Positions 1-64,000 of a stretch of DNA of 64,000 bases are shown here, piece by piece (the stretch's first letter is position 1; the number at the start of each line of letters is the position of its first letter). Below the pieces are notes generated by a model. The model was not told the origin of the DNA. It made no database searches and was given only the letters and a program-made list of their open reading frames with translations. The stretch spans positions 7,371,976 to 7,435,975 of the forward strand of contig CM060121.1 of assembly GCA_030522415.1 (NCBI GenBank), given 5' to 3'. The translations under genes were made by a program, and so were the position numbers. This DNA comes from Channallabes apus. Lineage: Eukaryota > Chordata > Actinopteri > Siluriformes > Clariidae.

Positions 1-1327
1 TCTGTATATCTTCATGGTCCAAATCTTTGCCTTTCATATCTTAACGAATGTGATTCCGTGGACTCGAAGACCCAATTGCAGATCGGTACGCTTGCTGCGC
101 GAGGTCTTTCTTTGCGGCCAAGGCGCTTTGAAGTGTAGAGCCGCAGTAATAAAAAGCCCAGATGGTCGAGCCATGTGGTAACTCAACTGTATCAGTGTAC
201 ACCAAAGCTGCAGAAGACAAATGCGTCTTGTTTCCATCGTTGGTTTATTTTTTCGCAGCCGTATTTCACTTCCCCGAGCCATGGCTCTGCGTTAACGATT
301 AGGAACGGGGTCTTTTTTTTTCTTTGCGGGTTTCTGCAGTGTTTATCCAGAGGCTTGTGTGGGCGCCAAGCTTCGCCCCCTGTTTTTCAACACCTTTGCG
401 CTCTTTCCATCTCTCTTGCCACGACCATCTTTCCTCTCTCTGTTCATAAACCACAGCGTTGTGGGTTTGGACACAATAGCAGTGAGGAGCCATCGTGTGT
501 TTGTTTAACAAGGAGAGGAATGATGTTTCTATTTAACTCACTGTAACTCTTTATTTCATTCACAACAATTCTGCTGGATCTTATTTCTCCTCATGTGAAC
601 CTTTAGTTTGGGGTCTTCTCGGTTTAGAAGGAGAGAAGAAATACAGTAGGAGACTCCAAGCAGCCATGCTAACTCATCCATGAGATGTTTCCTAAATGCT
701 GTTGGCATTGTTTACAGTATGTTTATCCTTCCTACCTAAAGTCATTACTGTAAGAATGATACAAAGGTAAAGAATGAAGATCTTAGCACATATGCTAACC
801 GGTCCTTTATAGGTTTCACTAATCATTAGCATTGCTATATATATCCCCCCCCCCCCTTACCTCAAGTCACTTCAGTATGGTGGAAGAAAAATAAGCAAAC
901 TCCTAGCAGCCATGCTAATTCATCCTCTGTGTCTTTAGTTAAATCATAAATATTTTAGGCATTGTTTTTCTTTACCTCATCTTCAGTTGCTACAGTAGAA
1001 ATGCTAAAAGAATTAAGACATTATAAGCACCCATGCTAAAACTGAACCTCTGTAGTTTTTGCTAGTTGGTAGCATTATTAGCATTTCTTGTGTTTACCTC
1101 ATCTCAATTCAATCCAGTGTGAAAGACACAAGAAATGTAAGTAGAAATGGAAACCTTTCGCAATAGGTTTTGTTGATTGTTAGTGCCTTGAAAAGGGGAG
1201 GGAAATTCTATCTAGTCATCATGTTTTGCTAAATAGTTAGCATTGGTTCCCTTAAGTTAATGCGGCTAAAGCTAATTCAAAGTGTATCTGGCTAAGAAGT
1301 AAATCTTTTTGTTTTTCTTGTCATAAG
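1..1327 (+). other. fat4: fat4 intron (3' part)
   Basis: No exon was found here on the + strand: no open stretch resembles the upstream laminin-G sequence of Fat4. The intron ends in a T-rich tract and an AG at 1326-1327. It contains the degenerate tandem repeat described separately and a C homopolymer at about 846-857. The preceding fat4 exon is presumably upstream of the window. Confidence 0.7.
600..1260 (+). repeat. Degenerate tandem repeat, about 120-190 bp period
   Basis: The phrase 'agcagccatgctaa...catcc', followed by 'tagcatt' and then 'tttacctcatc', recurs with drift near 658, 785, 905, 1025 and 1210. This gives about five poorly conserved units. It lies inside a fat4 intron. Units are too diverged to assign to a known family by eye. 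Confidence 0.55.
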
Positions 1328-1413
1328 GCTGCATCACTCACTGTTGATCTGTGTGGAGAAGAGCAGGAGCCTGGGTACTGCACTGTCAGCAATGTGGCTG
1401 TCCATACTGACTG
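1328..1413 (+). CDS. fat4: fat4 coding exon, laminin-G 1 (sixth from last)
   Basis: This 86-nt exon reads LTVDLCGEEQEPGYCTVSNV and continues VAVHTDW, with the final Trp codon split over the donor (TG at the exon end, G at 1635). It matches the part of the first laminin-G domain of vertebrate Fat4 in which a cysteine-containing loop precedes the DVQPNR strand. It is bounded by AG at 1326-1327 and GT at 1414-1415. Reading starts in phase 0 and ends in phase 2, compatible with the next exon. It is too short to stand out as an ORF and was recognised from protein similarity plus splice phase. Fat4 is a single-pass atypical cadherin that binds Dachsous1 on neighbouring cells and acts in planar polarity and Hippo-linked growth control. 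Only its last six coding exons lie here. Confidence 0.9.
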
Positions 1414-1634
1414 GTGAATACACACTTATATTTACAATATTAGCTGTAAGGAATGCATAATTTAATATATTACTTTTTCTTTCTGGATTCATCGGCCTAA
1501 ATTACCTTCATTTGGAAATCAGCCAAATTGTTTTTCCCTCTTTCTCCATCTCTTTATCTCATTATCTTTGTCATTTATATTTTATTTTTATTATTTTTTT
1601 CTTTTGTTATACTCTCCTTCTTTTATCCCCATAG

Positions 1635-1814
1635 GATTTTGGACGTACAGCCCAACCGTTTGTCAGTCGGTGGTGTTCGGGCGATCGAACCGCTCCTACA
1701 GCGCAAAAACCAGGTGAACACACATGATTTTGTCGGCTGCATTATGGAATTTGCCATCAATGGACGTCCTCTGGAGCCATCGCAGTCTTTAGCATCTCAA
1801 GGCATCTTAGACAG
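1635..1814 (+). CDS. fat4: fat4 coding exon, end of laminin-G 1
   Basis: This 180-nt exon encodes ILDVQPNRLSVGGVRAIEPL, then LLQRKNQVNTHDFVGCIMEF and AINGRPLEPSQSLASQGILD. It is the C-terminal part of laminin-G domain 1, with the conserved late motif (DFVGC.MEF.(I/V)NGRPL) that closes the jelly-roll sandwich. The acceptor is AG at 1633-1634 after a long pyrimidine-rich tract, and the donor GT is at 1815-1816. The first base completes the Trp codon of the preceding exon and the last two bases (AG) form an Arg codon with the A at 3503. Similarity to vertebrate Fat4 is strong and continuous; no break was seen. Confidence 0.96.
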
Positions 1815-3458
1815 GTGCGTTACACACTCAACTATTAACATACAGTAGATAGACTAAATTAATATCACTTAAAAGTATGTTTATTGTCCTGTACTATTGA
1901 ATGGTTTTAATGTTAGTTTTGTAGTGTTTGTCTGTAGAGTTCGTACTCCTGAAGTTGCGATAGTTTGCTTTCCAAGATTAGTCATGCTTGCAAGCAATAC
2001 TGCATTAGCTACAATTTAACTATTGCAAAAAAACATTTTTAGCTTTGTTATGAGATTAGAGATTGAATAAAAATGTATTGAGACTATTGAGCTAACAATA
2101 AATGGCAGTTTTCAGCCAGGGATGAACACTGACTGGCCATTGACTGGATAACACTGGCCAAAGTTGCCATTTCAGAACGGTCAAATTATTGGGCTGCATC
2201 AAGCAAAGAAAACAACTAAGAAGATTTGAAATGTCTGGACTTTGGTTAAGAACCCTTCAGTACCTCATAAAAACCTTAAAGTATAGTGCTGAACTGTCAA
2301 CTATGTGGAAGAAATCATGAATAGAGATCAGTTAAACACTTGGTGAAGTTACATGGTAAAAAATCAACAGGAAACCAGGGCTATGTTTACTAGTCAAAGT
2401 AAGATTGAAAGAAAAATTTCAATATACACAAACAAAGGTGATGAGAACCCACAGGATTGAGACTAAACATCTGTGTAGCCACTTATTAGTATGGCTAATC
2501 AGAAAAAAAGGCTTGCATTTGTTAGAGAGAATCAAGATTGGCTTTTTGAGCAATGGAAAATCATGAGGTCTGATGGGTCCAGATTGGCCCTAGTCCAGAG
2601 CGAAGGCCACGTCAGGGTAAGAAGGGAAGCGCATGAAGCAATGCACTCATCAGACATAGTGACCACTGTACGATTGCTTCATTTGTCTAGGCTGAGTAAT
2701 ATTATGTGGCAACAAAATTAAGTCAGCTGATGACCTGAATACTGAATGACCAGGTTATCACATCTATGGAGTTTTTCTTCCCTGATGGCATGGTGATATT
2801 CCATGACTCAAACTGTAAAAATGTCTTTGGGAACATGAGGAACCGTTTTCACACAAGAAAATGGCTTAAATGAAATCTTAGATTATGCAACCTTTCACTG
2901 TATGCTTTATGTCTCTTCACAGCTGTTGACTGATTCAGTGTCTTAAGTCTTGCTTGAACACCATATATTTGCCTGTAGTTTATTTATAAGAAATGTCCTG
3001 TATGGCAAAGGCTATTGAAGCCTAAAAGAAAACTATAGCTCATCTGTGTATACCGTGAGCTTGGTCGATGGAGAAGAACTCCCAAAACACACAAACTGTT
3101 TCAGACAGGCAGGGACAAGAAAAATGACTGGGTTCACTTACAGTATACCAAGTATGGTTCATATGGAGAGAAAGAGATACAGTAGTATTTTCTGGTGAAA
3201 TAAAAACACTCCTTGGACAGTTTTTGGCTCTACTGTATTCATACACACTCAGCGAACTCTGTGCAGGCAGCTATTAAAGAACCAGTGAACCTCCTGCTGT
3301 CTGATACACTTTTTAGTGGCCAAACGTCTGGTTTTATAAGCTAGAAAAAACTTGCAGCGTCTTTTGCTAATATGCTAATGCAGCTCGGTCTCTTTCCATC
3401 TGTTTTTGTTAGTGGTGGGATCATCTACTCTGCTTCTCTGTCTTCGAAATGTTGTTTT

Positions 3459-3491
<33 letters not shown>

Positions 3492-3502
3492 TTGTCTTGC
3501 AG
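1815..3502 (+). other. fat4: fat4 intron with Tc1 relic and (TG)n near the acceptor
   Basis: This intron holds a decayed Tc1-like transposon (listed separately) and no exon. A (TG)n run at about 3463-3490 lies just upstream of the acceptor AG at 3501-3502. Its length could vary between individuals, and a polymorphic tract so close to a splice acceptor could affect splicing. Confidence 0.7.
2200..2900 (+). mobile_element. Decayed Tc1-like DNA transposon
   Basis: The translation at 2491-2721 contains MANQKKRLAFVRENQDW and then RLALVQSEGHVRVRREAHEA. This is the central-to-C-terminal part of a Tc1-family transposase: the K(K/R)RL.FA..H..W segment, then the SDES.F region (here degraded to SDGSR), then VRR. 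Frame breaks and stops follow, with 'gactaccaggttatc'-like remnants to about 2870. No clear terminal inverted repeats remain. A second fragment of the same family lies at 37975-38150. It is inactive and sits in a fat4 intron. Confidence 0.85.
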
Positions 3503-3627
3503 ATGTCCGAGGATGGAAGGAGCATGTGTCTCTAACCCTTGCAGGCATGGCGGGGTGTGTTTGGACATGTGGTCATGGCAACAGTGCCAATGCACGGAAG
3601 GACTAACGGGCAAATACTGTGAGAAAT
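3503..3627 (+). CDS. fat4: fat4 coding exon, EGF-like module between laminin-G domains
   Basis: This 125-nt exon encodes CPRMEGACVSNPCRHGGVCL, then DMWSWQQCQCTEGLTGKYCE and K. After a first cysteine shared with the laminin-G end it shows the six-cysteine EGF spacing (C.(4)C.(5)C.(8)C.C.(8)C) with the typical HGG.C and C.C..G..G..C signatures. The calcium-binding D/N-x-D/N-E/Q start is absent, so it is a plain EGF. The donor is GT at 3628-3629; the last base T joins TC at 5248-5249 to give Phe. This matches the single EGF separating the two laminin-G domains of Fat4. Confidence 0.95.
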
Positions 3628-3639
3628 GTAAGGAATATG

Positions 3640-5190
3640 ATTAATTGGCGTGATCTTGTCAAAGAGGGTATTGATAGAGATTAATGGGACCTGACACCTC
3701 AGAGGGGACAGTTCGGTATAGTCTAATTGAAAACAGTTTTTAATAAAGCAGTTTGAAATAAATTGATGGGGTAAGACAAGTGACATATTGTGGTTTGATA
3801 TTGATTAATAGGGTAAGACAGGCCAAGCAAGGAAAATTTTATAGATTGATGGGGTAAGACAGGTCAAACTAAATGGTTTAATATACTGTAGGTTGATGGA
3901 GTAAGACCAGTCAAACAAGTCAGATTGATAAAAATTGATGGGGTAAGACTGGTCAAACAGGACAGTTTAATATAGATTATGGAGTAAGACTGGTCAAACA
4001 AGGCAGATTAATATTGATTAATAGGTTAAGACAGACCAGAAGGGGGAGACTTGTATAGCTTGATGTGGAAAGACAGGTTAGATAGAGAAGGTTGATATTG
4101 ATAAATGAGTAAGCTGGGTCAGCAGGGTTACCATTTTGTATAGATCAACAGTGCAAGATTGGACATTAAGAACAATTAGGACAGGAAAAACAAAAACAGT
4201 TTGACACTAATTAAAAAGTTCAAAGTGAGCAATAAGGCAGTTTGATACTGTATATAGATTAATGGGGTAATGCAGGTCAAAAGGCAGCATTGATATACTG
4301 ATGTGATGAGGTAGGTCAAAGGAAGCATCTATTCATATAGATAAATGAGGAAGATGGGTCAAAGGGAGGGAGGTCACAGTTAGAGTGGGGCAGCTTTATA
4401 TGACAAAATTAGGGTTTTAGTTGATTTAGAAAAAGTGGGTAAAATTGGTCAGAGGATTAGTTGGGTACTGTAGGACTGTTCAAATGGGGCAAGTTGAGTT
4501 GGAGTAAGTACAGTAGATTAAATTGGTCAGATGGGGCAGCTTGATTTGGATCAACTGGGTAAAATTGGTCAGATGGGGCGGCTTGATTTGGTCGATAGTT
4601 TTTATGAGAATGATGGAAGGAAAAAGCATCAGAGGTGATAATTTAAACAGAGATGACTCAGGTAAGAGGGATGACAGAAGATAAATTGATAAAGCCTGAT
4701 GTGGAAAGGTAGGTCAGGAGGCAGCTTGACAGATCAGTAGTGTAAGAATGGGTAGAAAGTGGCAGATATGTGTGGTTAGAAGGTAGTTTTGATATACTGT
4801 CAGTATTATAACATTGTCTGAAAAGAGCAGATTAATCTATTGTATAAGGATAATGTCAGAGGGTACAATTTGTTTGGAACAGGTGAAATAGGGCAATTAG
4901 ATAGGGGGAAATAGGTTAGAACAGACTGTTTGATTTGGCTCTGTAAGCTAATAAAGCTGAAGATGGGACAGATTGATTAGGTAAGACATGAGAAAAGAGT
5001 AACTCTGATCTACAGTAGTTAGGTGGGGTAAGATGAGCATGTGGGGGCAGTTTAATATAGAATAGATCAATGGGGTACGTCTGGTCAGAGGATGCAGTTT
5101 GAAAGAGGTCAGAGGGGTAAGACCAGGCAGAGGTTGGTTTTATAGAGAGAGATGCCGTAAGAGGGTTCAGGGAGGGCAGCTGGTTATACT
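3640..5190 (+). repeat. Degenerate intronic minisatellite, about 50-60 bp unit
   Basis: The intron between the EGF and laminin-G 2 exons is almost entirely a drifted tandem array. The recurring core is 'gattgatggggtaagac' followed by '(a)ggtcaaa..aggcagtttgata'. Clear cores occur near 3765, 3809, 3850, 3896, 3940, 3975, 4020, 4260 and 5070, and weaker ones in between. Unit length and sequence vary, so the array looks old. The neighbouring exon boundaries are unaffected. Confidence 0.8.
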
Positions 5191-5247
5191 GATGAAGAAA
5201 GTATCTGAAGAACAGTCTAAAATAACTTTTCCTCTTTTCTCTCCTAG

Positions 5248-5495
5248 TCATTTCTGCGGATTCGGCTCTCTCCCTTGACGGGAGCGGCCGTTTGGACTAC
5301 TCTCTCCGTCAGAGCTGGAAGAGGGACGTGATGATGCAGCGGATTTTACAGAGCTTCTCATACACATATCCACAGTCACAAACACCCTCGCGAACAAACC
5401 CCGAGAGCAGCAGCCTGGAGCTGAAGTTCCGCACTCGCAGCAAAACCGGAACAATTTTACACGTCCAGGAGATCTCAAACTACACTACTATCAGG
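5248..5495 (+). CDS. fat4: fat4 coding exon, first half of laminin-G 2
   Basis: This 248-nt exon reads FISADSALSLDGSGRLDYSL, continues through RQSWKRDVMMQRILQSF, and ends SSLELKFRTRSKTGTILHVQ, EISNYTTIR. It is the N-terminal half of laminin-G domain 2, with the typical LE(L/V)KFRTRS..G.L.(H/Y)(I/V)Q strand pair. The acceptor is AG at 5246-5247 and the donor GT at 5496-5497. The exon ends in phase 0, so LKNGNL in the next exon follows directly. An insertion rich in Ser/Thr/Pro (about 5360-5410) lies between the opening strand and LELKFR; part of it seems longer or more diverged than in tetrapod Fat4. Confidence 0.94.
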
Positions 5496-5508
5496 GTGAG
5501 AAGTAACA

Positions 5509-5520
5509 CACACACACACA

Positions 5521-5571
<51 letters not shown>
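5509..5571 (+). repeat. (CA)n microsatellite
   Basis: Nearly pure CA dinucleotide run starting 14 nt after the exon end, with one AG interruption. It lies immediately beside the donor site of the laminin-G 2 exon. Confidence 0.95.
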
Positions 5572-5572
<1 letters not shown>

Positions 5573-5821
5573 AGTACACTCATACTGTATTACTACATGA
5601 AGTTATAAAAGCAGAGGTCAAGATTTGTTCCCCAGATTGATTTCCACTTCATTTTTTTCTCTTTCTTTTTTTCTTCCTTGGCAAGATGGATTTTCCATTT
5701 CCAGAGTTTGTGACCGTTTAAATCACACAACCTGCACAGTGTAAACTCTTCCTTCTCTCCCCCAAATGCTTTACTTATTCTCTCTCCTGTTCCATGTTAA
5801 TAGAGACATACTGTATCTCTA

Positions 5822-5827
5822 TCTCTC

Positions 5828-5891
<64 letters not shown>
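5822..5891 (+). repeat. (CT)n microsatellite
   Basis: Pure CT dinucleotide array of roughly 65 bp in the same fat4 intron. It continues as a pyrimidine-rich tract on and off up to the acceptor at 6182-6183. Confidence 0.95.
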
Positions 5892-5892
<1 letters not shown>

Positions 5893-6183
5893 AGTCTCTA
5901 TCTGTCTGGCTTCAAAAGAACTCTTCTGAAGAAGAGTGTAAATGTCTAATCTCTCAATCTACAGTATCTATCTCTTTCTCTCTCACACACTCTCGCTTTC
6001 TTGGCTCTTCCTGTCTAGTTTGCTCTATAACCAACATATTTCTTTCCTTCTTTCCTTCCTTACCTTTTGTCTCACTCTTTGTCTCTTGCACATTCTATTT
6101 CTTCCGCACACTGACGTATATGTTACTGTCTTTATATTGTGCTCTAGCACTAACAACATGCCTGTATTTGTTCTACGCACCAG

Positions 6184-6445
6184 CTGAAGAACGGGAACCT
6201 GCAGTACGTGTCCGACGCTGGTCTGGCTGGCAAGGTGGAGAGGATTGTCGGGGACGGGGTGTTCTCAGACGGTCAATGGCACACGCTGCTGTTACGGAGG
6301 AACACATCCTCCACCACAGTCCTCATTGACGAGACGATCCTGCGCGTCATTACTCGCACCACGCAGGACTTTGGAGGTCTCGACGTTCTAACGCTGTCGC
6401 TCGGAGGAGAGCCGCCACGGAACAACCTGCAGAAAACCTCGCCAG
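6184..6445 (+). CDS. fat4: fat4 coding exon, second half of laminin-G 2
   Basis: This 262-nt exon reads LKNGNLQYVSDAGLAGKVER, then IVGDGVFSDGQWHTLLLRRN, ILRVITRTTQDFGGLDVLTL and SLGGEPPRNNLQKTSPG. It contains the hallmark DG.WH.(L/F)...(R/K) strand and the late LSLGG(E/I)PP strand of a laminin-G domain. The acceptor is AG at 6182-6183 and the donor GT at 6446-6447. It ends in phase 1: G at 6445 plus GT at 9683-9684 makes the Gly before FDGC. TQDFGGLDVLT is essentially the same as in mammalian Fat4. No frameshift was seen. Confidence 0.95.
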
Positions 6446-9400
6446 GTTAACCATCTTCATCTTCATATCAGCTTTAGATTATCAAATAAGACAACATTTA
6501 CCTGAGCTGAGCATTATTATTATTATTAGTCAATAATAATGTATATAATCACTGGGACGTATCTGGACTCTAGCTGATATATGCAGGAAATATACAACGT
6601 GAAAGGATCGTTGTCGCTCGACTGGAAGGCAAACTAGCTGCCTGTAAAGTAAAGTATTTTCCAAACAAGGGAAAAATGTCGTGATAGTAAAAGTTAAGAA
6701 TGAGCAGGCTGTCTCAGTTTGACTGAAATTACACTTAGCAGGATCTCAACCAGTTCTTACCGTGACGTAAATCACCATCATGTCATTTGAGAATTTAGCA
6801 GGAGGAAAGGAGTAGAAGGAAGGTGTGAACATGCACTCAATATTTAACCATGGCTATATTATCATCTTATCATCTTCATTACACAAAAATCTGTAACTTC
6901 CGAGATACTGAGATATAATCAGTTACTAGGATTAGATTCGTATAAATAAAATTTCCCTGTTATTTCTTTTTTACTATAATTTTGTTAGTGCTGCTTTCAT
7001 TCCATATTTATATATTTATATTATATTGGTAAGCGATTTAACTGTAAATTACTCTAATTTTAAAGCTTAGTAGTGTTAAAACACTGCTGATTTTAAGTTT
7101 CATTATTGGAGAAGAAAAGGAAAAAAGCATTGTGTAATATCTCTATTAATTGCATTCTTTTGCCTATAGAACGACTTTTGCAAATTTAACACATGCCTTT
7201 CGTTTGTGCTTACATAGTCGTTAAAATGACTTTTAGGCTAATTGCATTGAAACCCTATTTATTTTGCATATTTACAAAGTTGCATATTAATTTAAAGCTT
7301 ATCATATTTAACACAGGTCTCAGAGCTCCCCAAAGTTAGTGGTCAAGCTGAAATGTCCCTCAGATTTTATATATACCTTAAACTCCTTTTGACAGGTTGA
7401 GGTCAGGACTCATCCATGTCTTTACGGACCTTGCTTTGTGCACTGGTGCGCAGTCATGTTGGAACTAGTGTGGGTTTGTTTTTTAGGAGTTGGGCTCAGC
7501 CCCTTACTTCCAGTGAAAGAAACTCTTAATGCTTCAGCATACCAAGACATTTTGGACAATTTCATGCTGGCAATTGCAAGCCAGGCCCAAAATCAGTGTC
7601 TGAACTGCACTTCTGAAAGAATGGTCAAAGATTCCCATAAAAACATCTAAACATGGTGGAAAGCCTTCCCAGAAGAACTGAAGCTGTTGATTGATACATA
7701 GCTGCAAAGGGTGGGCCAACCATATAAGCCACCATATGGCGTAAGAATTGGATGTTACCCAAGTTCATATACTGCACATGTAGTGTAGCGTAGTAGATAA
7801 ACACTCTGTAGGGATTGTAAATATTGTAAGTCAGTAATCAGGGAAAGAAGCATATAAGGGCAGGGAAGTTGGGTCGAGTGAGATCTACAGTATAGGTGAC
7901 TGTAATGCAATTTACAGAACTTACTGTACAGGAGCGGTACTGAGGAGGACAAGTAGAGAATATAGTGTGTGGAAATGTTCAAGATACAGATCAAGACAGA
8001 ACAAGATCAGAGAAGGAAGCTTTTGACATTTATAGGGACGACTGGACTGGAAAATTGGCCTTAAGAGACCTACAATTGACGGTAATGTAACCAATTGGAT
8101 TCCAGCCGCAGTTAAACAACAAGGAAGAAGAAGAAAGAAGAAGACCTATGATTGGGAAAAGGATATAAGGCTGGAATTTTCTCCTTGTGTTTTTGTGTTA
8201 ATGCAGTCTCTAGACCCATCTAACTGTCTAAATGTGAATTTTGCAGAATAGTTTTCTGTTAAGAAACTATAAGAAAGTAATCGTGCTCATGTGAATGGAA
8301 ATAATTATTGTGGGGAATACAATACATGTAAACAGACTGTACTGTACTCCATTTAATAAATGTAGCTAGGAACTAGTTTGTAAAAATATTGAGCCACACC
8401 TACTGTAATTTCTTCGTATTAAATTAAATGATGTAGATTAAATTAAAGAAATGGGAACAAGTGTTTTACTGTGAGAGGCTAAAAACTTCTAAGATTTAGA
8501 AACAATTTCAATTGGTTGTTTATGTATCAATTTCAGCAGCAACCTCATTTCCCCTCCTATTTGTTCGCAACAGCTGAGCATTCAGCATTAGCAGTATTAT
8601 TAAAAAGACAAGATAGTCTGACTCTTTAGAAACAGATATCAAGTCTTATGCACAGTACTGTATATTAGTAAAGAATGAACGCAATTTGACAAGGCATTTG
8701 ACTTGTATCGTCTTCATCTCTCGTCATTCATCAAATAAACCACCTTATGAAATCAGTGGCAGGAGTATTATCAAGCTAGCTTGCTATTAAATTAACATCT
8801 TAGGATATATAGCAGCTTATTCAAGAAATAGTGTTTCACTAAATATTTCAGGTTTATTTAAGAGTTCAGGTTTGAAATAGCAATGCTTTACTGATCACTC
8901 CATATTGAATCCAGGAATGTCTGGAGAGATTTTCTCTCTCTCTCTCTTTTTTTTTTTTTTTTTTTAACAAAGATAACATCTTTGGCCTCATATATTGTGT
9001 TCGAAACCATCTGGATAAAATGGTGATGTGACTAATCAGAATGTGAGCGATCATATTTCCTCTTGATGTTGCTTCACCAACATAAACAGATGTTTATTGA
9101 ATTTAAACCCCTCCAATCCCCCCCAATGTAAATGGAGAGGGTTTGGTTTTGCTTTATTAGAGACAAAAAGGCCAAGTCGGCTTGGCTGAACCTGATCTCT
9201 CCAACCTGCATGTGGGGAAACTTTTAAGTTCCCATATTTCGGATGCCGTTAGTGTATGTTTAAAATTTGTTGCAGCGAGATAAAGAGAGCAAATTTGACC
9301 AGATGTTGTGCATTTTACTGTTAGAGTTATGCACAATGCAAGAAACAGAGGCCGTGCAATAAATAATGGGTTCTTGAGTGAAAATCTATGTTTTTTTTTA

Positions 9401-9682
9401 TCCTCTAATCATACTTATCCTGCTAATGGCAAATGGTAAAATTCTGTTTGCCATCTTCTTTTGCTAATAATAATAATAATGCTAGAATATTGCTCATTAT
9501 AAAGCAATTAAAGCAATGTTATTTATACTATTAATATAATAATTGTATCTGAATCATGTAGTGTTAATTATTGTTCATATTAATTTGCTGATTATCGTTA
9601 CTGTGTAGATAATTATTAGGTGTTTTGTCATTAAAGTGGTACAAGTTTAACAACTAATAATTTCTTCTTTGTCTTGTTTCAG
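6446..9682 (+). other. fat4: fat4 last intron
   Basis: This intron is AT-rich. It holds a Tc1-derived element (7390-7745), a (TC)n/T tract at about 8935-8965 and no exon. The block at about 8990-9330 has mixed composition with no repeat character and could be a conserved regulatory element, but nothing in the sequence alone proves that. Confidence 0.7.
7390..7745 (+). mobile_element. Decayed Tc1-derived element
   Basis: The text 'aggtcaggactc', 'gcactggtgcgcagtcatgt', 'cataccaagacattttgga' and 'ctgcaaagggtgggccaac' belongs to a very common fish Tc1-family repeat. Here it is rearranged, with segments in a non-collinear order and many substitutions. The terminal repeats are lost. The short open frames inside are not genes. 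Related sequence lies at 34125-34450. Confidence 0.75.
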
Positions 9683-11577
9683 GTTTTGATGGCTGCTTTT
9701 CATATGTAAAGTACAATGGCGAGCTCTTGCCGTTCTCTGGTGACCATCGAACTGTCGCCATCTCCATTTCCGGGACGGACGAGGCTGTGAAAATCGGTTG
9801 CCGTGGCCCGAACATGTGTGCTAGTGCCCCCTGCTGGGACGGCATGATGTGCGTCAACCAGTGGTTTAGCTACCAGTGCGTTCCTCCTGGAGACTGTACT
9901 TCCAGTCCCTGTCAAAATGGCGGCAGTTGCATCCCCGCCAACCGTGGTGGCTTTTCCTGTGTATGCGACGAAATGTACACAGGACGAGTGTGTGAAACCC
10001 TGGTGGCATGCCTGGGTGTAACTTGTCCACATGGCATGGTATGCAAAGTTGGAACCAACAGTGGTTTTAGTTGTGTTTCTGACACCAGTAAAGAAGAATT
10101 CATTTTGCCCATTTGGGCAGTTCCAGCGATTGTGGGTGGCTGTGCCACCATTCTCGCTTTGTTGGTGCTTGGCCTAATTTTACACAATCACTGCAAAGGC
10201 GGTAGGAAGACAGCCATACCAAAGGAGGAAAAGAAAGCAAAGAAAAAGAAGAAGAAGAAGAAGAAGGGAAGTGAGAATGTTGCATTTGATGATCCGGATA
10301 ACATCGGGGATGTTGACATGACCGTGCGGAAGCAGCCAGAAGGAAATCCAAAGCCTGATATAATTGAACGTGAGAACCCATACCTGATATACGATGAGAC
10401 AGATGTCCCAGAGAGTGGCGACACGATTCCCAGTGCACCAGAAATTGCAGAGATTGAGCACTATGATATCGACAATGCCAGCAGCATTGCTCCATCTGAT
10501 GCCGACATTGTCCAGCATTACAAGCAGTTCCGGAGCCACACTCCCAAATTCAGCATTCAGATTCAGCGCCATAGTCCTCTGGGTTATGCTCGTCAATCAC
10601 CACTTACATTGGGCGCTGCTAGTTATTCTTACCAACCTTCTTATACTCAAGGACTCCGCCAAACACCGCTAAGCCATGCCCCCTGCCCTACACCAACCCC
10701 TTTGTCCCGCCACAGCCCCGCACATTTTAGTAAACCAGCCTCGTTTTATCGCAGCACACCAACAAGGGAGGTGAATTTGAATCTGGCGAGGCGTGATGGA
10801 AGCCCGCTGGACCTTCATGCAGACAATTGCCAGTCAGCAGCTATCTTTAATTACACAGCATCACGTCTTGGAAGGCGCAGCAAGAGCCCACAAACGATGG
10901 CAGGTCACGGGTCAAGGCCTGCGAGCCGCTTGAAACAGCCAATTGAGCAAATTCCACTGGAGACCGGGCCTCCTATTGGATTATCCATAGAAGAAGTGGA
11001 GCGACTCAACACTCCGCGACCTAGAAATCCCAGCATTTGCAGCGCCGATCACGGGCGCTCATCGTCTGAGGAAGACGCTCGCCGTCCACTTTCTCGAGTG
11101 CGAAATCCTGCAGATGGAATTCCAGCGCCGGATTCGTCTTCCGAGAGTGACTCGCATGACTCCTTCACCTGCTCTGAGATGGAATATGACCGGGAAAAAC
11201 CGGTCAATTATGGTTCTCGAGTTCCAAAACTATCACAAGTTAACGAATCTGATGCTGACGATGAGGATTACGGAGGGGGAAGAATCAAGCAAAGGAGGTA
11301 TTCGAGCCGTAGGGCAGAGGGAGGGGCCAGTGGAGGCCACCCCCCCTTTGGGGAGTATCAGCATCACACACTGCCCCACAAACTGGGGCAAGGATCTGGC
11401 AACTTCAACTGGGACAGCCTACTAAACTGGGGACCAGGATTTAGCCATTATGTTGACGTTTTTAAAGATTTAGCTATGCTTCCAGAAAATTCTAATGCTG
11501 CTAACGACGTTGAAATGAACAGTGGTGATGGTTCAGTTACCATCATTGCCGAGGGAGAGGCAGAGCAATACGTATGA
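9683..11577 (+). CDS. fat4: fat4 terminal coding exon: EGF modules, membrane helix, cytoplasmic tail
   Basis: This 1895-nt exon gives about 631 residues. The order is: end of laminin-G 2 (FDGCFSYVKYNGELLPFSG); a cysteine-rich EGF region (CRGPNMCASAPCWDGMMCVN, then DCTSSPCQNGGSC and CLGVTCPHGMVCK); a hydrophobic helix (about 10111-10185, LPIWAVPAIVGGCATILALL); a basic stop-transfer region with an expanded lysine run (about 10221-10267); and the cytoplasmic tail. The tail carries blocks highly conserved in Fat4: GSENVAFDDPDN, NPYLIYDETDVPE, IEHYDIDNASSIAPSDADIV, QHYKQFRSHTPKFSIQ, SIEEVERLNTPRPRNPSICS, FTCSEMEYDREKP, KLSQVNESDADDED, FNWDSLLNWGPGF, HYVDVFKDLA and the C-terminal GEAEQYV. The stop TGA is at 11575-11577. 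The tail links Fat4 to planar-polarity and Hippo-related signalling. Identity as Fat4 rather than Fat1, 2 or 3 rests on these tail blocks. No TAC(A/T)GTA motif was seen in it. Confidence 0.98.
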
Positions 11578-13160
11578 GATATTCTCTCTTGGACCAATCA
11601 GGACTGAATGGACTAAGGACAGAGAGAAGGCAATCGCTTGCAATAATAAATGTTCTTTTGTTTTTTTTTTTATCAGTTTTTTTTTTGGTACTTGTATTTG
11701 TAAGAAGACGAGCTTAAATGCAGTAAGGCAGAGCGATACATCTGTGATAATTCTCCTGATCCCTGTTAAGTGAGAAAGATTTAAAATAGTCCAAATGAGT
11801 CCATTACTGTTTGTATTTCACTGTTGTCTCTAGTGTTTGAGAATCTGAAATCTCCAATTTCAAAACATCAGCAATGGAGCAACTTGTTCAACAAACCACA
11901 GCAGGAAGTTTCATGATTAATAAGCTTTCACAAAACCATGTCTTTTCTCCAACTTGTTGCAACACTATTGTTGGGCTGGACAATATATTATGTATCGTCT
12001 AATTTAAGCTAGCATTTGAATTTTATTGCAAAAATTACCATCTCTGTTCAGTTACAAATAGCTGATGAGACTCACTGAATTGTGAGTATAATTTCTGCCT
12101 GGTTCCACTGATTTTCTGTGGACGTCAAATAAAAATATCACAGAAACCTTGTTTTTGCACAGGCTCAGACTTTTGGACTGTAGCATTTAATACTCCTTCA
12201 CGGATCGTTTTGACGTCCATAAAATCCGAAAGGTCCTTGATGACCCCGTAGACATTTCGTTTGCGTTCTTCCATGCAGCAGAAAGCCAAGGGAGGATGTG
12301 GCTGTTTTAACAGCATGACCATATGAACTTCATCAAAAATACAGAAATAAAAACCCACAAGCTCTTTTTAATCCAGCTCTCAAAACATGAAGTAGGGTCC
12401 AAAGTCTGAGTGCACTACTGAGAACTGTTCTCACAAACTAAAAAGGTTTGGTGAAACGATATTACTCAATATCTGGTTTGACATTTAAAAACAGTGGACG
12501 TTCTGATAGATTTCCGTTTCACACGCCGATGAGGACAAAGGATCGATCTCAGTTATAATAACTGAGGTTATTATGTAATAAGGATCGACTGACAAATAGT
12601 GATTGATATGTGATGTAACAGAAACAGTTCACGAGGCACTCAGATTATTTTTTTTTTTCTTTTTTTTCATTTTACCAGACTCCTCTGGCCTGCTTCTGGT
12701 GTGTAAGAGGAGTGTTCTGCCAGTGTGTGTAACATGATAATACCTGCTGGTGTCTTGGACGGCCATTTTTTCCTGTCCTGTAGGAACCATCATTTGTGAC
12801 ATTTGACCTAAAGCGAAATCCTCATAAGACTATGAACTTGTGTACATTTTGTATCAATGAAGGAAATTCAATGTTCTCTCTTGCTGATGTTGTTGTTGTG
12901 TGTTTTTTAATGAACTGTTTCTACTTTTTTATTAACTTAAAGTACTTAAGCAGTGTTTTTATGATATTTTTTTCATATGCTGGAAATAATCTTACTTTCA
13001 GGGGAAGTAAGATTGAAGTACTTAATTATTTTTTTTTTTTTTACATTTGTTACTTATGTAACATCAGTATTTTCCACTTTTTTGATAAAACTATAACATA
13101 CTGTATGCTTTATATGTGTAAGAGCCAATAACAGAATAAAAAAAATATTTATTTAAAGTG
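11578..13160 (+). other. fat4: fat4 3' untranslated region (likely extent)
   Basis: AT-rich, non-coding sequence follows the stop codon. Canonical AATAAA hexamers occur at 11645-11650, 12128-12133 and 13135-13140. The last, followed by an A-rich tract, is the best candidate for the main cleavage site and would give a 3'UTR of about 1.6 kb. Earlier sites could give shorter forms. Which is used cannot be told from the sequence. Confidence 0.5.
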
Positions 13161-14025
13161 ATGCAATTTTGAGACTAATGCAATATAATGCTTAACAAAA
13201 TTAAGAGAAAGTGATAAAGTACAGTAGAATCCCAAACCCCAGAACTCCATTCAGTCAAAGTTTCTGGCGAGAACATTGAAATGCTAACGTTTTAATACAT
13301 TGAATAAAGTATTGTAAGACTGCTAATGTCCAATGGAGGTCAGCTAGTTAGTCTAAATCTGAGCGAAGTTGATACTTTAAGTTCTTTACATTTGGTGCAT
13401 AATTAAACAGCCCCCCAAAAAATGACAGAGGGACGTGAACGGCAGAAAATGTTCTTCCATTTATACTCTGGGAAAACAAAACAAACGTTTGCCAAGCTCT
13501 CGTAGAAATCACAAAAATCATCTGAGCCCAAAGAACACGCAGCCAGCGCTAAGTAAATAATGAGTTAATTATATAAATAGCTAGTTTAAATCCTTGTAGG
13601 GATCGCGTCCAGCGTTTATTTTTATTCTGTTCCACGGTCCAAATATCCAGAACACCTGGCACTTCTGCATTGCTACAGCTCTGTTCCTTGGCTCAGGTTT
13701 AATAGTTTGCATTAAACAAAACATTCGGCCTGCAAAACCCCAAACACTTCCTGCAATCAGGTCGATTCAGAGTTTTCCAACTGGAGTCTAGATTTCACTA
13801 GATTTCACCTTGATTTGTAAGAGACCATGTCGCTCAGATGCTCTCAGAATTTTCGTTCTCTTTGTAGTTGAATGTGATTAAACTTTTAAAAAGTCTCTTT
13901 TGAAAAGTATTCAGGTGAGGCCTACTGTAAATGTTTTATCTTGTATAAAAATTTACTAATAAATACAACTTTTAGTTACATACAGTACAGTGCATCACAT
14001 TATGATTCTTACCCCTTTATATATA
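13161..14025. other. Intergenic, no gene seen
   Basis: No repeat was recognised apart from excision-type heptamers at about 13217 and 13922. The segment 13480-13860 has mixed composition and no repeat character. Confidence 0.6.
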
Positions 14026-15080
14026 TAGAGGGCCGTTCAGGTCAAATCAGGAGTTTTCACGGAATAACAGAACACAGTTATGAGAGTTAAAAATTCCGTT
14101 TATTTCTCGATGTAATCCTCTGGTACACTAATGTATTTTGATACCATGAAGGTAGAAAATTTTTTGTCAGTCCACCGGATCCATGATCGGACTGCCTGCT
14201 TCATTTTATCATCACTGCTGAAATGCTAGCCTCTCTGGAACTCCTTCAATGGAATAAACAATCAATAAAATTGATGACCAAAGTCATTTTTTTTACAGGA
14301 CAATGCATAACCTCATACTCATATTGCTACCGCGTCGCTTGCACATTATAGAAACTCGGCTGGGAGTTTTTCGCCACATCCCCATACAGTCCTAACCTCA
14401 CTTCAAGCCATTTCCAAATGTTTGAGCTATTAAAGAGTTCCTGGGAGGCCAGCATTTCAGACGTGAAGCAAGCAATCCAATTACTGTATGGCTCCAGTGT
14501 ACTAAGAAAACTTTCTAATTTGATGATATCCAAGCACTAGCTGGGATAAGTGCTTCATGAGGGGCGGTCATAAAATTGTTACTATTGCTAAGAAAAAAAT
14601 TATGTAATGCAATGATGTAATTAATGTAATGTAATGAAAACGAACATTGGTCGTGAGCTTAGTCCTTCTCTACATATCCTCCACCTAAGGCGACACAATT
14701 CTCCAAATGATGGATAAGCTGGTGGAGACCGTCTTTGAAGAAGCCTTTTTTTTGGCTCTTGAGGAAGAGGATGAGTTTACCTCATCATCGTCAAATGTCT
14801 GCCACAAAGTTATTTCTTCAAGTGATGTACGAGGAAGAAGTCATTGGGTGCAAGCTCGGGCGAATGGGGGGGTTTGAGGCAGATTTCGTACCCCTACATA
14901 CAGTAAGTCGCCTGAATGCCTCAAGTTTGGTGGCACGTCGTCATGAAGAAGGCGCACTTAAACTTTTGATTTTGACCCTCTAGTGGCTTTTTTTTTATTT
15001 TATTTTTTTTATGAGCTTCCGCATTTCTGTTTATTTCATATGATTTATGAATTTTGCAACCAGCCCTCGTAGTGTAGGGA
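14026..15080. mobile_element. Rearranged mariner-like element
   Basis: The ends 'gagggccgttcaggtcaa' (14029) and 'gcaaccagccctcgtag' (about 15057-15073) form an imperfect inverted pair of mariner type. Inside, 14340-14460 encodes a degraded piece of transposase C-terminus (ETRLGVFRHIP, then IKEFLGGQHFRRE after stops), the LG(W)...HPPYSPDL...LKEFLGG region of mariner transposases. Other parts run in the opposite orientation, so the copy is internally inverted. It is not functional. Related fragments lie at 20800-21060 and 37240-37570. Confidence 0.65.
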
Positions 15081-15240
15081 TTATATAAAGAAATAAAGGT
15101 AGATTTTATTCTTATTACTGTTTCTTGTTATTCTGCACAATCGAAAATCCTGGTTTGACTTGAACACCCATTTAAAACAATACAGTTCATCTCATCATTT
15201 ACTTTACACGAGACAGATTTTTACATTTCACATGACATAT

Positions 15241-15522
15241 TCGAGTTTGCATGTTCTCCCTGTGCTTGGTGGGTTTCCTCCGGGTACTCCGGTTTCCTCC
15301 CACAGTCCAAAGATATGCAGGTTAGGCTAATTAGTGTTCCTAAATTGCCCGTAGTGTGTGATTGGGTGTGTGAGTGTGTGTATGTGTGTGTGCCCTGCGA
15401 TGGATTGGCACCCTGTCCAGGGTGTACCCCGCCTAGTGCCCGAAGTCTCCTGGGATAGGCTCCAGGTCCCCCGCGACCCTGAACACAGGATTAAGCGGTA
15501 TAGAAAATGAATGAATGAATGA
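15241..15522 (+). mobile_element. tRNA-derived SINE, family A, 5'-truncated
   Basis: This copy starts within the body ('gtttgcatgttctcc') and lacks the tRNA-like head. It ends in (GAAT)n. The 9-bp sequence ATGACATAT lies at 15232-15240 and again at 15523-15531, giving a target-site duplication. 5' truncation with a duplication is what LINE-type reverse transcription produces. Confidence 0.9.
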
Positions 15523-15531
15523 ATGACATAT

Positions 15532-17215
15532 CTTTCATGTGAAGTAAAAAAAGCAAAAGCTTGTTATATGTGACTGAGAAACCAGAATGTGCGAATGCAG
15601 TCCTTAAGATGTTTCTTAGTCACAAACCATACTGGCACTGGAGACTCCTTCCACAAATGTTACACAAACAAAACATTGATACTGTAGCAAAAATAGTTTA
15701 TTTTACAGCCAGACCTAATACTGTCCGAGCTTGCTGTTATAGAGTATCAATCCGAAGCTTCTGATCGGAGATCTGATTTGTATTTGCAGGATTGAACACG
15801 ATGGCACAAGTGGAGAGAATCACCATAAGCTTGGTTCCGTGTAGGAAATCCGGACCCAGACACTGCTGCAGACTGTACCAATAACTGGTACAGCGATTCT
15901 CGGGTTAGCTTCATTCTGACTGAAGCATCGACTTCTGTGTGAAGTCTGTGTGAAGTTAATCCTTCATCTGGTGCCGCGCATGTTTGTGGCAAAAAATAAA
16001 AAATAATAATAATCCATGTCACATTGTGTAGTAATGTGGAACATCCAGGCCCTGTCCAAATAAATTAAAGAATAAGATGTTAAACAGAAGGTTATGGTCA
16101 GTGTATTCAAAATATTCAGGGGTCAATATTCTGTAAGCATTCCTCATATGCAACATCAATATGCTGACTGATTCGGGTGTAATTTTTATCCATTTATACA
16201 TCCATTTACATTCCCGTAATCTTTTGGTTCTTCTAAGCGTACTGTATGAATATCTCCAAGTTGTGCTTACCTAAAATCCATCAGTGTTGTGACGCAAATA
16301 TGCGAGTCTAACCCAGGCTTAAGCTGGTGCATGTGCCAGCACTGATGAACTGTGAAATAAGAAAATGAAAAGAAAAGAAAAGAAACAGTATTAGAAAGCG
16401 TACTGTACATTTCATCATAAAACATCACTAAGCTGAAAGGCTTATCAAGATCGCTCTACACTGCAGGTGTAGGAAAGAAACTGCGTGTAGGTTTATAGGT
16501 TTAAGGTAGACATTGCAAGTGTGTGTACGTGTGTTTGATGTGTTAAAGAAAAGAAAAGAATGAAAAAATGTTTTTTTTCGAAGAGACAGATGGAGTGAAT
16601 GAAGATGCAGATGGTTTGGGGTCTAAAGTAAACTGCTGACAGCTGGCTGATGGCACTTTGTGGTTTCTCTCTCTCTCTCTCAAATGTACAGTACGTATAC
16701 ACACACACACACGTGCGTACACTCACATACACAACATAGTAGGAAAAGCTTTTCAACACCAGTCCAACACTCTCTGTAGTGTCTTTGTCGGCTGTTTGAG
16801 TACTTCATAGCCGTCTCCAGGTTAGGTCATGCAGTACAGTGTGAGTTCATGTACTGGTGGGAGCCACTGGCTCGTGTTGTAATTCATACAGGACCATCCA
16901 AAACTGCAGTCTCGAAAGTGCAACACACTCCAGATATACAGTACAGCAGATATAAGTACAGAAGTAATGTTATACTTAACTAATATGTTTGTAATTGAAT
17001 ATTTGTATTAGATGAGAAGTCTCACGTACTGTAGAGGAGATTGAATAGGTTGTAATAGAGTCTCAATTAGTCCATCATTCTCCCATTGGGTGCTCCATCT
17101 TGGATTGGGATCTGGGATTTACTGTAGAGGCAGGGTCTTGGGCTTTTTGCCTACTGGGCCCCGTGCATGATACTGTAGGCTGTGGTTCATTGAGTGTTCT
17201 GGTGCCTTTCTATTG
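15532..17215. other. Intergenic, no gene seen
   Basis: Non-coding AT-rich DNA with simple tracts: (TC)n at about 16670-16681 and (AC)n at about 16700-16712. There are several TAC(A/T)GTA heptamers (for example near 15674, 16240, 16402, 16688, 16936, 17024 and 17171). No protein or RNA gene was recognised. Confidence 0.6.
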
Positions 17216-17400
17216 TGGCCAGTATTTAGGGTTTTTTTGGTGATTTGGGTGAATCTTGTATCACCAGCTTACTGGTGCATAATTGATAAACAACACCGGT
17301 GTTCATTTTGTTGGCTGCTCGTTGTACTGTATCATCATATCATCATAATTTTTGTATGTGAGTAGCATGCAATCATTTCCGTACACTAGGACGTGGAGTC
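17216..17400 (+). repeat. Inverted repeat arm A
   Basis: This segment ('ggccagtatttagggttttt' to 'ctaggacgtggagtc') reappears in reverse complement at 19001-19205 with small indels. It includes 'aacaccggtgttcatt' and 'agtagcatgcaatcatttcc'. It may be two copies of an unidentified mobile repeat. Confidence 0.85.
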
Positions 17401-19000
17401 GCACATGGGTGACATTATGTGAAAAAATGATGTGAAGTTCAAAATGCGACATGAAAAAGCAAATGCATATACATAAAAATCTAAACAAATAGTTGCACTG
17501 GTGAAAAAGGGTGAAATTATTGTTTTGCATCAAGCAAAAAAGTTTTTTATTTTTATTTTTTTTTATTTTTGGCCATGCAAGGTAAACGAGTCGTGTCAAA
17601 TCATGTTAAAGCCATGAATGAACACCCAGGATTGTCCTATTCAATTAATCATTGTCATTATCTGTCTAATAATGATCATTCTAATCATTCTGTCCGCATG
17701 TAACAATGCTACCAATAATGGTCAGCTAATGGTCGACTTTCCAATAAAAATACCAACTAACAATCCTCTGCAAACAAACAAACATGTGCTGTACGTTAAA
17801 CACTCTACATCCTAATGTACACACTGTCTGGAGTGAAAGAAAATACTCATACGCTTGGTTCGCATGGCTGGAGCATAATTTATTTCCCTCACAGTCGTAA
17901 AATAATTGCAGCTAAACGCTGAACACTTCTTTCCACAACCAGCATGCCACTGGTCTGGGTGCTTTCTGGCTGAAATAGTGTGCATGCCATTGGTGCACTC
18001 AGATCTGCCCGTGTCTGTGTGTGCGTTTATGTGTTAGTGTGTGTGTGAGTGTGTGTGTGTGTGTGTGTTAGTAGTTTAAGAAAGCACATCTGGATCTGAT
18101 CGGGACGGTATGAAGCGCTGTTTCAGCACTCACTGAGACTCTCACTGCTGACTAGAGAGGCCTGGAGTTAACCAGGGAAAAACACTACAGTATGTGTGTG
18201 TGTGTGTGTGTGTTTGTGGAAACGGTCCTTTGTTTGAAAGAATGTAAGTTTTCTAGGAGGAAAATGTGAATACTTGTGCATTAGCCCCAGCTTCTGTATT
18301 GTTCTGCATTTTCTGAATAAGATGAGGTTTGTCGAAACCAGCCAAGTGCACCAGCCAATCATGTCCTGCCATAGAGATACTGGAAACCGCACTGCGTTAT
18401 TGATTCCAAACATCTCTAAAACCAAACACTACCGTATGAAGTAGTGTGTCAAAACATACAGTAATAATATTCACAAATATGCACACAGGCAACGCCCGGC
18501 TTTCAAACTAAATAAGACACGTATGTGAGGTTTGGTTTTTGGTACATGCATCAGCATCACTTGGTCACTCATAAAATGAAGAGCTCATTTGTATACAGTG
18601 ACATCAACAGAACTATAAGGTCAAGTGCACAGATATCTCGGTAAAAACATGGCGATCAGGGTAAAGTCCAAGAAAGGCTCACTTTGACATCTTTTCGTTT
18701 ATTACAGCGGTTACTCGGAGTGATCTCCTGCGTTATCTCACTCATCTCACTGTAGGTTGCTGATAACCAACAGTGATAATGTTTCCTGATAATGTTACAG
18801 TACAATAATGGCTTTTGAGAATCCCAGGAAACAGTAAGCAGGAAAAACACTGACTTATAAGGTGTGTCCAAACTTTTGACTGGCACCGTTTTATTTATTT
18901 ATTTAATTTATTTATTCATTATTATTATTATTCTCGCATCAGCGAGAAGGCCAGGCACTTCTACCACAAACCAGCATAGTGTGAGATGGAAAAGTACAGG
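17401..19000. other. Spacer between inverted repeat arms, no gene seen
   Basis: Contains (GT)n tracts near 18040-18068 and 18192-18212 and AT-rich non-coding sequence. Near 18862 'gtgtccaaacttttgactgg' resembles a Tc1-type terminal repeat. No coding potential was recognised. Confidence 0.55.
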
Positions 19001-19205
19001 GACTCCACGTCCTAGTGTGCGGAAATGATTGCATGCTACTCACATACAAAAATGATGATGATGCTGATTTGACATACAGTACAACGAGCAGCCAACATAA
19101 TGAACACCGGTGTTGTTTATCAATTATGTCCCAGTAAGCTGGTGACAGTATTATGGACATACAAGATTCACCCAAATCACCAAAAAACCCTAAATACTGG
19201 CCATA
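19001..19205 (-). repeat. Inverted repeat arm B
   Basis: Reverse complement of 17216-17400. Relative to arm A it carries a 14-nt extra segment between the 'cttgta' and 'tcaccagc' stretches. Both arms share the TACTGTA next to 'gctcgttg', so that heptamer predates the duplication. Confidence 0.85.
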
Positions 19206-20231
19206 CAGGAGTAGGTACAGTAACAGGACCATGTAAGCTAATATGAGATATATATGAGTACAGAATATTAGGATGTTTTGCTTACATTATAAAAACATAA
19301 ATAAATTGCACATGGAGCATGTGTCAGGGCAATACAGTGCTGATTAGTGAAAGATTGTGTAGACAGCATTATAATGCATTATAATGTATTTGGGGGAAAA
19401 GGAGACCACAAGTGTAAAATGAAGTCGCTTTTCAGATTTTTTTTTTATCAAGCACCCATATTTTGAAAAAGATTCCCAAAAAAAGACGACCCGCGAATGG
19501 TAATATTTCTTAAGCGACTTCAAAGAAAAAGAAGCCTAAAGTCGCGTATTATGTTTAAAACACATCATCAGTCAAAGAGTAAGAATGGCATTTCTGGTAT
19601 TAATTAACAAGTCAATAATGATCAGCTCTTCGGTTATATTAAAGCTTTTGTCTTCTGTCTTATCATCACTGCTTTCTGTGCAAGACTACCGTCTCCCCAG
19701 TCACTGCTGTACAGGTGTGAATTACATCAGTTCATTTGTTACTGCGGTGTGAGCAAAAAACGGAGCTTGACCAATCATCGACCAAGAAAAAGTTCAAAAA
19801 CAATCTAGAACAATACTGGGGATTTCAAAACTATGAAATTACACATATGGCATTAGGTAATTAGGTAACAACACTAATAGTCAGTTATATTAAGACATGA
19901 AGGTCAGCTGTTCTGGAACAGTCCCGTGAACCCAAAACCCATAAACCACCATGATGAATCTGGTTCTCATGAAGACCATCCCAAAACTTACCTCTGCTGC
20001 AGAAGAGAAGTAAATGTGTGTGTGCGTGTGTGTATTTTTAACATGTTGTTAATGTTAACTTTCTGGCCATAACATACTACAGGAATATTAGACTTGTTTT
20101 GGGCTTGTTTATGAAGCTGTGCTTTCTTATTTGTCTCGCGAGAGTTGGCAACCCTGGTTTTTAATAAAGACCACACAGAACTTCTACACTATAAGTTGTT
20201 CTGGATGAAAACATCTGCAAAAAGTTATAAA
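19206..20231. other. Intergenic, no gene seen
   Basis: AT-rich sequence without a recognised repeat, RNA or coding region. Confidence 0.55.
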
Positions 20232-20243
20232 CATAACAAAAAT

Positions 20244-20614
20244 TCATTCATTCATTCATTTTCTATACCGCTTAATCCTGTGTTCAGGGTCGCGGGGGAC
20301 CTGGAGCCTATCCCAGGAGACATCGGGCACTAGGCGGGGTACACCCTGGACAGGGTGCCAATCCATCGCAGGGCACACACACACACACACACCCAATCAC
20401 ACACTACAGGCAATTTGGGAATGCCAATTAGACTAACCTGCATATCTTTGGACTGTGGGAGGAAACCGGAGTACCCGGAGGAAACCCACCAAGCACGGGG
20501 AGAACATGCAAACTCCATGCACACAGAGACGGGAATCGAGCCTGGCCGGGGAATCGAACGCAGACCCTGGAGGTGCAAGGCGACAGTGCTAACCACTACA
20601 CCACCGCGCCGCCT
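20244..20614 (-). mobile_element. tRNA-derived SINE, family A, full length
   Basis: In minus orientation it runs from a tRNA-like head (pol III box A 'tggtgtagtgg' and box B 'ggttcgattcc' type) through a shared body to a (GAAT)n tail. A 12-bp target-site duplication CATAACAAAAAT lies at 20232-20243 and 20615-20626. The near-identity to the other copies suggests recent activity. Open frames over it are by-products. Confidence 0.95.
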
Positions 20615-20799
20615 CATAACAAAAATACGCATCTTAAACACAAATTTCATAAACATAAATATAAAAATTATATATAAAAGAGAAAGTATATTCAAATTAC
20701 TGTATGATTTTAAGTTGATCATGTCACTATTTTATATGTTAAATTACTTACAGTACGTATAACTTTACACACACTCTTCTGAGTGAGTTACCAGTGATA

Positions 20800-21060
20800 T
20801 TACAGTACAGCCATCTGTACTTGGAGTCCAGGGAGCAAATTGGTCGTGCTCTCATGGGAGCCATGATTGGTCTGCCTGCTTCATGTCTGAAACGCTGGCC
20901 TCACAGGAACTCCTTTAATGCCCCAGACACTTGGAAATGGCTAGGAGAGAGGTACGGACTGTATGGGGAATGTGGCAATAACTCCCAGCCAATTCCCGTA
21001 ATATGCAAGTGGTGTTGGTGAATAATTGTGTGTACAACTCCCACAGATATATTTCTCTCC
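20800..21060 (-). mobile_element. Mariner-like transposase fragment
   Basis: Minus-strand translation at 20901-21086 reads VVHTIIHQHHLHITGIGWEL and LLPHSPYSPYLSPSHFQVSG, ending ALKEFL. This is the C-terminal catalytic region of a mariner transposase (W.(L/V)LPHPPYSPDL.PSD.(H/Y)) with the Asp residues of the PYSPDLAPSD motif replaced. Only a fragment remains. Confidence 0.8.
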
Positions 21061-22815
21061 CTCCACTCTGCTCTGCTGGCCATCACTCTATACCACTTGC
21101 ATCAGCATATACTCCAGCAGTAAGGAGAGCAGAGAAGGTGGTGAAAACTATTAAACAGCGGTCTAGTGACAGCATTATTAGGTTACAGGGATGCTTCAAG
21201 GCCACTGCTTGGAACTGCCTCATATCCACATCATCTAATATTAATGAACAAGTAGAAACAAGAAAATGAGAGTTTTCTTCACTGGCTCCGAGATGGAAAA
21301 GAAGAAGGTTAACAGCGTAAAGGTAGAGCGTTACATTAAAACTGCCAAGATGAAATATAAGAACAAAATGGAGCAATCCTTTCCTGACGGTAACCTCTGC
21401 TTAGCCTGGCAGGGCATCAAGAATATGGCAGTTGTGAATACGGCTCCATCCTCCAGCAAGACCATCCAGGTTGCAGGTTATAATCCAGAAACACTCTCCG
21501 ATGACCTCAACTCCTTCTATTCCAGATTTGAAACAACTAACAGCACTCAACTCAAAGAATTTTTTTCCTCACTCAAACACTGCCCTCACCTTTTACACGG
21601 AGTAGTGAGAGAGCTCAAAAAAAATAAAATAAATACAGCACCAGGGCCAGACAATATCAGTGGACAGACTTAGAGCTACTGTGCTGAGCAGCTTGGGGGC
21701 GTGTTTCAGCTTCTGTTCCGAGCTCCTTGGTCTGCAGCACAGTCCCTAAGCTCTGGAAACACTCCGCAGTTATTAAAAGTGGTACCTTTAAAGCCCTGAA
21801 TGACCTCTGCCCCGTGACCCTCACCTCACTGGTGATGAAGGCAATAGAGAGGGTCGTCTAGAATTACATCATCAATAAGACAGACTCACTGATGGACCCT
21901 CTGCAATTTACATATTGCACCGGCAGGGGAGTTGACAATGTTAAAGTATTCATTATAACCACCATTCACAATCACCTGGAACTCAGGAAGACTTCTGTTT
22001 GCAGATTTTTCTTTAGCTTTTACCACTTTCCTGCCCCATATTCTGGACCAGAAACCCTCCAGCCATTTCCACTTGGATAACTAGCTTAACCAGTGGATAA
22101 TCAATTTTCTCTCTGTGAGTGGGCAACATTGAGGTCAGCCGGCAGGATCCTCCTATAGGACCCCTCTCATGTCCTGTTCCCTGAATTTGAGTGCCTCCCA
22201 TAAGGACAATATCTACGATGCACCAGCTGTTGGAATCAGAGAAAGAGAACAACCTTTGATCCCAGGGCTGTCCAAACCCTCAACTCACAACTAGCCTTGT
22301 GCCTCCCTCCCCTCCGATCAACTTAGTAACCACCATTCTCCACATAATAACCCTCGTCCACCCCTAACCCACACTCCTTCAAACAGACTTATGGACTCTC
22401 AGACTCACAATTTGTGAAAAACATTCCTATAGAGATCTGAACTCTGTTGCTGCTATACAGTATACCAATGTTTACGTACTGCACAATGATATTCTCACTT
22501 TAAGTGTAAGTTTTAATGTATACATCCATCTATTTCACCTTCAACTTATCTTCTTCTTCTTTATTTATCTGCTATTAAACATGACCTATGCTTACAGTTT
22601 ATATTTATTTACAGCTATTTTATACAGATGTTTACTTACAGCTGTATTGAACTAATTAATTTGACAATTGAAATTTATTATAAGTACATCAGTTGTATTG
22701 TTAAATGCATTTTATTTTATTTTATTTTATACTCATGCACTGATCCTTTGCACTGATCCTTCTATACTACTAAATTTCACCCCTGGGAATAAATAAAGTT
22801 TTTTTTTTATTTACT
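21061..22815 (+). mobile_element. 5'-truncated, decayed CR1/L2/Rex-type LINE
   Basis: Segments in shifted frames give the pre-reverse-transcriptase region (AKMKYKNKMEQSFPDGNLCL, AWQGIKNMA; then PGPDNISG) and the early reverse transcriptase motifs (LNDLCPVTLTSLVMKAIERV; MDPLQFTYCTGRGVD; FSFYHF where FADFSSAFNT is expected). Stops and frameshifts interrupt it, for example right after 21669. The catalytic YADD region is not recognisable. The 3' end at about 22790 ('cccctgggaataaataaagt') is a typical LINE tail. The element would have supplied reverse transcriptase for its own mobilisation. It is not functional. Confidence 0.85.
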
Positions 22816-22897
22816 TAATTCAATTAAACTGAAAATTCTGTCAGTTTTGCACCTTAATTCACAAATCCCGGTTTGACTTGAATGCTGTCTTATTTAT

Positions 22898-23276
22898 TCA
22901 TTCATTCATTCATTCATCTTCTATACCGCTTAAACAGGGTGTTCAGGGTCGCGGGGGACCTGGAGCCTATCCCAGGAGACTTCGGGCACTAGGCGGGGTA
23001 CACCCTGGACAGGGTGCCAATCCATCGCAGGGCACACACACATACACACACACACACACACACCCAATTACACACTACGGGCAATTTATGAACACCAATT
23101 AGCCTAACCTGCATATCTTTGGACTGTGGGAGGAAACCGGAGTAAAACCCACCAAGCACGGGGAGAACATGCAAACTCCATGCACACAGAGACGGGAATC
23201 GAGCCTGGCCGGGGAATCGAACCCAGACCCTGGAGGTGCAAGGCGACAGTGCTAACCACTACACCACCGCGCCGCC
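22898..23276 (-). mobile_element. tRNA-derived SINE, family A, full length
   Basis: Minus-orientation copy with (ATTC)n at its left end and the tRNA-like head at its right end. A 12-bp duplication TGTCTTATTTAT lies at 22886-22897 and 23277-23288. A short internal deletion removes part of the 'tactccggtttcctcc' region. Confidence 0.95.
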
Positions 23277-23288
23277 TGTCTTATTTAT

Positions 23289-24889
23289 ATCCAGCTTAAT
23301 AAATGCTTCATGTTGCTTATACGCCATTGGTCATGAATGCTTACCACTCCGTTAGCAGTGACTGGGAAGATGGAATATACATGTAGTCATGAGGGTAATG
23401 AAGGTGAATGAGTTGGATTATTCACTCTATAATCCTTTCGCATCCCTAAAATGTCTTTGAAAACATAACTAAATGTTATCCCAAGTAGAAATTACCCAAA
23501 ATGACAGATGACATAACCATAAGTTTAGTGTTTTTGGTTTTTAAATGAAACAGCTACAACTTTTCTGTTTATCATGTCCGTATTCTCCAAGAAACAAACA
23601 GAGCATGACCACAGTCAAGAATTAAAGACTTGAAACACTTCAAACATTTTAAGTGCATTTTCCCAGACATTATTCTTTATATGTATGCCAATGATGTCCA
23701 GTGCATGAAGAGAATGCATTATAATGATATTAATACTGTACATAGTTATTATATCTTTGGTCTCTCCTATACTGTAATATCACGGCCAGCCAGCACTGGC
23801 ACACTGTTTAGCAAATACTGTAGCACTAAGCAGGAAGAGTGCGATGTCAAGGTAGACCATCAGGTTCTTTACACGATGGAGTCACAGTAAAGATTCTCTT
23901 GATTCATGTTGCCTGTGACATTGCCTCCAGCACAAGCCACACTACAGTAATATAGAAAACGCTGTTATAATACAGAAAATGGATGTGGCGTCTTTTTGTT
24001 CCATCAGGGATTTGCTTATTTGGAGATTTCCCAGCATGCTTCCAAAATAGCACATAGTTTTACGATATGTTCATTGAATTTCAGCTTTGTGTTTATGATT
24101 GTTTGGAATGTTTTTTTGTTTTTTTTCTATAATGGTTTTAGCTACAGTATGTTGTGCTGGTTTTATGATTTGTAATATTTCACATTGCTCCCGTGTAACA
24201 CATTTATGTGGATAAAGTGGTTTGGTTGTTTTGTTAGGAGTAGCCTCTGTTTTATTTAAAACCTTGAGGTTGAGTGTTTCCAGTATCCAGCCAGCTTGTA
24301 CAAAAATGAATATGTTGTTTGACTGCTAGTTATGGATTCCGATATGAACCTAATGTCAAATTTACCTTATGTTTAAGCCAAATTTAACAAGCTAACCAGA
24401 CCCTATTTGCTGACCACTCAAGTTGTATATGGCATTGCAAATTACACAAGGCCTCACCCTATCCTTGGGTCAAAGCGGGTTTGATGTCAGTAAATAACAG
24501 TAATTTTGAGCTGATGTGCTAACTTACAGTAGCAGTGCATCTTACGTCAGTCTGTCTGTATTGCTTTCCTTGCCTAGAAGTGCATCTCTTCATATCTGTC
24601 TCTTGCTCGCTTGACAGCCACTCCATGAGCTGTGCTCTGTGGGTTTGTACTTGACAAAACTGTGAGTAAAATACAACTTTTATGTTAAACAAATGCATAA
24701 TTGTAATGGTCTTCTAGCTCGGAAAGATAACCACATCATACAGTAAGCGCATGCTCATGTATAGTATGAATTGAAACTTTCCAGCAGCAACCTCTGTGAG
24801 GTCCAGTCCAGACAACATGCCACACCACCTAGGGGCACTTAATTTCAAAACAAGAATGGGAATCATGTATAATTTTATTACTATACATT
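23289..24889. other. Intergenic, no gene seen
   Basis: AT-rich non-coding DNA. It contains excision-type heptamers near 23737, 23772, 23817, 23945, 24143, 24526 and 24740. No repeat family or gene was recognised. Confidence 0.55.
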
Positions 24890-24900
24890 GTTACAAAAAC

Positions 24901-25276
24901 GGCGGCGCGGTGGTGTAGTGGTTAGCACTGTCGCCTTGCACCTCCAGGGTCTGGGTTCGATTCCCCGGCCAGGCTCGATTCCCGTCTCTGTGTGCATGGA
25001 GTTTGCATGTTCTCCCCGTGCTTGGTGGGTTTCCTCCGGGTACTCCGGTTTCCTCCCACAGTCCAAAGATATGCAGGTTAGGCTAATTGGCGTTCCTAAA
25101 TTGCCCGTAGTGTGTGATTGGGTGTGTGAGTGTGTGTATGAGTGTGTGCCCTGCGATGGATTGGCACCCTGTCCAGGGTGTACCCCGCCTAGTGCCCGAA
25201 GTCTCCTGGGATAGGCTCCAGGTCCCCCGCGACCCTGAACACAGGATTAAGCGGTATAGAAAATTAATGAATGAAT
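24901..25276 (+). mobile_element. tRNA-derived SINE, family A, full length reference copy
   Basis: The head begins 'ggcggcgcggtgg'. Box A (TGGTGTAGTGG) is at 24911-24921 and box B (GGTTCGATTCC) at 24954-24964, the internal promoter of tRNA-derived SINEs. The body ends 'gcggtatagaaaa' followed by (TGAA)n. A perfect 11-bp duplication GTTACAAAAAC lies at 24890-24900 and 25277-25287. There is no poly(A) tail; the (GAAT)n tail suggests a partner LINE with the same tail. Confidence 0.96.
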
Positions 25277-25287
25277 GTTACAAAAAC

Positions 25288-25699
25288 CACGCCTAAACCT
25301 ATGAATATCCACTGTCTTTGATTTGGCATCAATTTTGACTATGTAGGCTAGAATTTACAACATTATGCCTTAACCCCCAGCACCTGAGCTTTTTCGTTAA
25401 AGCCAAGAAATCACACAGGTTATAAAAAGTTAAACAGGTTTTCAACCATAAATCATAGTCCATGAGCTATGTTTCTGTCTTGAACCTAAAGACTGTGCCA
25501 TTCCAAAACTACAATACTATCAGGGTGGTTGTATCCCTTACAGAGGTTTTCCTATAATACATGGAACTTTAATGTCTTTTACAGTTGAAGGTAACAAACA
25601 AATAGGATGACTTGCTCATTGAGTAAATAATTGCATGAAGCAGGTACAGTACCTTGCCTCCTTCCTTGGAGACTCAGCAATAAAGTCACTGTAATCTAT
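25288..25699. other. Intergenic, no gene seen
   Basis: AT-rich non-coding sequence with one TACAGTA at about 25645. Confidence 0.5.
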
Positions 25700-25992
25700 C
25701 TTGGCTGTAACTCACTCACTCATTCTCTATACCACTTATCCAGTACAGGGTTGCGGGAAACCTGGAGACGATCCCAGGGAACTTGGAGAACAAGGCCCAG
25801 GTACACCCTGCACGGGGGCGAATCAGTCACATGGCATAAACACACGCACACTCATTCACAGGGCAATTTGGAGATGGCAATTGGCCTCTCTACATGTCTT
25901 TGGACTGTGCTAGGAAATCAGAGTACCCATGCATGGGGAGAACATGTGCTTCACACACACAAACCTGAGGCAGCAACCAAACCCACATGGAA
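25700..25992 (-). mobile_element. Old, diverged copy of SINE family A
   Basis: Shows the same order of blocks in minus orientation ('ttctctataccacttatcc', 'aggtacaccctgcac', 'gtctttggactgtg', 'ggggagaacatg') but with many substitutions and losses. It is much older than the copies carrying perfect duplications. Confidence 0.8.
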
Positions 25993-26480
25993 AGAACCTA
26001 TATGAGAATATATGCGCATATATGAAACCTATATGCAGTATATATGTGCATATATCCACACCTATATGAGGATATAGACGCATATATGAAACCTATATGC
26101 AGTATATATGCATATATATGATAATATATATGCTGCATATATGCGTATATATGCCACATATAGGCAACATTGAGGTGCATATATGCGTATATACAGGCCA
26201 TATAGGTCTCCTGTATTGCTTCTTTATATCCACATATAAGCCCTATATGTACATACAAGATATGTCTCCTTTCGCAGGATCTGGTCATTTTAGCTCATAT
26301 CTCACTTTGGCAACTGTCATACATGATGCCTAGTTCATATTGTCTATTATCAAGGCAATAACTAAGAACTAACTTTAAAAAAAATGCAAAAAACTTATGT
26401 GCGAACACATGAAATTGGTATCCTAATTGCCCACATACAGTATATGAGGATATATGCACATATATGAAACCTCAGTCTCC
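25993..26480. repeat. Palindromic TATATGCRCATATATG-type satellite
   Basis: Loose tandem array of 'cctatatg', 'tatatgcgcatatatgaaac' and 'gcatatatg' units at 25993-26240, with another unit at 26430-26472. Many units are self-complementary (ATATGCGCATAT). Related units lie at 29125-29165 and 29425-29535. Confidence 0.75.
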
Positions 26481-26529
26481 GTGAAAATCTTTTTGAAACA
26501 CGTCACTAAAATTAACTGAAATGAGAAAT

Positions 26530-26730
26530 GTTGTTGGTCTTTCGGCTGCTCCCGGCAAGGGGTCGCCACAGCGGAATATCCAGTCCGCACTACAACTTGG
26601 CACAGGTTTTACGCCGGATGCCCTTCCTGATGCAACCCTCCCATTTCATCCGGGCTTGGGACCGACACTGCATCCAGTGGCTGGGGTGTGGGCACTGGCT
26701 GGAATCGAACCCGCACCACTGAGCCACCAG
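26530..26730 (-). mobile_element. tRNA-derived SINE, family B
   Basis: A common fish repeat ('ggggtcgccacagcggaat', 'ttacgccggatgcccttcct', 'atccgggcttgggaccg'). In minus orientation it starts with 'ggtggctcagtgg' and carries a box B-like GGGTTCGATTCC. A perfect 13-bp duplication TGAAATGAGAAAT lies at 26517-26529 and 26731-26743. Confidence 0.9.
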
Positions 26731-27033
26731 TGAAATGAGAAATATATCTATATATCTTAAAGTGTCTACTTTTAAATGATGCAAGTCACATTGAAAACAA
26801 ATATTCTCAGTTTATGTAATCCGTATGAAACCAAGGAGAGGCACAGAATTTCTGTCGCACTTATCTGCTAATGACCCGAGGCAGGACACGCCCACACGCC
26901 AATCACACGGAAATCAGTCAGGGTAATTTACATACTAGGCCACGCCCCCGGACACCGGCCTGCTCAACACACACACACAGAGAGACAGGTTTGAAAACAC
27001 TCAGATTCAGTGAGGTTTCTGCACGTTTTGGAA

Positions 27034-29060
27034 GATGGCACGCGCTTACACATCCGAGGAAACTCCTGGAAAGTGGGAGGAGTTTACATTTACCTCAGAA
27101 GAAGACTGTGTGACTCCGACGCCGAACAGGAGCATTTTGAACAGAGAATAGACCCATGCTACACTGGGTAAGTTATTAAGTCTTATATAACTCTTATTCT
27201 GATAATATTAAACTAATATTAGTAAATATTTTCCTCACTACAGCTAGCTCTTGTCAGCTTGTGTGACATGTTGGCTTTCAATGCCATTTATATAGTTTAG
27301 GTAAATCATGCTAACATGCTGCCTCATGTAGCACAAACATGATATTTCCCGGTGGCTAAGCTAATGCCTTATGGAGTTTACAGATGTTTATAAATGTTCT
27401 AATGTATTTCACCTTGTTTTGGATAGCTTTAGATTATAGTTGCTAATATATATTTGGCTCTGTTTTGGTTAGCTTATAACACTGCTATCGGTAATGTTAT
27501 TTAGCACAAATAAGCTAGTTCCAGGTGGCTAAAATACAGCCTTATGTAGCTAAGTGATGCTTATGAATATTTCTTTGGTGTAAATGTATATAATCCCTTT
27601 TGTTTAGCGTGTATTTACAAATGCCTGATAAGATGTAATTGTTTAGAATGTGTTCAATATGTGTGTAATGTCCAATGGATGGTGTTTGCTAATGTCTCAG
27701 TTGTAAATGTTTGAGATCCACTACATGGTCTGTTGTCCATCAACAGATATTTGCCCAGCCTATTGCCCATCAAAAATACAGAGGGGCACAAAAATGTATA
27801 CACACTTTCACAATTGTTATCTATGGCCTTTTTTAAAACTCAAATTGAATTATGGCAGCAGTGTGTAGTATTATCTATCACCATCATTGATGCTGTCATG
27901 TGACCTACAGAAGAGAGGTGTATATTTTTCATGTTGAAGTGTGGATACATTTTTGGTCATCTCTGTTTATATTATGCATCCATATTAATTGCACATCCAT
28001 TTACTCTGAACAGTATAGGCTAACATTTTTTTATTTATTTGTTTTTAAGAATGTGTCTGCATCACCCTTGCCTCCACCAGCCCCTCACATCAGGACACGC
28101 AAGCTCCGTTCAGATGGACCTCTTGTATTTGTGAAGTGGATGGAAGTTTTTTTATCTTGCACTGTTTTACTCTGAATGTCCGTCTTTTTTCAGTTTTTAT
28201 TTTGTACTGTTCCTGTTGCAGTTTTACCCTGCATGTATCTTTATCATTAATCTTCATTTATACATAAAATCCTATTAACTATTGGGAAGCTAAACATGAG
28301 AATCAGTATGAAACATGAAAAGTTTCTAAAAGTTGCCAATAAATTAATATTGTGATGTGAAATTATTTTTCAGATTGAAGTTATAAAGGGCTCTGGGGTG
28401 TTTTGCCAGGCAGAAGCGTGGAGAGCAGCCCGCCTTGCCACCTCTGCTACTGCCATGGTACGGAATCTGCTGCTGGGCACCTTCGAATTGGAGACTGGAC
28501 CAAATTAAAAAGGTAGCCATTATTGGTGAGTAAATGCATAATGCGTTGAGAAGGGAAAAAAAACATTATAAGTTCACCACTTTAACCATAGCCTACTTGT
28601 ATCAATGTTTATTAGCCATCAATGGAGACTGCATAACGTAGGGCACCCATTATTGCTACTGTATCTGCTTGGTACCTATAATACTAATTCATCGCTTGCT
28701 CACTTCTTAATCCTACCTTTCCTCTTCTAAAGCCACATTTCTGGGGTATTGCGCTGTAGGGTGTGTAGTCCTCTATTTTGTAGAACATATAGTGTTGCAA
28801 ATAACCTCGTGCCACTAATTGTTGTCGTCTGAAGTTTTAATAAATAATAATTTATTATTATTATACTGTCTTATTATTTTTGTCTTCTCTAGATGCTACA
28901 TTGAAGAAGTGGTCGGCAGCCACCCGAAGGCAGATAGGCACATCTATCAATTCAAAGCTCACAGAGCTGGGAAGATCCACAAAATATATTTTTTTCTTCC
29001 TGTTCAGTTTTTTGTCATGTTTTTGTTCTTTTACTAGTTATAATATAAAAATAAAAAAAT
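27034..29060 (+). pseudogene. Possible decayed spliced gene with a BEN-like segment
   Basis: Four pieces suggest a spliced gene. (1) ATG at 27034 opens MARAYTSEETPGKWEEFTFT and stops at 27148, before a strong GTAAGT donor near 27170. (2) 28050-28130 follows a pyrimidine tract and AG, and reads NVSASPLPPPAPHIRTRKLR. (3) 28374-28512, between AG and GT, reads IEVIKGSGVFCQAEAWRAAR then LATSATAMVRNLLLGTFELE. (4) 28893 onward, after AG, reads DATLKKWSAATRRQIGTSIN then SKLTELGRSTK. Pieces 3 and 4 join in phase, the split codon giving Asp, but a TAA at 28506-28508 lies in the same frame. The pattern (helical LL..F..E, then IG..IN.K.TEL) recalls a BEN domain. That is weak, from memory. It could also be a captured fragment in a transposon. 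Confidence 0.3.
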
Positions 29061-29124
29061 TTAATTTCTACATTTTGGGCTTTTATTTATGTTGTCTAGC
29101 AGCTATGGATTTTTTTGACTAATC

Positions 29125-29166
29125 TAGGTAAACATATAGGTGCATATATGCACACATATATACATT
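29125..29166. repeat. TATATGCACATATATG-type satellite, second block
   Basis: Short run of 'gtgcatatatgcacacatatata' type units, cut off by the SINE that follows. The array resumes at about 29425. Confidence 0.6.
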
Positions 29167-29405
29167 GGGCAGTGGTGGCTCAGTCGGTTAAGGCTGTGGG
29201 TTACTGGGTTACTGATCGGAAGGTCGGGGGTTCGAACCCCAGCATCGCCAAGTTGCCACTGTTGAGCCCTTGAGCAAGGCCCTTAACCCTATCTGCTCCA
29301 GGGGCGCTGCTCCGTAAGCTGGCTGACTCTGCACTCTGACCCCAGTTTTCTAATTGGGATATGTGAAAATTGAGCAATTTCCCTCTGGGATTAATAAAGT
29401 TCTAT
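29167..29405 (+). mobile_element. tRNA-derived SINE, family C (cyprinid HAmo-like)
   Basis: The head 'ggcagtggtggctcagtcgg' has a box A, and 'gggttcgaaccccag' is a box B. The body has 'gagcaaggcccttaaccct' and 'ctgctccaggggcgctg', and the 3' end has 'gggattaataaagt', a tail shared with L2-type LINEs. It interrupts the TATATG satellite. Confidence 0.85.
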
Positions 29406-30490
29406 AAAATTAAAAATTAAAAAAATGCATATATGTACCTATATATGTGCATATATGTACATAAAATATAGGAAAATGGGCAATTTTATATGTCACATAT
29501 ACTGTATTACTATATAGGTTCATATATGCACATAGTTGCTGTCATGGTAGTATTTTCATCCTTACAGGCTTTGGGCACCTGCTCAGCCACCTCATCTTTG
29601 TAAGTGTTAACACATTTATCCAACTATTAATTTATCCAGACCCAATAAGTGACTCATTATAAGCAAACTTTTAAAACTAAAATTTTATTTTATTTTTTTT
29701 TACTTTTTTTCATTTTCCAGCACTCGTCTCATGTTTCTGAAAATCTTGTGCTGCAGATGTTATCCATTTATGACTTCTCACTGGCACTAGGCAGCCGGTC
29801 AGCTGTAATGATTGTAAAAAAAAAAAAGGGTTCTTTTTATGTGACCTTGATTATGTTTTATGTATAAGCACCATTATTAAAGAATTAATAAAAATACAAA
29901 GATATACTTAAATCTGCACACTTGGCACTCTGACTTGTGATGGCAATGATGGTACTGTAAAGTGTAACGGAGCACAGGTCAGGTACAGTAGGAGGCCCCC
30001 TTTCTCAGATTTTCAATTTTAGGGATCCAAAGACGTCAGGGCCGGCTCCGATGGTAACCCACAAATTGTAATGCACTCAAACTATCAACAGTTCTACGAG
30101 AGAAAAGAATCAGCCAAGTGAGCTTGATGTTATTGATGAGACTGGTAGACTGAGAAAACACCACATTGTGGATAACATAAGTTCAATGTTGCAATCCAAG
30201 GAATTTGATCCCAACATAAAAAATGGCCCCAGTTCAGGTCAAAATTAGTATTCTACCCACAAATCCTTGCACACTTGACTCAATAGCCACAAAGTTTAGT
30301 ATTTTTTTTTCTGTCACAAATATCTGACTAGATTTGATGAGCTTGATATTTCTATTAGGCTGTAGCTCAGTGAAACACCGCAGGTCCATTATGGCTGGAA
30401 GCTAAATCCAAACACAATGCCATCACTGTTTATTTATCAGGTTTTTCCTGGATTCTTGGATAGATAATGACGTTTTTGGAATAACACATA
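29406..30490. other. Satellite remnant and intergenic DNA
   Basis: The TATATG-type satellite resumes at about 29425-29535. Two short splice-bounded open pieces (29568-29598 GFGHLLSHLIF, and from about 29721 HSSHVSENLVLQ) could belong to the decayed gene upstream but show no recognisable domain. ATTAAA-type signals occur near 29876. The rest shows nothing. Confidence 0.4.
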
Positions 30491-30650
30491 GGTGTGTGAG
30501 TGTGTGTATGTGTGTGTGCCCTGCGATGGATTGGCACCCTGTCCAGGGTGTACCCCGCCTAGTGCCCGAAGTCTCCTGGGATAGGCTCCAGGTCCCCCGC
30601 GACCCTGAACACAGGATTAAGCGGTATAGAAAATGAATGAATGAATGAAT
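30491..30650 (+). mobile_element. tRNA-derived SINE, family A, strongly 5'-truncated
   Basis: Only the 3' part (from the GTGTGTGAG tract to the (GAAT)n tail) is present, nearly identical to the full copies. The 5' truncation again fits reverse transcription primed at the 3' end. Confidence 0.9.
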
Positions 30651-31711
30651 TAATAACTACCTCCAGTTATGTTATCACAAAGTATTATTGAAAAAAAATA
30701 ATTCATTTTTATGAAATTAAATAATAAGTGGATAAACTTTATGATGACATTTACAGCAAACATGAATCCAATGTTACTTGTTCAATAAACATACTTTGGT
30801 CGGTGCATTTTTAGAGCAATTTATCAGTCTTAACAACTGAGTTACCACTTAATCCTGAGAACCGGACACTAACGAACGCAATAGTGTGTCAATTATTCTG
30901 CTTGTTAGCTCAATAGCTTGCTTAATGGCCAATTCTTCACTAAATCCCTCTGCTTGCTTTCTGGAAAGTCTGGATTGTACTGACTTCAAATAAAAGGCAA
31001 ACAATAAGACTCTTTTGGCAGCTGGTTCGAGGCACATTAATTTCCACAATAACGCACATTGGCTAATTGTTGCCTGTAGCTTTTCTGGGTTTTTCGCCTC
31101 AAGCTTTTTCCCATGCCCCACTATCTTTTCTCTTCTCCATCTTTTCTCCTCTTTCTGTCCATTCATGCTGTCAGCGAGAATCGTCCGTGAGTTCAGCTCA
31201 CTGAAATAGGTGCCTCTTCATGCTAATCGTCTCTCAATGGATCCGTCACCTCCCACTTGAATAAAAACACTTTTTCTTCTGACTGTTTGGCCCCCGCCCT
31301 GAATCCACCCCGTTCCCTGTCTCTAGCCCAAAAAAATTTCAGCTCATTTCCGAAAAAGAAAAAGAAGCTAAATGAGTGTCATTGTGTTGGCATCAGCATC
31401 TATTCTGGTTAAATATTTTAAAGAGGGCAAACAAGGTGGCATCATCAAAAGTCGATGTCACTGACAAGCTAATTATTAACCTCTTCATCCATATTTTGTA
31501 CACATTAATCAATTTTTTTAGTTTTGTTTTCAGTTTTTTTCTGTTCAGGTTGCATGATGCAAGCAACAACACCAAAAACAAAAATCACATTAAATCTATA
31601 ACAACCTAAAGGAAAAGCCAGAAAAAGTGGAAAATCTTTGTAAAAGCTTTCCGTACCAGCACTTTGCAGCACACAACTGTTGTAATAATAATAATAATAA
31701 TAATAATAATA
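30651..31711. other. Intergenic, unassigned
   Basis: A 105-codon minus-strand frame at 30849-31166 has a lysine- and arginine-rich start and no recognisable domain. The composition of 30840-31400 is less AT-rich and less repetitive than its surroundings. (AAT)n runs at 31682-31711 beside the next SINE. Confidence 0.4.
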
Positions 31712-32049
31712 CGGCACGATGGTGTAGTGGTTAGCACTGTCGCCTTGCACCTCCACGGTCCAGGTTCGATTCCCGGCCAGGCTTGATTCCCATCTCTGTG
31801 TGCATGGAGTTTGCATGTTCTCCCCGTGCTTGGTGGGTTTCCTCCGGGTACTCCGGTTTCCTCCCACAGTCCAAAGACATGCAGATTAGGCTAATTGGCG
31901 TTCCCAAATTGACCATAGTGTGTGAATGAGTGTGTGTGTGTGCTGTGCGATGGACTGGCACGCTGTCCAGGGTGTACCCCGCCTTGTGCCCTGAGTCTCC
32001 TGAGATTACCCTAAATACAGGATAAAGTGGTATAGAAGATGAATGAATG
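31712..32049 (+). mobile_element. tRNA-derived SINE, family A, slightly older variant
   Basis: Complete head, body and tail, with diagnostic differences ('aaattgaccatagtgtgtg', 'ccttgtgccctgagtctcct', 'ggataaagtggtatagaag') shared with the copy at 46884-47229, so these two form a subfamily. It is flanked on both sides by AAT repeats, which hide or form its duplication. Confidence 0.93.
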
Positions 32050-32064
32050 AATAATAATAATAAT

Positions 32065-32995
32065 AATGGTTATTTTAAAAGATTACATTTAAATAAATAG
32101 GAAACAATAAACTAAATTGCCATCATAAAAACACATAATGAACTGATATGTATTATTAGAGGATCATGAATGTGATCAAACATAATACTCACATGAAGAT
32201 ACTGTAGAAAGCTCTGTTGTGTATGTACAGTAACTGTATTATCCCAAGATTAAGGCAAGGGAAGGTCTGGCTCATTTACAGTAGTTACTTTATTCTGCCT
32301 AAAGAACACAGCGAGGTCAGTCTATAAACTTATAAAGTTCAGTTAAAGAATTTCATTTCATTGAAAGAAATGACACATTCAAACACATGATCATTCCATC
32401 GTCATCTGGCCCCCCATGAATGGAAGACAAGGTTTGTGCCAAAGCATGCTGTTCTCCCACTCTTTTTACTGAAGTGATCACTAACAAAAAGGCAGTATTT
32501 AGTAGCCACACATTTCAGTTTGATATATTTGTTTAGTGTGTAAGGAACACCATCACATGGCATTCCAACCCTGGATTTTCAACTGGATCACATCTACAGT
32601 AGGACTTAATATTTGTGACATGGTTTCGTACTCTGTGCAGCGTAATGCCCCAACATGAGTGGTTGAGTTGTAGAGTGGCTTGACGTGACTTTTAGCCTGG
32701 TATGATTATTCATAAGGAAAGTGCTACCTAATTGGTGGGTTGCTGCTGTCTACATCAAACAGAGACTAGGTGCATATCTTTAGCAGAGCAGTGGCTCTAT
32801 GGCACACCTAGTGAAATCACTGACCAAAGTTGCAAAAATCATCACTGGCAAGCGTGTTCCAGCTGGAACATGATGCAGCAGCTCCTAAGGAAAACAGTGG
32901 GTACTGTAATCATGATTGATGGAGGCACTGAAATAGGCATTGTGCTTTGATGGCTGTCATGTACACCAATCAGTCACAAATATATGATGCTTAGC
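32065..32995. other. Intergenic, mostly unassigned
   Basis: AT-rich DNA with excision-type heptamers near 32203, 32227, 32278, 32595 and 32905. From about 32640 it may be the front part of the degraded DNA transposon that follows. No intact frame. Confidence 0.45.
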
Positions 32996-33265
32996 AGGTG
33001 GAGAGTTCAAGGCTGTTGATCCATCCTCTAAATTCCCCAGACATCAATCTAATCAAGCATCATCTATGGAACAGACGTTCTCTATGCCGGACAAACAAGT
33101 TTGATCTATGGAGGCCACCCGAGGGATTTGCTGCCAACATCCTGGTGACCGACACCACAGCACACCGTTTAGTCATGTCCTGATGTACAGTACCAGAGCT
33201 GCCTCAAGGGGAATCTATGCAATATTAGGCTTAATGTTTTGCATTTTAATGTTATGGTCATTTAA
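32996..33265 (+). mobile_element. Degraded DNA-transposon repeat, family D
   Basis: Contains 'ccggacaaacaagtttgatc' then 'tatggaggccaccc', 'accgacaccacagcacacc' and a 3' part ending near 'ttttaatgttatggtca'. This is a common fish repeat; related copies are at 36094-36432 and, inverted, at 49690-49795. The 3' terminus resembles Tc1/mariner-type ends. Confidence 0.65.
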
Positions 33266-34124
33266 TGTATGCTTGGAATGAGGTTGGGGACTTGCAGTCA
33301 CTAAAACGTTTATTCTATCACATAGTGCCAATGCACCAATCCTAAAAGAATGAGCTCATAAGACAAAATATCTCTGTCCATTTCGGACAGCAAATTAGTC
33401 CTCTCCTAGGCCATCGCTATCCAGTTCTGCCATGTTTTTACTTGGTCTTGGTCAAAACATCCAGCAAACAACTTATCACACCCTCTCAAATCTGTACTAC
33501 CACCTCCAGGAACAGACAACAGATCTCCAGCCACTACATTACAACGATGCTCAGACCAGGGAAAAACATTTCCCTTGGTAAGGCTACAAACAGATGGGCA
33601 CACCAGAAGAGAGATTCTGTGAAAGGTGAAAGGAGAACCTTATCACCAACAACAATGGTTCATGTCATGTTTCCACATGTTGGTTCCATGGCAGCACTGT
33701 GGATAGCTCTGTTGCAACACCCTTAATACTCCTAAACCAAAATAATTTATGGGGCGATCCTACAAAGCATACATCCTTTTTCAGAAAAGCCTGGGTCGAT
33801 GTTGCTGAGACAAGGATACATGGTGGACCATAGATCACCTTTCATTAGGTTTGGAGTCCATATATACTGTAGGCTGAAGGCCCAGTTTTAGAAAGTCAAA
33901 TAGATTCAACCTGCTCAGCAAGTATGAAAATGAAAAATTGTGAGAATAGAAGGGTGGCTAGTATTCTCAGCGAATCTTTGCCCATGCTGATCCTTTTTGG
34001 CATCTCATTTTAAATTCACCATGAGACCAAAGATGACAATTTACTGTATGTATGGAGGATGGATGTGTCTTGAATCATCACGTGTAGGAAGTAGTTCAGG
34101 TATCAGAAAGGCTGAATATACTGT
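33266..34124. other. Intergenic, no gene seen
   Basis: Open frames here are short and unlike known proteins. Heptamers TAC(A/T)GTA occur near 33866, 34043 and 34119. Confidence 0.45.
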
Positions 34125-34450
34125 ACATACACATACATGGACAATAGTATTTGGCCAAACCTGCAATGACATTGTATCTTAGAAATTGAAGTTGGTCGCC
34201 TTTTTGCAGCTATAACAACTTCCGTTCTTCTAGAAAGGGTGAGAATTCGTCCCATTCATTCTGTAGAGCATTTCTGAAGTCACACACTGATGTGTACAGT
34301 AGGATGAGCTGAACTGGCCAGTGGACTTGAGGTCAGGGCTGTGTTCTAGGTCTAGTTGAACATTTAAGAAAATGCATTGCAAAGGTCCAGTGACATGAAT
34401 CATTCATGTGGCAGCATGGTTTGGACTACATTTGATGCACTTTAAAAAGC
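34125..34450 (+). mobile_element. Tc1-derived non-autonomous element, family E, diverged
   Basis: The 5' end 'tacatggacaatagtatttgg' and the inner 'tttgcagctataacaacttcc' match a widespread fish element whose consensus begins TATGGACAAAAGTATT. A TACAGTA at about 34295 interrupts a stretch I remember as continuous in this family. Related to 7390-7745. Confidence 0.65.
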
Positions 34451-34637
34451 AATGCATCCCTCTCTAGTCTGGATATGGATGCAATGTGCTATCCTCCTTT
34501 TCACTTCACTTCTTATTTGGTTGAATTACCAGTGCACTATGAGTAGCTCGTGGATTGCATTAATTGTGACCATCTCCAACTGCTGTTTTTGGGGCCCAAG
34601 CTTCAGAAATGTAGTTCAATTGGTCCTGAAGCTTTTG

Positions 34638-34677
<40 letters not shown>

Positions 34678-34681
34678 CCAT
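34638..34681 (+). repeat. (ATC)n microsatellite
   Basis: Perfect to near-perfect trinucleotide array of about 14 units. Confidence 0.95.
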
Positions 34682-35687
34682 CAATTTGAATTTGCCCAAT
34701 TAGTGAACCTTAAATAAAAAGTCTACTTACCATAAATTACAACCATACTGTTGCTATTTTGGTGTGGATGTGCGTGAGGAACGTTTGCTTTGTGTTGTGA
34801 TTGGCGATGGTGTGTTGTGTACTAAAATTGCAGGCCTCATTAAAACGGTGGGTAAATATTATCCTTTTGTCCACATCTGCTGATGTTTGGGTGGGCTGTG
34901 TGCGTGTGGTAGTGGTCCAGTATTGGTCACTGTTATGGGCAGTTTGTGTTTGTACACATGCAGCCACGAGGTCACTAATCTCAGCATCTGAAACGATCTA
35001 ATGTACATATGCCATATCTGGACACTATCAGGGTCCATCAGAAATCTCATTTCCTCTCTGGCCCTGTGTGTGTACAGTACACACAGTCAAGCACTGGTTT
35101 GTAACAAAGGAACAAACTTTTAAACAACCTGGCAACAGCAAGCTTATCAGAGCCAGATAGTGTTACAGGATTGAAAAAGGTTTGTGAATTTCAGGGAAGC
35201 CAGTTCTCAGCATCAGGCCCTCTAGGATTTTAGCTTGAGCGACCAAAATAAACCATGCTGTTTTTACTGTAAGTTGTTGCACACAGGTCTGTTTTGTTTG
35301 GCACCATTTTTACTACTGACCAATAGCCAAGCTCCCTTAATGCTTAGTTACTGTCACTATTTAGCTCACATTTTTTTAAAAATAGTCCATGCATATTTGA
35401 GGTTATACTGAGCAATCTCACACACAGCATTACATTTACTCCCGTTTAAAGTGAATGACAATTTATATAATTAATCCAAAACTAGCTAACTCATGGATAG
35501 TACGCCAGATAAGGGTTTTAACGTTTGACAGGAGTGTTTTCAAACAAGAAGTATTATTTAGTCAGGCAGAACTGATCAACTACAACACTTTGGATAGCAT
35601 TGGATCAAAGGGTAGCACATTCCATCCAATCCCATAGAAAAAAACTATTGTAGTACAAATTGCAAAAAAAAATTTTTTTAAAAAGTT
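34682..35687. other. Intergenic, no gene seen
   Basis: AT-rich, no recognised repeat. Heptamers near 35074 and 35266. Confidence 0.5.
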
Positions 35688-35700
35688 AATGCTGGTCATG

Positions 35701-36080
35701 GGCGGCACGGTGGTGTAGTGATTAGCACTGTCGCCTTGCACCTCCAGGGTCTGGGTTCGATTCCCCGGCCAGGCTCGATTCCCGTCTCTGTGTGCATGGA
35801 GTTTGCATGTTCTCCCCGTGCTTGGTAGGTTTCCTCCGGGTACTCCGGTTTCCTCCCACAGTCCAAAGATATGCAGGTTAGGCTAATTGGCGTTCCCAAA
35901 TTGCCCGTAGTGTGTGATTGGGTGTGGGAGTGTGTGTATGTGTGTGTGCCCTGCGATGGATTGGCACCCTGTCCAGGGTGTACCCCGCCTAGTGCCCGAA
36001 GTCTCCTGGGATAGGCTCCAGGCCCCCGCGACCCTGAACACAGGATTAAGCGGTATAGAAAATGAATGAATGAATGAATG
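35701..36080 (+). mobile_element. tRNA-derived SINE, family A, full length
   Basis: Head, body and (GAAT)n tail complete. A 13-bp perfect duplication AATGCTGGTCATG lies at 35688-35700 and 36081-36093. One base of box A differs (TGGTGTAGTGA). Confidence 0.96.
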
Positions 36081-36093
36081 AATGCTGGTCATG

Positions 36094-36432
36094 ATAGAAC
36101 GTTGTCAGAACACTAAGTGCATCACAACCTGACATGTATGAGCTTACCAGGCAGAGAGTTGATCTGTCCTTCAAATTCTTCAGATCTCTATCCATGGGAT
36201 GTGCTGGACAAACAAGTCCAATCCATGGAGGTACCACCACACAACCCACAGCACCCAAAGGATCCACAGCTACCTATCTAGTGCCATCTAGCATTATACT
36301 ACCTAGAATATGAACCTACTGTACACACTCCTGGGAATACACACTCCTTAAGCAATTTCCCTTTGGGATTAATAAAGTTATTTGAATCTTGAATAATGTT
36401 CTGGGTTTTAATCTTATGGCTGATCAGTGTAT
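36094..36432 (+). mobile_element. Degraded DNA-transposon repeat, family D
   Basis: Contains 'gtgctggacaaacaagtcca' then 'atccatggaggtacc', and ends 'ttttaatcttatggctgatc' then 'agtgta', the usual terminus of this repeat. A LINE/SINE-type tail 'tttgggattaataaagt' lies at about 36362-36379 inside it. The family D SINE-like tail suggests a nested insertion. Confidence 0.65.
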
Positions 36433-37239
36433 AACTAAACATCAACCATATTTATCCCACTAAGCTGCAAATTGATTAAGTCACCTTTTTAGAATTGTTT
36501 TTGGTTCCCAGTCGTCTTGTGGATATCTGAAGCTTCAAATTACAAAACATGTGCATTTGTTCACTTCACACAGTGCTGAAAGCTTCTCTAAATCTTTATG
36601 TATCATCAATTTCTATTTTAAAATACAGATTTTTAAAAAATAAATCTCTCTTTGACCATCTCTCATTCATTCTACCCCTCTAGGTTTAGCAACACAGTGA
36701 GAATGAACAGCATTTGTGGAATTCACTCCATCCTTCCTGCCCCCCTCCAGCCATCCTTCATTCTCCTTTCTTTCTAATAATAGCCGGGATAGTGTAACGG
36801 GCCTTGCCGATAGTGTGGGTGTCACTTCATTCTGGATTTCCTGTATTTGTCCCTGTTGTTTGACACTGGCTGGGATATACTGTATACTGTATAACTCACC
36901 TCAATTTGTTTTTCACACAACACTCAGTTGGGTGATTGTTGATGGTTGTTCACCAGGGTCAGTTTTTCCTCATGTAACACAATACACAAACTCATTCACA
37001 AACATATTCTTACTGCCATTTAAATGCACTTATGGAATGTCAGACAGAATGAACAACAATGCATTCCATTTTCCTTTATTATAGAAGATCTACAGTATAG
37101 TAATTAGTACAGCAAGACAAGCAAAATAAGCAGCATACTAACTATAGGCCAAATCTTTTTTTTTTTTTTTCATAAAATAAATATTTAAAATGCAGTGTAG
37201 CAGCATCAGTAGTAAACATTGTATGTTTTAAAGAATGTT
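36433..37239. other. Intergenic, no gene seen
   Basis: Non-coding. Holds two adjacent TACTGTA heptamers at 36878-36891 and one more near 37092. Confidence 0.5.
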
Positions 37240-37570
37240 TTAAAGAAGGCGATACGTCCATGAAAGTTGAGCCCTCCCGAGGTGCCTCAGAGCCCACTCC
37301 AGTCATACCTTTTCAACAAGATTTTTTGTTCACAACTTTTGGAAGAGACACATCTGTCTATGGAAACTGTACACACAATCATTCAAAAACACTTATTGCA
37401 CATTACAGAAACTGGGCTCGGAGTTATTGCCACATTCCTGGATAGTCCTGACTTCACTCCACGCCCTTTCCATGTGTTTGAGCCACTGAAGGAGTTCCTG
37501 GGAGGCAGGAGGTATACAGTACAGTAGCTTGATGGTATGCAAATGTTAGTGAAATGCTGGGATAAGGGCA
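37240..37570 (+). mobile_element. Mariner-like transposase fragment
   Basis: Plus-strand translation near 37360-37500 reads VHTIIQKHLLHITETGLGVI, then ATFLDSPDFTPRPFHVFEPL and KEFLGGRRYTV. This is the same C-terminal mariner region as at 20800-21060. The SPDFTP part retains an Asp. It is interrupted by a double excision-type footprint at 37515-37526. Confidence 0.75.
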
Positions 37571-37974
37571 TTAGTGTAGAAGAACATCATATAACGAAAT
37601 AAAGGGAAATTTCAGTTTTTCAGCACAATTAAAAGTCCCGGGTTGTAAATTTATACAGTTGGCAAATGTGAATAAAAAATAAATAAATAAATAAATCTTA
37701 TATTTGCACACATTTTGATGTCTTTTGCTTTACTGGAGAGATATTATACACAGTGTAATTTTTAATCATTTTTAGACATTTAAATTGGTGTCCTGTGTGC
37801 ATACTGTATGAAAACATACTGTAAGAATGACACATTGTCTGTTTTTGTTCTTTTTTTTTTGCATTTTGTATTGGACTTGGGATTAAGCAGAAGTTAGATA
37901 ATGATCATAGTGACTAATTTATGTATCCATGAATATGTCTGAAAAGGCTGCGCAAAATACTGTAGAAGCAGCGA
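37571..37974. other. Intergenic, no gene seen
   Basis: AT-rich, an (AAAT)n run at about 37675-37698, heptamers near 37805, 37819 and 37960. Confidence 0.5.
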
Positions 37975-38150
37975 CAGTGTTATGATCTGTGATTGGTTAG
38001 GTCTAGGCTCAGCAACATTATGTGGAAATAAAATGAAGTCAGCTGGATAACCAGGTTATCAAATGTATGGAGTTTTTCTTCCCTGACACATTTCAGGATC
38101 CAAATTGTGAAAGAGTCATTCTGGGAGCATGAGGAACCATTTTGCGGTTT
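37975..38150 (+). mobile_element. Tc1-like transposon fragment
   Basis: Homologous to 2690-2870 ('gtctaggct.ag.aa.attatg', 'aagtcagctg', 'accaggttatca', 'atggagtttttcttccctga', 'gagcatgaggaacc'). Only a central fragment remains. Confidence 0.75.
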
Positions 38151-38231
38151 GGTGGAGTGACTGATAGGAACAAGGGGGATGAATCATGGCTGTAAACAAT
38201 GTTAATGAACTTTTTGTATGTTTTACCTAAA

Positions 38232-38309
38232 GGCACGGGGGGGGGGGGGGGGTTGAACCAATGATCTTTGATTTATAAGGCCAATGCCTTACCCCATGGC
38301 CACTACACC
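38232..38309 (-). ncRNA. tRNA-Thr-like pseudogene or SINE head, copy 1
   Basis: Minus-strand sequence begins GGTGTAGTGGCCATGGGG and ends in GTGCC. It resembles vertebrate tRNA-Thr except for the anticodon position (TAT by alignment). The T arm is destroyed by a run of about 16 C (G on the + strand). Not functional. Confidence 0.6.
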
Positions 38310-38591
38310 TCCTAACAACCTGCCAAAAATGACTCAATATTTATGTATTTAAAAAAAAACATTAGTAATGAGTGAATGATGTTTTAGGACAATAGTTATC
38401 AATGACTATTATAATCAAAGGCATACAGTAACTGATGGTTTGCAGTAACTGATTGGTGGATGGAAAGTGTTGGAATGAGTGACTGGACTTGGAGAAAGCT
38501 GGTCAGCAGTGACTGTTGTTTGAGGACAGTGGGTATGAGTCAAGTCATGTAAAGAGGCTTTTATTGTCATTTCAACCTTGCATACAGTAGG

Positions 38592-38650
38592 AACTGTATA
38601 AGTATAAGATAACTGTATAAGATAAGTATAAGATAACTGTATAAGATAAG
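38592..38650 (+). repeat. Short minisatellite, 24-bp unit
   Basis: Tandem 'aactgtataagataagtata' units, about two and a half copies. Confidence 0.85.
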
Positions 38651-38654
38651 TAGT

Positions 38655-38775
38655 CAGGGGTAGCTCAGTGGTTAAGGCATTGGACTATGGTTAGGAAGAT
38701 TCCAGGTTCAAACCCCACAACCACCAAGTTTCCACCATTGGGCCCTTGAGCAAGGCCCTCAACTGCTCAGATGTG
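38655..38775 (+). mobile_element. tRNA-derived SINE fragment, related to family C
   Basis: 'caggggtagctcagtggtta' (box A type), then 'ccaggttcaaaccccac' (box B type), then 'gggcccttgagcaaggccct', the same body block as the family C copy at 29167-29405. It lacks the 3' part. Confidence 0.8.
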
Positions 38776-38829
38776 TAGTGACATAAAAACGCAAGTCGCT
38801 GCCTGCTGCTCGAGAGACAACTGCTTGAT

Positions 38830-39252
38830 TTGTTATGGTGTTTTGCTGGTGTATATTTGACTTATTGTGTATCGACTTTTGCTATTGCCCTTTGTACATA
38901 ACTTTGTAAATATCATCTTGTACTGTATATAGTGGTAAGTAGGGAGTTGACGCCCTTTTAGTTCTTCCTCCCCTTTTCTCCTGGTTATGCTAGTCAGGGA
39001 GTTGGGTAAGACTCGATGTATTTTGGTATGTTTTTGTTGTTAGGTTAGTTAGACTTTTGTGACTCTAGTTAGTGGGTTTGGTTTATTATTTTGGCATTGT
39101 CGGCTCCTGAAGGTATTACCATCTTTGTAAATATTTGTACATAGAATAAACTGCAGTTGATCTCAACCCCCCGTTTATTTCCCCATTTATCTTCTTTCCT
39201 TTTCCTAATTTTATTGTCTGTTGTGGCCTGACCCTAGACCAGGACGTAACAC
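38830..39252 (+). mobile_element. LTR-like segment (solo LTR candidate)
   Basis: T/G-rich sequence with AATAAA at about 39145, ending 'gaccaggacgtaaca'. Its ending ('ccctagac..ggacgtaacac') and an inner 'ggtttattattttggc' are shared with 43500-44106, so both probably belong to one LTR family. The 5' edge is uncertain and no coding region accompanies it. Confidence 0.45.
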
Positions 39253-39554
39253 TAGGGTTTGAGGACTTTGGGGATGAGTCAAGTCAAATATTTTCAACAA
39301 TGATACTGCGTAACTGGTTTTGGAAACAATGCTGATGCACGACTGGTGATTGGGAGCAGTGGTGATCAGCAAATAGTTGAACATTGGTGATAAGTCATTT
39401 AGTTAGGAATAGTTATCAATGATAGTTTTTTTGGCAATCATGGTAATCATTTGGTTTGATGGAAAACAAATTGAGATTACTGTTTCATATGAACAAGAGG
39501 GATGAATCATGCCTGGAAATAACCTCGATCAAGTCTTTGCATGCTTTACCTAAA

Positions 39555-39625
39555 GGCACAGGTGGGGTTTGAACCCACGATCTTTGATTTACGAGGCCAA
39601 TGCCTTACCCCGTGGCCATTACACC
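39555..39625 (-). tRNA. tRNA-Thr(CGT)-like, possibly a pseudogene
   Basis: Minus strand reads GGTGTAATGGCCACGGGG at the start, a CTCGTAA anticodon loop (anticodon CGT, complement of 39591-39593), and a perfect 5-bp T stem (GTGGG/CCCAC) around TTCAAAC. The anticodon stem pairs 4 of 5. The acceptor stem pairs mostly through G-T wobbles with one mismatch. The overall match is to vertebrate tRNA-Thr-CGT. The weak acceptor stem and the two broken neighbours suggest a repeat-borne pseudogene. Confidence 0.5.
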
Positions 39626-39632
39626 TCCTAAC

Positions 39633-39679
39633 GATCTTGGGTTTATGAGACCGATGCCTTACCACTTGGCCACTGTGCC
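39633..39679 (-). pseudogene. Truncated tRNA-Thr-like sequence, 5' half
   Basis: Minus strand begins GGCACAGTGGCCAAGTGG and continues GGTAAGGCATCGGTCTCATA, then stops after the anticodon arm, where it abuts the complete copy. The D arm is closer to functional tRNA-Thr than in its neighbour. The anticodon position reads CAT. Confidence 0.6.
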
Positions 39680-39683
39680 TCCC

Positions 39684-40789
39684 ACAAATGTTGTCCAAAT
39701 TAGCCTTCCATGGATTCAGGTATGAAAAAAAAAATGCATTACTTGAGGGTTATTTCAGCTGGAGCATTAACAGGAAGACTTGGGGGCGGGAGGAGGGGCG
39801 GGGGGGGGGGGACTCTGTGGCCTGTGTTAATAATTAAGGCTAGTATGCAGGTTTGTGCAAAACACTATGAACTATTTTAGACCAAATCCATTAGTGTGTC
39901 ATCTGAAAATGTGCTAAAAAAAAGATTTGATTTGAAAATCTGATATTCTGAACAAAACAGTTAAAATGGGTATTATCATAAATGTATCTACTTTTAAATG
40001 CAGACATGACTGTATACCTACATAATAAATGTAGAAAAAACTGTTTGGTTCATTTTCTTTGTTTAGTTGTACCTTTTATAAATTCTAATTACATTGATAT
40101 GAATAAATTGTTTAAAAATAGTTGTACTTATTTGTACTTGTAAGTTCATCTGAATATTTTGGAAGTCGTACGGAGCCATCTGTCACTTCCCATTTCACTG
40201 GAGCATAAATATGAGGTGAGGCAGAGGGCAAATTCTCTTAGTCATTCATCAACATGGAGAAGGATCAAGAACTTGCAAATGAAATGAGTCAAATATCTAT
40301 TAACCCTCATAAATCAGGCAATCAAATAAAAATACAGCTACATATCTAAAAATAGTCGTACACTGTTAGCAATAACTAAAGAGTTGCACTCTGCACTAAA
40401 TATACTGTACATTTACCTTATACTGTACATTATGTGACTGTGACCATACTGTATTCTCTCCTCCTCGTCTGCTTTCTCTTCTCTTCTCTCTCTCCCTCGC
40501 TCTCTTTAACTCTTACTCTCTTTTTGTCGAGCTACATGTCTCACCATGTCTCGTGGTGTCCCGCTTCTGGTGGGAGATCTCGTCATATGGATGCTCCATT
40601 TGGTCTGCTTGGGATGCATGTGGTTTACGGTTCCTGGCCTAGGCTGATGCAGACAGCTGTTCTCTGAGGACTCGTGACCGCAGTCGCTCTAGACTGGAAT
40701 TTCCTACAGTCTACAGTACCTGAGCCTCCAATAAAGAACTGGACTCCATATTAATCTAGACATCAACTGTTTATTTGATTTATTTATTT
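39684..40789. other. Intergenic, no gene seen
   Basis: G-rich tract at about 39783-39811. AT-rich elsewhere. From about 40560 to 40760 ('ggagatctcgtcatatggatg', 'tccaataaagaactggac') it is probably the start of the repeat that follows. Heptamers near 40403, 40421, 40447 and 40713. Confidence 0.45.
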
Positions 40790-41095
40790 TATATTGAACT
40801 TCCAGCTGCAGTTTTACATACTCTACAGTTCCACACAGTATGACTGCAGATCAATCCCTGTTATCCGTTCTCACCCAAATGAGGATGAGTTCCCTGTTGA
40901 GTCTGGTTCCTCTCAAGGTTTCTTCCTACTGCCATCTCAGGGAGTTTCTCCTTGCCACCGTCGCCCTTGGCTTGCTCACCAGGGACAGTCTGATCATTTT
41001 GATTCATATACATTCATGTTTCATACAAAGTTCCATAATTTCTTTTGATTGTACAAATAACGCTTTTAACAACTGTCATTGTCACAAAGCACGAG
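40790..41095 (+). repeat. Common fish interspersed repeat, family F
   Basis: The block 'cctctcaaggtttcttcct', then 'gccatctcagggagtttctc', then 'cttgccaccgtcgcccttgg' is extremely common in fish genomes. Reverse-oriented relatives with 'tatagcgctttaaacaatgg' lie at 44735-44965 and 49940-50115. I do not know which transposon class it belongs to. Confidence 0.7.
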
Positions 41096-41109
41096 AGAAA
41101 TGATCACGT

Positions 41110-41665
41110 CTGAAATATGATGCAAGTATATTTTGAGGCCACACATGCTGCGGAGGATAATAAGACAGACAAAAACTTTCTGGAGCCAAGAAACTATTTG
41201 AAAGCCATGCCAGAAGAAGAAAGTCCTTTGTTTCATCTAAACTCAAAAGTAAGCATCACTAAATGCTACAGAACACTTGACTGGAACCAGGTTCTGTGGT
41301 CAGAAGATACTTTTTTCCCCCAGTAACAAACACTCAAGGTATGTTTGGCATAAAAAGAGTATTATTCTGGAGAAAAGAATCTAATATACATTATTAAGTG
41401 TGGCGGTGGCAGACCTGTGATGTTGTAGAGATATTTTTGTTCCAAACGCCATGGAAATGTTTTTAAACATACATGCAGTTCCAGCATAAAAATGATCCAA
41501 AACATACAGTACAACCAAAGAAACAGATTTTGGACTAGTCCATCCTGGTGCACTGGAGCTCCTCCACCACAAGAGAAGGTTTAGGACTCAGGAGGATGTA
41601 AAGTCTGTATTGAAGGGTGTCTTAGATTCCTCTCTAATCTTATCAAGCATTATATGAGAAGAATG
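41110..41665 (+). mobile_element. Decayed Tc1-like transposase copy
   Basis: Translation near 41117-41326 reads YFEATHAAEDNKTDKNFLEP, then YLKAMPEEESPLFHLN and DWNQVLWSEDTF. This matches the SDE(S/T).F region of a Tc1-type transposase with order changed at the catalytic Asp-Glu (SEDT). A later segment around 41400 recalls GGG..M(L/V)WG.F, then PKH..... Several frameshifts; inactive. A TACAGTA lies at about 41508. Confidence 0.75.
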
Positions 41666-43238
41666 TTATGTTGGCGATAGGGGTTTGCATGACGTTCTAA
41701 ATGCACGGGTGCCACATGTGGTTTTAATAAGGTTTTTTTTTTATTTCCTAGAATTAATGTACATTGTTTTCTCTCATGTTTTCAGTGTGATCTTAGGCTA
41801 TTGGTATCCTACAAATGTGCAAATACTGTACATGCATGCTGTAGATGAGGGTATGAATTTGGGTCTGGATAGTCCTGCGATAGAGGAGTGAATTCCAGCC
41901 TCATGCCGCATAGTAAAGTGGTGACTGATTGAGTGCTTGAGTGAAAATAAACGCAAAGACATTTTTCACAATGCTTTTTCACCAGCAGTGCCAATAATTC
42001 TTGAACTGACCATAAATATAGCATAGAAAATAAGCAGGCAAGCAACGCTTTATTTAATCCATAATAAGGTCACCCTTTACACAGACCTGCACTACAAGGT
42101 CATTACAAGGTCAAACCTGTCACATATTCCTGTACTTCTTGGAAAGTTTGGTTCCCAAGAAATTGTGAAAATCCAAAACACTGCACTTGCTGTGAGGCGT
42201 TTGATGGAAAATGAGGACCGGATGTGTTTGCATTGGACTAATGCATAAACCATCAGGTCGTCCAGTTATCGTTCAAACACTCCTCGTCTTTCTCCCTCCC
42301 ACACACACTGTTTTTATCCCATCCACTTTTATACTGTATTCTTAGAAGTGCAATGAACTGTTGCCATCCTAAACAACCGAATCAGTGCCAGAGATAGACA
42401 AAGAGAGAGAGAGAGAGCGAGAGAGTAAAAGAGGATAGAGCAAGAGTTTATTCATCCACAGTTGAGTGCAAACCTTAACGTCCACTTCCAAATGAGGAAA
42501 ACAGCAGGATATTTAATGTGGATTAGATTTTACAGATGTTCTTTTATTACCACAAGTGTGTGGAATATTAACAGCAAAACAATCCGAATGAATGAACTTT
42601 ATTTTTCTAGCCTTATGGAATTTTTGGAGCTGCTTCAACTTTTCAGGCTTAAAAAAAAAAAAAGATATATGAATAAAAACCTAAAGTAAACGCACCTGTA
42701 TTGACTCATTAGAAACCTTAAAGAATCCCATTTCATATAGTAACTAGTGTATCACCTGAGAATCAAGCTTGTAAATTCACTAATAAAGATACTGTAAAGA
42801 CATTGATAATGAAGGTGGTGAACGCAGCCAACCAAAGGGAACTACAGTAGCTTCTGAAATAATCTGTATGAGATCCTGAACAGCATGACAAAGCAAATTT
42901 AAGTGTGGTTTGTGGTTTGGTACTTTTTGTAAGGTGCTGAACTATAAAGTCTATAATGAGTCTTATTTCTTATTTCCCCATCACACTGAGCCGTGTTCCC
43001 AATAAGCCTGCGAAAAAATTGGGTAGACACAGTATGAACCTGTATAACTTGGTAGGAATTCATTAGAAATCAGTAAGCACGTAGTTTTGTTTCAATTCCT
43101 GTGGATCTGCCATGTTTAAAAAAGTCTGGTGAGAACATGGTAGAAGCAAGATGCAGGAAGAGCTTGATAAGGACGTAGTAACAATTGCATTGAACAATTA
43201 ACATTAACGTAAATAATGCCTCTAGTACTTCATAGACA
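41666..43238. other. Intergenic, no gene seen
   Basis: AT-rich DNA with a (GA)n tract at about 42400-42426. Nothing recognised as coding. Heptamers near 41826, 42331, 42791 and 42845. Confidence 0.5.
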
Positions 43239-43499
43239 TACAGTACAGTATTACAAGCAGAGGTGGAAAGTAACGAATTACATTTACTCGCGTTACTGTA
43301 ATTGAGTAGTTTTTTTGTGTATTTCTACTTTTTAAAGTAGTTTTAAAAATCTGTAATTTTACTTTTATTTAAGTACGTTTTGTTTGAAGTATTGTAATTC
43401 GCTACATTTGAAATCATATTCGCTACTGAGTAAAAAATAAATGAATGAAAATGATAAAATAATAAAAATATTATGCTTTGTATAAATGCTCCGTTGCGC

Positions 43500-44106
43500 C
43501 GCGTGTGTGTATCATGTCCTGGTCATGCGCCGCTCCAGACTCCACTCCAGGTTTTCTGACATCGGCATCTACCTGACCTTCCACACGGTCGCTTCCGCCC
43601 TGAGAGTGACGTCATCGACTAGCGCGACCATATATAAACCGGAGAGAGACGCGGGAAAGAGGAAAGAGGTTGTGATTTTGGCGTTTTGATATTTGGTTGT
43701 GTATTCTGGTTTTGACTTTTTGCCTCCAATTGACTTTGATTATTGCTTTGTCCCTTTGGTTTGGTTGGTCTTTGTATATATTTGTAGATAATTTCACTGT
43801 TTTTGGTTTAGGGAGTCCGGGAAGGTACTTGTACCTGTACTTTTGTTTGTGTATTTTTTTTTGCAGGTAATCTAGCTACTAAATATAAATACCATTTTGT
43901 TTATTATTTTGGCCTGGGTCGATCCTGAATCTGATCCTCCTCCTCCTGGTGTGTGTGTGTGTGTTTTTGTACATACAAACCTCATTATTTCATCAGTTAA
44001 TGATTGGATATAGTTCTTTCTGCCATATACCACCATTTCCATACAGTTTAAAATAGAACCCTGAACCAGTCTTTTGCTGTTTGGCCCTAGACTGGGACGT
44101 AACACC
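43500..44106 (+). mobile_element. LTR-like segment nested in the hAT element
   Basis: Has a TATA-like TATATAAA at 43631-43638 after a C/G-richer upstream part, a long T/G-rich stretch, and an end 'ccctagactgggacgtaaca' shared with 38830-39252. A (GT)n lies at about 43950-43965. No gag or pol sequence accompanies it, so it is best read as a solo LTR. Edges uncertain. Confidence 0.45.
43631..43638 (+). promoter_or_regulatory. TATA-like box of the nested LTR
   Basis: TATATAAA, about 30 nt upstream of 'gagacgcgggaaagagg', inside the LTR-like segment. The placement fits an LTR promoter. Confidence 0.35.
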
Positions 44107-44257
44107 ATATTTAAGTGGCCACTTTGATTTTCAAGCACAAGAAAGACAACAGCTTTATTATGCAAAGGTGTTCCTTCAGTTAAAAACAACTAGTTTGAGA
44201 TTTATATCTGCTCATCTTTTTTGAACTACGCTAGAATGCCTCATCCCAATGCCTCAT

Positions 44258-44281
44258 CCCTAACCCTAACCCTAACCCTAA
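44258..44281. repeat. Interstitial telomeric repeat (CCCTAA)4
   Basis: Four units of the vertebrate telomere repeat, inside the hAT element near its right end. Confidence 0.9.
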
Positions 44282-44734
44282 CTCGGTAACTTTTACTCTG
44301 AGAAAATTTTTTAATGAGCTACTTTTTACTTTTACTTGAGTAGATTTTTATAATGGTAACTTTACTTGTACTTAAGTAAAATTTCACTGAAGTAACAGTA
44401 CTTGTACTTGAGTACAAAATTTTATTACTCTTTCCACCTCTGATTACAAGCATGACGCAGACTCGAAAGCTTGGATCGTGTCCTGACGTTGTTGATACAG
44501 ACTTCTCACAACGATCTCTTCCGGGCTTGTGCCATGACCATGGTAGGGCCATGCCATGTTGTAGAAGACCACATTAAGTTTAAATGACTTTTTCTTGGGC
44601 TTACCATGTTTAAGCGCATGCAGCAAGTTATCAGTGTGTCTACTGTATGTACCATTCAGAGAATTTGGTATAAATACTGGATCCAATCATTTACGTATAA
44701 CTGTTGCAGAATTACTTGTCGCAAGCAATGATTA

Positions 44735-44965
44735 AATTAAATTAAATTAAATTAAATTCAGATTTATTTATATAGCGCTTTAAACAATGGTTATTGTCTC
44801 AAAGCAGCTTCACAAAATGTTAATAAAATTATGGAATTGTGTATGCACGAGAAAAATATATATAGATCATACTGATCATATTTTCCCTGAAGAGCAAGCC
44901 AAGAGTGATGGTGGCAAGGAACAACTCAACTCCCTGCTGGAGTTGGTCCTTCTCTGGATGCCTCA
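44735..44965 (-). repeat. Common fish interspersed repeat, family F
   Basis: Preceded by a (TTAAA)n-type run (44730-44758), then 'tatagcgctttaaacaatgg', 'tctcaaagcagcttcac' and 'ggtggcaaggaacaactc', in reverse orientation relative to 40790-41095. Confidence 0.7.
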
Positions 44966-45705
44966 TGATCCTTTTAGTTGGCCTCTGTCTACTGGAGCTG
45001 GGACAATCTCCAGATGTACAATAACAGTATAGTAAGCGCATGATAAGCAGTAGAAGCATTATGCAATCATTAAGAACAACATGCATTAAGAACGTGACTG
45101 GGACGTGGCTGATGAATGCACTTTTTTTTTTCCCTTTTGACTTCATTCCCACTGCCTCCTTTTAAGACGCAGTGGAAACTTCATGATTTTCATCAAAGTG
45201 TGACGGGGCATTAGCTACACTACTGTAGCTATGAAGAAAACGTCATTCTTTTATACACTCACATTAATTTACTCATTTGATAGTAGCATAACGTCTGTGT
45301 GTGTAAACGATCAAGAATGCAAGTAAACAAGATAGGTCATAATAATCTGTGATCAACCAACCAAGAAACATTGTACAATGGGAACATTGCACATTTAAAG
45401 ACATAATGTTACAAGCAGACATACTAATAGATGTGCTAACATAAAACAGGTGAACACAATAGAGGAAGAAAACAATGGCAGGATGGGGCAGAGACAGGGT
45501 CAAAATAAAAACAAAAACATGCTGTTACGTAGTTGCCATGAGAACTGCTATATGAAGCATGAATCAGTAAGTAAAGCATGTCCATTCTGTACTTATTAGC
45601 TCAAAAGCATTAAAAGGTCTAATAAAAGGCTTTATCTGGAACACATGTACACCTGCTCAATGAAAAAAATGCAGCAGCACAGAGAATAAAAAGCATGCCG
45701 ATGTG
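44966..45705. other. Intergenic, no gene seen
   Basis: No repeat or coding region recognised. Confidence 0.5.
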
Positions 45706-45795
45706 GGTCAGTGGATGGATGGATGGATGGATGGATGGATAGATAGATGGATAGATAGATTGATTAACTGATTGATTGATCCCAAAAGGAAAATT
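45706..45795 (+). repeat. (GGAT)n/(GATA)n/(GATT)n tetranucleotide tract
   Basis: GGAT, then GATA, then GATT units, followed by 'gatcccaaaaggaaaattg', which resembles an inverted LINE-type 3' end. Confidence 0.85.
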
Positions 45796-46870
45796 GTAAA
45801 AATTTCACATCGAACATTAACATGATCACATACAAATCTGATCCCACTGACTTTGACCATGATTTTGAAACTGAAACAGAAACTAATGATCTCATGAGTG
45901 TTCTAATGAAGTGGTAGTTGAGTGCATATAAGCATTAGACTAATCAACAAGAGGAAAATGTGTATTTGTGATTAGGGTGATTATTTTTCCTTCCCCCCCC
46001 CCCCTTTGTTTAAAGGTGTTTCAAATCATTGAAGTCATGAACACAGATTGGCTTTGTAATATCTTGCCAGGGACTGTTGGCATTGTGTCCAGGCTTCACA
46101 GTTAACCTGGTTGCCAACCTCAGACATGAAATATGACAAGCATGTTCATGTCATGCCAACCATCTGAAAACTCACAACTCTTTATTATAATTTTTTTTCT
46201 GAAATTTTCCCCCATCTCTAACGAGACATATGGAAACTCCGATTAAGTCATTCTTGGCGGGTTTAATGTGCTGGTGACATCAACGGTGACCAAGAAAAAC
46301 ATCTGAAGTTGAGAAGAGAATTACGGCTTGTTATTATAACCTTCCTCTCCTGGATTGCCGATAATAAATTGGACTTGGATGAATCAGGGCGTGTAACACC
46401 AACGAAAGCCAAACCCGGAGAGAGAAACACTTTTTTTCCCTCACTGCTTTCAAGACAGACCAAAGTGCAGATTCGTGGAGCTGGATCGTTGTGCTAAGTT
46501 GATGTTTGGACTGAAAGCCGAGATAGCTAATGTGCTCCGTTTGGGTTCAGATTCTGGTGTGCGTGTCTGTCTGGCTGTCGAGAAAGTTCACAGCAACAAC
46601 CGTTGTGATGCTTGGATGCTGTTGAGAAGATTGTTTGCAAGCTGAGTGACATGATGAGAAACTGAAGATGGGGAATGAGGGCTGGTTCGAATTAATTCAA
46701 CTTCAGAACTGGGGTGAAAAATACATGCTGTTCTCTGGAACACACACACTTCTGTTCTGCCATTTTCACGTATGATCAACGTTCATATCATGTTCACCTT
46801 GTCACTGGATATATATAAATAAATCTTGGGATGCCTGACATACTACGAGGATTCACCAATATAAATGCAT
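45796..46870. other. Intergenic, possible conserved block
   Basis: C homopolymer at about 45994-46005. The stretch 46230-46640 has balanced composition and is repeat-free ('ttcttggcgggtttaatgtg', 'gtaacaccaacgaaagccaa'). It could be a conserved non-coding element, but no test is possible here. Confidence 0.35.
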
Positions 46871-46883
46871 TAAAAAAAGCCCA

Positions 46884-47229
46884 GGGTGGCACAGTGGTGT
46901 AGTGGTTAGCACTGTGGCCTTGCACCTCCAGGGTCCGGGTTTGATTCCCGGCCAGGCTCGATTCCCGTCTCTGTGTGCATGGAGTTTGCATGTTCTCCCC
47001 GTGCTTGGTGGGTTTCCTCCGGGTACTCCGGTTTCCTCCCACAGTCCAAAGACATGCAGATTAGGCTAATTGGCGTTCCTAAATTGACCATAGTGTGTGT
47101 GTGCTCTGCGATAGATTGGCACACTGTCCAGGGTGTTCCCTGCCTTGTGCCCTGAGTCTCCTGGGATAGGCTCCAGGTCCCCATGACCTTAAATACAGGA
47201 TAAAGCAGTATAAAAGATGAATGAATGAA
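46884..47229 (+). mobile_element. tRNA-derived SINE, family A, second subfamily
   Basis: Complete copy with a perfect 13-bp duplication TAAAAAAAGCCCA at 46871-46883 and 47230-47242. It shares subfamily differences with 31712-32049. Confidence 0.95.
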
Positions 47230-47242
47230 TAAAAAAAGCCCA

Positions 47243-47561
47243 TGCCTAACCATGAACGACCGTGTTCACACAGTTTTTGCTTGTTCACCGCTAGCTAAGG
47301 GTCATCTCCCATATTCTCCTGATAGCTTCAGGTTTCTGATCTCTACATGCCCGTATCCTGTTATATTGATTATTTTTTCCAAGCTAATTACGTAGCTGAC
47401 TTTATCCAGTAAGCATTAATCACAACCATTAATCACAATTGCTTTCTTTTTAAGCCTGGAGCCTGATGACATACAGTATGAGCTCTGTGTCTATGGAGCC
47501 TGACGTTTGCATCGAAAAACTCAGACCAAGACCAAACTCACACACTCAGACTCAGACCAAA

Positions 47562-47625
<64 letters not shown>

Positions 47626-48310
47626 AGAAAGAAATTGGCTTGAACTTTCTCGTTTCTCAATTAAAGCTGCATTTCTTTTGTTTGTTTAAACTCCAAAACA
47701 AATCTTGGGTAATGTAGAGTTTTTATAGCTACTGATAACAAGAGTTACAGTGCCTCACAGACATTCCAGCGCATTAAACAAATCCAAAAAATTATGTAAA
47801 ATGTGTCTCATTAGTAAACTACAGTAAGCATTGCAATTATATTATGTGAAACCATTGAATAAAGAAATCAAAATATTAAGTTTCCTCAACTTGATTGTTT
47901 ATATTTATTGGACAAAATAGTAGTAAAATCCAGTTAAATAGATTTTATAAGTAAATTCAACACTGTGCTCAAAAATACAGTATGTCCACCTAACTTGGAA
48001 TTTTAAATTGAGTTAATAATTTGCTAGTTGGATTTTTTTTTACAGTGTAAGAGGATCTAACAAACACAATGTGTTCATGTTAAGTCACGTTACAGCACAA
48101 CATTTTTGAATATTTTTTTTAATGTGTCTGATTAATTGTTCCCCCAAACCCAAACACAGCTTACAGTAGCACTACACTGTACATTGCCATTATCTGATCT
48201 TGAAAGCTGCAAAGCCTTGTCACATCAAAAACTGAACACATATGTGTAAATAACGCTTTACTGGAAAAGCGTTTAACGATGGGAGGACGTCTCAGAATCT
48301 CATCGGTGTT
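47243..48310. other. Intergenic with (AC)n
   Basis: An (AC)n array of about 58 bp lies at 47565-47622. Otherwise AT-rich non-coding with heptamers near 47473, 47820, 47976 and 48164. Confidence 0.6.
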
Positions 48311-48480
48311 TTAAAGGGGACATACGGTGCTACATGGACTTTTTCAAGCTGTTTGGACTGCATTGTGTGTTAGGAGAGTGTGTATACAACCACTCTACAA
48401 TGATAAAGAGTCCCCCAGCGATTTAATTTTAATTTATTAAAATAAGATGCCCCTTCTGAAATCAGGCCGATCTCAAAAGC

Positions 48481-48506
48481 CTGTCGGTGTGACGTCACAC
48501 CGACAG
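48481..48506. repeat. Perfect 26-bp palindrome centred on TGACGTCA
   Basis: Each half is CTGTCGGTGTGAC or its complement. The centre is a full CRE site (TGACGTCA), the binding site of CREB/ATF proteins in vertebrates. Confidence 0.9.
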
Positions 48507-48645
48507 AGGCCTCTCCCACTATAGTTGATTGACACTGGTGGTTTAGCAAAGACCCGCCCCGAGTTAGAAGAAAGCTGTCGGCAATTGTTTTTCTATGCTG
48601 GAGCAAAATGGCGCCTACATGAGTGTGGTGTGCAGTTTTTCATGT

Positions 48646-48718
48646 GTAGTGCGGTGGTCTAGTGGTTAGGATTCCGCGCTCTCATGTGGGAGGCCTGGGT
48701 TTGATTCCCACTCAAGGT
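48646..48718 (+). pseudogene. tRNA-Glu(CTC)-like sequence in the transposon
   Basis: GGTGGTCTAGTGGTTAGGAT followed by a CGCTCTCA anticodon loop and GGGTTTGATTCCC matches vertebrate tRNA-Glu-CTC through the D arm, anticodon and T arm. The internal pol III box A and box B are kept. A run of seven T at 48725-48731 could end transcription. The acceptor and anticodon stems do not pair well, so a working tRNA is unlikely. Confidence 0.65.
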
Positions 48719-49191
48719 ATATGCTTTTTTTGCACTACATATTTATAAAGTTTTAAAAGAGACAGAGTATGGGAAGGTGAGCGTGAATGAACAGATGCAA
48801 GAGGAGACAGGAAGATAGCAGCAGCGAAGATTTAACACGTTAATATCAGATCTATGAGGAAGAGAGCAAGAGAGTAGAAATAACTCCTTTATATATAAAA
48901 TAATTCTAACATCATGTAAAATTATTTTTAACTGTTTTTTAAATATTTTTAACTGTTGTCAAAGCTATACCCCACTTGTATTGTGAAGACACGCCCCACA
49001 GAACTGGGGGGCGGGTTCAGTAGAGGTCATTAACATTTAAAGGAGCATGTACTGAAATAGGTTGCTGAGAACAGAGCTACTTTTTACACAACAAACGAGA
49101 ATTTTTAATTAAAGTATATTACAAACTTTTCATTAGGACCCTAAAGAATCATATTAACCTATACAAAATTGGGACTGTATGTCCCCTTTAA

Positions 49192-49689
49192 AGTGCTTAC
49201 AGTATGTTTTAACCTGTTTTTTTGGTTGGTACTGTAGGTTTTACGTCATAACCTTCTGTTTTTTAAATACTTTTTTAAGTCATGTACATTCAAAATAATG
49301 TTGTAGGATTCCTTTATAATATTGTAAATGTTTCCATTTCCATTTTTAAATGTTTGTTAATGTTGTTAACTGTTATGTATATTTCAAAGTAATTGCTCTT
49401 CTTAGTCTTCTTTTGCTTCATTATAAAAATAGACATTTCAAATTAGCAGACAAACAAACCTACAGAAATCTTCACACTACTCTATGCTCACAAGGAAGAT
49501 CAATACAGTACATTTTATTGTAGGACTGCTTTTTAAAATATAGGATGATTTGTCAATATAATTATCCTATTTAACTCTGGAGACCTGAATGTCCTCAAAT
49601 GAGGACATTATATTTTCTCTTAACTATGCTATCTATACTGAGCCAGCTCTAGTCCATTGGGGCATGAACAAAATACTTTTGAGGATCAC
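49192..49689. other. Intergenic, no gene seen
   Basis: AT-rich; heptamers near 49199, 49232 and 49506. Confidence 0.5.
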
Positions 49690-49795
49690 TAGGACATTGG
49701 CAGCGGAACTTTTGGGCACTGTGTGTTGCATGGTGGGGTCTCCATGGATCGGACTTGTTTGTCCAGCACATTCCATTAAACTGTTACATTTATTG
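49690..49795 (-). mobile_element. Fragment of DNA-transposon repeat, family D
   Basis: 'ctccatggatcggacttgtt' then 'tgtccagcacattcc' is the reverse complement of the core at 36180-36240. Confidence 0.65.
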
Positions 49796-49939
49796 ATCTT
49801 CATTTAGATCATAACGTACATCACTGTGATCTGTTACATGTGGTTTTGAGATTTTATTTAAGGAGTAACGTGAAGCTTGTAAGTAGTAGTAGTTACTGTA
49901 TTTGGCAAAATACACAGCCTTGCCAAAAATAATAATTTA

Positions 49940-50115
49940 AAAACATAGCACATTTAACAGTGATCATTGTCACAAATGAGCTTTACAGAATAAAATTATG
50001 GAAATGAATTCAAAAAGTGAGAAAATATTCATAAATTATACTTATCATATTGTCCCTGATGAGCAACTTGGGGTGATGTGGTCAAGGGAAAACTCCCTGA
50101 GATGACATGTGTTGA
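49940..50115 (-). repeat. Common fish interspersed repeat, family F, fragment
   Basis: 'cagtgatcattgtcacaaat', 'agctttacagaataaaatta', 'ccctgatgagcaacttgggg' and 'tcaagggaaaactccctgag' follow the order of 44735-44965. Confidence 0.65.
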
Positions 50116-50144
50116 CATCTTAGTATGAAATGGGTGCAACTTAA

Positions 50145-50600
50145 AAACTACTGACTTCTTTGACATCTAATGTTCTGGTCAGATCCAGAAGTATTTATTA
50201 CAATTACAGTAAAAACAACTTTGACTTGAGCTAGAAGGGCCATTCTCTTAACTCCTACATCATTTTTAGATCTATCAAGGAGAATGGTTTGATCAATAGT
50301 GTCAAGAGCTGCACTAAGGTCAAATAACACAAGCAAAGAGACAGAACTCTGGTCAGAGGCCAATAGGAGGTAATTTACCTCTTTAACCAGCACTGTCTCT
50401 GTGCCGTGATGAAGCCCACATACCCACTGATACAGTACATTTCATATATGTTAGTTCTATGTATAGTATATGAGCACAGTTGCTATGCTACAACTTTTTC
50501 AGGATGTTGAAGATAAAGGAGAGATTTGATATTGGCCTATACTGTAGTTGGACAGCTGACAGTGGTCAAGGTCAGTTTTTTTTTTAAATTAGGGATTGAA
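50145..50600 (-). mobile_element. LINE reverse-transcriptase fragment
   Basis: Minus-strand translation reads LLLASDQSSVSLLVLFDLSA then ALDTIDQTILLDRSK. This is the first catalytic motif of a non-LTR reverse transcriptase (LVLLDLSAAFDTIDH.ILL), with the catalytic Asp retained. The neighbouring stretch up to about 50600 continues the same common fish repeat, read antisense. Two excision-type heptamers (50431 and 50540) sit in it as apparent 5-bp insertions. Confidence 0.75.
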
Positions 50601-50965
50601 TAACTGCTAGTTTAAAAGATTTAGAATTATAATCAGTGCTGATTGAAGAAACAGTTCCACATGCATACAGTACATGTCGTGAACATTTCCACACAACTCA
50701 CAGGACTGGGACTAAACAGCAGTTTGGCCATAAGAAAATTCCTTGTTAGTGAGTCTAATCAGACAAATGGCTTAAATATGCTAGGGAGCATAAAGATTGG
50801 ACTTTGGAGTAATGGAAAAAGGTCACATGACTGATATTTCTGAAAAAAGGTGCACAATTAACTGACATTGTTCACACAGGTGACAAAGTTTAATTAAAAA
50901 AATAAGCAGGAGTGTCAGGTATACCTCAGCCAACTATTTTTATTAGCACTGCTGAATCTGCTTTA
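50601..50965. other. Intergenic, no gene seen
   Basis: Probably more of the same old LINE up to about 50830. No open domain. Heptamer near 50667. Confidence 0.4.
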
Positions 50966-51016
<51 letters not shown>

Positions 51017-51017
51017 T
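50966..51017 (+). repeat. (ATT)n microsatellite
   Basis: About 17 perfect ATT units. Confidence 0.95.
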
Positions 51018-52985
51018 ATGTTGTTGTTGTTTTTGGTCTCTTGTGTAACATGTTGCTTTCTTTCCTGGTATCCATTTTTCCTGTAAGCTTTCATTTTATG
51101 CTGTAAATGAATATTCAGAAATATAAAATGTTTTTGAAAGAATAATAATAATTTTTTGAAAGAAATAATAATAAAACTATTTTATCAAATAGGATCCCTA
51201 ATGCATATTTTCATTCACAACATACCTATTCGCATATTAAATACACCACAATGTTTCTCTCTCTCTATCTTTCTCTCCCTTTCTCTGTTTCTGTAAAATC
51301 CTATGACATCTTGCCAGACAGTCATGGTGGATTTGGAAATTTCACGAACATCTTTCCTCACAGACAGGCCTGCTTACCATAGTTGTAAATCAGTTAAAGT
51401 TAAGCCATCCTTGACCATGTATGTGTCTGTGTGAAGATGGTTCTTCTTTCCTCCGTGTACTTGACCTCTAACCTACACACACCCTCTCTAACACTTCTGA
51501 TTTATTCTGTTTTGCAGAAATTGCAGCTCTTGGTTCAGCCAGGAATGTTCACATTGTTCAAACACTTTCATAAACATTTTTTTTTTTTAATATGACACAT
51601 TGTTTAAGGATTTACAACAAAAAATTTTAATTAATAATAATTTACAAAAACTATAACCGTAGCAAAAATGAACAGAAATTCAATAATTATAGAAAATGAT
51701 GGCAAAAAATAGGTAAATCGGACAAAAAAAAAAAAACATCCTTGAAAACAACCCTGAAATCTGTCCATATAGAAAAATAATTGGTAAATACTGAATTTAA
51801 AGGAAAGCCTAGAACTTAGAAGTAGTTCATTTAAGAGAAATACAAATCTCAACATTTTGGCTATACACAAAGAAAATCTTTCTGCGGTTCAGCTGAACAT
51901 TCATCCATGCTTGTTCACGTGAAGCTCAGATTTTATATCTGACGTGACAACATCTTAATCCAAATTCCCTCCAGCTGCTGTGTCGAGCGATCGTGTTACT
52001 ATGTGTTTCTCCCCCCCAGTGATGGAGGGCGCGTGCTCACTTTGTAGTACTCCCACTTTTATTTCCCTTTAGAATGTTTCCTTTTGGCTGTCTTGTTATT
52101 CCTTCTTTGAAAACGACGCTCGTTTTACATTTAATCTGTCCAGGGTGTTTCTGAAACAGTAGCTGGTTTCCTCCGAAGGCCAATTAGGAATCGGCTTCGC
52201 ACGCACAGTGGTATAGCTAGCCATTTCAAAGTATGTGTGGTTTTCCAATCAGTTATAAAAACTACTCAAATGTTCTTAAACATTTTTTTAAAATAAAACA
52301 AAGTACTATTACTTTTCACAAGCATCAGCCAAGAACATTAGTTGACTAACATCATTTCTTTATTGGAAGCTATAATATAGAACATACAGTATAATCATGG
52401 TACTGTACATGGAGAAGCACACAGGGATGCTGTTACCACCTTAAAGTTGATTAGTGTCCTAGACTGTAACTACACTGTAATATAATGTTTGTGGTGCTTT
52501 ATTCACATTATTCCACAGCTAATTTGCTAACATTTAAATGTCCTTATTACTTAAGAAAATGGACATCATAATTTTAATGAGTTGAGTGATCTATTTAATG
52601 TTGTTTAAGGCCTTTAAACCAAGTAAGTTCCACTTTAAATCATTTATTTTATAGTAGCTATTACCATTTGTTCTGATGGTACTGTACTACTTGTTTTCTC
52701 TCGTAAGTTACTAAGATAAATAAAAGTTAATGAGAAATCAGGAGGTGCGATATCCTGAAGAATCTTCCATAGTGGAAAATGGAGACAGTATTTAAGACTA
52801 TTATTAATAATTAGGGATAATTATGTGGAAATTAACACTTGGCATAGAAATCCATGTGAATGAGTGACTGCAGGTGTAGGTTAATATGCTTTATTGTAAT
52901 ATATGCATATTAAGAGACAGATCCAAAATGCAAGACAAGAAATACAAAGGACAAGGCAAAACAAGTTATGCCAAGCGACGTGTTC
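51018..52985. other. Intergenic, possible conserved block
   Basis: Mostly AT-rich. The segment 51890-52215 is more balanced in composition and free of repeats ('gttcacgtgaagctcagatt', 'aggccaattaggaatcggct') and may be a conserved non-coding element. Heptamers near 52387, 52403 and 52680. No gene. Confidence 0.4.
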
Positions 52986-52986
52986 A

Positions 52987-52988
<2 letters not shown>

Positions 52989-53036
<48 letters not shown>
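52989..53036. repeat. (TA)n microsatellite
   Basis: About 24 TA units. Self-complementary, so the apparent tyrosine-isoleucine frames on both strands are meaningless. Confidence 0.95.
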
Positions 53037-53039
<3 letters not shown>

Positions 53040-53889
53040 TGAAGTTCAGGTTTACATGCATAGCAATCAGGTGAGCTTGAGCATGTGTTGTGTGAAATGT
53101 TTCCTGGGAGTTGCAGTGAGATACTGATTCTGCCACTGACGGAACACAAATTTGAATCTGTGATATAAATTGAATTACAAAATTACAAAACCAAACTACA
53201 AATTTCAGAGCTACTATTATAGAACATTAATCAACACTTTCAGACAAGTCAGAATCAAGAACTCAACAGTTCCTTGGTGTAATAGATTCAAATTTATTGA
53301 TGATTATTTGAAACATTATCAAGTAATTATACAAAAAAAAAGGAATTTATGTATTTGTTGAAAGCTGAAGCTGTAAACAGATACAGTCATGTCCTATAGG
53401 CAATCTAAGACTTCATGGTTACTTGCTAGTTAACATATTGTTCTAAACCTGACATGGAACTTGATATAGGAGACAAAAAGAGAACTGTGTGTAACATCAG
53501 AGATACCATAAAGATTTACAATCCCGTCAGAGAAAAACGTCGACAAAACCCCATCATCTCTGAGTGGTTTTACTGGAGGACTGAGGTTAATCCTGCTGTG
53601 GCAGTAAATATCTAATCATGCACCACTAAAAACGATTTATTCTGTTTTTATAACTAGACACTTTGTGACATGACAATAAACCATAGCCATTTCAAATAAG
53701 ATTGCACTGTTGGAATTTAAAATAGTATTTTCTCATCAATTTGTGGGTTATAGGATTAGTAGTACTACTTACAGTTTAATTACAGACTATTATGGTTTTC
53801 AAATATAATGTACATTAAGAAGTAGTTTGGCTTGGCAAAAAATGCACACAGAGATTCCGTAAGTCTGACTCAATTCATTCCTCTTAAGT
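53037..53889. other. Intergenic, no gene seen
   Basis: AT-rich non-coding DNA. Confidence 0.5.
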
Positions 53890-54240
53890 AACTGCTTTAC
53901 CCTGATCAGAATTGCATTGCAGCTGGACCACTGCATGAGGTGGGAATACACCCTGGATGAAATGCCAGTCTATTGAAGATAGACAGCACTTGAGCATATC
54001 CAGTCCTCCTGGAAGAGGTGAGAGGAAGCCAGGAAACTCAGAGAAAATCTACAGGGATTCAAGGAGAACATATGACACAAACTCAGCAGAACATACTGTA
54101 GTTAATTATTGTATTCGGCATATACTGTACATAAAGGAACAAAAAAAAAAGTACTGTAAATATACAACTATTTCTGGGATACATGTGAAAAATTCCACCA
54201 GCAATTCAGGTAACTAGGTACTGGGAGGCAACACTAATCT
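53890..54240 (-). mobile_element. Very old copy of SINE family A
   Basis: Weak blocks in order: 'tacaccctggatgaaatgcc', 'aggtgagaggaagccaggaa', 'aaggagaacatatgacac' and 'actgggaggcaacactaat'. Three TAC(A/T)GTA heptamers (about 54096, 54124 and 54152) interrupt it, so these arose after this copy was inserted. Confidence 0.6.
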
Positions 54241-55340
54241 CTAAGCCAAATTATAGATTTAAATTTACTACCTAAAGCTTCCCTTAGAACTAACTATGCA
54301 GTTAGTTAGGGATAACTAACTAAATTTTCTGCGGATAATTGAGAAACTTTTATATTTTGCTTGTAATGTCAGTGAAGGCAAATATATTAGTATCAATTTT
54401 GTAGTTATTTCTAATAATGTTTCTAGCTACAGTAAATATTAACACTAAGTTTACTGTACGTAATACTTGATATTAACATTAACTTTTACACTTACATACC
54501 AAAACATAGCTTGAATTTTAACAGTTAAGAATACCCCCTAGTTTAATACCTAAACCTAGCCCGAACCTTAGAACTAAACCTGAACTTTAAAATGTAATTC
54601 TTAACACTATCTTAACATTAAATCATAACCCAATAGCAGCTTTAATACCTAAAACAGTCTTACCACACAGTAATTTCAAAATGTAGCTCTGGCTGTGGTA
54701 TAAAAGATTAACCCTAAGTTTAATAGGGTTTACACTAGACTTATCCCTAATTTTAACAGCAAAAATTAAATAATACTGTATCTAACCATACTGTACATTC
54801 ACTCTTGATGGCTAAATTTATCTGTGATAAAAACTCTCAGTAAAACTGCTCGTAACTAGTCATAGCCCCAGGGTTAATATGTAAATTTATCCCTAACTTT
54901 AATAAAAATAAAAAGAAACACAAATACACACACAGTACGGGCAAATTGGTAATGGCAGTTAGCCTGATCTCCATGTCTTTGGACCTTGGGAGGAAACCCA
55001 GATTATTATTATTATTATTATTATTTAAATTGCTTTAAATACCCCACTGTAATTGGTCTAATGTTAATTCCAACATAAAAACATACAGTAGCCTGAAATG
55101 TAATACATGAATCTCTCCCTAACTTTAACACCTACTGTAAATCTAGATAAAATTTTTTAAACCTAAAGCTAGTCACAATTTTGATAACCTAAACAAAACA
55201 CCTAAGGCAAACCTTAATGTCAGTACTCTAATACAGCTGAAATTTTCATTTCTAAAACTAGCTGTAACAGACCTACAAAACATCACTAATGTTTCGAATT
55301 AAACTTGCCCTAAACTTCAACTTTGAACTCTTGTAACTTA
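54241..55340 (+). repeat. Degenerate CTAA/TTAACC-rich region
   Basis: Long stretch dominated by variants of 'aaccctaa', 'cctaaacctagc', 'taactttaacac'. It may be a drifted low-complexity array. A SINE family A fragment ('gtctttggaccttgggagg') at about 54925-55000 and a short (ATT)n at about 55002-55026 lie inside. Confidence 0.55.
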
Positions 55341-55722
55341 TCCTGTCATAAATTTTTGTTATTTTCCAAGTACATGTTTACAATAAGGTACTGCCAGAAT
55401 TTACTTTCATTTCAAGATGTACTTTCCACAGTACAATGCGTACACTTACTATTTTAATTGTAATTTTTTTAAAGCATGTTATGACAAATGTGCCTTATAA
55501 ATCACATGATAGTAAAAAAAAACATAATAAATGCTTGAAAGGGTGCAGACAAGGTGGAACGGTCCAAGTATCGGTCAGTTTTAACAGATGTTTGACCTGA
55601 TTTAGAACATCATGATCTGGTGTTCAAGAAAGTTATATTGTAGCACATTCTGCAAGGCATTCATGGTCATTATTTTATTTTATTTTCATTTATTTTAATT
55701 GCAAGAAAGCAAGCAAACATAA
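55341..55722. other. Intergenic, no gene seen
   Basis: AT-rich non-coding DNA. Confidence 0.5.
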
Positions 55723-55766
55723 ATAAATGAATAAATAAAATAAATAAATAAATAAATAAATAAGAA
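55723..55766 (+). repeat. (AAAT)n microsatellite
   Basis: AAATAAATAAAT-type run of about ten units. Confidence 0.9.
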
Positions 55767-55962
55767 TTGAAGAAATAAATAAAAGCAATCAGCTTTTACA
55801 ATAATAACAATGAGAAAATTAAAAGGACGAAAAAGAAGACAGTATTTATGTGAGGATATGTGCATGCACATACGTATAAGCCAATGAAATGCAATAACAT
55901 TTACTGCTAAAAACATGCAGTCAAACATAAAAATCATTTAGGTTTAATTTTAAGCCCAAAGG

Positions 55963-56039
<77 letters not shown>
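55963..56039. repeat. Long (TA)n array
   Basis: About 37 uninterrupted TA units, able to extrude a cruciform and likely to be variable in length. Confidence 0.95.
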
Positions 56040-56040
<1 letters not shown>

Positions 56041-56794
56041 CTCGAAATAACCCAGAAGGAACCATAATGTTGGATGATCATTATAATATACCGTAGTTGT
56101 TGTCTATTATCTAATCAATGTTTTTTTCTGAAAGATAGAATGACTTTGATAAAATTATGTGGAGACAACATTGAGTGAAAGATCCACACACAATATTGCA
56201 AAAACAGCGAAATTTTAATCTTTATTTGGAACATTTGCACGTCCACATCCATGGTCCCTTAAGTTTCTAACACGGTTTAGAATTCTGATCAGAGACTTGA
56301 ATGGATTAATGTTTAATTTTCTTTTGGAAATATTACCATGAGGTACAGCACATCTTAGCTGCCAAATCACTGTACTGTAATATGGTGTTTGTGGTGCTTC
56401 TTGTTATGTACACATATTTAGGACCTTCAAAATCATGTTCCATGGTGGTCCAGTGGTAAGCTTTTCAATGGAATTTCGTTCCCTCTCAATATGTTTTTAT
56501 ATTAATTTGGTTTTGAAGTCGCATTCGGAACATTGTGTTGGGGTATGTATTTATTCTTTTTCAGATGTCATTTCATCAAAGTAATTCTAACTTTCAAAAA
56601 CAGTTTCAAAAAATCCCAGCATTGTCCTGACGTCTACAACACTGCCAAATTAACATCATCACAACATTTTGGAAGATGACAAAATGCTGGAAAGTAGGTT
56701 ATTATTATAAACGGTTATAGATTAATATTTCGAGACATTTGACTATTTTAAGTGTACATTTCTTGATGATACTTTTACTAACTTTAAGCATTTC
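56040..56794. other. Intergenic, no gene seen
   Basis: Non-coding; one TACTGTA near 56373. Confidence 0.5.
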
Positions 56795-56905
56795 TAGAGG
56801 CACCCTGTCCACGGTGTATCCTACCATCTGCCTTGGGTCTCCTAGGATAGGCTCCAGGCCTCCCATGGCCATGTACAGAATACATAGAGATTGAGTAAAT
56901 AAGTG
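56795..56905 (+). mobile_element. Old fragment of SINE family A (3' part)
   Basis: 'gcaccctgtccacggtgtat' and 'aggataggctccaggcctcc' match the 3' body of the family. Heavily diverged. Confidence 0.75.
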
Positions 56906-57739
56906 ATTATTTCTAGAACAAATCAAAATTCTCTATAGTAGTAGATATATTTGACTAGATTCAATATACTTTCCTTGCTACAATGTCATTTTGATAAAGT
57001 GTGAACAGCATTAATTTAATTCTGCCACTGATGATACCTTGTAATATTATGGGCTGCTTTAACAAAATCATTTGAATTATTTGTTTAATTGTTAAAAAAT
57101 ACACTTTGCTAAATAATACTATTGACATCCTTTATTGTATATTACTGTATTTCTTTAGTGTTAAAAAAAGGAAAATAGGATAAAACAATATGAAAACAGA
57201 AGATTTGGAAATATGAAGCATGCACAGAACAGATAACCTCATGTAGCTGGAGATTATCGTTTATAGAATATTCTTAAATACAGTATAGTCGTATAATTTC
57301 ATTGACCAACTGAAACATTGAGATCACTTTCATGAATAATTATTGACAGAAACACAAAAAGGAAATCAGAAGCATTGAGTCTAATTTATTGATTTTAACC
57401 ATTACCCCTTTCACACCTGAAATCCCCCCAAAAATATTGAAACACATTCACAGCTTTCACTAAAGCGTTTATCTCTATCAGAATCAACCAGCCTCCTGCT
57501 TTCTTTCTCCTACTGCTTTCATCTTTATTCTCTTTCTTGTTCTTGCACATGTGTGAGTGTTTGACCCTCGTCAGAGTCGCTGAACAACTTCAGAGAGCTT
57601 CAAGAATGTGGTTTTGATGCGATTCTGGACAAATGACAAGCAAATCTAAAGCTTCACACAGTGGGTGCATTAGAGAATGTATCTTCATTTATTAATTACC
57701 CTATATATATATATTAATTTATTTTATATATATTTAAAA
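56906..57739. other. Intergenic, no gene seen
   Basis: AT-rich, short (TA)n-type tracts near 57702-57755, heptamers near 57144 and 57281. Confidence 0.5.
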
Positions 57740-57747
57740 CTTTTATA

Positions 57748-58304
57748 TATATATAAAAGTTTGGGGTCACTTTCTAGCTCCATGATGGTTCCTGATTTTT
57801 ATTTCTTTCTACATTGTAAAGTTTTGCTGAAGGTGTCCAAAAGATGCATTAATCTCCTTTGAACAGTTGATATTGAGATGTTTCTGCTACTTCTGCTCTG
57901 TAAAGACTTCATAACGCCTCTAATCTGAGGTGCTGTTAATTGGTCATTTTTCAGGCTGATAATTCTAAATGAACTTCTCGTCTGCAGCAGAGGTAGGTTT
58001 TGGTCTCGTCCTCCTGGGACGGCCTTCATGAGAGCCAGTTTCATTATGGTGCTGGACGGATTTTGCAAATGCACTTGACAATACTGTTCTTGCAGGAACT
58101 ATTACAGAAAGGCCGACCTCTGTGTCTTAAAATAACAACTAACTGTAGTTTTTGTTGTTGTTACGTAATTACAGTACCTAATTCCATATGTGTTATTTTA
58201 TAGATTTGAAATCCCCAGTATTGTTGTAGAATGTAGAAAATAAATCACTAAACAAAAACAAAGAAATTTGCAAGTGACCCCAAACTTTTGAACGGTAGTG
58301 TATA
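57748..58304 (-). mobile_element. Tc1-like transposon relic with inverted termini
   Basis: The right end reads 'gtgaccccaaacttttgaac' then 'ggtagtgta' (58273-58302). The left end has the matching 'aaaagtttggggtcac' (57756-57771), but its outermost part is replaced by TA repeats. Minus-strand translation at 57799-58074 gives IISLKNDQLTAPQIRGVMKS and SRNISISTVQRRL, the N-terminal paired-like helix-turn-helix of a Tc1 transposase. The catalytic domain is missing. A SINE was later inserted at its right tip. Confidence 0.88.
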
Positions 58305-58686
58305 TTCATTCATTCATTCATTTTCTATACCGCTTAATCCTGTGTTCAGGGTCGCGGGGGACCTGGAGCCTATCCCAGGAGACTTCGGGCACTAGGCGGG
58401 GTACACCCTGGACAGGGTGCCAATCCATCGCAGGGCACACACACATACACACACACACACACACCCAATCACACACTACGGGCAATTTGGGAACGCCAAT
58501 TAGCCTAACCTGCATATCTTTGGACTGTGGGAGGAAACCGGAGTACCCGGAGGAAACCCACCAAGCACGGGGAGAACATGCAAACTCCATGCACACAGAG
58601 ACGGGAATCGAGCCTGGCCGGGGAATCGAACCCAGACCCTGGAGGTGCAAGGCGACAGTGCTAACCACTACACCACCGTGCCGCCC
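58305..58686 (-). mobile_element. tRNA-derived SINE, family A, full length
   Basis: Complete minus-orientation copy with a perfect 10-bp duplication GTAGTGTATA at 58295-58304 and 58687-58696. The duplicated bases are the terminus of the Tc1 relic, so the SINE is the younger insertion. Confidence 0.96.
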
Positions 58687-58696
58687 GTAGTGTATA

Positions 58697-59326
58697 ATAT
58701 TATTTATTTATTTTTTATCTTTTCTTTACTTCATATGCTAAAGTAAACTTTGGAGAAAGACATGGGAAGATTCTAGCCTTTGAAAAAAATCTATTTTTTT
58801 CAAGTTCATCCTTAAATGATGTGGACTGGATGTCATTAAGACAAGACGTAAAGGGCTTCCATAACAACTTAATCATTCTTGTAATCTAACTAACCCCTCC
58901 TGTAAGATAACTAATAGTTTCGATAGACTGAATAGTAAGGCTAATCTATAAAGTTGCCAGAAAAGAGTTCTATATAAAAAATGGTCTTAGCTACTTAACT
59001 AATTAGCAATTAGAGTTGGAGCATCAAAGTATAGAACATACTGTAGGAATGCTCACAATATGACCTCTTGATAGAAATAGCTTTCTATAGCTTTTTTGTA
59101 GGATTATGGGTATTCTATTTCTGTTTAGCTGATATGCTTTTAAATAGAGAAAATAATAAATTTTTTGTGAAAGACATTTTGAAAGTTCAAATTTATGAAT
59201 AAGAAACAGGATATGATCAAAATGAGACAAATATACATATTTGAGATTTGATTAGCTTTTAAACTACGTGTTGTACTCTTCTTTGTTCATAGCATGCAAT
59301 ATTTGTGTTGTATAAATAAAGTGTAG
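58697..59326. other. Intergenic, no gene seen
   Basis: AT-rich non-coding DNA with one TACTGTA near 59040. Confidence 0.5.
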
Positions 59327-59633
59327 TGTCACGGCATGCGCTTGTGAAGGGAGTGCACCCAAATCAATATCGCTCAGAAGCTCACTGGATAGGCGGCCTC
59401 CCCTATCTGCTGCCACTCTGCCACTGCTCACCAGCATGTGCCTGCATGCCATCGGGGCACTGCCCACCAGACCTGCACGTGCACAACTTTTCCTTTGCCT
59501 ATCTTTCCATCCTCCCTCCTTTAACCCTTTCCTTCCCCATTTACCTAAATAAATTACCCTTTTTCCCGTAAGACCTCACCTCGTGTCCGTGCTTTATGGT
59601 GCCGCCCGTGCAACATGGGTCAAACCTGTTACA
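59327..59633 (+). mobile_element. Solo LTR candidate
   Basis: Starts TGTCACGG and ends CCTGTTACA (TG...CA ends). It is far richer in G+C than its surroundings. An AATAAA at about 59547 is followed by 'gtaagacctcacctcgtgtc', a common arrangement in fish Gypsy-type LTRs. No target duplication was found and no internal region is present. Confidence 0.6.
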
Positions 59634-60717
59634 GTGGTTTTCTCATCCTATAAATATTTAAGAAGTTATAGCTACAATTACTATAGTCTTTTATAACAGT
59701 ATAAAACTAATGATACTGTAAATGGTATCAGTTTTTAATTCATTCCGGTACTGTGTAGCCAAAAGGTGAGCTGAATAAACTATGAAGTTTGTGGATAGTT
59801 ATGAAAACCTTACAAGATTCACATCATACAGTATGTTCTCATTTTTGGTATCAGGAAAATTCTAAATAGTGCTAAATGAAAGGTAATGCACTAAAGTGTA
59901 CAGTCCCTTGGTCCACCCATCAAATAGTTTCCTTGATCAGGGGTTAGAGAGTGATTTCGGATTGAGCCTTGTGTTAAATGCTAGCTAGCTTTGTAGCTCA
60001 CAGTAGCCATGAAATTAACATCACGGACAACACATGTCCATGTTCAGAAGCAATTTGGAATTACTCATCAGACGAAGTGTTGTTTAAAATGACAATGTGA
60101 AAGTGCTTTCCTGCCAGGTTTTGAATTTGAGTTTTTTTCTGTACCGATTTATTTTCACCAATGCTCATAACTTACAGTTAGCAAGATTGTTAGAACACTT
60201 ACAGTATGATGTGGAGTGGTAAGGGTTTACAACTTACATACAGTACAGTGCCTTGGCCAATGGGTAGAAAAGAAATATGATCTAGAAATCGCACTATAAT
60301 AATAACAGTGTTTCAGCATCTTCATAAAATGTCCAACAATCTGCTAGGAATACAAACCAGACACGTATTTTAGTATTTGGGAGGAAGCCCAATTCTCATT
60401 GGTCGAAAGTTTTTCCACTAATTACTGCATGTCTGTGGGTTAATTAGATAGACAAAGCACAGAATTACACTTTCACACATGACTGAGTGTGTCATGGTGA
60501 GTCCGTCTGCTCTGGGAGGAGAATAGAAACGAGAGAACAATGCTTTGAAGTGAACAAAACATGGCAGTTCTCACACAGAGACTGAGATAGAGGGGAAATA
60601 GAACGAAAGGTTGAGGCAAAGAAGGTCAGCAGGAGGTTGTAAGCATTTTGGAAAGCAAATTAATTAGCTCATATGTCCAGGAAAGGGAAAAATATCCGTC
60701 TCAGCAGGCTGAACACA
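59634..60717. other. Intergenic, possible conserved block
   Basis: Non-coding. The stretch 60385-60690 contains homeodomain-type TAATTA cores ('ggttaattagatagac', 'caaattaattagctcat') and no repeat. It is a guess that this is regulatory. Heptamers near 59715, 59828, 60203 and 60240. Confidence 0.4.
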
Positions 60718-60744
60718 TGCACACACACACACACACACACACAC
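60718..60744 (+). repeat. (AC)n microsatellite
   Basis: About 13 AC units. Confidence 0.9.
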
Positions 60745-60942
60745 ATGAACACACGTGTACAGTACATGTGTATTAGGTTTCTTAATGACAAGACTAAGAT
60801 AGGACAATATTAAAATTTTGTGCATTTCTATAAAATTCTATTAAGTAATTTATGTAAAGCATGAACGTTCTGTAGTGTAGGTTTGTTAAAGAAACTTTTA
60901 CCGTTTTACTTTCAATAAATACTGTACTGTCTGTCTCTGACA

Positions 60943-60943
<1 letters not shown>

Positions 60944-61014
<71 letters not shown>
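60944..61014. repeat. Long (TA)n array
   Basis: About 35 uninterrupted AT/TA units. Confidence 0.95.
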
Positions 61015-61019
<5 letters not shown>

Positions 61020-61795
61020 CAGGACATTTGGTGCAGCATAAAGTAAATTGTTGAAGCCAGTGTGACGGATGAAGTGAGAACACTTACTGCAATCATTTGT
61101 AAAATTGCTTCCAAAAGTCTTGAAAGCAGTCACTTTAAAGTTCTCTTTAAAACAGACTTTGTTGGGGAAAAAAAAAGATGACTTATGAATACATAATCAT
61201 TTTAAAAGTGCAAAACCAATAAAGCTTTAACTTCAGACATCAACCATATCCTGGCTGATTGCTTTTGAGGTACGGATTGAAATAAGATACTTATTTTTTT
61301 CACTGAACAATTTCATTATTAAAAACACAACGTTCCAAGATACATTGATGTTGGATTACGATCAAAGCATCGGTTATATCGCTACACACATAAACACGAG
61401 AGAGCAGCTTTAGTGAGTGTGAAACTGTTTGAGATAGTGGGACACTTTATCTTGGTCATAAAAGGAGAGATGACTGTATTCCCACTGCCGTTAACATTAA
61501 AGCCAGAGCAGAAGACACACAAAAAAAAAAATACAACATTGACAGCAGTTTAAAACTGAAGTTAAGGTGTAGGGTTTTAATAGCAAAATTAAAATAAAGC
61601 AGTCGGCGGTACAGTTGGTTTGCTGTACATGTAGTCTGTCTGTTTGTCTGTCTGTAGATTTCAGGATTCATTTACTCAGACAATGAACTTGAATACTATT
61701 TGAACAGCTACATGTATGCTGAAAATAGGATGGTGTCCCAGTTACACACAATGCTGAGCTTGAATATACACAAATTTTTTTCTTGTGTGATCATT
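61015..61795. other. Intergenic, no gene seen
   Basis: Non-coding, without recognised repeats. Confidence 0.5.
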
Positions 61796-62320
61796 TTTAT
61801 TAGCCTCTTTATTAGGCACACCTTACTAGTTGGACCTACTTTTAAACTATTAACTGCATTAACAGTATGAACTTAACAGAAAGCTGTAAAAATTCCTTTT
61901 TTTGGCGTCACACAGTAGCTGCAGATTTTCCCGGCTGCACATCCATGAAGCAAATCTCCCTTTTTACCACATTCCACAGGTTCTATATTTGATTAAGGGT
62001 GCCAATGAGATACCATTACCATTACCAACATGCCATTACACCAACTAACCCAATATAAACTATTGATACTAGGCATTTTGACCCTACTGTACCATTTGAA
62101 TGTTGGAGCAGAAATCAAAACTCATCAGACCAGTCAACATTTTCTTTTAATTTTCTATTGTTTAATTATGGTGAGCCCATGTAAAAGTCACATTTAAAGC
62201 CAATTACTGTAAATCACCATTGGTGCCTATTCTGATGCTCATATTGAACTACAGCAGGTTGTCTTGACCATGTATATATGCCTGTATGCATTAATTTGCT
62301 GTTTGGCTGATTAGACATAT
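61796..62320 (+). mobile_element. Tc1-derived non-autonomous element, family G, decayed
   Basis: Begins near 'ctctttattaggcacacctt'. The inner blocks 'actcatcagaccagtcaaca', 'attctgatgctcatattgaa', 'gttgtcttgaccatgtatat' and 'gctgtttggctgattagaca' match the order of a very common fish Tc1-type repeat. Coding capacity is lost. Confidence 0.7.
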
Positions 62321-63574
62321 AATAGTGAAGATGGTTAACTAGAGCTGGAAGCTTCTCTGTGCCAGAATAAAAATGGTTTATTTGAGAGCGCTCATTGGAT
62401 TGACCAGCACAATGGAAAAGTCCAAGGAGCTCAGTCCAGATCTGAGAAAGAGGATGACAGACGGAAAGTCTTTTTTGGGCTAATTCTAAAAAAATTACAG
62501 ATTACAAGGTCGGTTCAAACTATTCTATACATATATGTACTGTACAAGTTATTGGGAGATGGATTCACTTTGCCAAAGTTTGGAAGAAAACCCAAATTGT
62601 CACCCTTAGCTACTGTATGAGGAAATTAGTTCAGACGGTCAGGAAAAATTCAGCAAATCAACCAAATTCACCAAAGCACAGCCCTGCCATGAACTACAGT
62701 ACTGTATAAGCTTCTGGAACACAAGTGACACATTATTGCTAAATCAAACCTAATATGCAGTAATTAATGTGGGTATTATGAATAGGACTTTTCATGCCAT
62801 ATATTGGCATTATACATTTTCTATCCCTGACCTGGAGTACGTGCATAACCCAACTCTGAATCTGAGTAACTTTCCCTATATGAAAAAAAAAAAAAAAAAT
62901 TCTCACTTTCGCTCTCACTGCAATTCCTTTGTGCTAATGTGTCAAATGGCAAATTATGCAAGCACTTATCACCATCACTTCTTCCATACACTTTATGTAT
63001 TCTTATGTCCTTTATGTTTTTTATTAGTCCTTAAAACTGAACCCAGGATTTGGCACTACTGTCCTCTTCTAATTAGCATTGGTTCACTGCATGGCTTTCC
63101 CTTTTATTTCCCTTAATCGCCATTCCAGAGTAATTGCTTCAGGATGCTGATGCAGGGAAAAAGAAGCACAGACATCCATAAAGAGCGGAGAACGTCAGTG
63201 ATGTGATTCCTGTTCTATTCTTAGTTTCCCCTCAAGGACTCACTGACCTCTGCAAAACATGAAAGAAAGCACCAGATGAAGATGTAATTAAATGCTTCCT
63301 CATGTTTGATGTGTTAAAGTTGTCGTAAGGATAAAGAGACTTTGTTATACAGGTGGACAGGAACTAAGTGTTTGGGAGAAATTGATGATTATGCAGATGG
63401 AGTATGCAATTTGAGACACAACTACTACATGTCTTACCAATTTAAGACCAGTTTATTATTTTAATGTACAGTATCCACTTACACCAGCTGAATGTACAGT
63501 ATGCAATAATGTAACCTAATCTAAATATATAAATAGCCTCATGCAACTAAAAATGTGAAATACAGATTGTACAG
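62321..63574. other. Intergenic, no gene seen
   Basis: Non-coding; a nested TACAGTACTGTA at 62695-62706; an A-run near 62883-62899. The open frame at 62769-63116 has no domain character. Confidence 0.5.
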
Positions 63575-63675
63575 CAGTGGTCAGTACCATCACCTCGCAC
63601 CCCCTGCATTGGAGGTTCCAATGTTTTGCATGTTCTCCCAGTATTTCCTGGGTTTCGTCCAGGTATCCTGAAACA
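63575..63675 (+). mobile_element. Old fragment of SINE family A (5' part)
   Basis: 'cagtggtcagtaccatcacc', 'tgttttgcatgttctcccag' and 'cctgggtttcgtccaggtat' follow the head and body order with heavy divergence. Confidence 0.65.
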
Positions 63676-64000
63676 ATATAAAAGGCCACCATTCCTAAAC
63701 TGAGAAATGGTCCGCTGTCAACATTATCAGCACCATCAGTCTCCTAAAAATGTCTATAAGCATACAGAATTCATCAGACACTAAACTATGCTAATACGGT
63801 AAGAAAACAGGTGAGAGGGTCTTAATAATGTTTTCAATAATATTGTTTGCAATAATATTAAGCATAGTACAATGGTCAACTAGTGTGTACTCTTTTTTTC
63901 AGTGTTTATTGGCAGTTCGTAAACCATTCAGGTGCATACTGCCACCTGCTGTATTGGAGTGTTTAAATATGTGGGTACAAAACACCAGTATTAATTGGAC
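63676..64000. other. Intergenic, window end
   Basis: Contains 'catactgccacctgctgtat' near 63938, a phrase common in a short fish repeat. No gene. Confidence 0.4.

Follow-up and report, generated by a model that had tools for sequence, protein, structure and literature searches.

The Tc1-type transposon Sleeping Beauty (SB) duplicates a TA dinucleotide at insertion and is cut out 3 nt inside its ends, after which end joining leaves CAG or CTG at the site. The sequence TACAGTA or TACTGTA has been described as the SB excision footprint (PMC4378557), also written TACWGTA (PMC10138897), and approximately 100–200 candidate SB footprints per tumor were reported from three mouse leukemias (PMC4378557). 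The target preference of both SB and the zebrafish element ZB is described as an AT-rich palindrome; in frogs and mammals, that of SB is given as ATATATAT. Tc1/mariner elements are reported to make up 5.41% of the zebrafish genome, in which ZB exhibits an SB-like target preference and footprints of 0–3 bp (PMC7913693). A comparison of two rice genomes describes excisions of DNA transposons that mostly delete flanking sequence or add filler, with eight of 94 being perfect (PMC4423477). Surviving copies are the usual measure of transposon activity; where a cut-and-paste element seldom increases in number, its history is more truly recorded in scars. The footprints themselves are known chemistry. 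Among the best-matching open-access papers, none was found to report a fish with natural Tc1 scars in a dense field, nor any natural field as dense as that described here.

The stretch of DNA analyzed here (the window, 64 kb) contains 67 copies of TACAGTA and 72 of TACTGTA, a total of 139 heptamers with a mean spacing of approximately one per 460 bp. A first-pass annotation had counted 135–140 by hand, a range that includes the program count, and the motif is present at all seven of the coordinates that it quoted. Its chance expectation of about 14 is close to the 13.0 obtained under independence, although the A+T content on which it was based, near 64%, is in fact 61.5%. A second-order Markov model predicts 14.3 heptamers, making the excess approximately tenfold, and in 60 simulations under a third-order model the count averaged 18.7 and reached at most 32, so that the observed number lies far outside their range. 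These Markov expectations are raised by the scars themselves, which were included in the window sequence used for training. The share owed to chance is approximately 10–19 of the 139 heptamers, which leaves an estimated 120–129 true scars.

The excess is specific to TACWGTA among the 64 TANNNTA words and the 64 palindromic classes, and it is present in all eight blocks of 8 kb (7.0- to 13.6-fold). The runner-up by frequency is TATTTTA (26 seen, 18 expected) and, by ratio among words with at least nine sites, TAGGCTA (nine seen, 2.0 expected), part of whose excess comes from a dispersed repeat. It had been suggested at the outset that equal enrichment of other TANNNTA heptamers would undermine the footprint reading; none of the 64 words comes near TACWGTA in the window. 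Other palindromes and other TANNNTA words were considered and set aside, being without like enrichment. TAGSCTA was seen 12 times where 4.2 were expected, some of its sites (e.g., 15323, 23100, and 25079) belonging to the dispersed repeat. When the interval between the TAs was varied from 1 to 8 bases (TA-Nk-TA), the top words, up to five for each length, are simple repeats, bits of the same scars, or the dispersed repeat, together with a few small excesses such as TAGCTA (21 seen, 10.5 expected).

The longest scar-free stretch (8663..13098, +) has no heptamer where TA content predicts 7.5 (P = 0.0006, for a stretch selected for being the largest gap). The last exon of fat4 (9661–11577) lies inside it, and avoidance of this exon is not significant (no scars seen, 1.9 expected, P = 0.15). 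The nine copies of the dispersed repeat contain no scars versus 4.3 expected, a comparison chosen after the fact.

Most of the 139 heptamers very probably mark excisions of cut-and-paste transposons of Tc1 type, with ends CAG...CTG. Such an element would duplicate a TA on insertion; transposase would then cut 3 nt inside each element end, and end joining would close the gap with CAG or CTG between the TAs, its central mismatch resolved in either direction, for a net gain of 5 bp in each cycle of insertion and excision. Excision would have occurred in the germline, the scars accumulating neutrally, and the mobile family would have few resident copies. The SB-type Tc1 footprint reading, first proposed from the letters of the window, is supported by the word excess, the flanks, the 5-bp insertions, and the nested pairs.

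When rejoined at one TA, the heptamer flanks lean toward the palindrome AYA/TRT, an SB-like target preference, with frequencies of 0.55 for A at −3, 0.42 for A at −1, 0.67 for A or G at +2, and 0.43 for T at +3. They match AYA-TRT better than do the other TA sites (n = 4573, p = 1.6e-9) and the other TANNNTA sites (n = 376, p = 4.3e-9). T at the right-hand +1 is not raised at heptamers (0.32 versus 0.33 at other TA sites), nor are complete six-of-six matches commoner there (1/139 versus 109/4573 other TA sites); the palindromic preference of SB appears in the flanks as a statistical lean, not at every position.

Three pairs of heptamers in the window overlap at 5-bp spacing: TACAGTACAGTA at 37515..37526 (+), which reads as one scar set into the TA of another, the same sequence at 43239..43250 (+), and TACAGTACTGTA at 62695..62706 (+). 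Simulation of random landing on TAs predicts 3.49 such pairs, versus 0.085 by the Markov model, and the TAs of scars have themselves been targets. Two further motifs abut in TACTGTATACTGTA (36878..36891, +).

The presence of a 5-bp insertion was assessed at 12 of the 139 sites, with ambiguous outcomes at 713, 4246, and 29500. TACAGTA at 58170..58176 (+) is an exact 5-bp insertion relative to an inverted paralog at approximately 19800–20011, in an alignment that has a second 5-base gap upstream, not at a motif. TACTGTA at 14482..14488 (+) is likewise a 5-bp insertion relative to an inverted paralog at approximately 14137–14246, which has CA at the place of the inferred target TA. A third scar, TACTGTA at 3884..3890 (+), lies in a degenerate tandem array; the unit containing it exceeds that at 3766–3840 by 5 bp and a second one, at 3931–4000, by 6 bp. 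The fourth, TACTGTA at 62611..62617 (+), shifts the frame by 5 bp in a Tc1 transposase relic, as judged from three-frame reading and protein comparison. The original claim that each scar added 5 bp thus stands at 58170, 14482, and 62611, and at 3884 against one of the two units; it fails at 41505 and 62538.

In the self-alignment of the window, scars lie at two of six 5-bp gaps versus none of 31 four- or six-bp gaps, a contrast with a nominal Fisher p of 0.02 among rows that are not all independent. A spanning paralog is present in the window for only nine of the 139 sites, six of which favor the collapsed form; controls also favor it (11/36 and 16/114, some beside the same scars). Sites 17325, 19075, and 60758 align better uncollapsed, and the last of these adjoins a CA run. 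The motifs at 17325 and 19075 (17325..19081, no strand assigned) lie at corresponding positions in the two arms of an inverted repeat, and therefore either predate the arms or belong to the element.

A tblastn search of the window with 120 Tc1 proteins yielded 89 rows, which were grouped into four transposase relics, all degenerate. The N-terminal relic at 62376..62676 (+; best match P0131) contains the motifs at 62538 and 62611. At 62538 the reading frame continues as is, and removal of 5 bp would break it; this motif does not fit a single 5-bp insertion and is not a clean case. The relic at 41189..41532 (+) includes the TACAGTA at 41505, which reads as native coding sequence and is therefore probably no scar. 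Two weak relics, at 2356..2676 (best E = 1.3e-4) and 7366..7590 (best E = 3.4e-4), neither assigned a strand, are without the motif. In an ungapped test of the window, CAG stood at both ends in none of 68 inverted pairs and at a single end in four, which lie in the dispersed repeat or in ATATATGC arrays. The source element is not seen in the window, since there are no CAG-ended pairs and only four degenerate relics. That scars far outnumber resident elements, as the first-pass annotation had asserted, is borne out within the window as far as tested, its whole-genome wording being an extrapolation from these 64 kb.

Three bases are all that a scar retains of its element, and scars cannot tell which CAG-ended family made them. 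It is possible, though unlikely, that the source was not SB-like Tc1 elements but pogo-type (Passer-like) elements, or CAG-ended MITEs moved by transposase from elsewhere. TA is likewise the target of pogo elements, which frequently start with CAG; this favors the explanation, as does a window without any Tc1 element having good ends. Passer, a pogo element of fish, is described as leaving footprints of 0–4 bp (PMC9976928), but the published accounts of SB-like elements describe both the lean toward AYA-TRT and the CAG/CTG product of 3 bp that dominates here.

Selection on TACWGTA as a functional or structural motif (a binding site, or a replication or recombination signal) is very improbable. 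In its favor, TACWGTA is short and palindromic, is evenly divided between the strands (67:72), and has few decayed neighbors, and the copies at 41505 and 62538, within Tc1 relics, do not act as 5-bp insertions. No clear decay series was found in the one-mismatch words, with 87 transitions seen versus 71–76 expected and 172 transversions versus 135–142. Dating by decayed neighbors failed, because the excess (265 seen versus 200 expected with scars masked, or 255 unmasked) depends on background and transitions are not ahead of transversions. Against a functional motif stand the 5-bp insertions at TA, the copy that breaks a reading frame, nested pairs about as frequent as random landing on TAs predicts, flanks that resemble targets on either side, and presence in every block.

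Still less probable is an origin within dispersed repeats, as element ends or as a word internal to some repeat family, which would account for the paired motifs at 17325 and 19075 and for the CAG directly after some sites (13981, 16937, 20801, and 60239). We rejected a repeat family as the source because the 12+12-base flanks (24 bases) are distinct at all 139 sites, and few sites have a spanning paralog in the window. An assembly, library, or chance artifact is hardly credible, for although chance would supply its 10–19 heptamers, the excess exceeds every simulation, and we know of no common library enzyme that adds CAGTA at TA.

Beyond Tc1 excision as the source of most heptamers in the window, we think it rather likely that the whole of this vertebrate genome bears natural Tc1 scars approximately every 500 bp (about two per kilobase, or 1% of the DNA), mostly young and far exceeding the resident elements. 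If true, this density would make a single genome sufficient for measuring excision rate, target choice, and timing; it would account for a class of 5-bp insertions and mean that an almost invisible family is able to shape a vertebrate genome. Cut-and-paste traffic could then be read from its scars as from a ledger, and a +5-bp mutational process missed by element counts would come to light.

The scars of the window resemble the SB and ZB footprints described in cells and mice (PMC4378557, PMC7913693, PMC10138897) in their TA target, their AT-rich palindromic flanks and, for SB, the word TACWGTA, but those footprints were made by introduced transposase, whereas the scars described here look natural and are dense. 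They share TA duplications with the Tc1/mariner elements of zebrafish (PMC7913693); there, resident copies were counted, whereas in the window scars far outnumber residents. As in the rice comparison (PMC4423477), natural excision is read from sequence, but the window, unlike rice as described there, is dominated by one stereotyped 5-bp product that is readable from a single genome.

The window contains 139 copies of TACWGTA (67 TACAGTA and 72 TACTGTA), which bears out the dense field of heptamers described in the first-pass annotation; all seven motif coordinates that it quoted are correct, and its A+T content of near 64% should read 61.5%. Expectations range from 13.0 under independence at that composition, through 14.3 under a second-order Markov model, to 18.7, the mean of 60 third-order Markov simulations (maximum 32), and 10–19 of the 139 sites are expected to be chance occurrences. 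The excess holds up as peculiar to this motif among the 64 TANNNTA words, the runner-up, TATTTTA, reaching only 26 against 18 expected (TAGGCTA, 9 against 2.0). Across the 64 palindromic classes of form xyzWz'y'x', TACWGTA is enriched 9.7-fold and the next class with at least 10 sites 2.9-fold. The excess is present in all eight 8-kb blocks, and the 12+12 flanking bases differ between all 139 sites. Together, the null models, the word comparison, the block spread and the distinct flanks indicate a motif field that is real, specific and dispersed, and not the product of a single repeat.

The field had been attributed to excision of Sleeping Beauty (SB)-type Tc1 transposons, which leave TA-CAG-TA or TA-CTG-TA, a net gain of 5 bp at a TA. 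This interpretation is supported, with the element group widened: the motifs are very probably footprints of CAG-ended cut-and-paste elements of Tc1 or a related group. An origin in pogo-type or MITE sources is unlikely; the word in the window is identical to the canonical SB footprint as given in PMC4378557 and PMC10138897, and for Passer, a fish pogo element, PMC9976928 gives footprints of 0–4 bp. The window has 68 TA-flanked inverted pairs of up to 6 kb (gap-free matches at 17 or more of 24 bases); CAG starts four of them at one end and not one at both ends. Within these 64 kb the scars thus outnumber resident elements, as had been claimed (139 motifs versus 0/68 such pairs). Such an imbalance would be expected of an element that moves often and seldom gains copies, because neutral scars should then accumulate as the product of copy number and per-generation excision rate.

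If the words are footprints, the adjoining bases would be those of the original target. The SB target consensus is AYA...TRT. Unsymmetrised, the left flank of the 139 sites has A at −3 in 55% and at −1 in 42%, and the right flank has A or G at +2 in 67% and T at +3 in 43%; right-hand T at +1 is not elevated (32%; other TA sites, 33%). Scored as matches out of 6 to AYA...TRT, taken as the SB consensus, motif sites average 2.99; the mean is 2.37 for the other TA sites (n = 4573, p 1.6e-9) and 2.26 for the other TANNNTA sites (n = 376, p 4.3e-9). At least five matches are reached at 10.8%, 6.3% and 2.7% of these sites, respectively, and the full 6 at 1/139, 109/4573 and 0/376. Were the motif a mere word, this two-sided lean would have no reason to exist. 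SB prefers ATATATAT as target (PMC3271037), and the zebrafish element ZB an SB-like AT-rich palindrome (PMC7913693).

Footprints were also sought as 5-bp insertions relative to paralogous sequence. Self-alignment of the window gave 153 local alignments, every pair counted from both sides. Two of six five-base gaps lie exactly at scars (3884 and 58170), versus none of 31 four- or six-base gaps (nominal Fisher p 0.02, the rows not all being independent). Direct reading shows that the motif at 58170 brings 5 extra bp relative to its paralogue at 19800–20011, in an alignment with a second five-base gap upstream, away from any motif. The motif at 14482 likewise brings 5 extra bp relative to its paralogue at 14137–14246. 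A long degenerate tandem array at 3740–5200, with ~42-bp GATTGATGGGGTAAGACAGGTCAAAC-like units and several scars inside, serves as a natural test: at 3884 the motif adds 5 bp relative to unit 3766–3840 and 6 bp relative to unit 3931–4000. Nine of the 139 sites have a spanning paralogue, and the form collapsed to a single TA is favoured at six of these, versus 11/36 other TANNNTA and 16/114 plain TA sites, a comparison weaker than the direct readings, some controls adjoining the same scars. It is not favoured at 17325 and 19075, a pair common to two arms of one inverted repeat, or at 60758, which adjoins a CA run.

Every scar supplies two new TAs. Three overlapping pairs at 5-bp spacing were observed; 300 simulations in which 129 scars landed on randomly chosen TAs, with the window closed, gave a mean of 3.49, and a third-order Markov model expects 0.085. 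Repeated landing on TAs predicts such nesting; a fixed motif would not.

A tblastn search with 120 Tc1 transposases gave 89 matches; those outside a dispersed repeat, matched by P0169 alone, group into four places: 41189–41532, 62376–62611, and two weak, very degenerate matches without an internal motif (2356–2676 and 7366–7590). In three-frame reading, the frame of the relic at 62376–62611 shifts at scar 62611 by the 5 bp, and closing this and the fragment's other motifs turns two shorter matches to P0131, another of the query proteins, into one stretch (residues 11–96, 54 bits). At 62538, in the same relic, the frame continues uncut and leaving out 5 bp would break it, which counts against the footprint interpretation. 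The TACAGTA at 41505, in the relic at 41189–41532, reads better uncollapsed and is probably native coding sequence. One of three relic motifs thus agrees with a footprint and two disagree.

P0169 is a hypothetical protein with Tc1 domains from the catfish Hemibagrus guttatus; the repeat's translation matches part of it (up to 73% over 62 residues), so its gene model seems to include the repeat. The match is a hint, short of a demonstration, that the window comes from a catfish. The nine copies (15145–15534, 20242–20613, 22901–23303, 24874–25290, 30491–30660, 31709–32057, 35701–36090, 46884–47235 and 58304–58685) lie in both orientations, several more than 90% alike, and hold no TACWGTA versus 4.3 expected (P 0.014, the test chosen afterwards). 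One-mismatch neighbours of the motif number 265, against 200 or 255 expected depending on background, with transitions (87 versus 71–76) not ahead of transversions (172 versus 135–142). These counts, low or without excess, suggest that the scars may be mostly young, a reading that the scar-free repeat pulls against.

Two large inverted repeats, 22939–25242 (a pair of dispersed-repeat copies in opposite orientation) and 17239–19194, have arms 92–98% complementary and 1.6–2.1 kb apart; the latter, with TACTGTA in both arms, resembles an element bounded by long inverted termini. Palindromic ATATATGC-type units form arrays at 25995–26238 and 29426–29534. By eye, the frame at 21248–21673 (+), in a 1.7-kb scar-free stretch (20801–22455), resembles part of a LINE-type reverse transcriptase. 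Protocadherin fat4 has its final coding exon in the stop-to-stop frame 9661–11577 (+). A common carp protein (79% identity) ranks first among 117 relatives; full-length Fat4 proteins were not candidates because the search considers similar-length proteins only. The DNA is that of a teleost. Frame 1501–1848 resembles, by eye, an earlier laminin-G exon of fat4.

Of other footprints, those of ZB measure 0–3 bp (PMC7913693), and those of rice transposons are varied, 8/94 being perfect (PMC4423477). Among the matches listed in the literature searched, none was a natural field of such density. From this one 64-kb window, we strongly expect the field to extend over the whole genome. The mouse genome is 2.7 Gb in size. 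At that assumed size, the more than 300,000 TACAGTA/TACTGTA words that PMC4378557 gives for it amount to ~7 per 64 kb, versus 139 in the Channallabes apus window.
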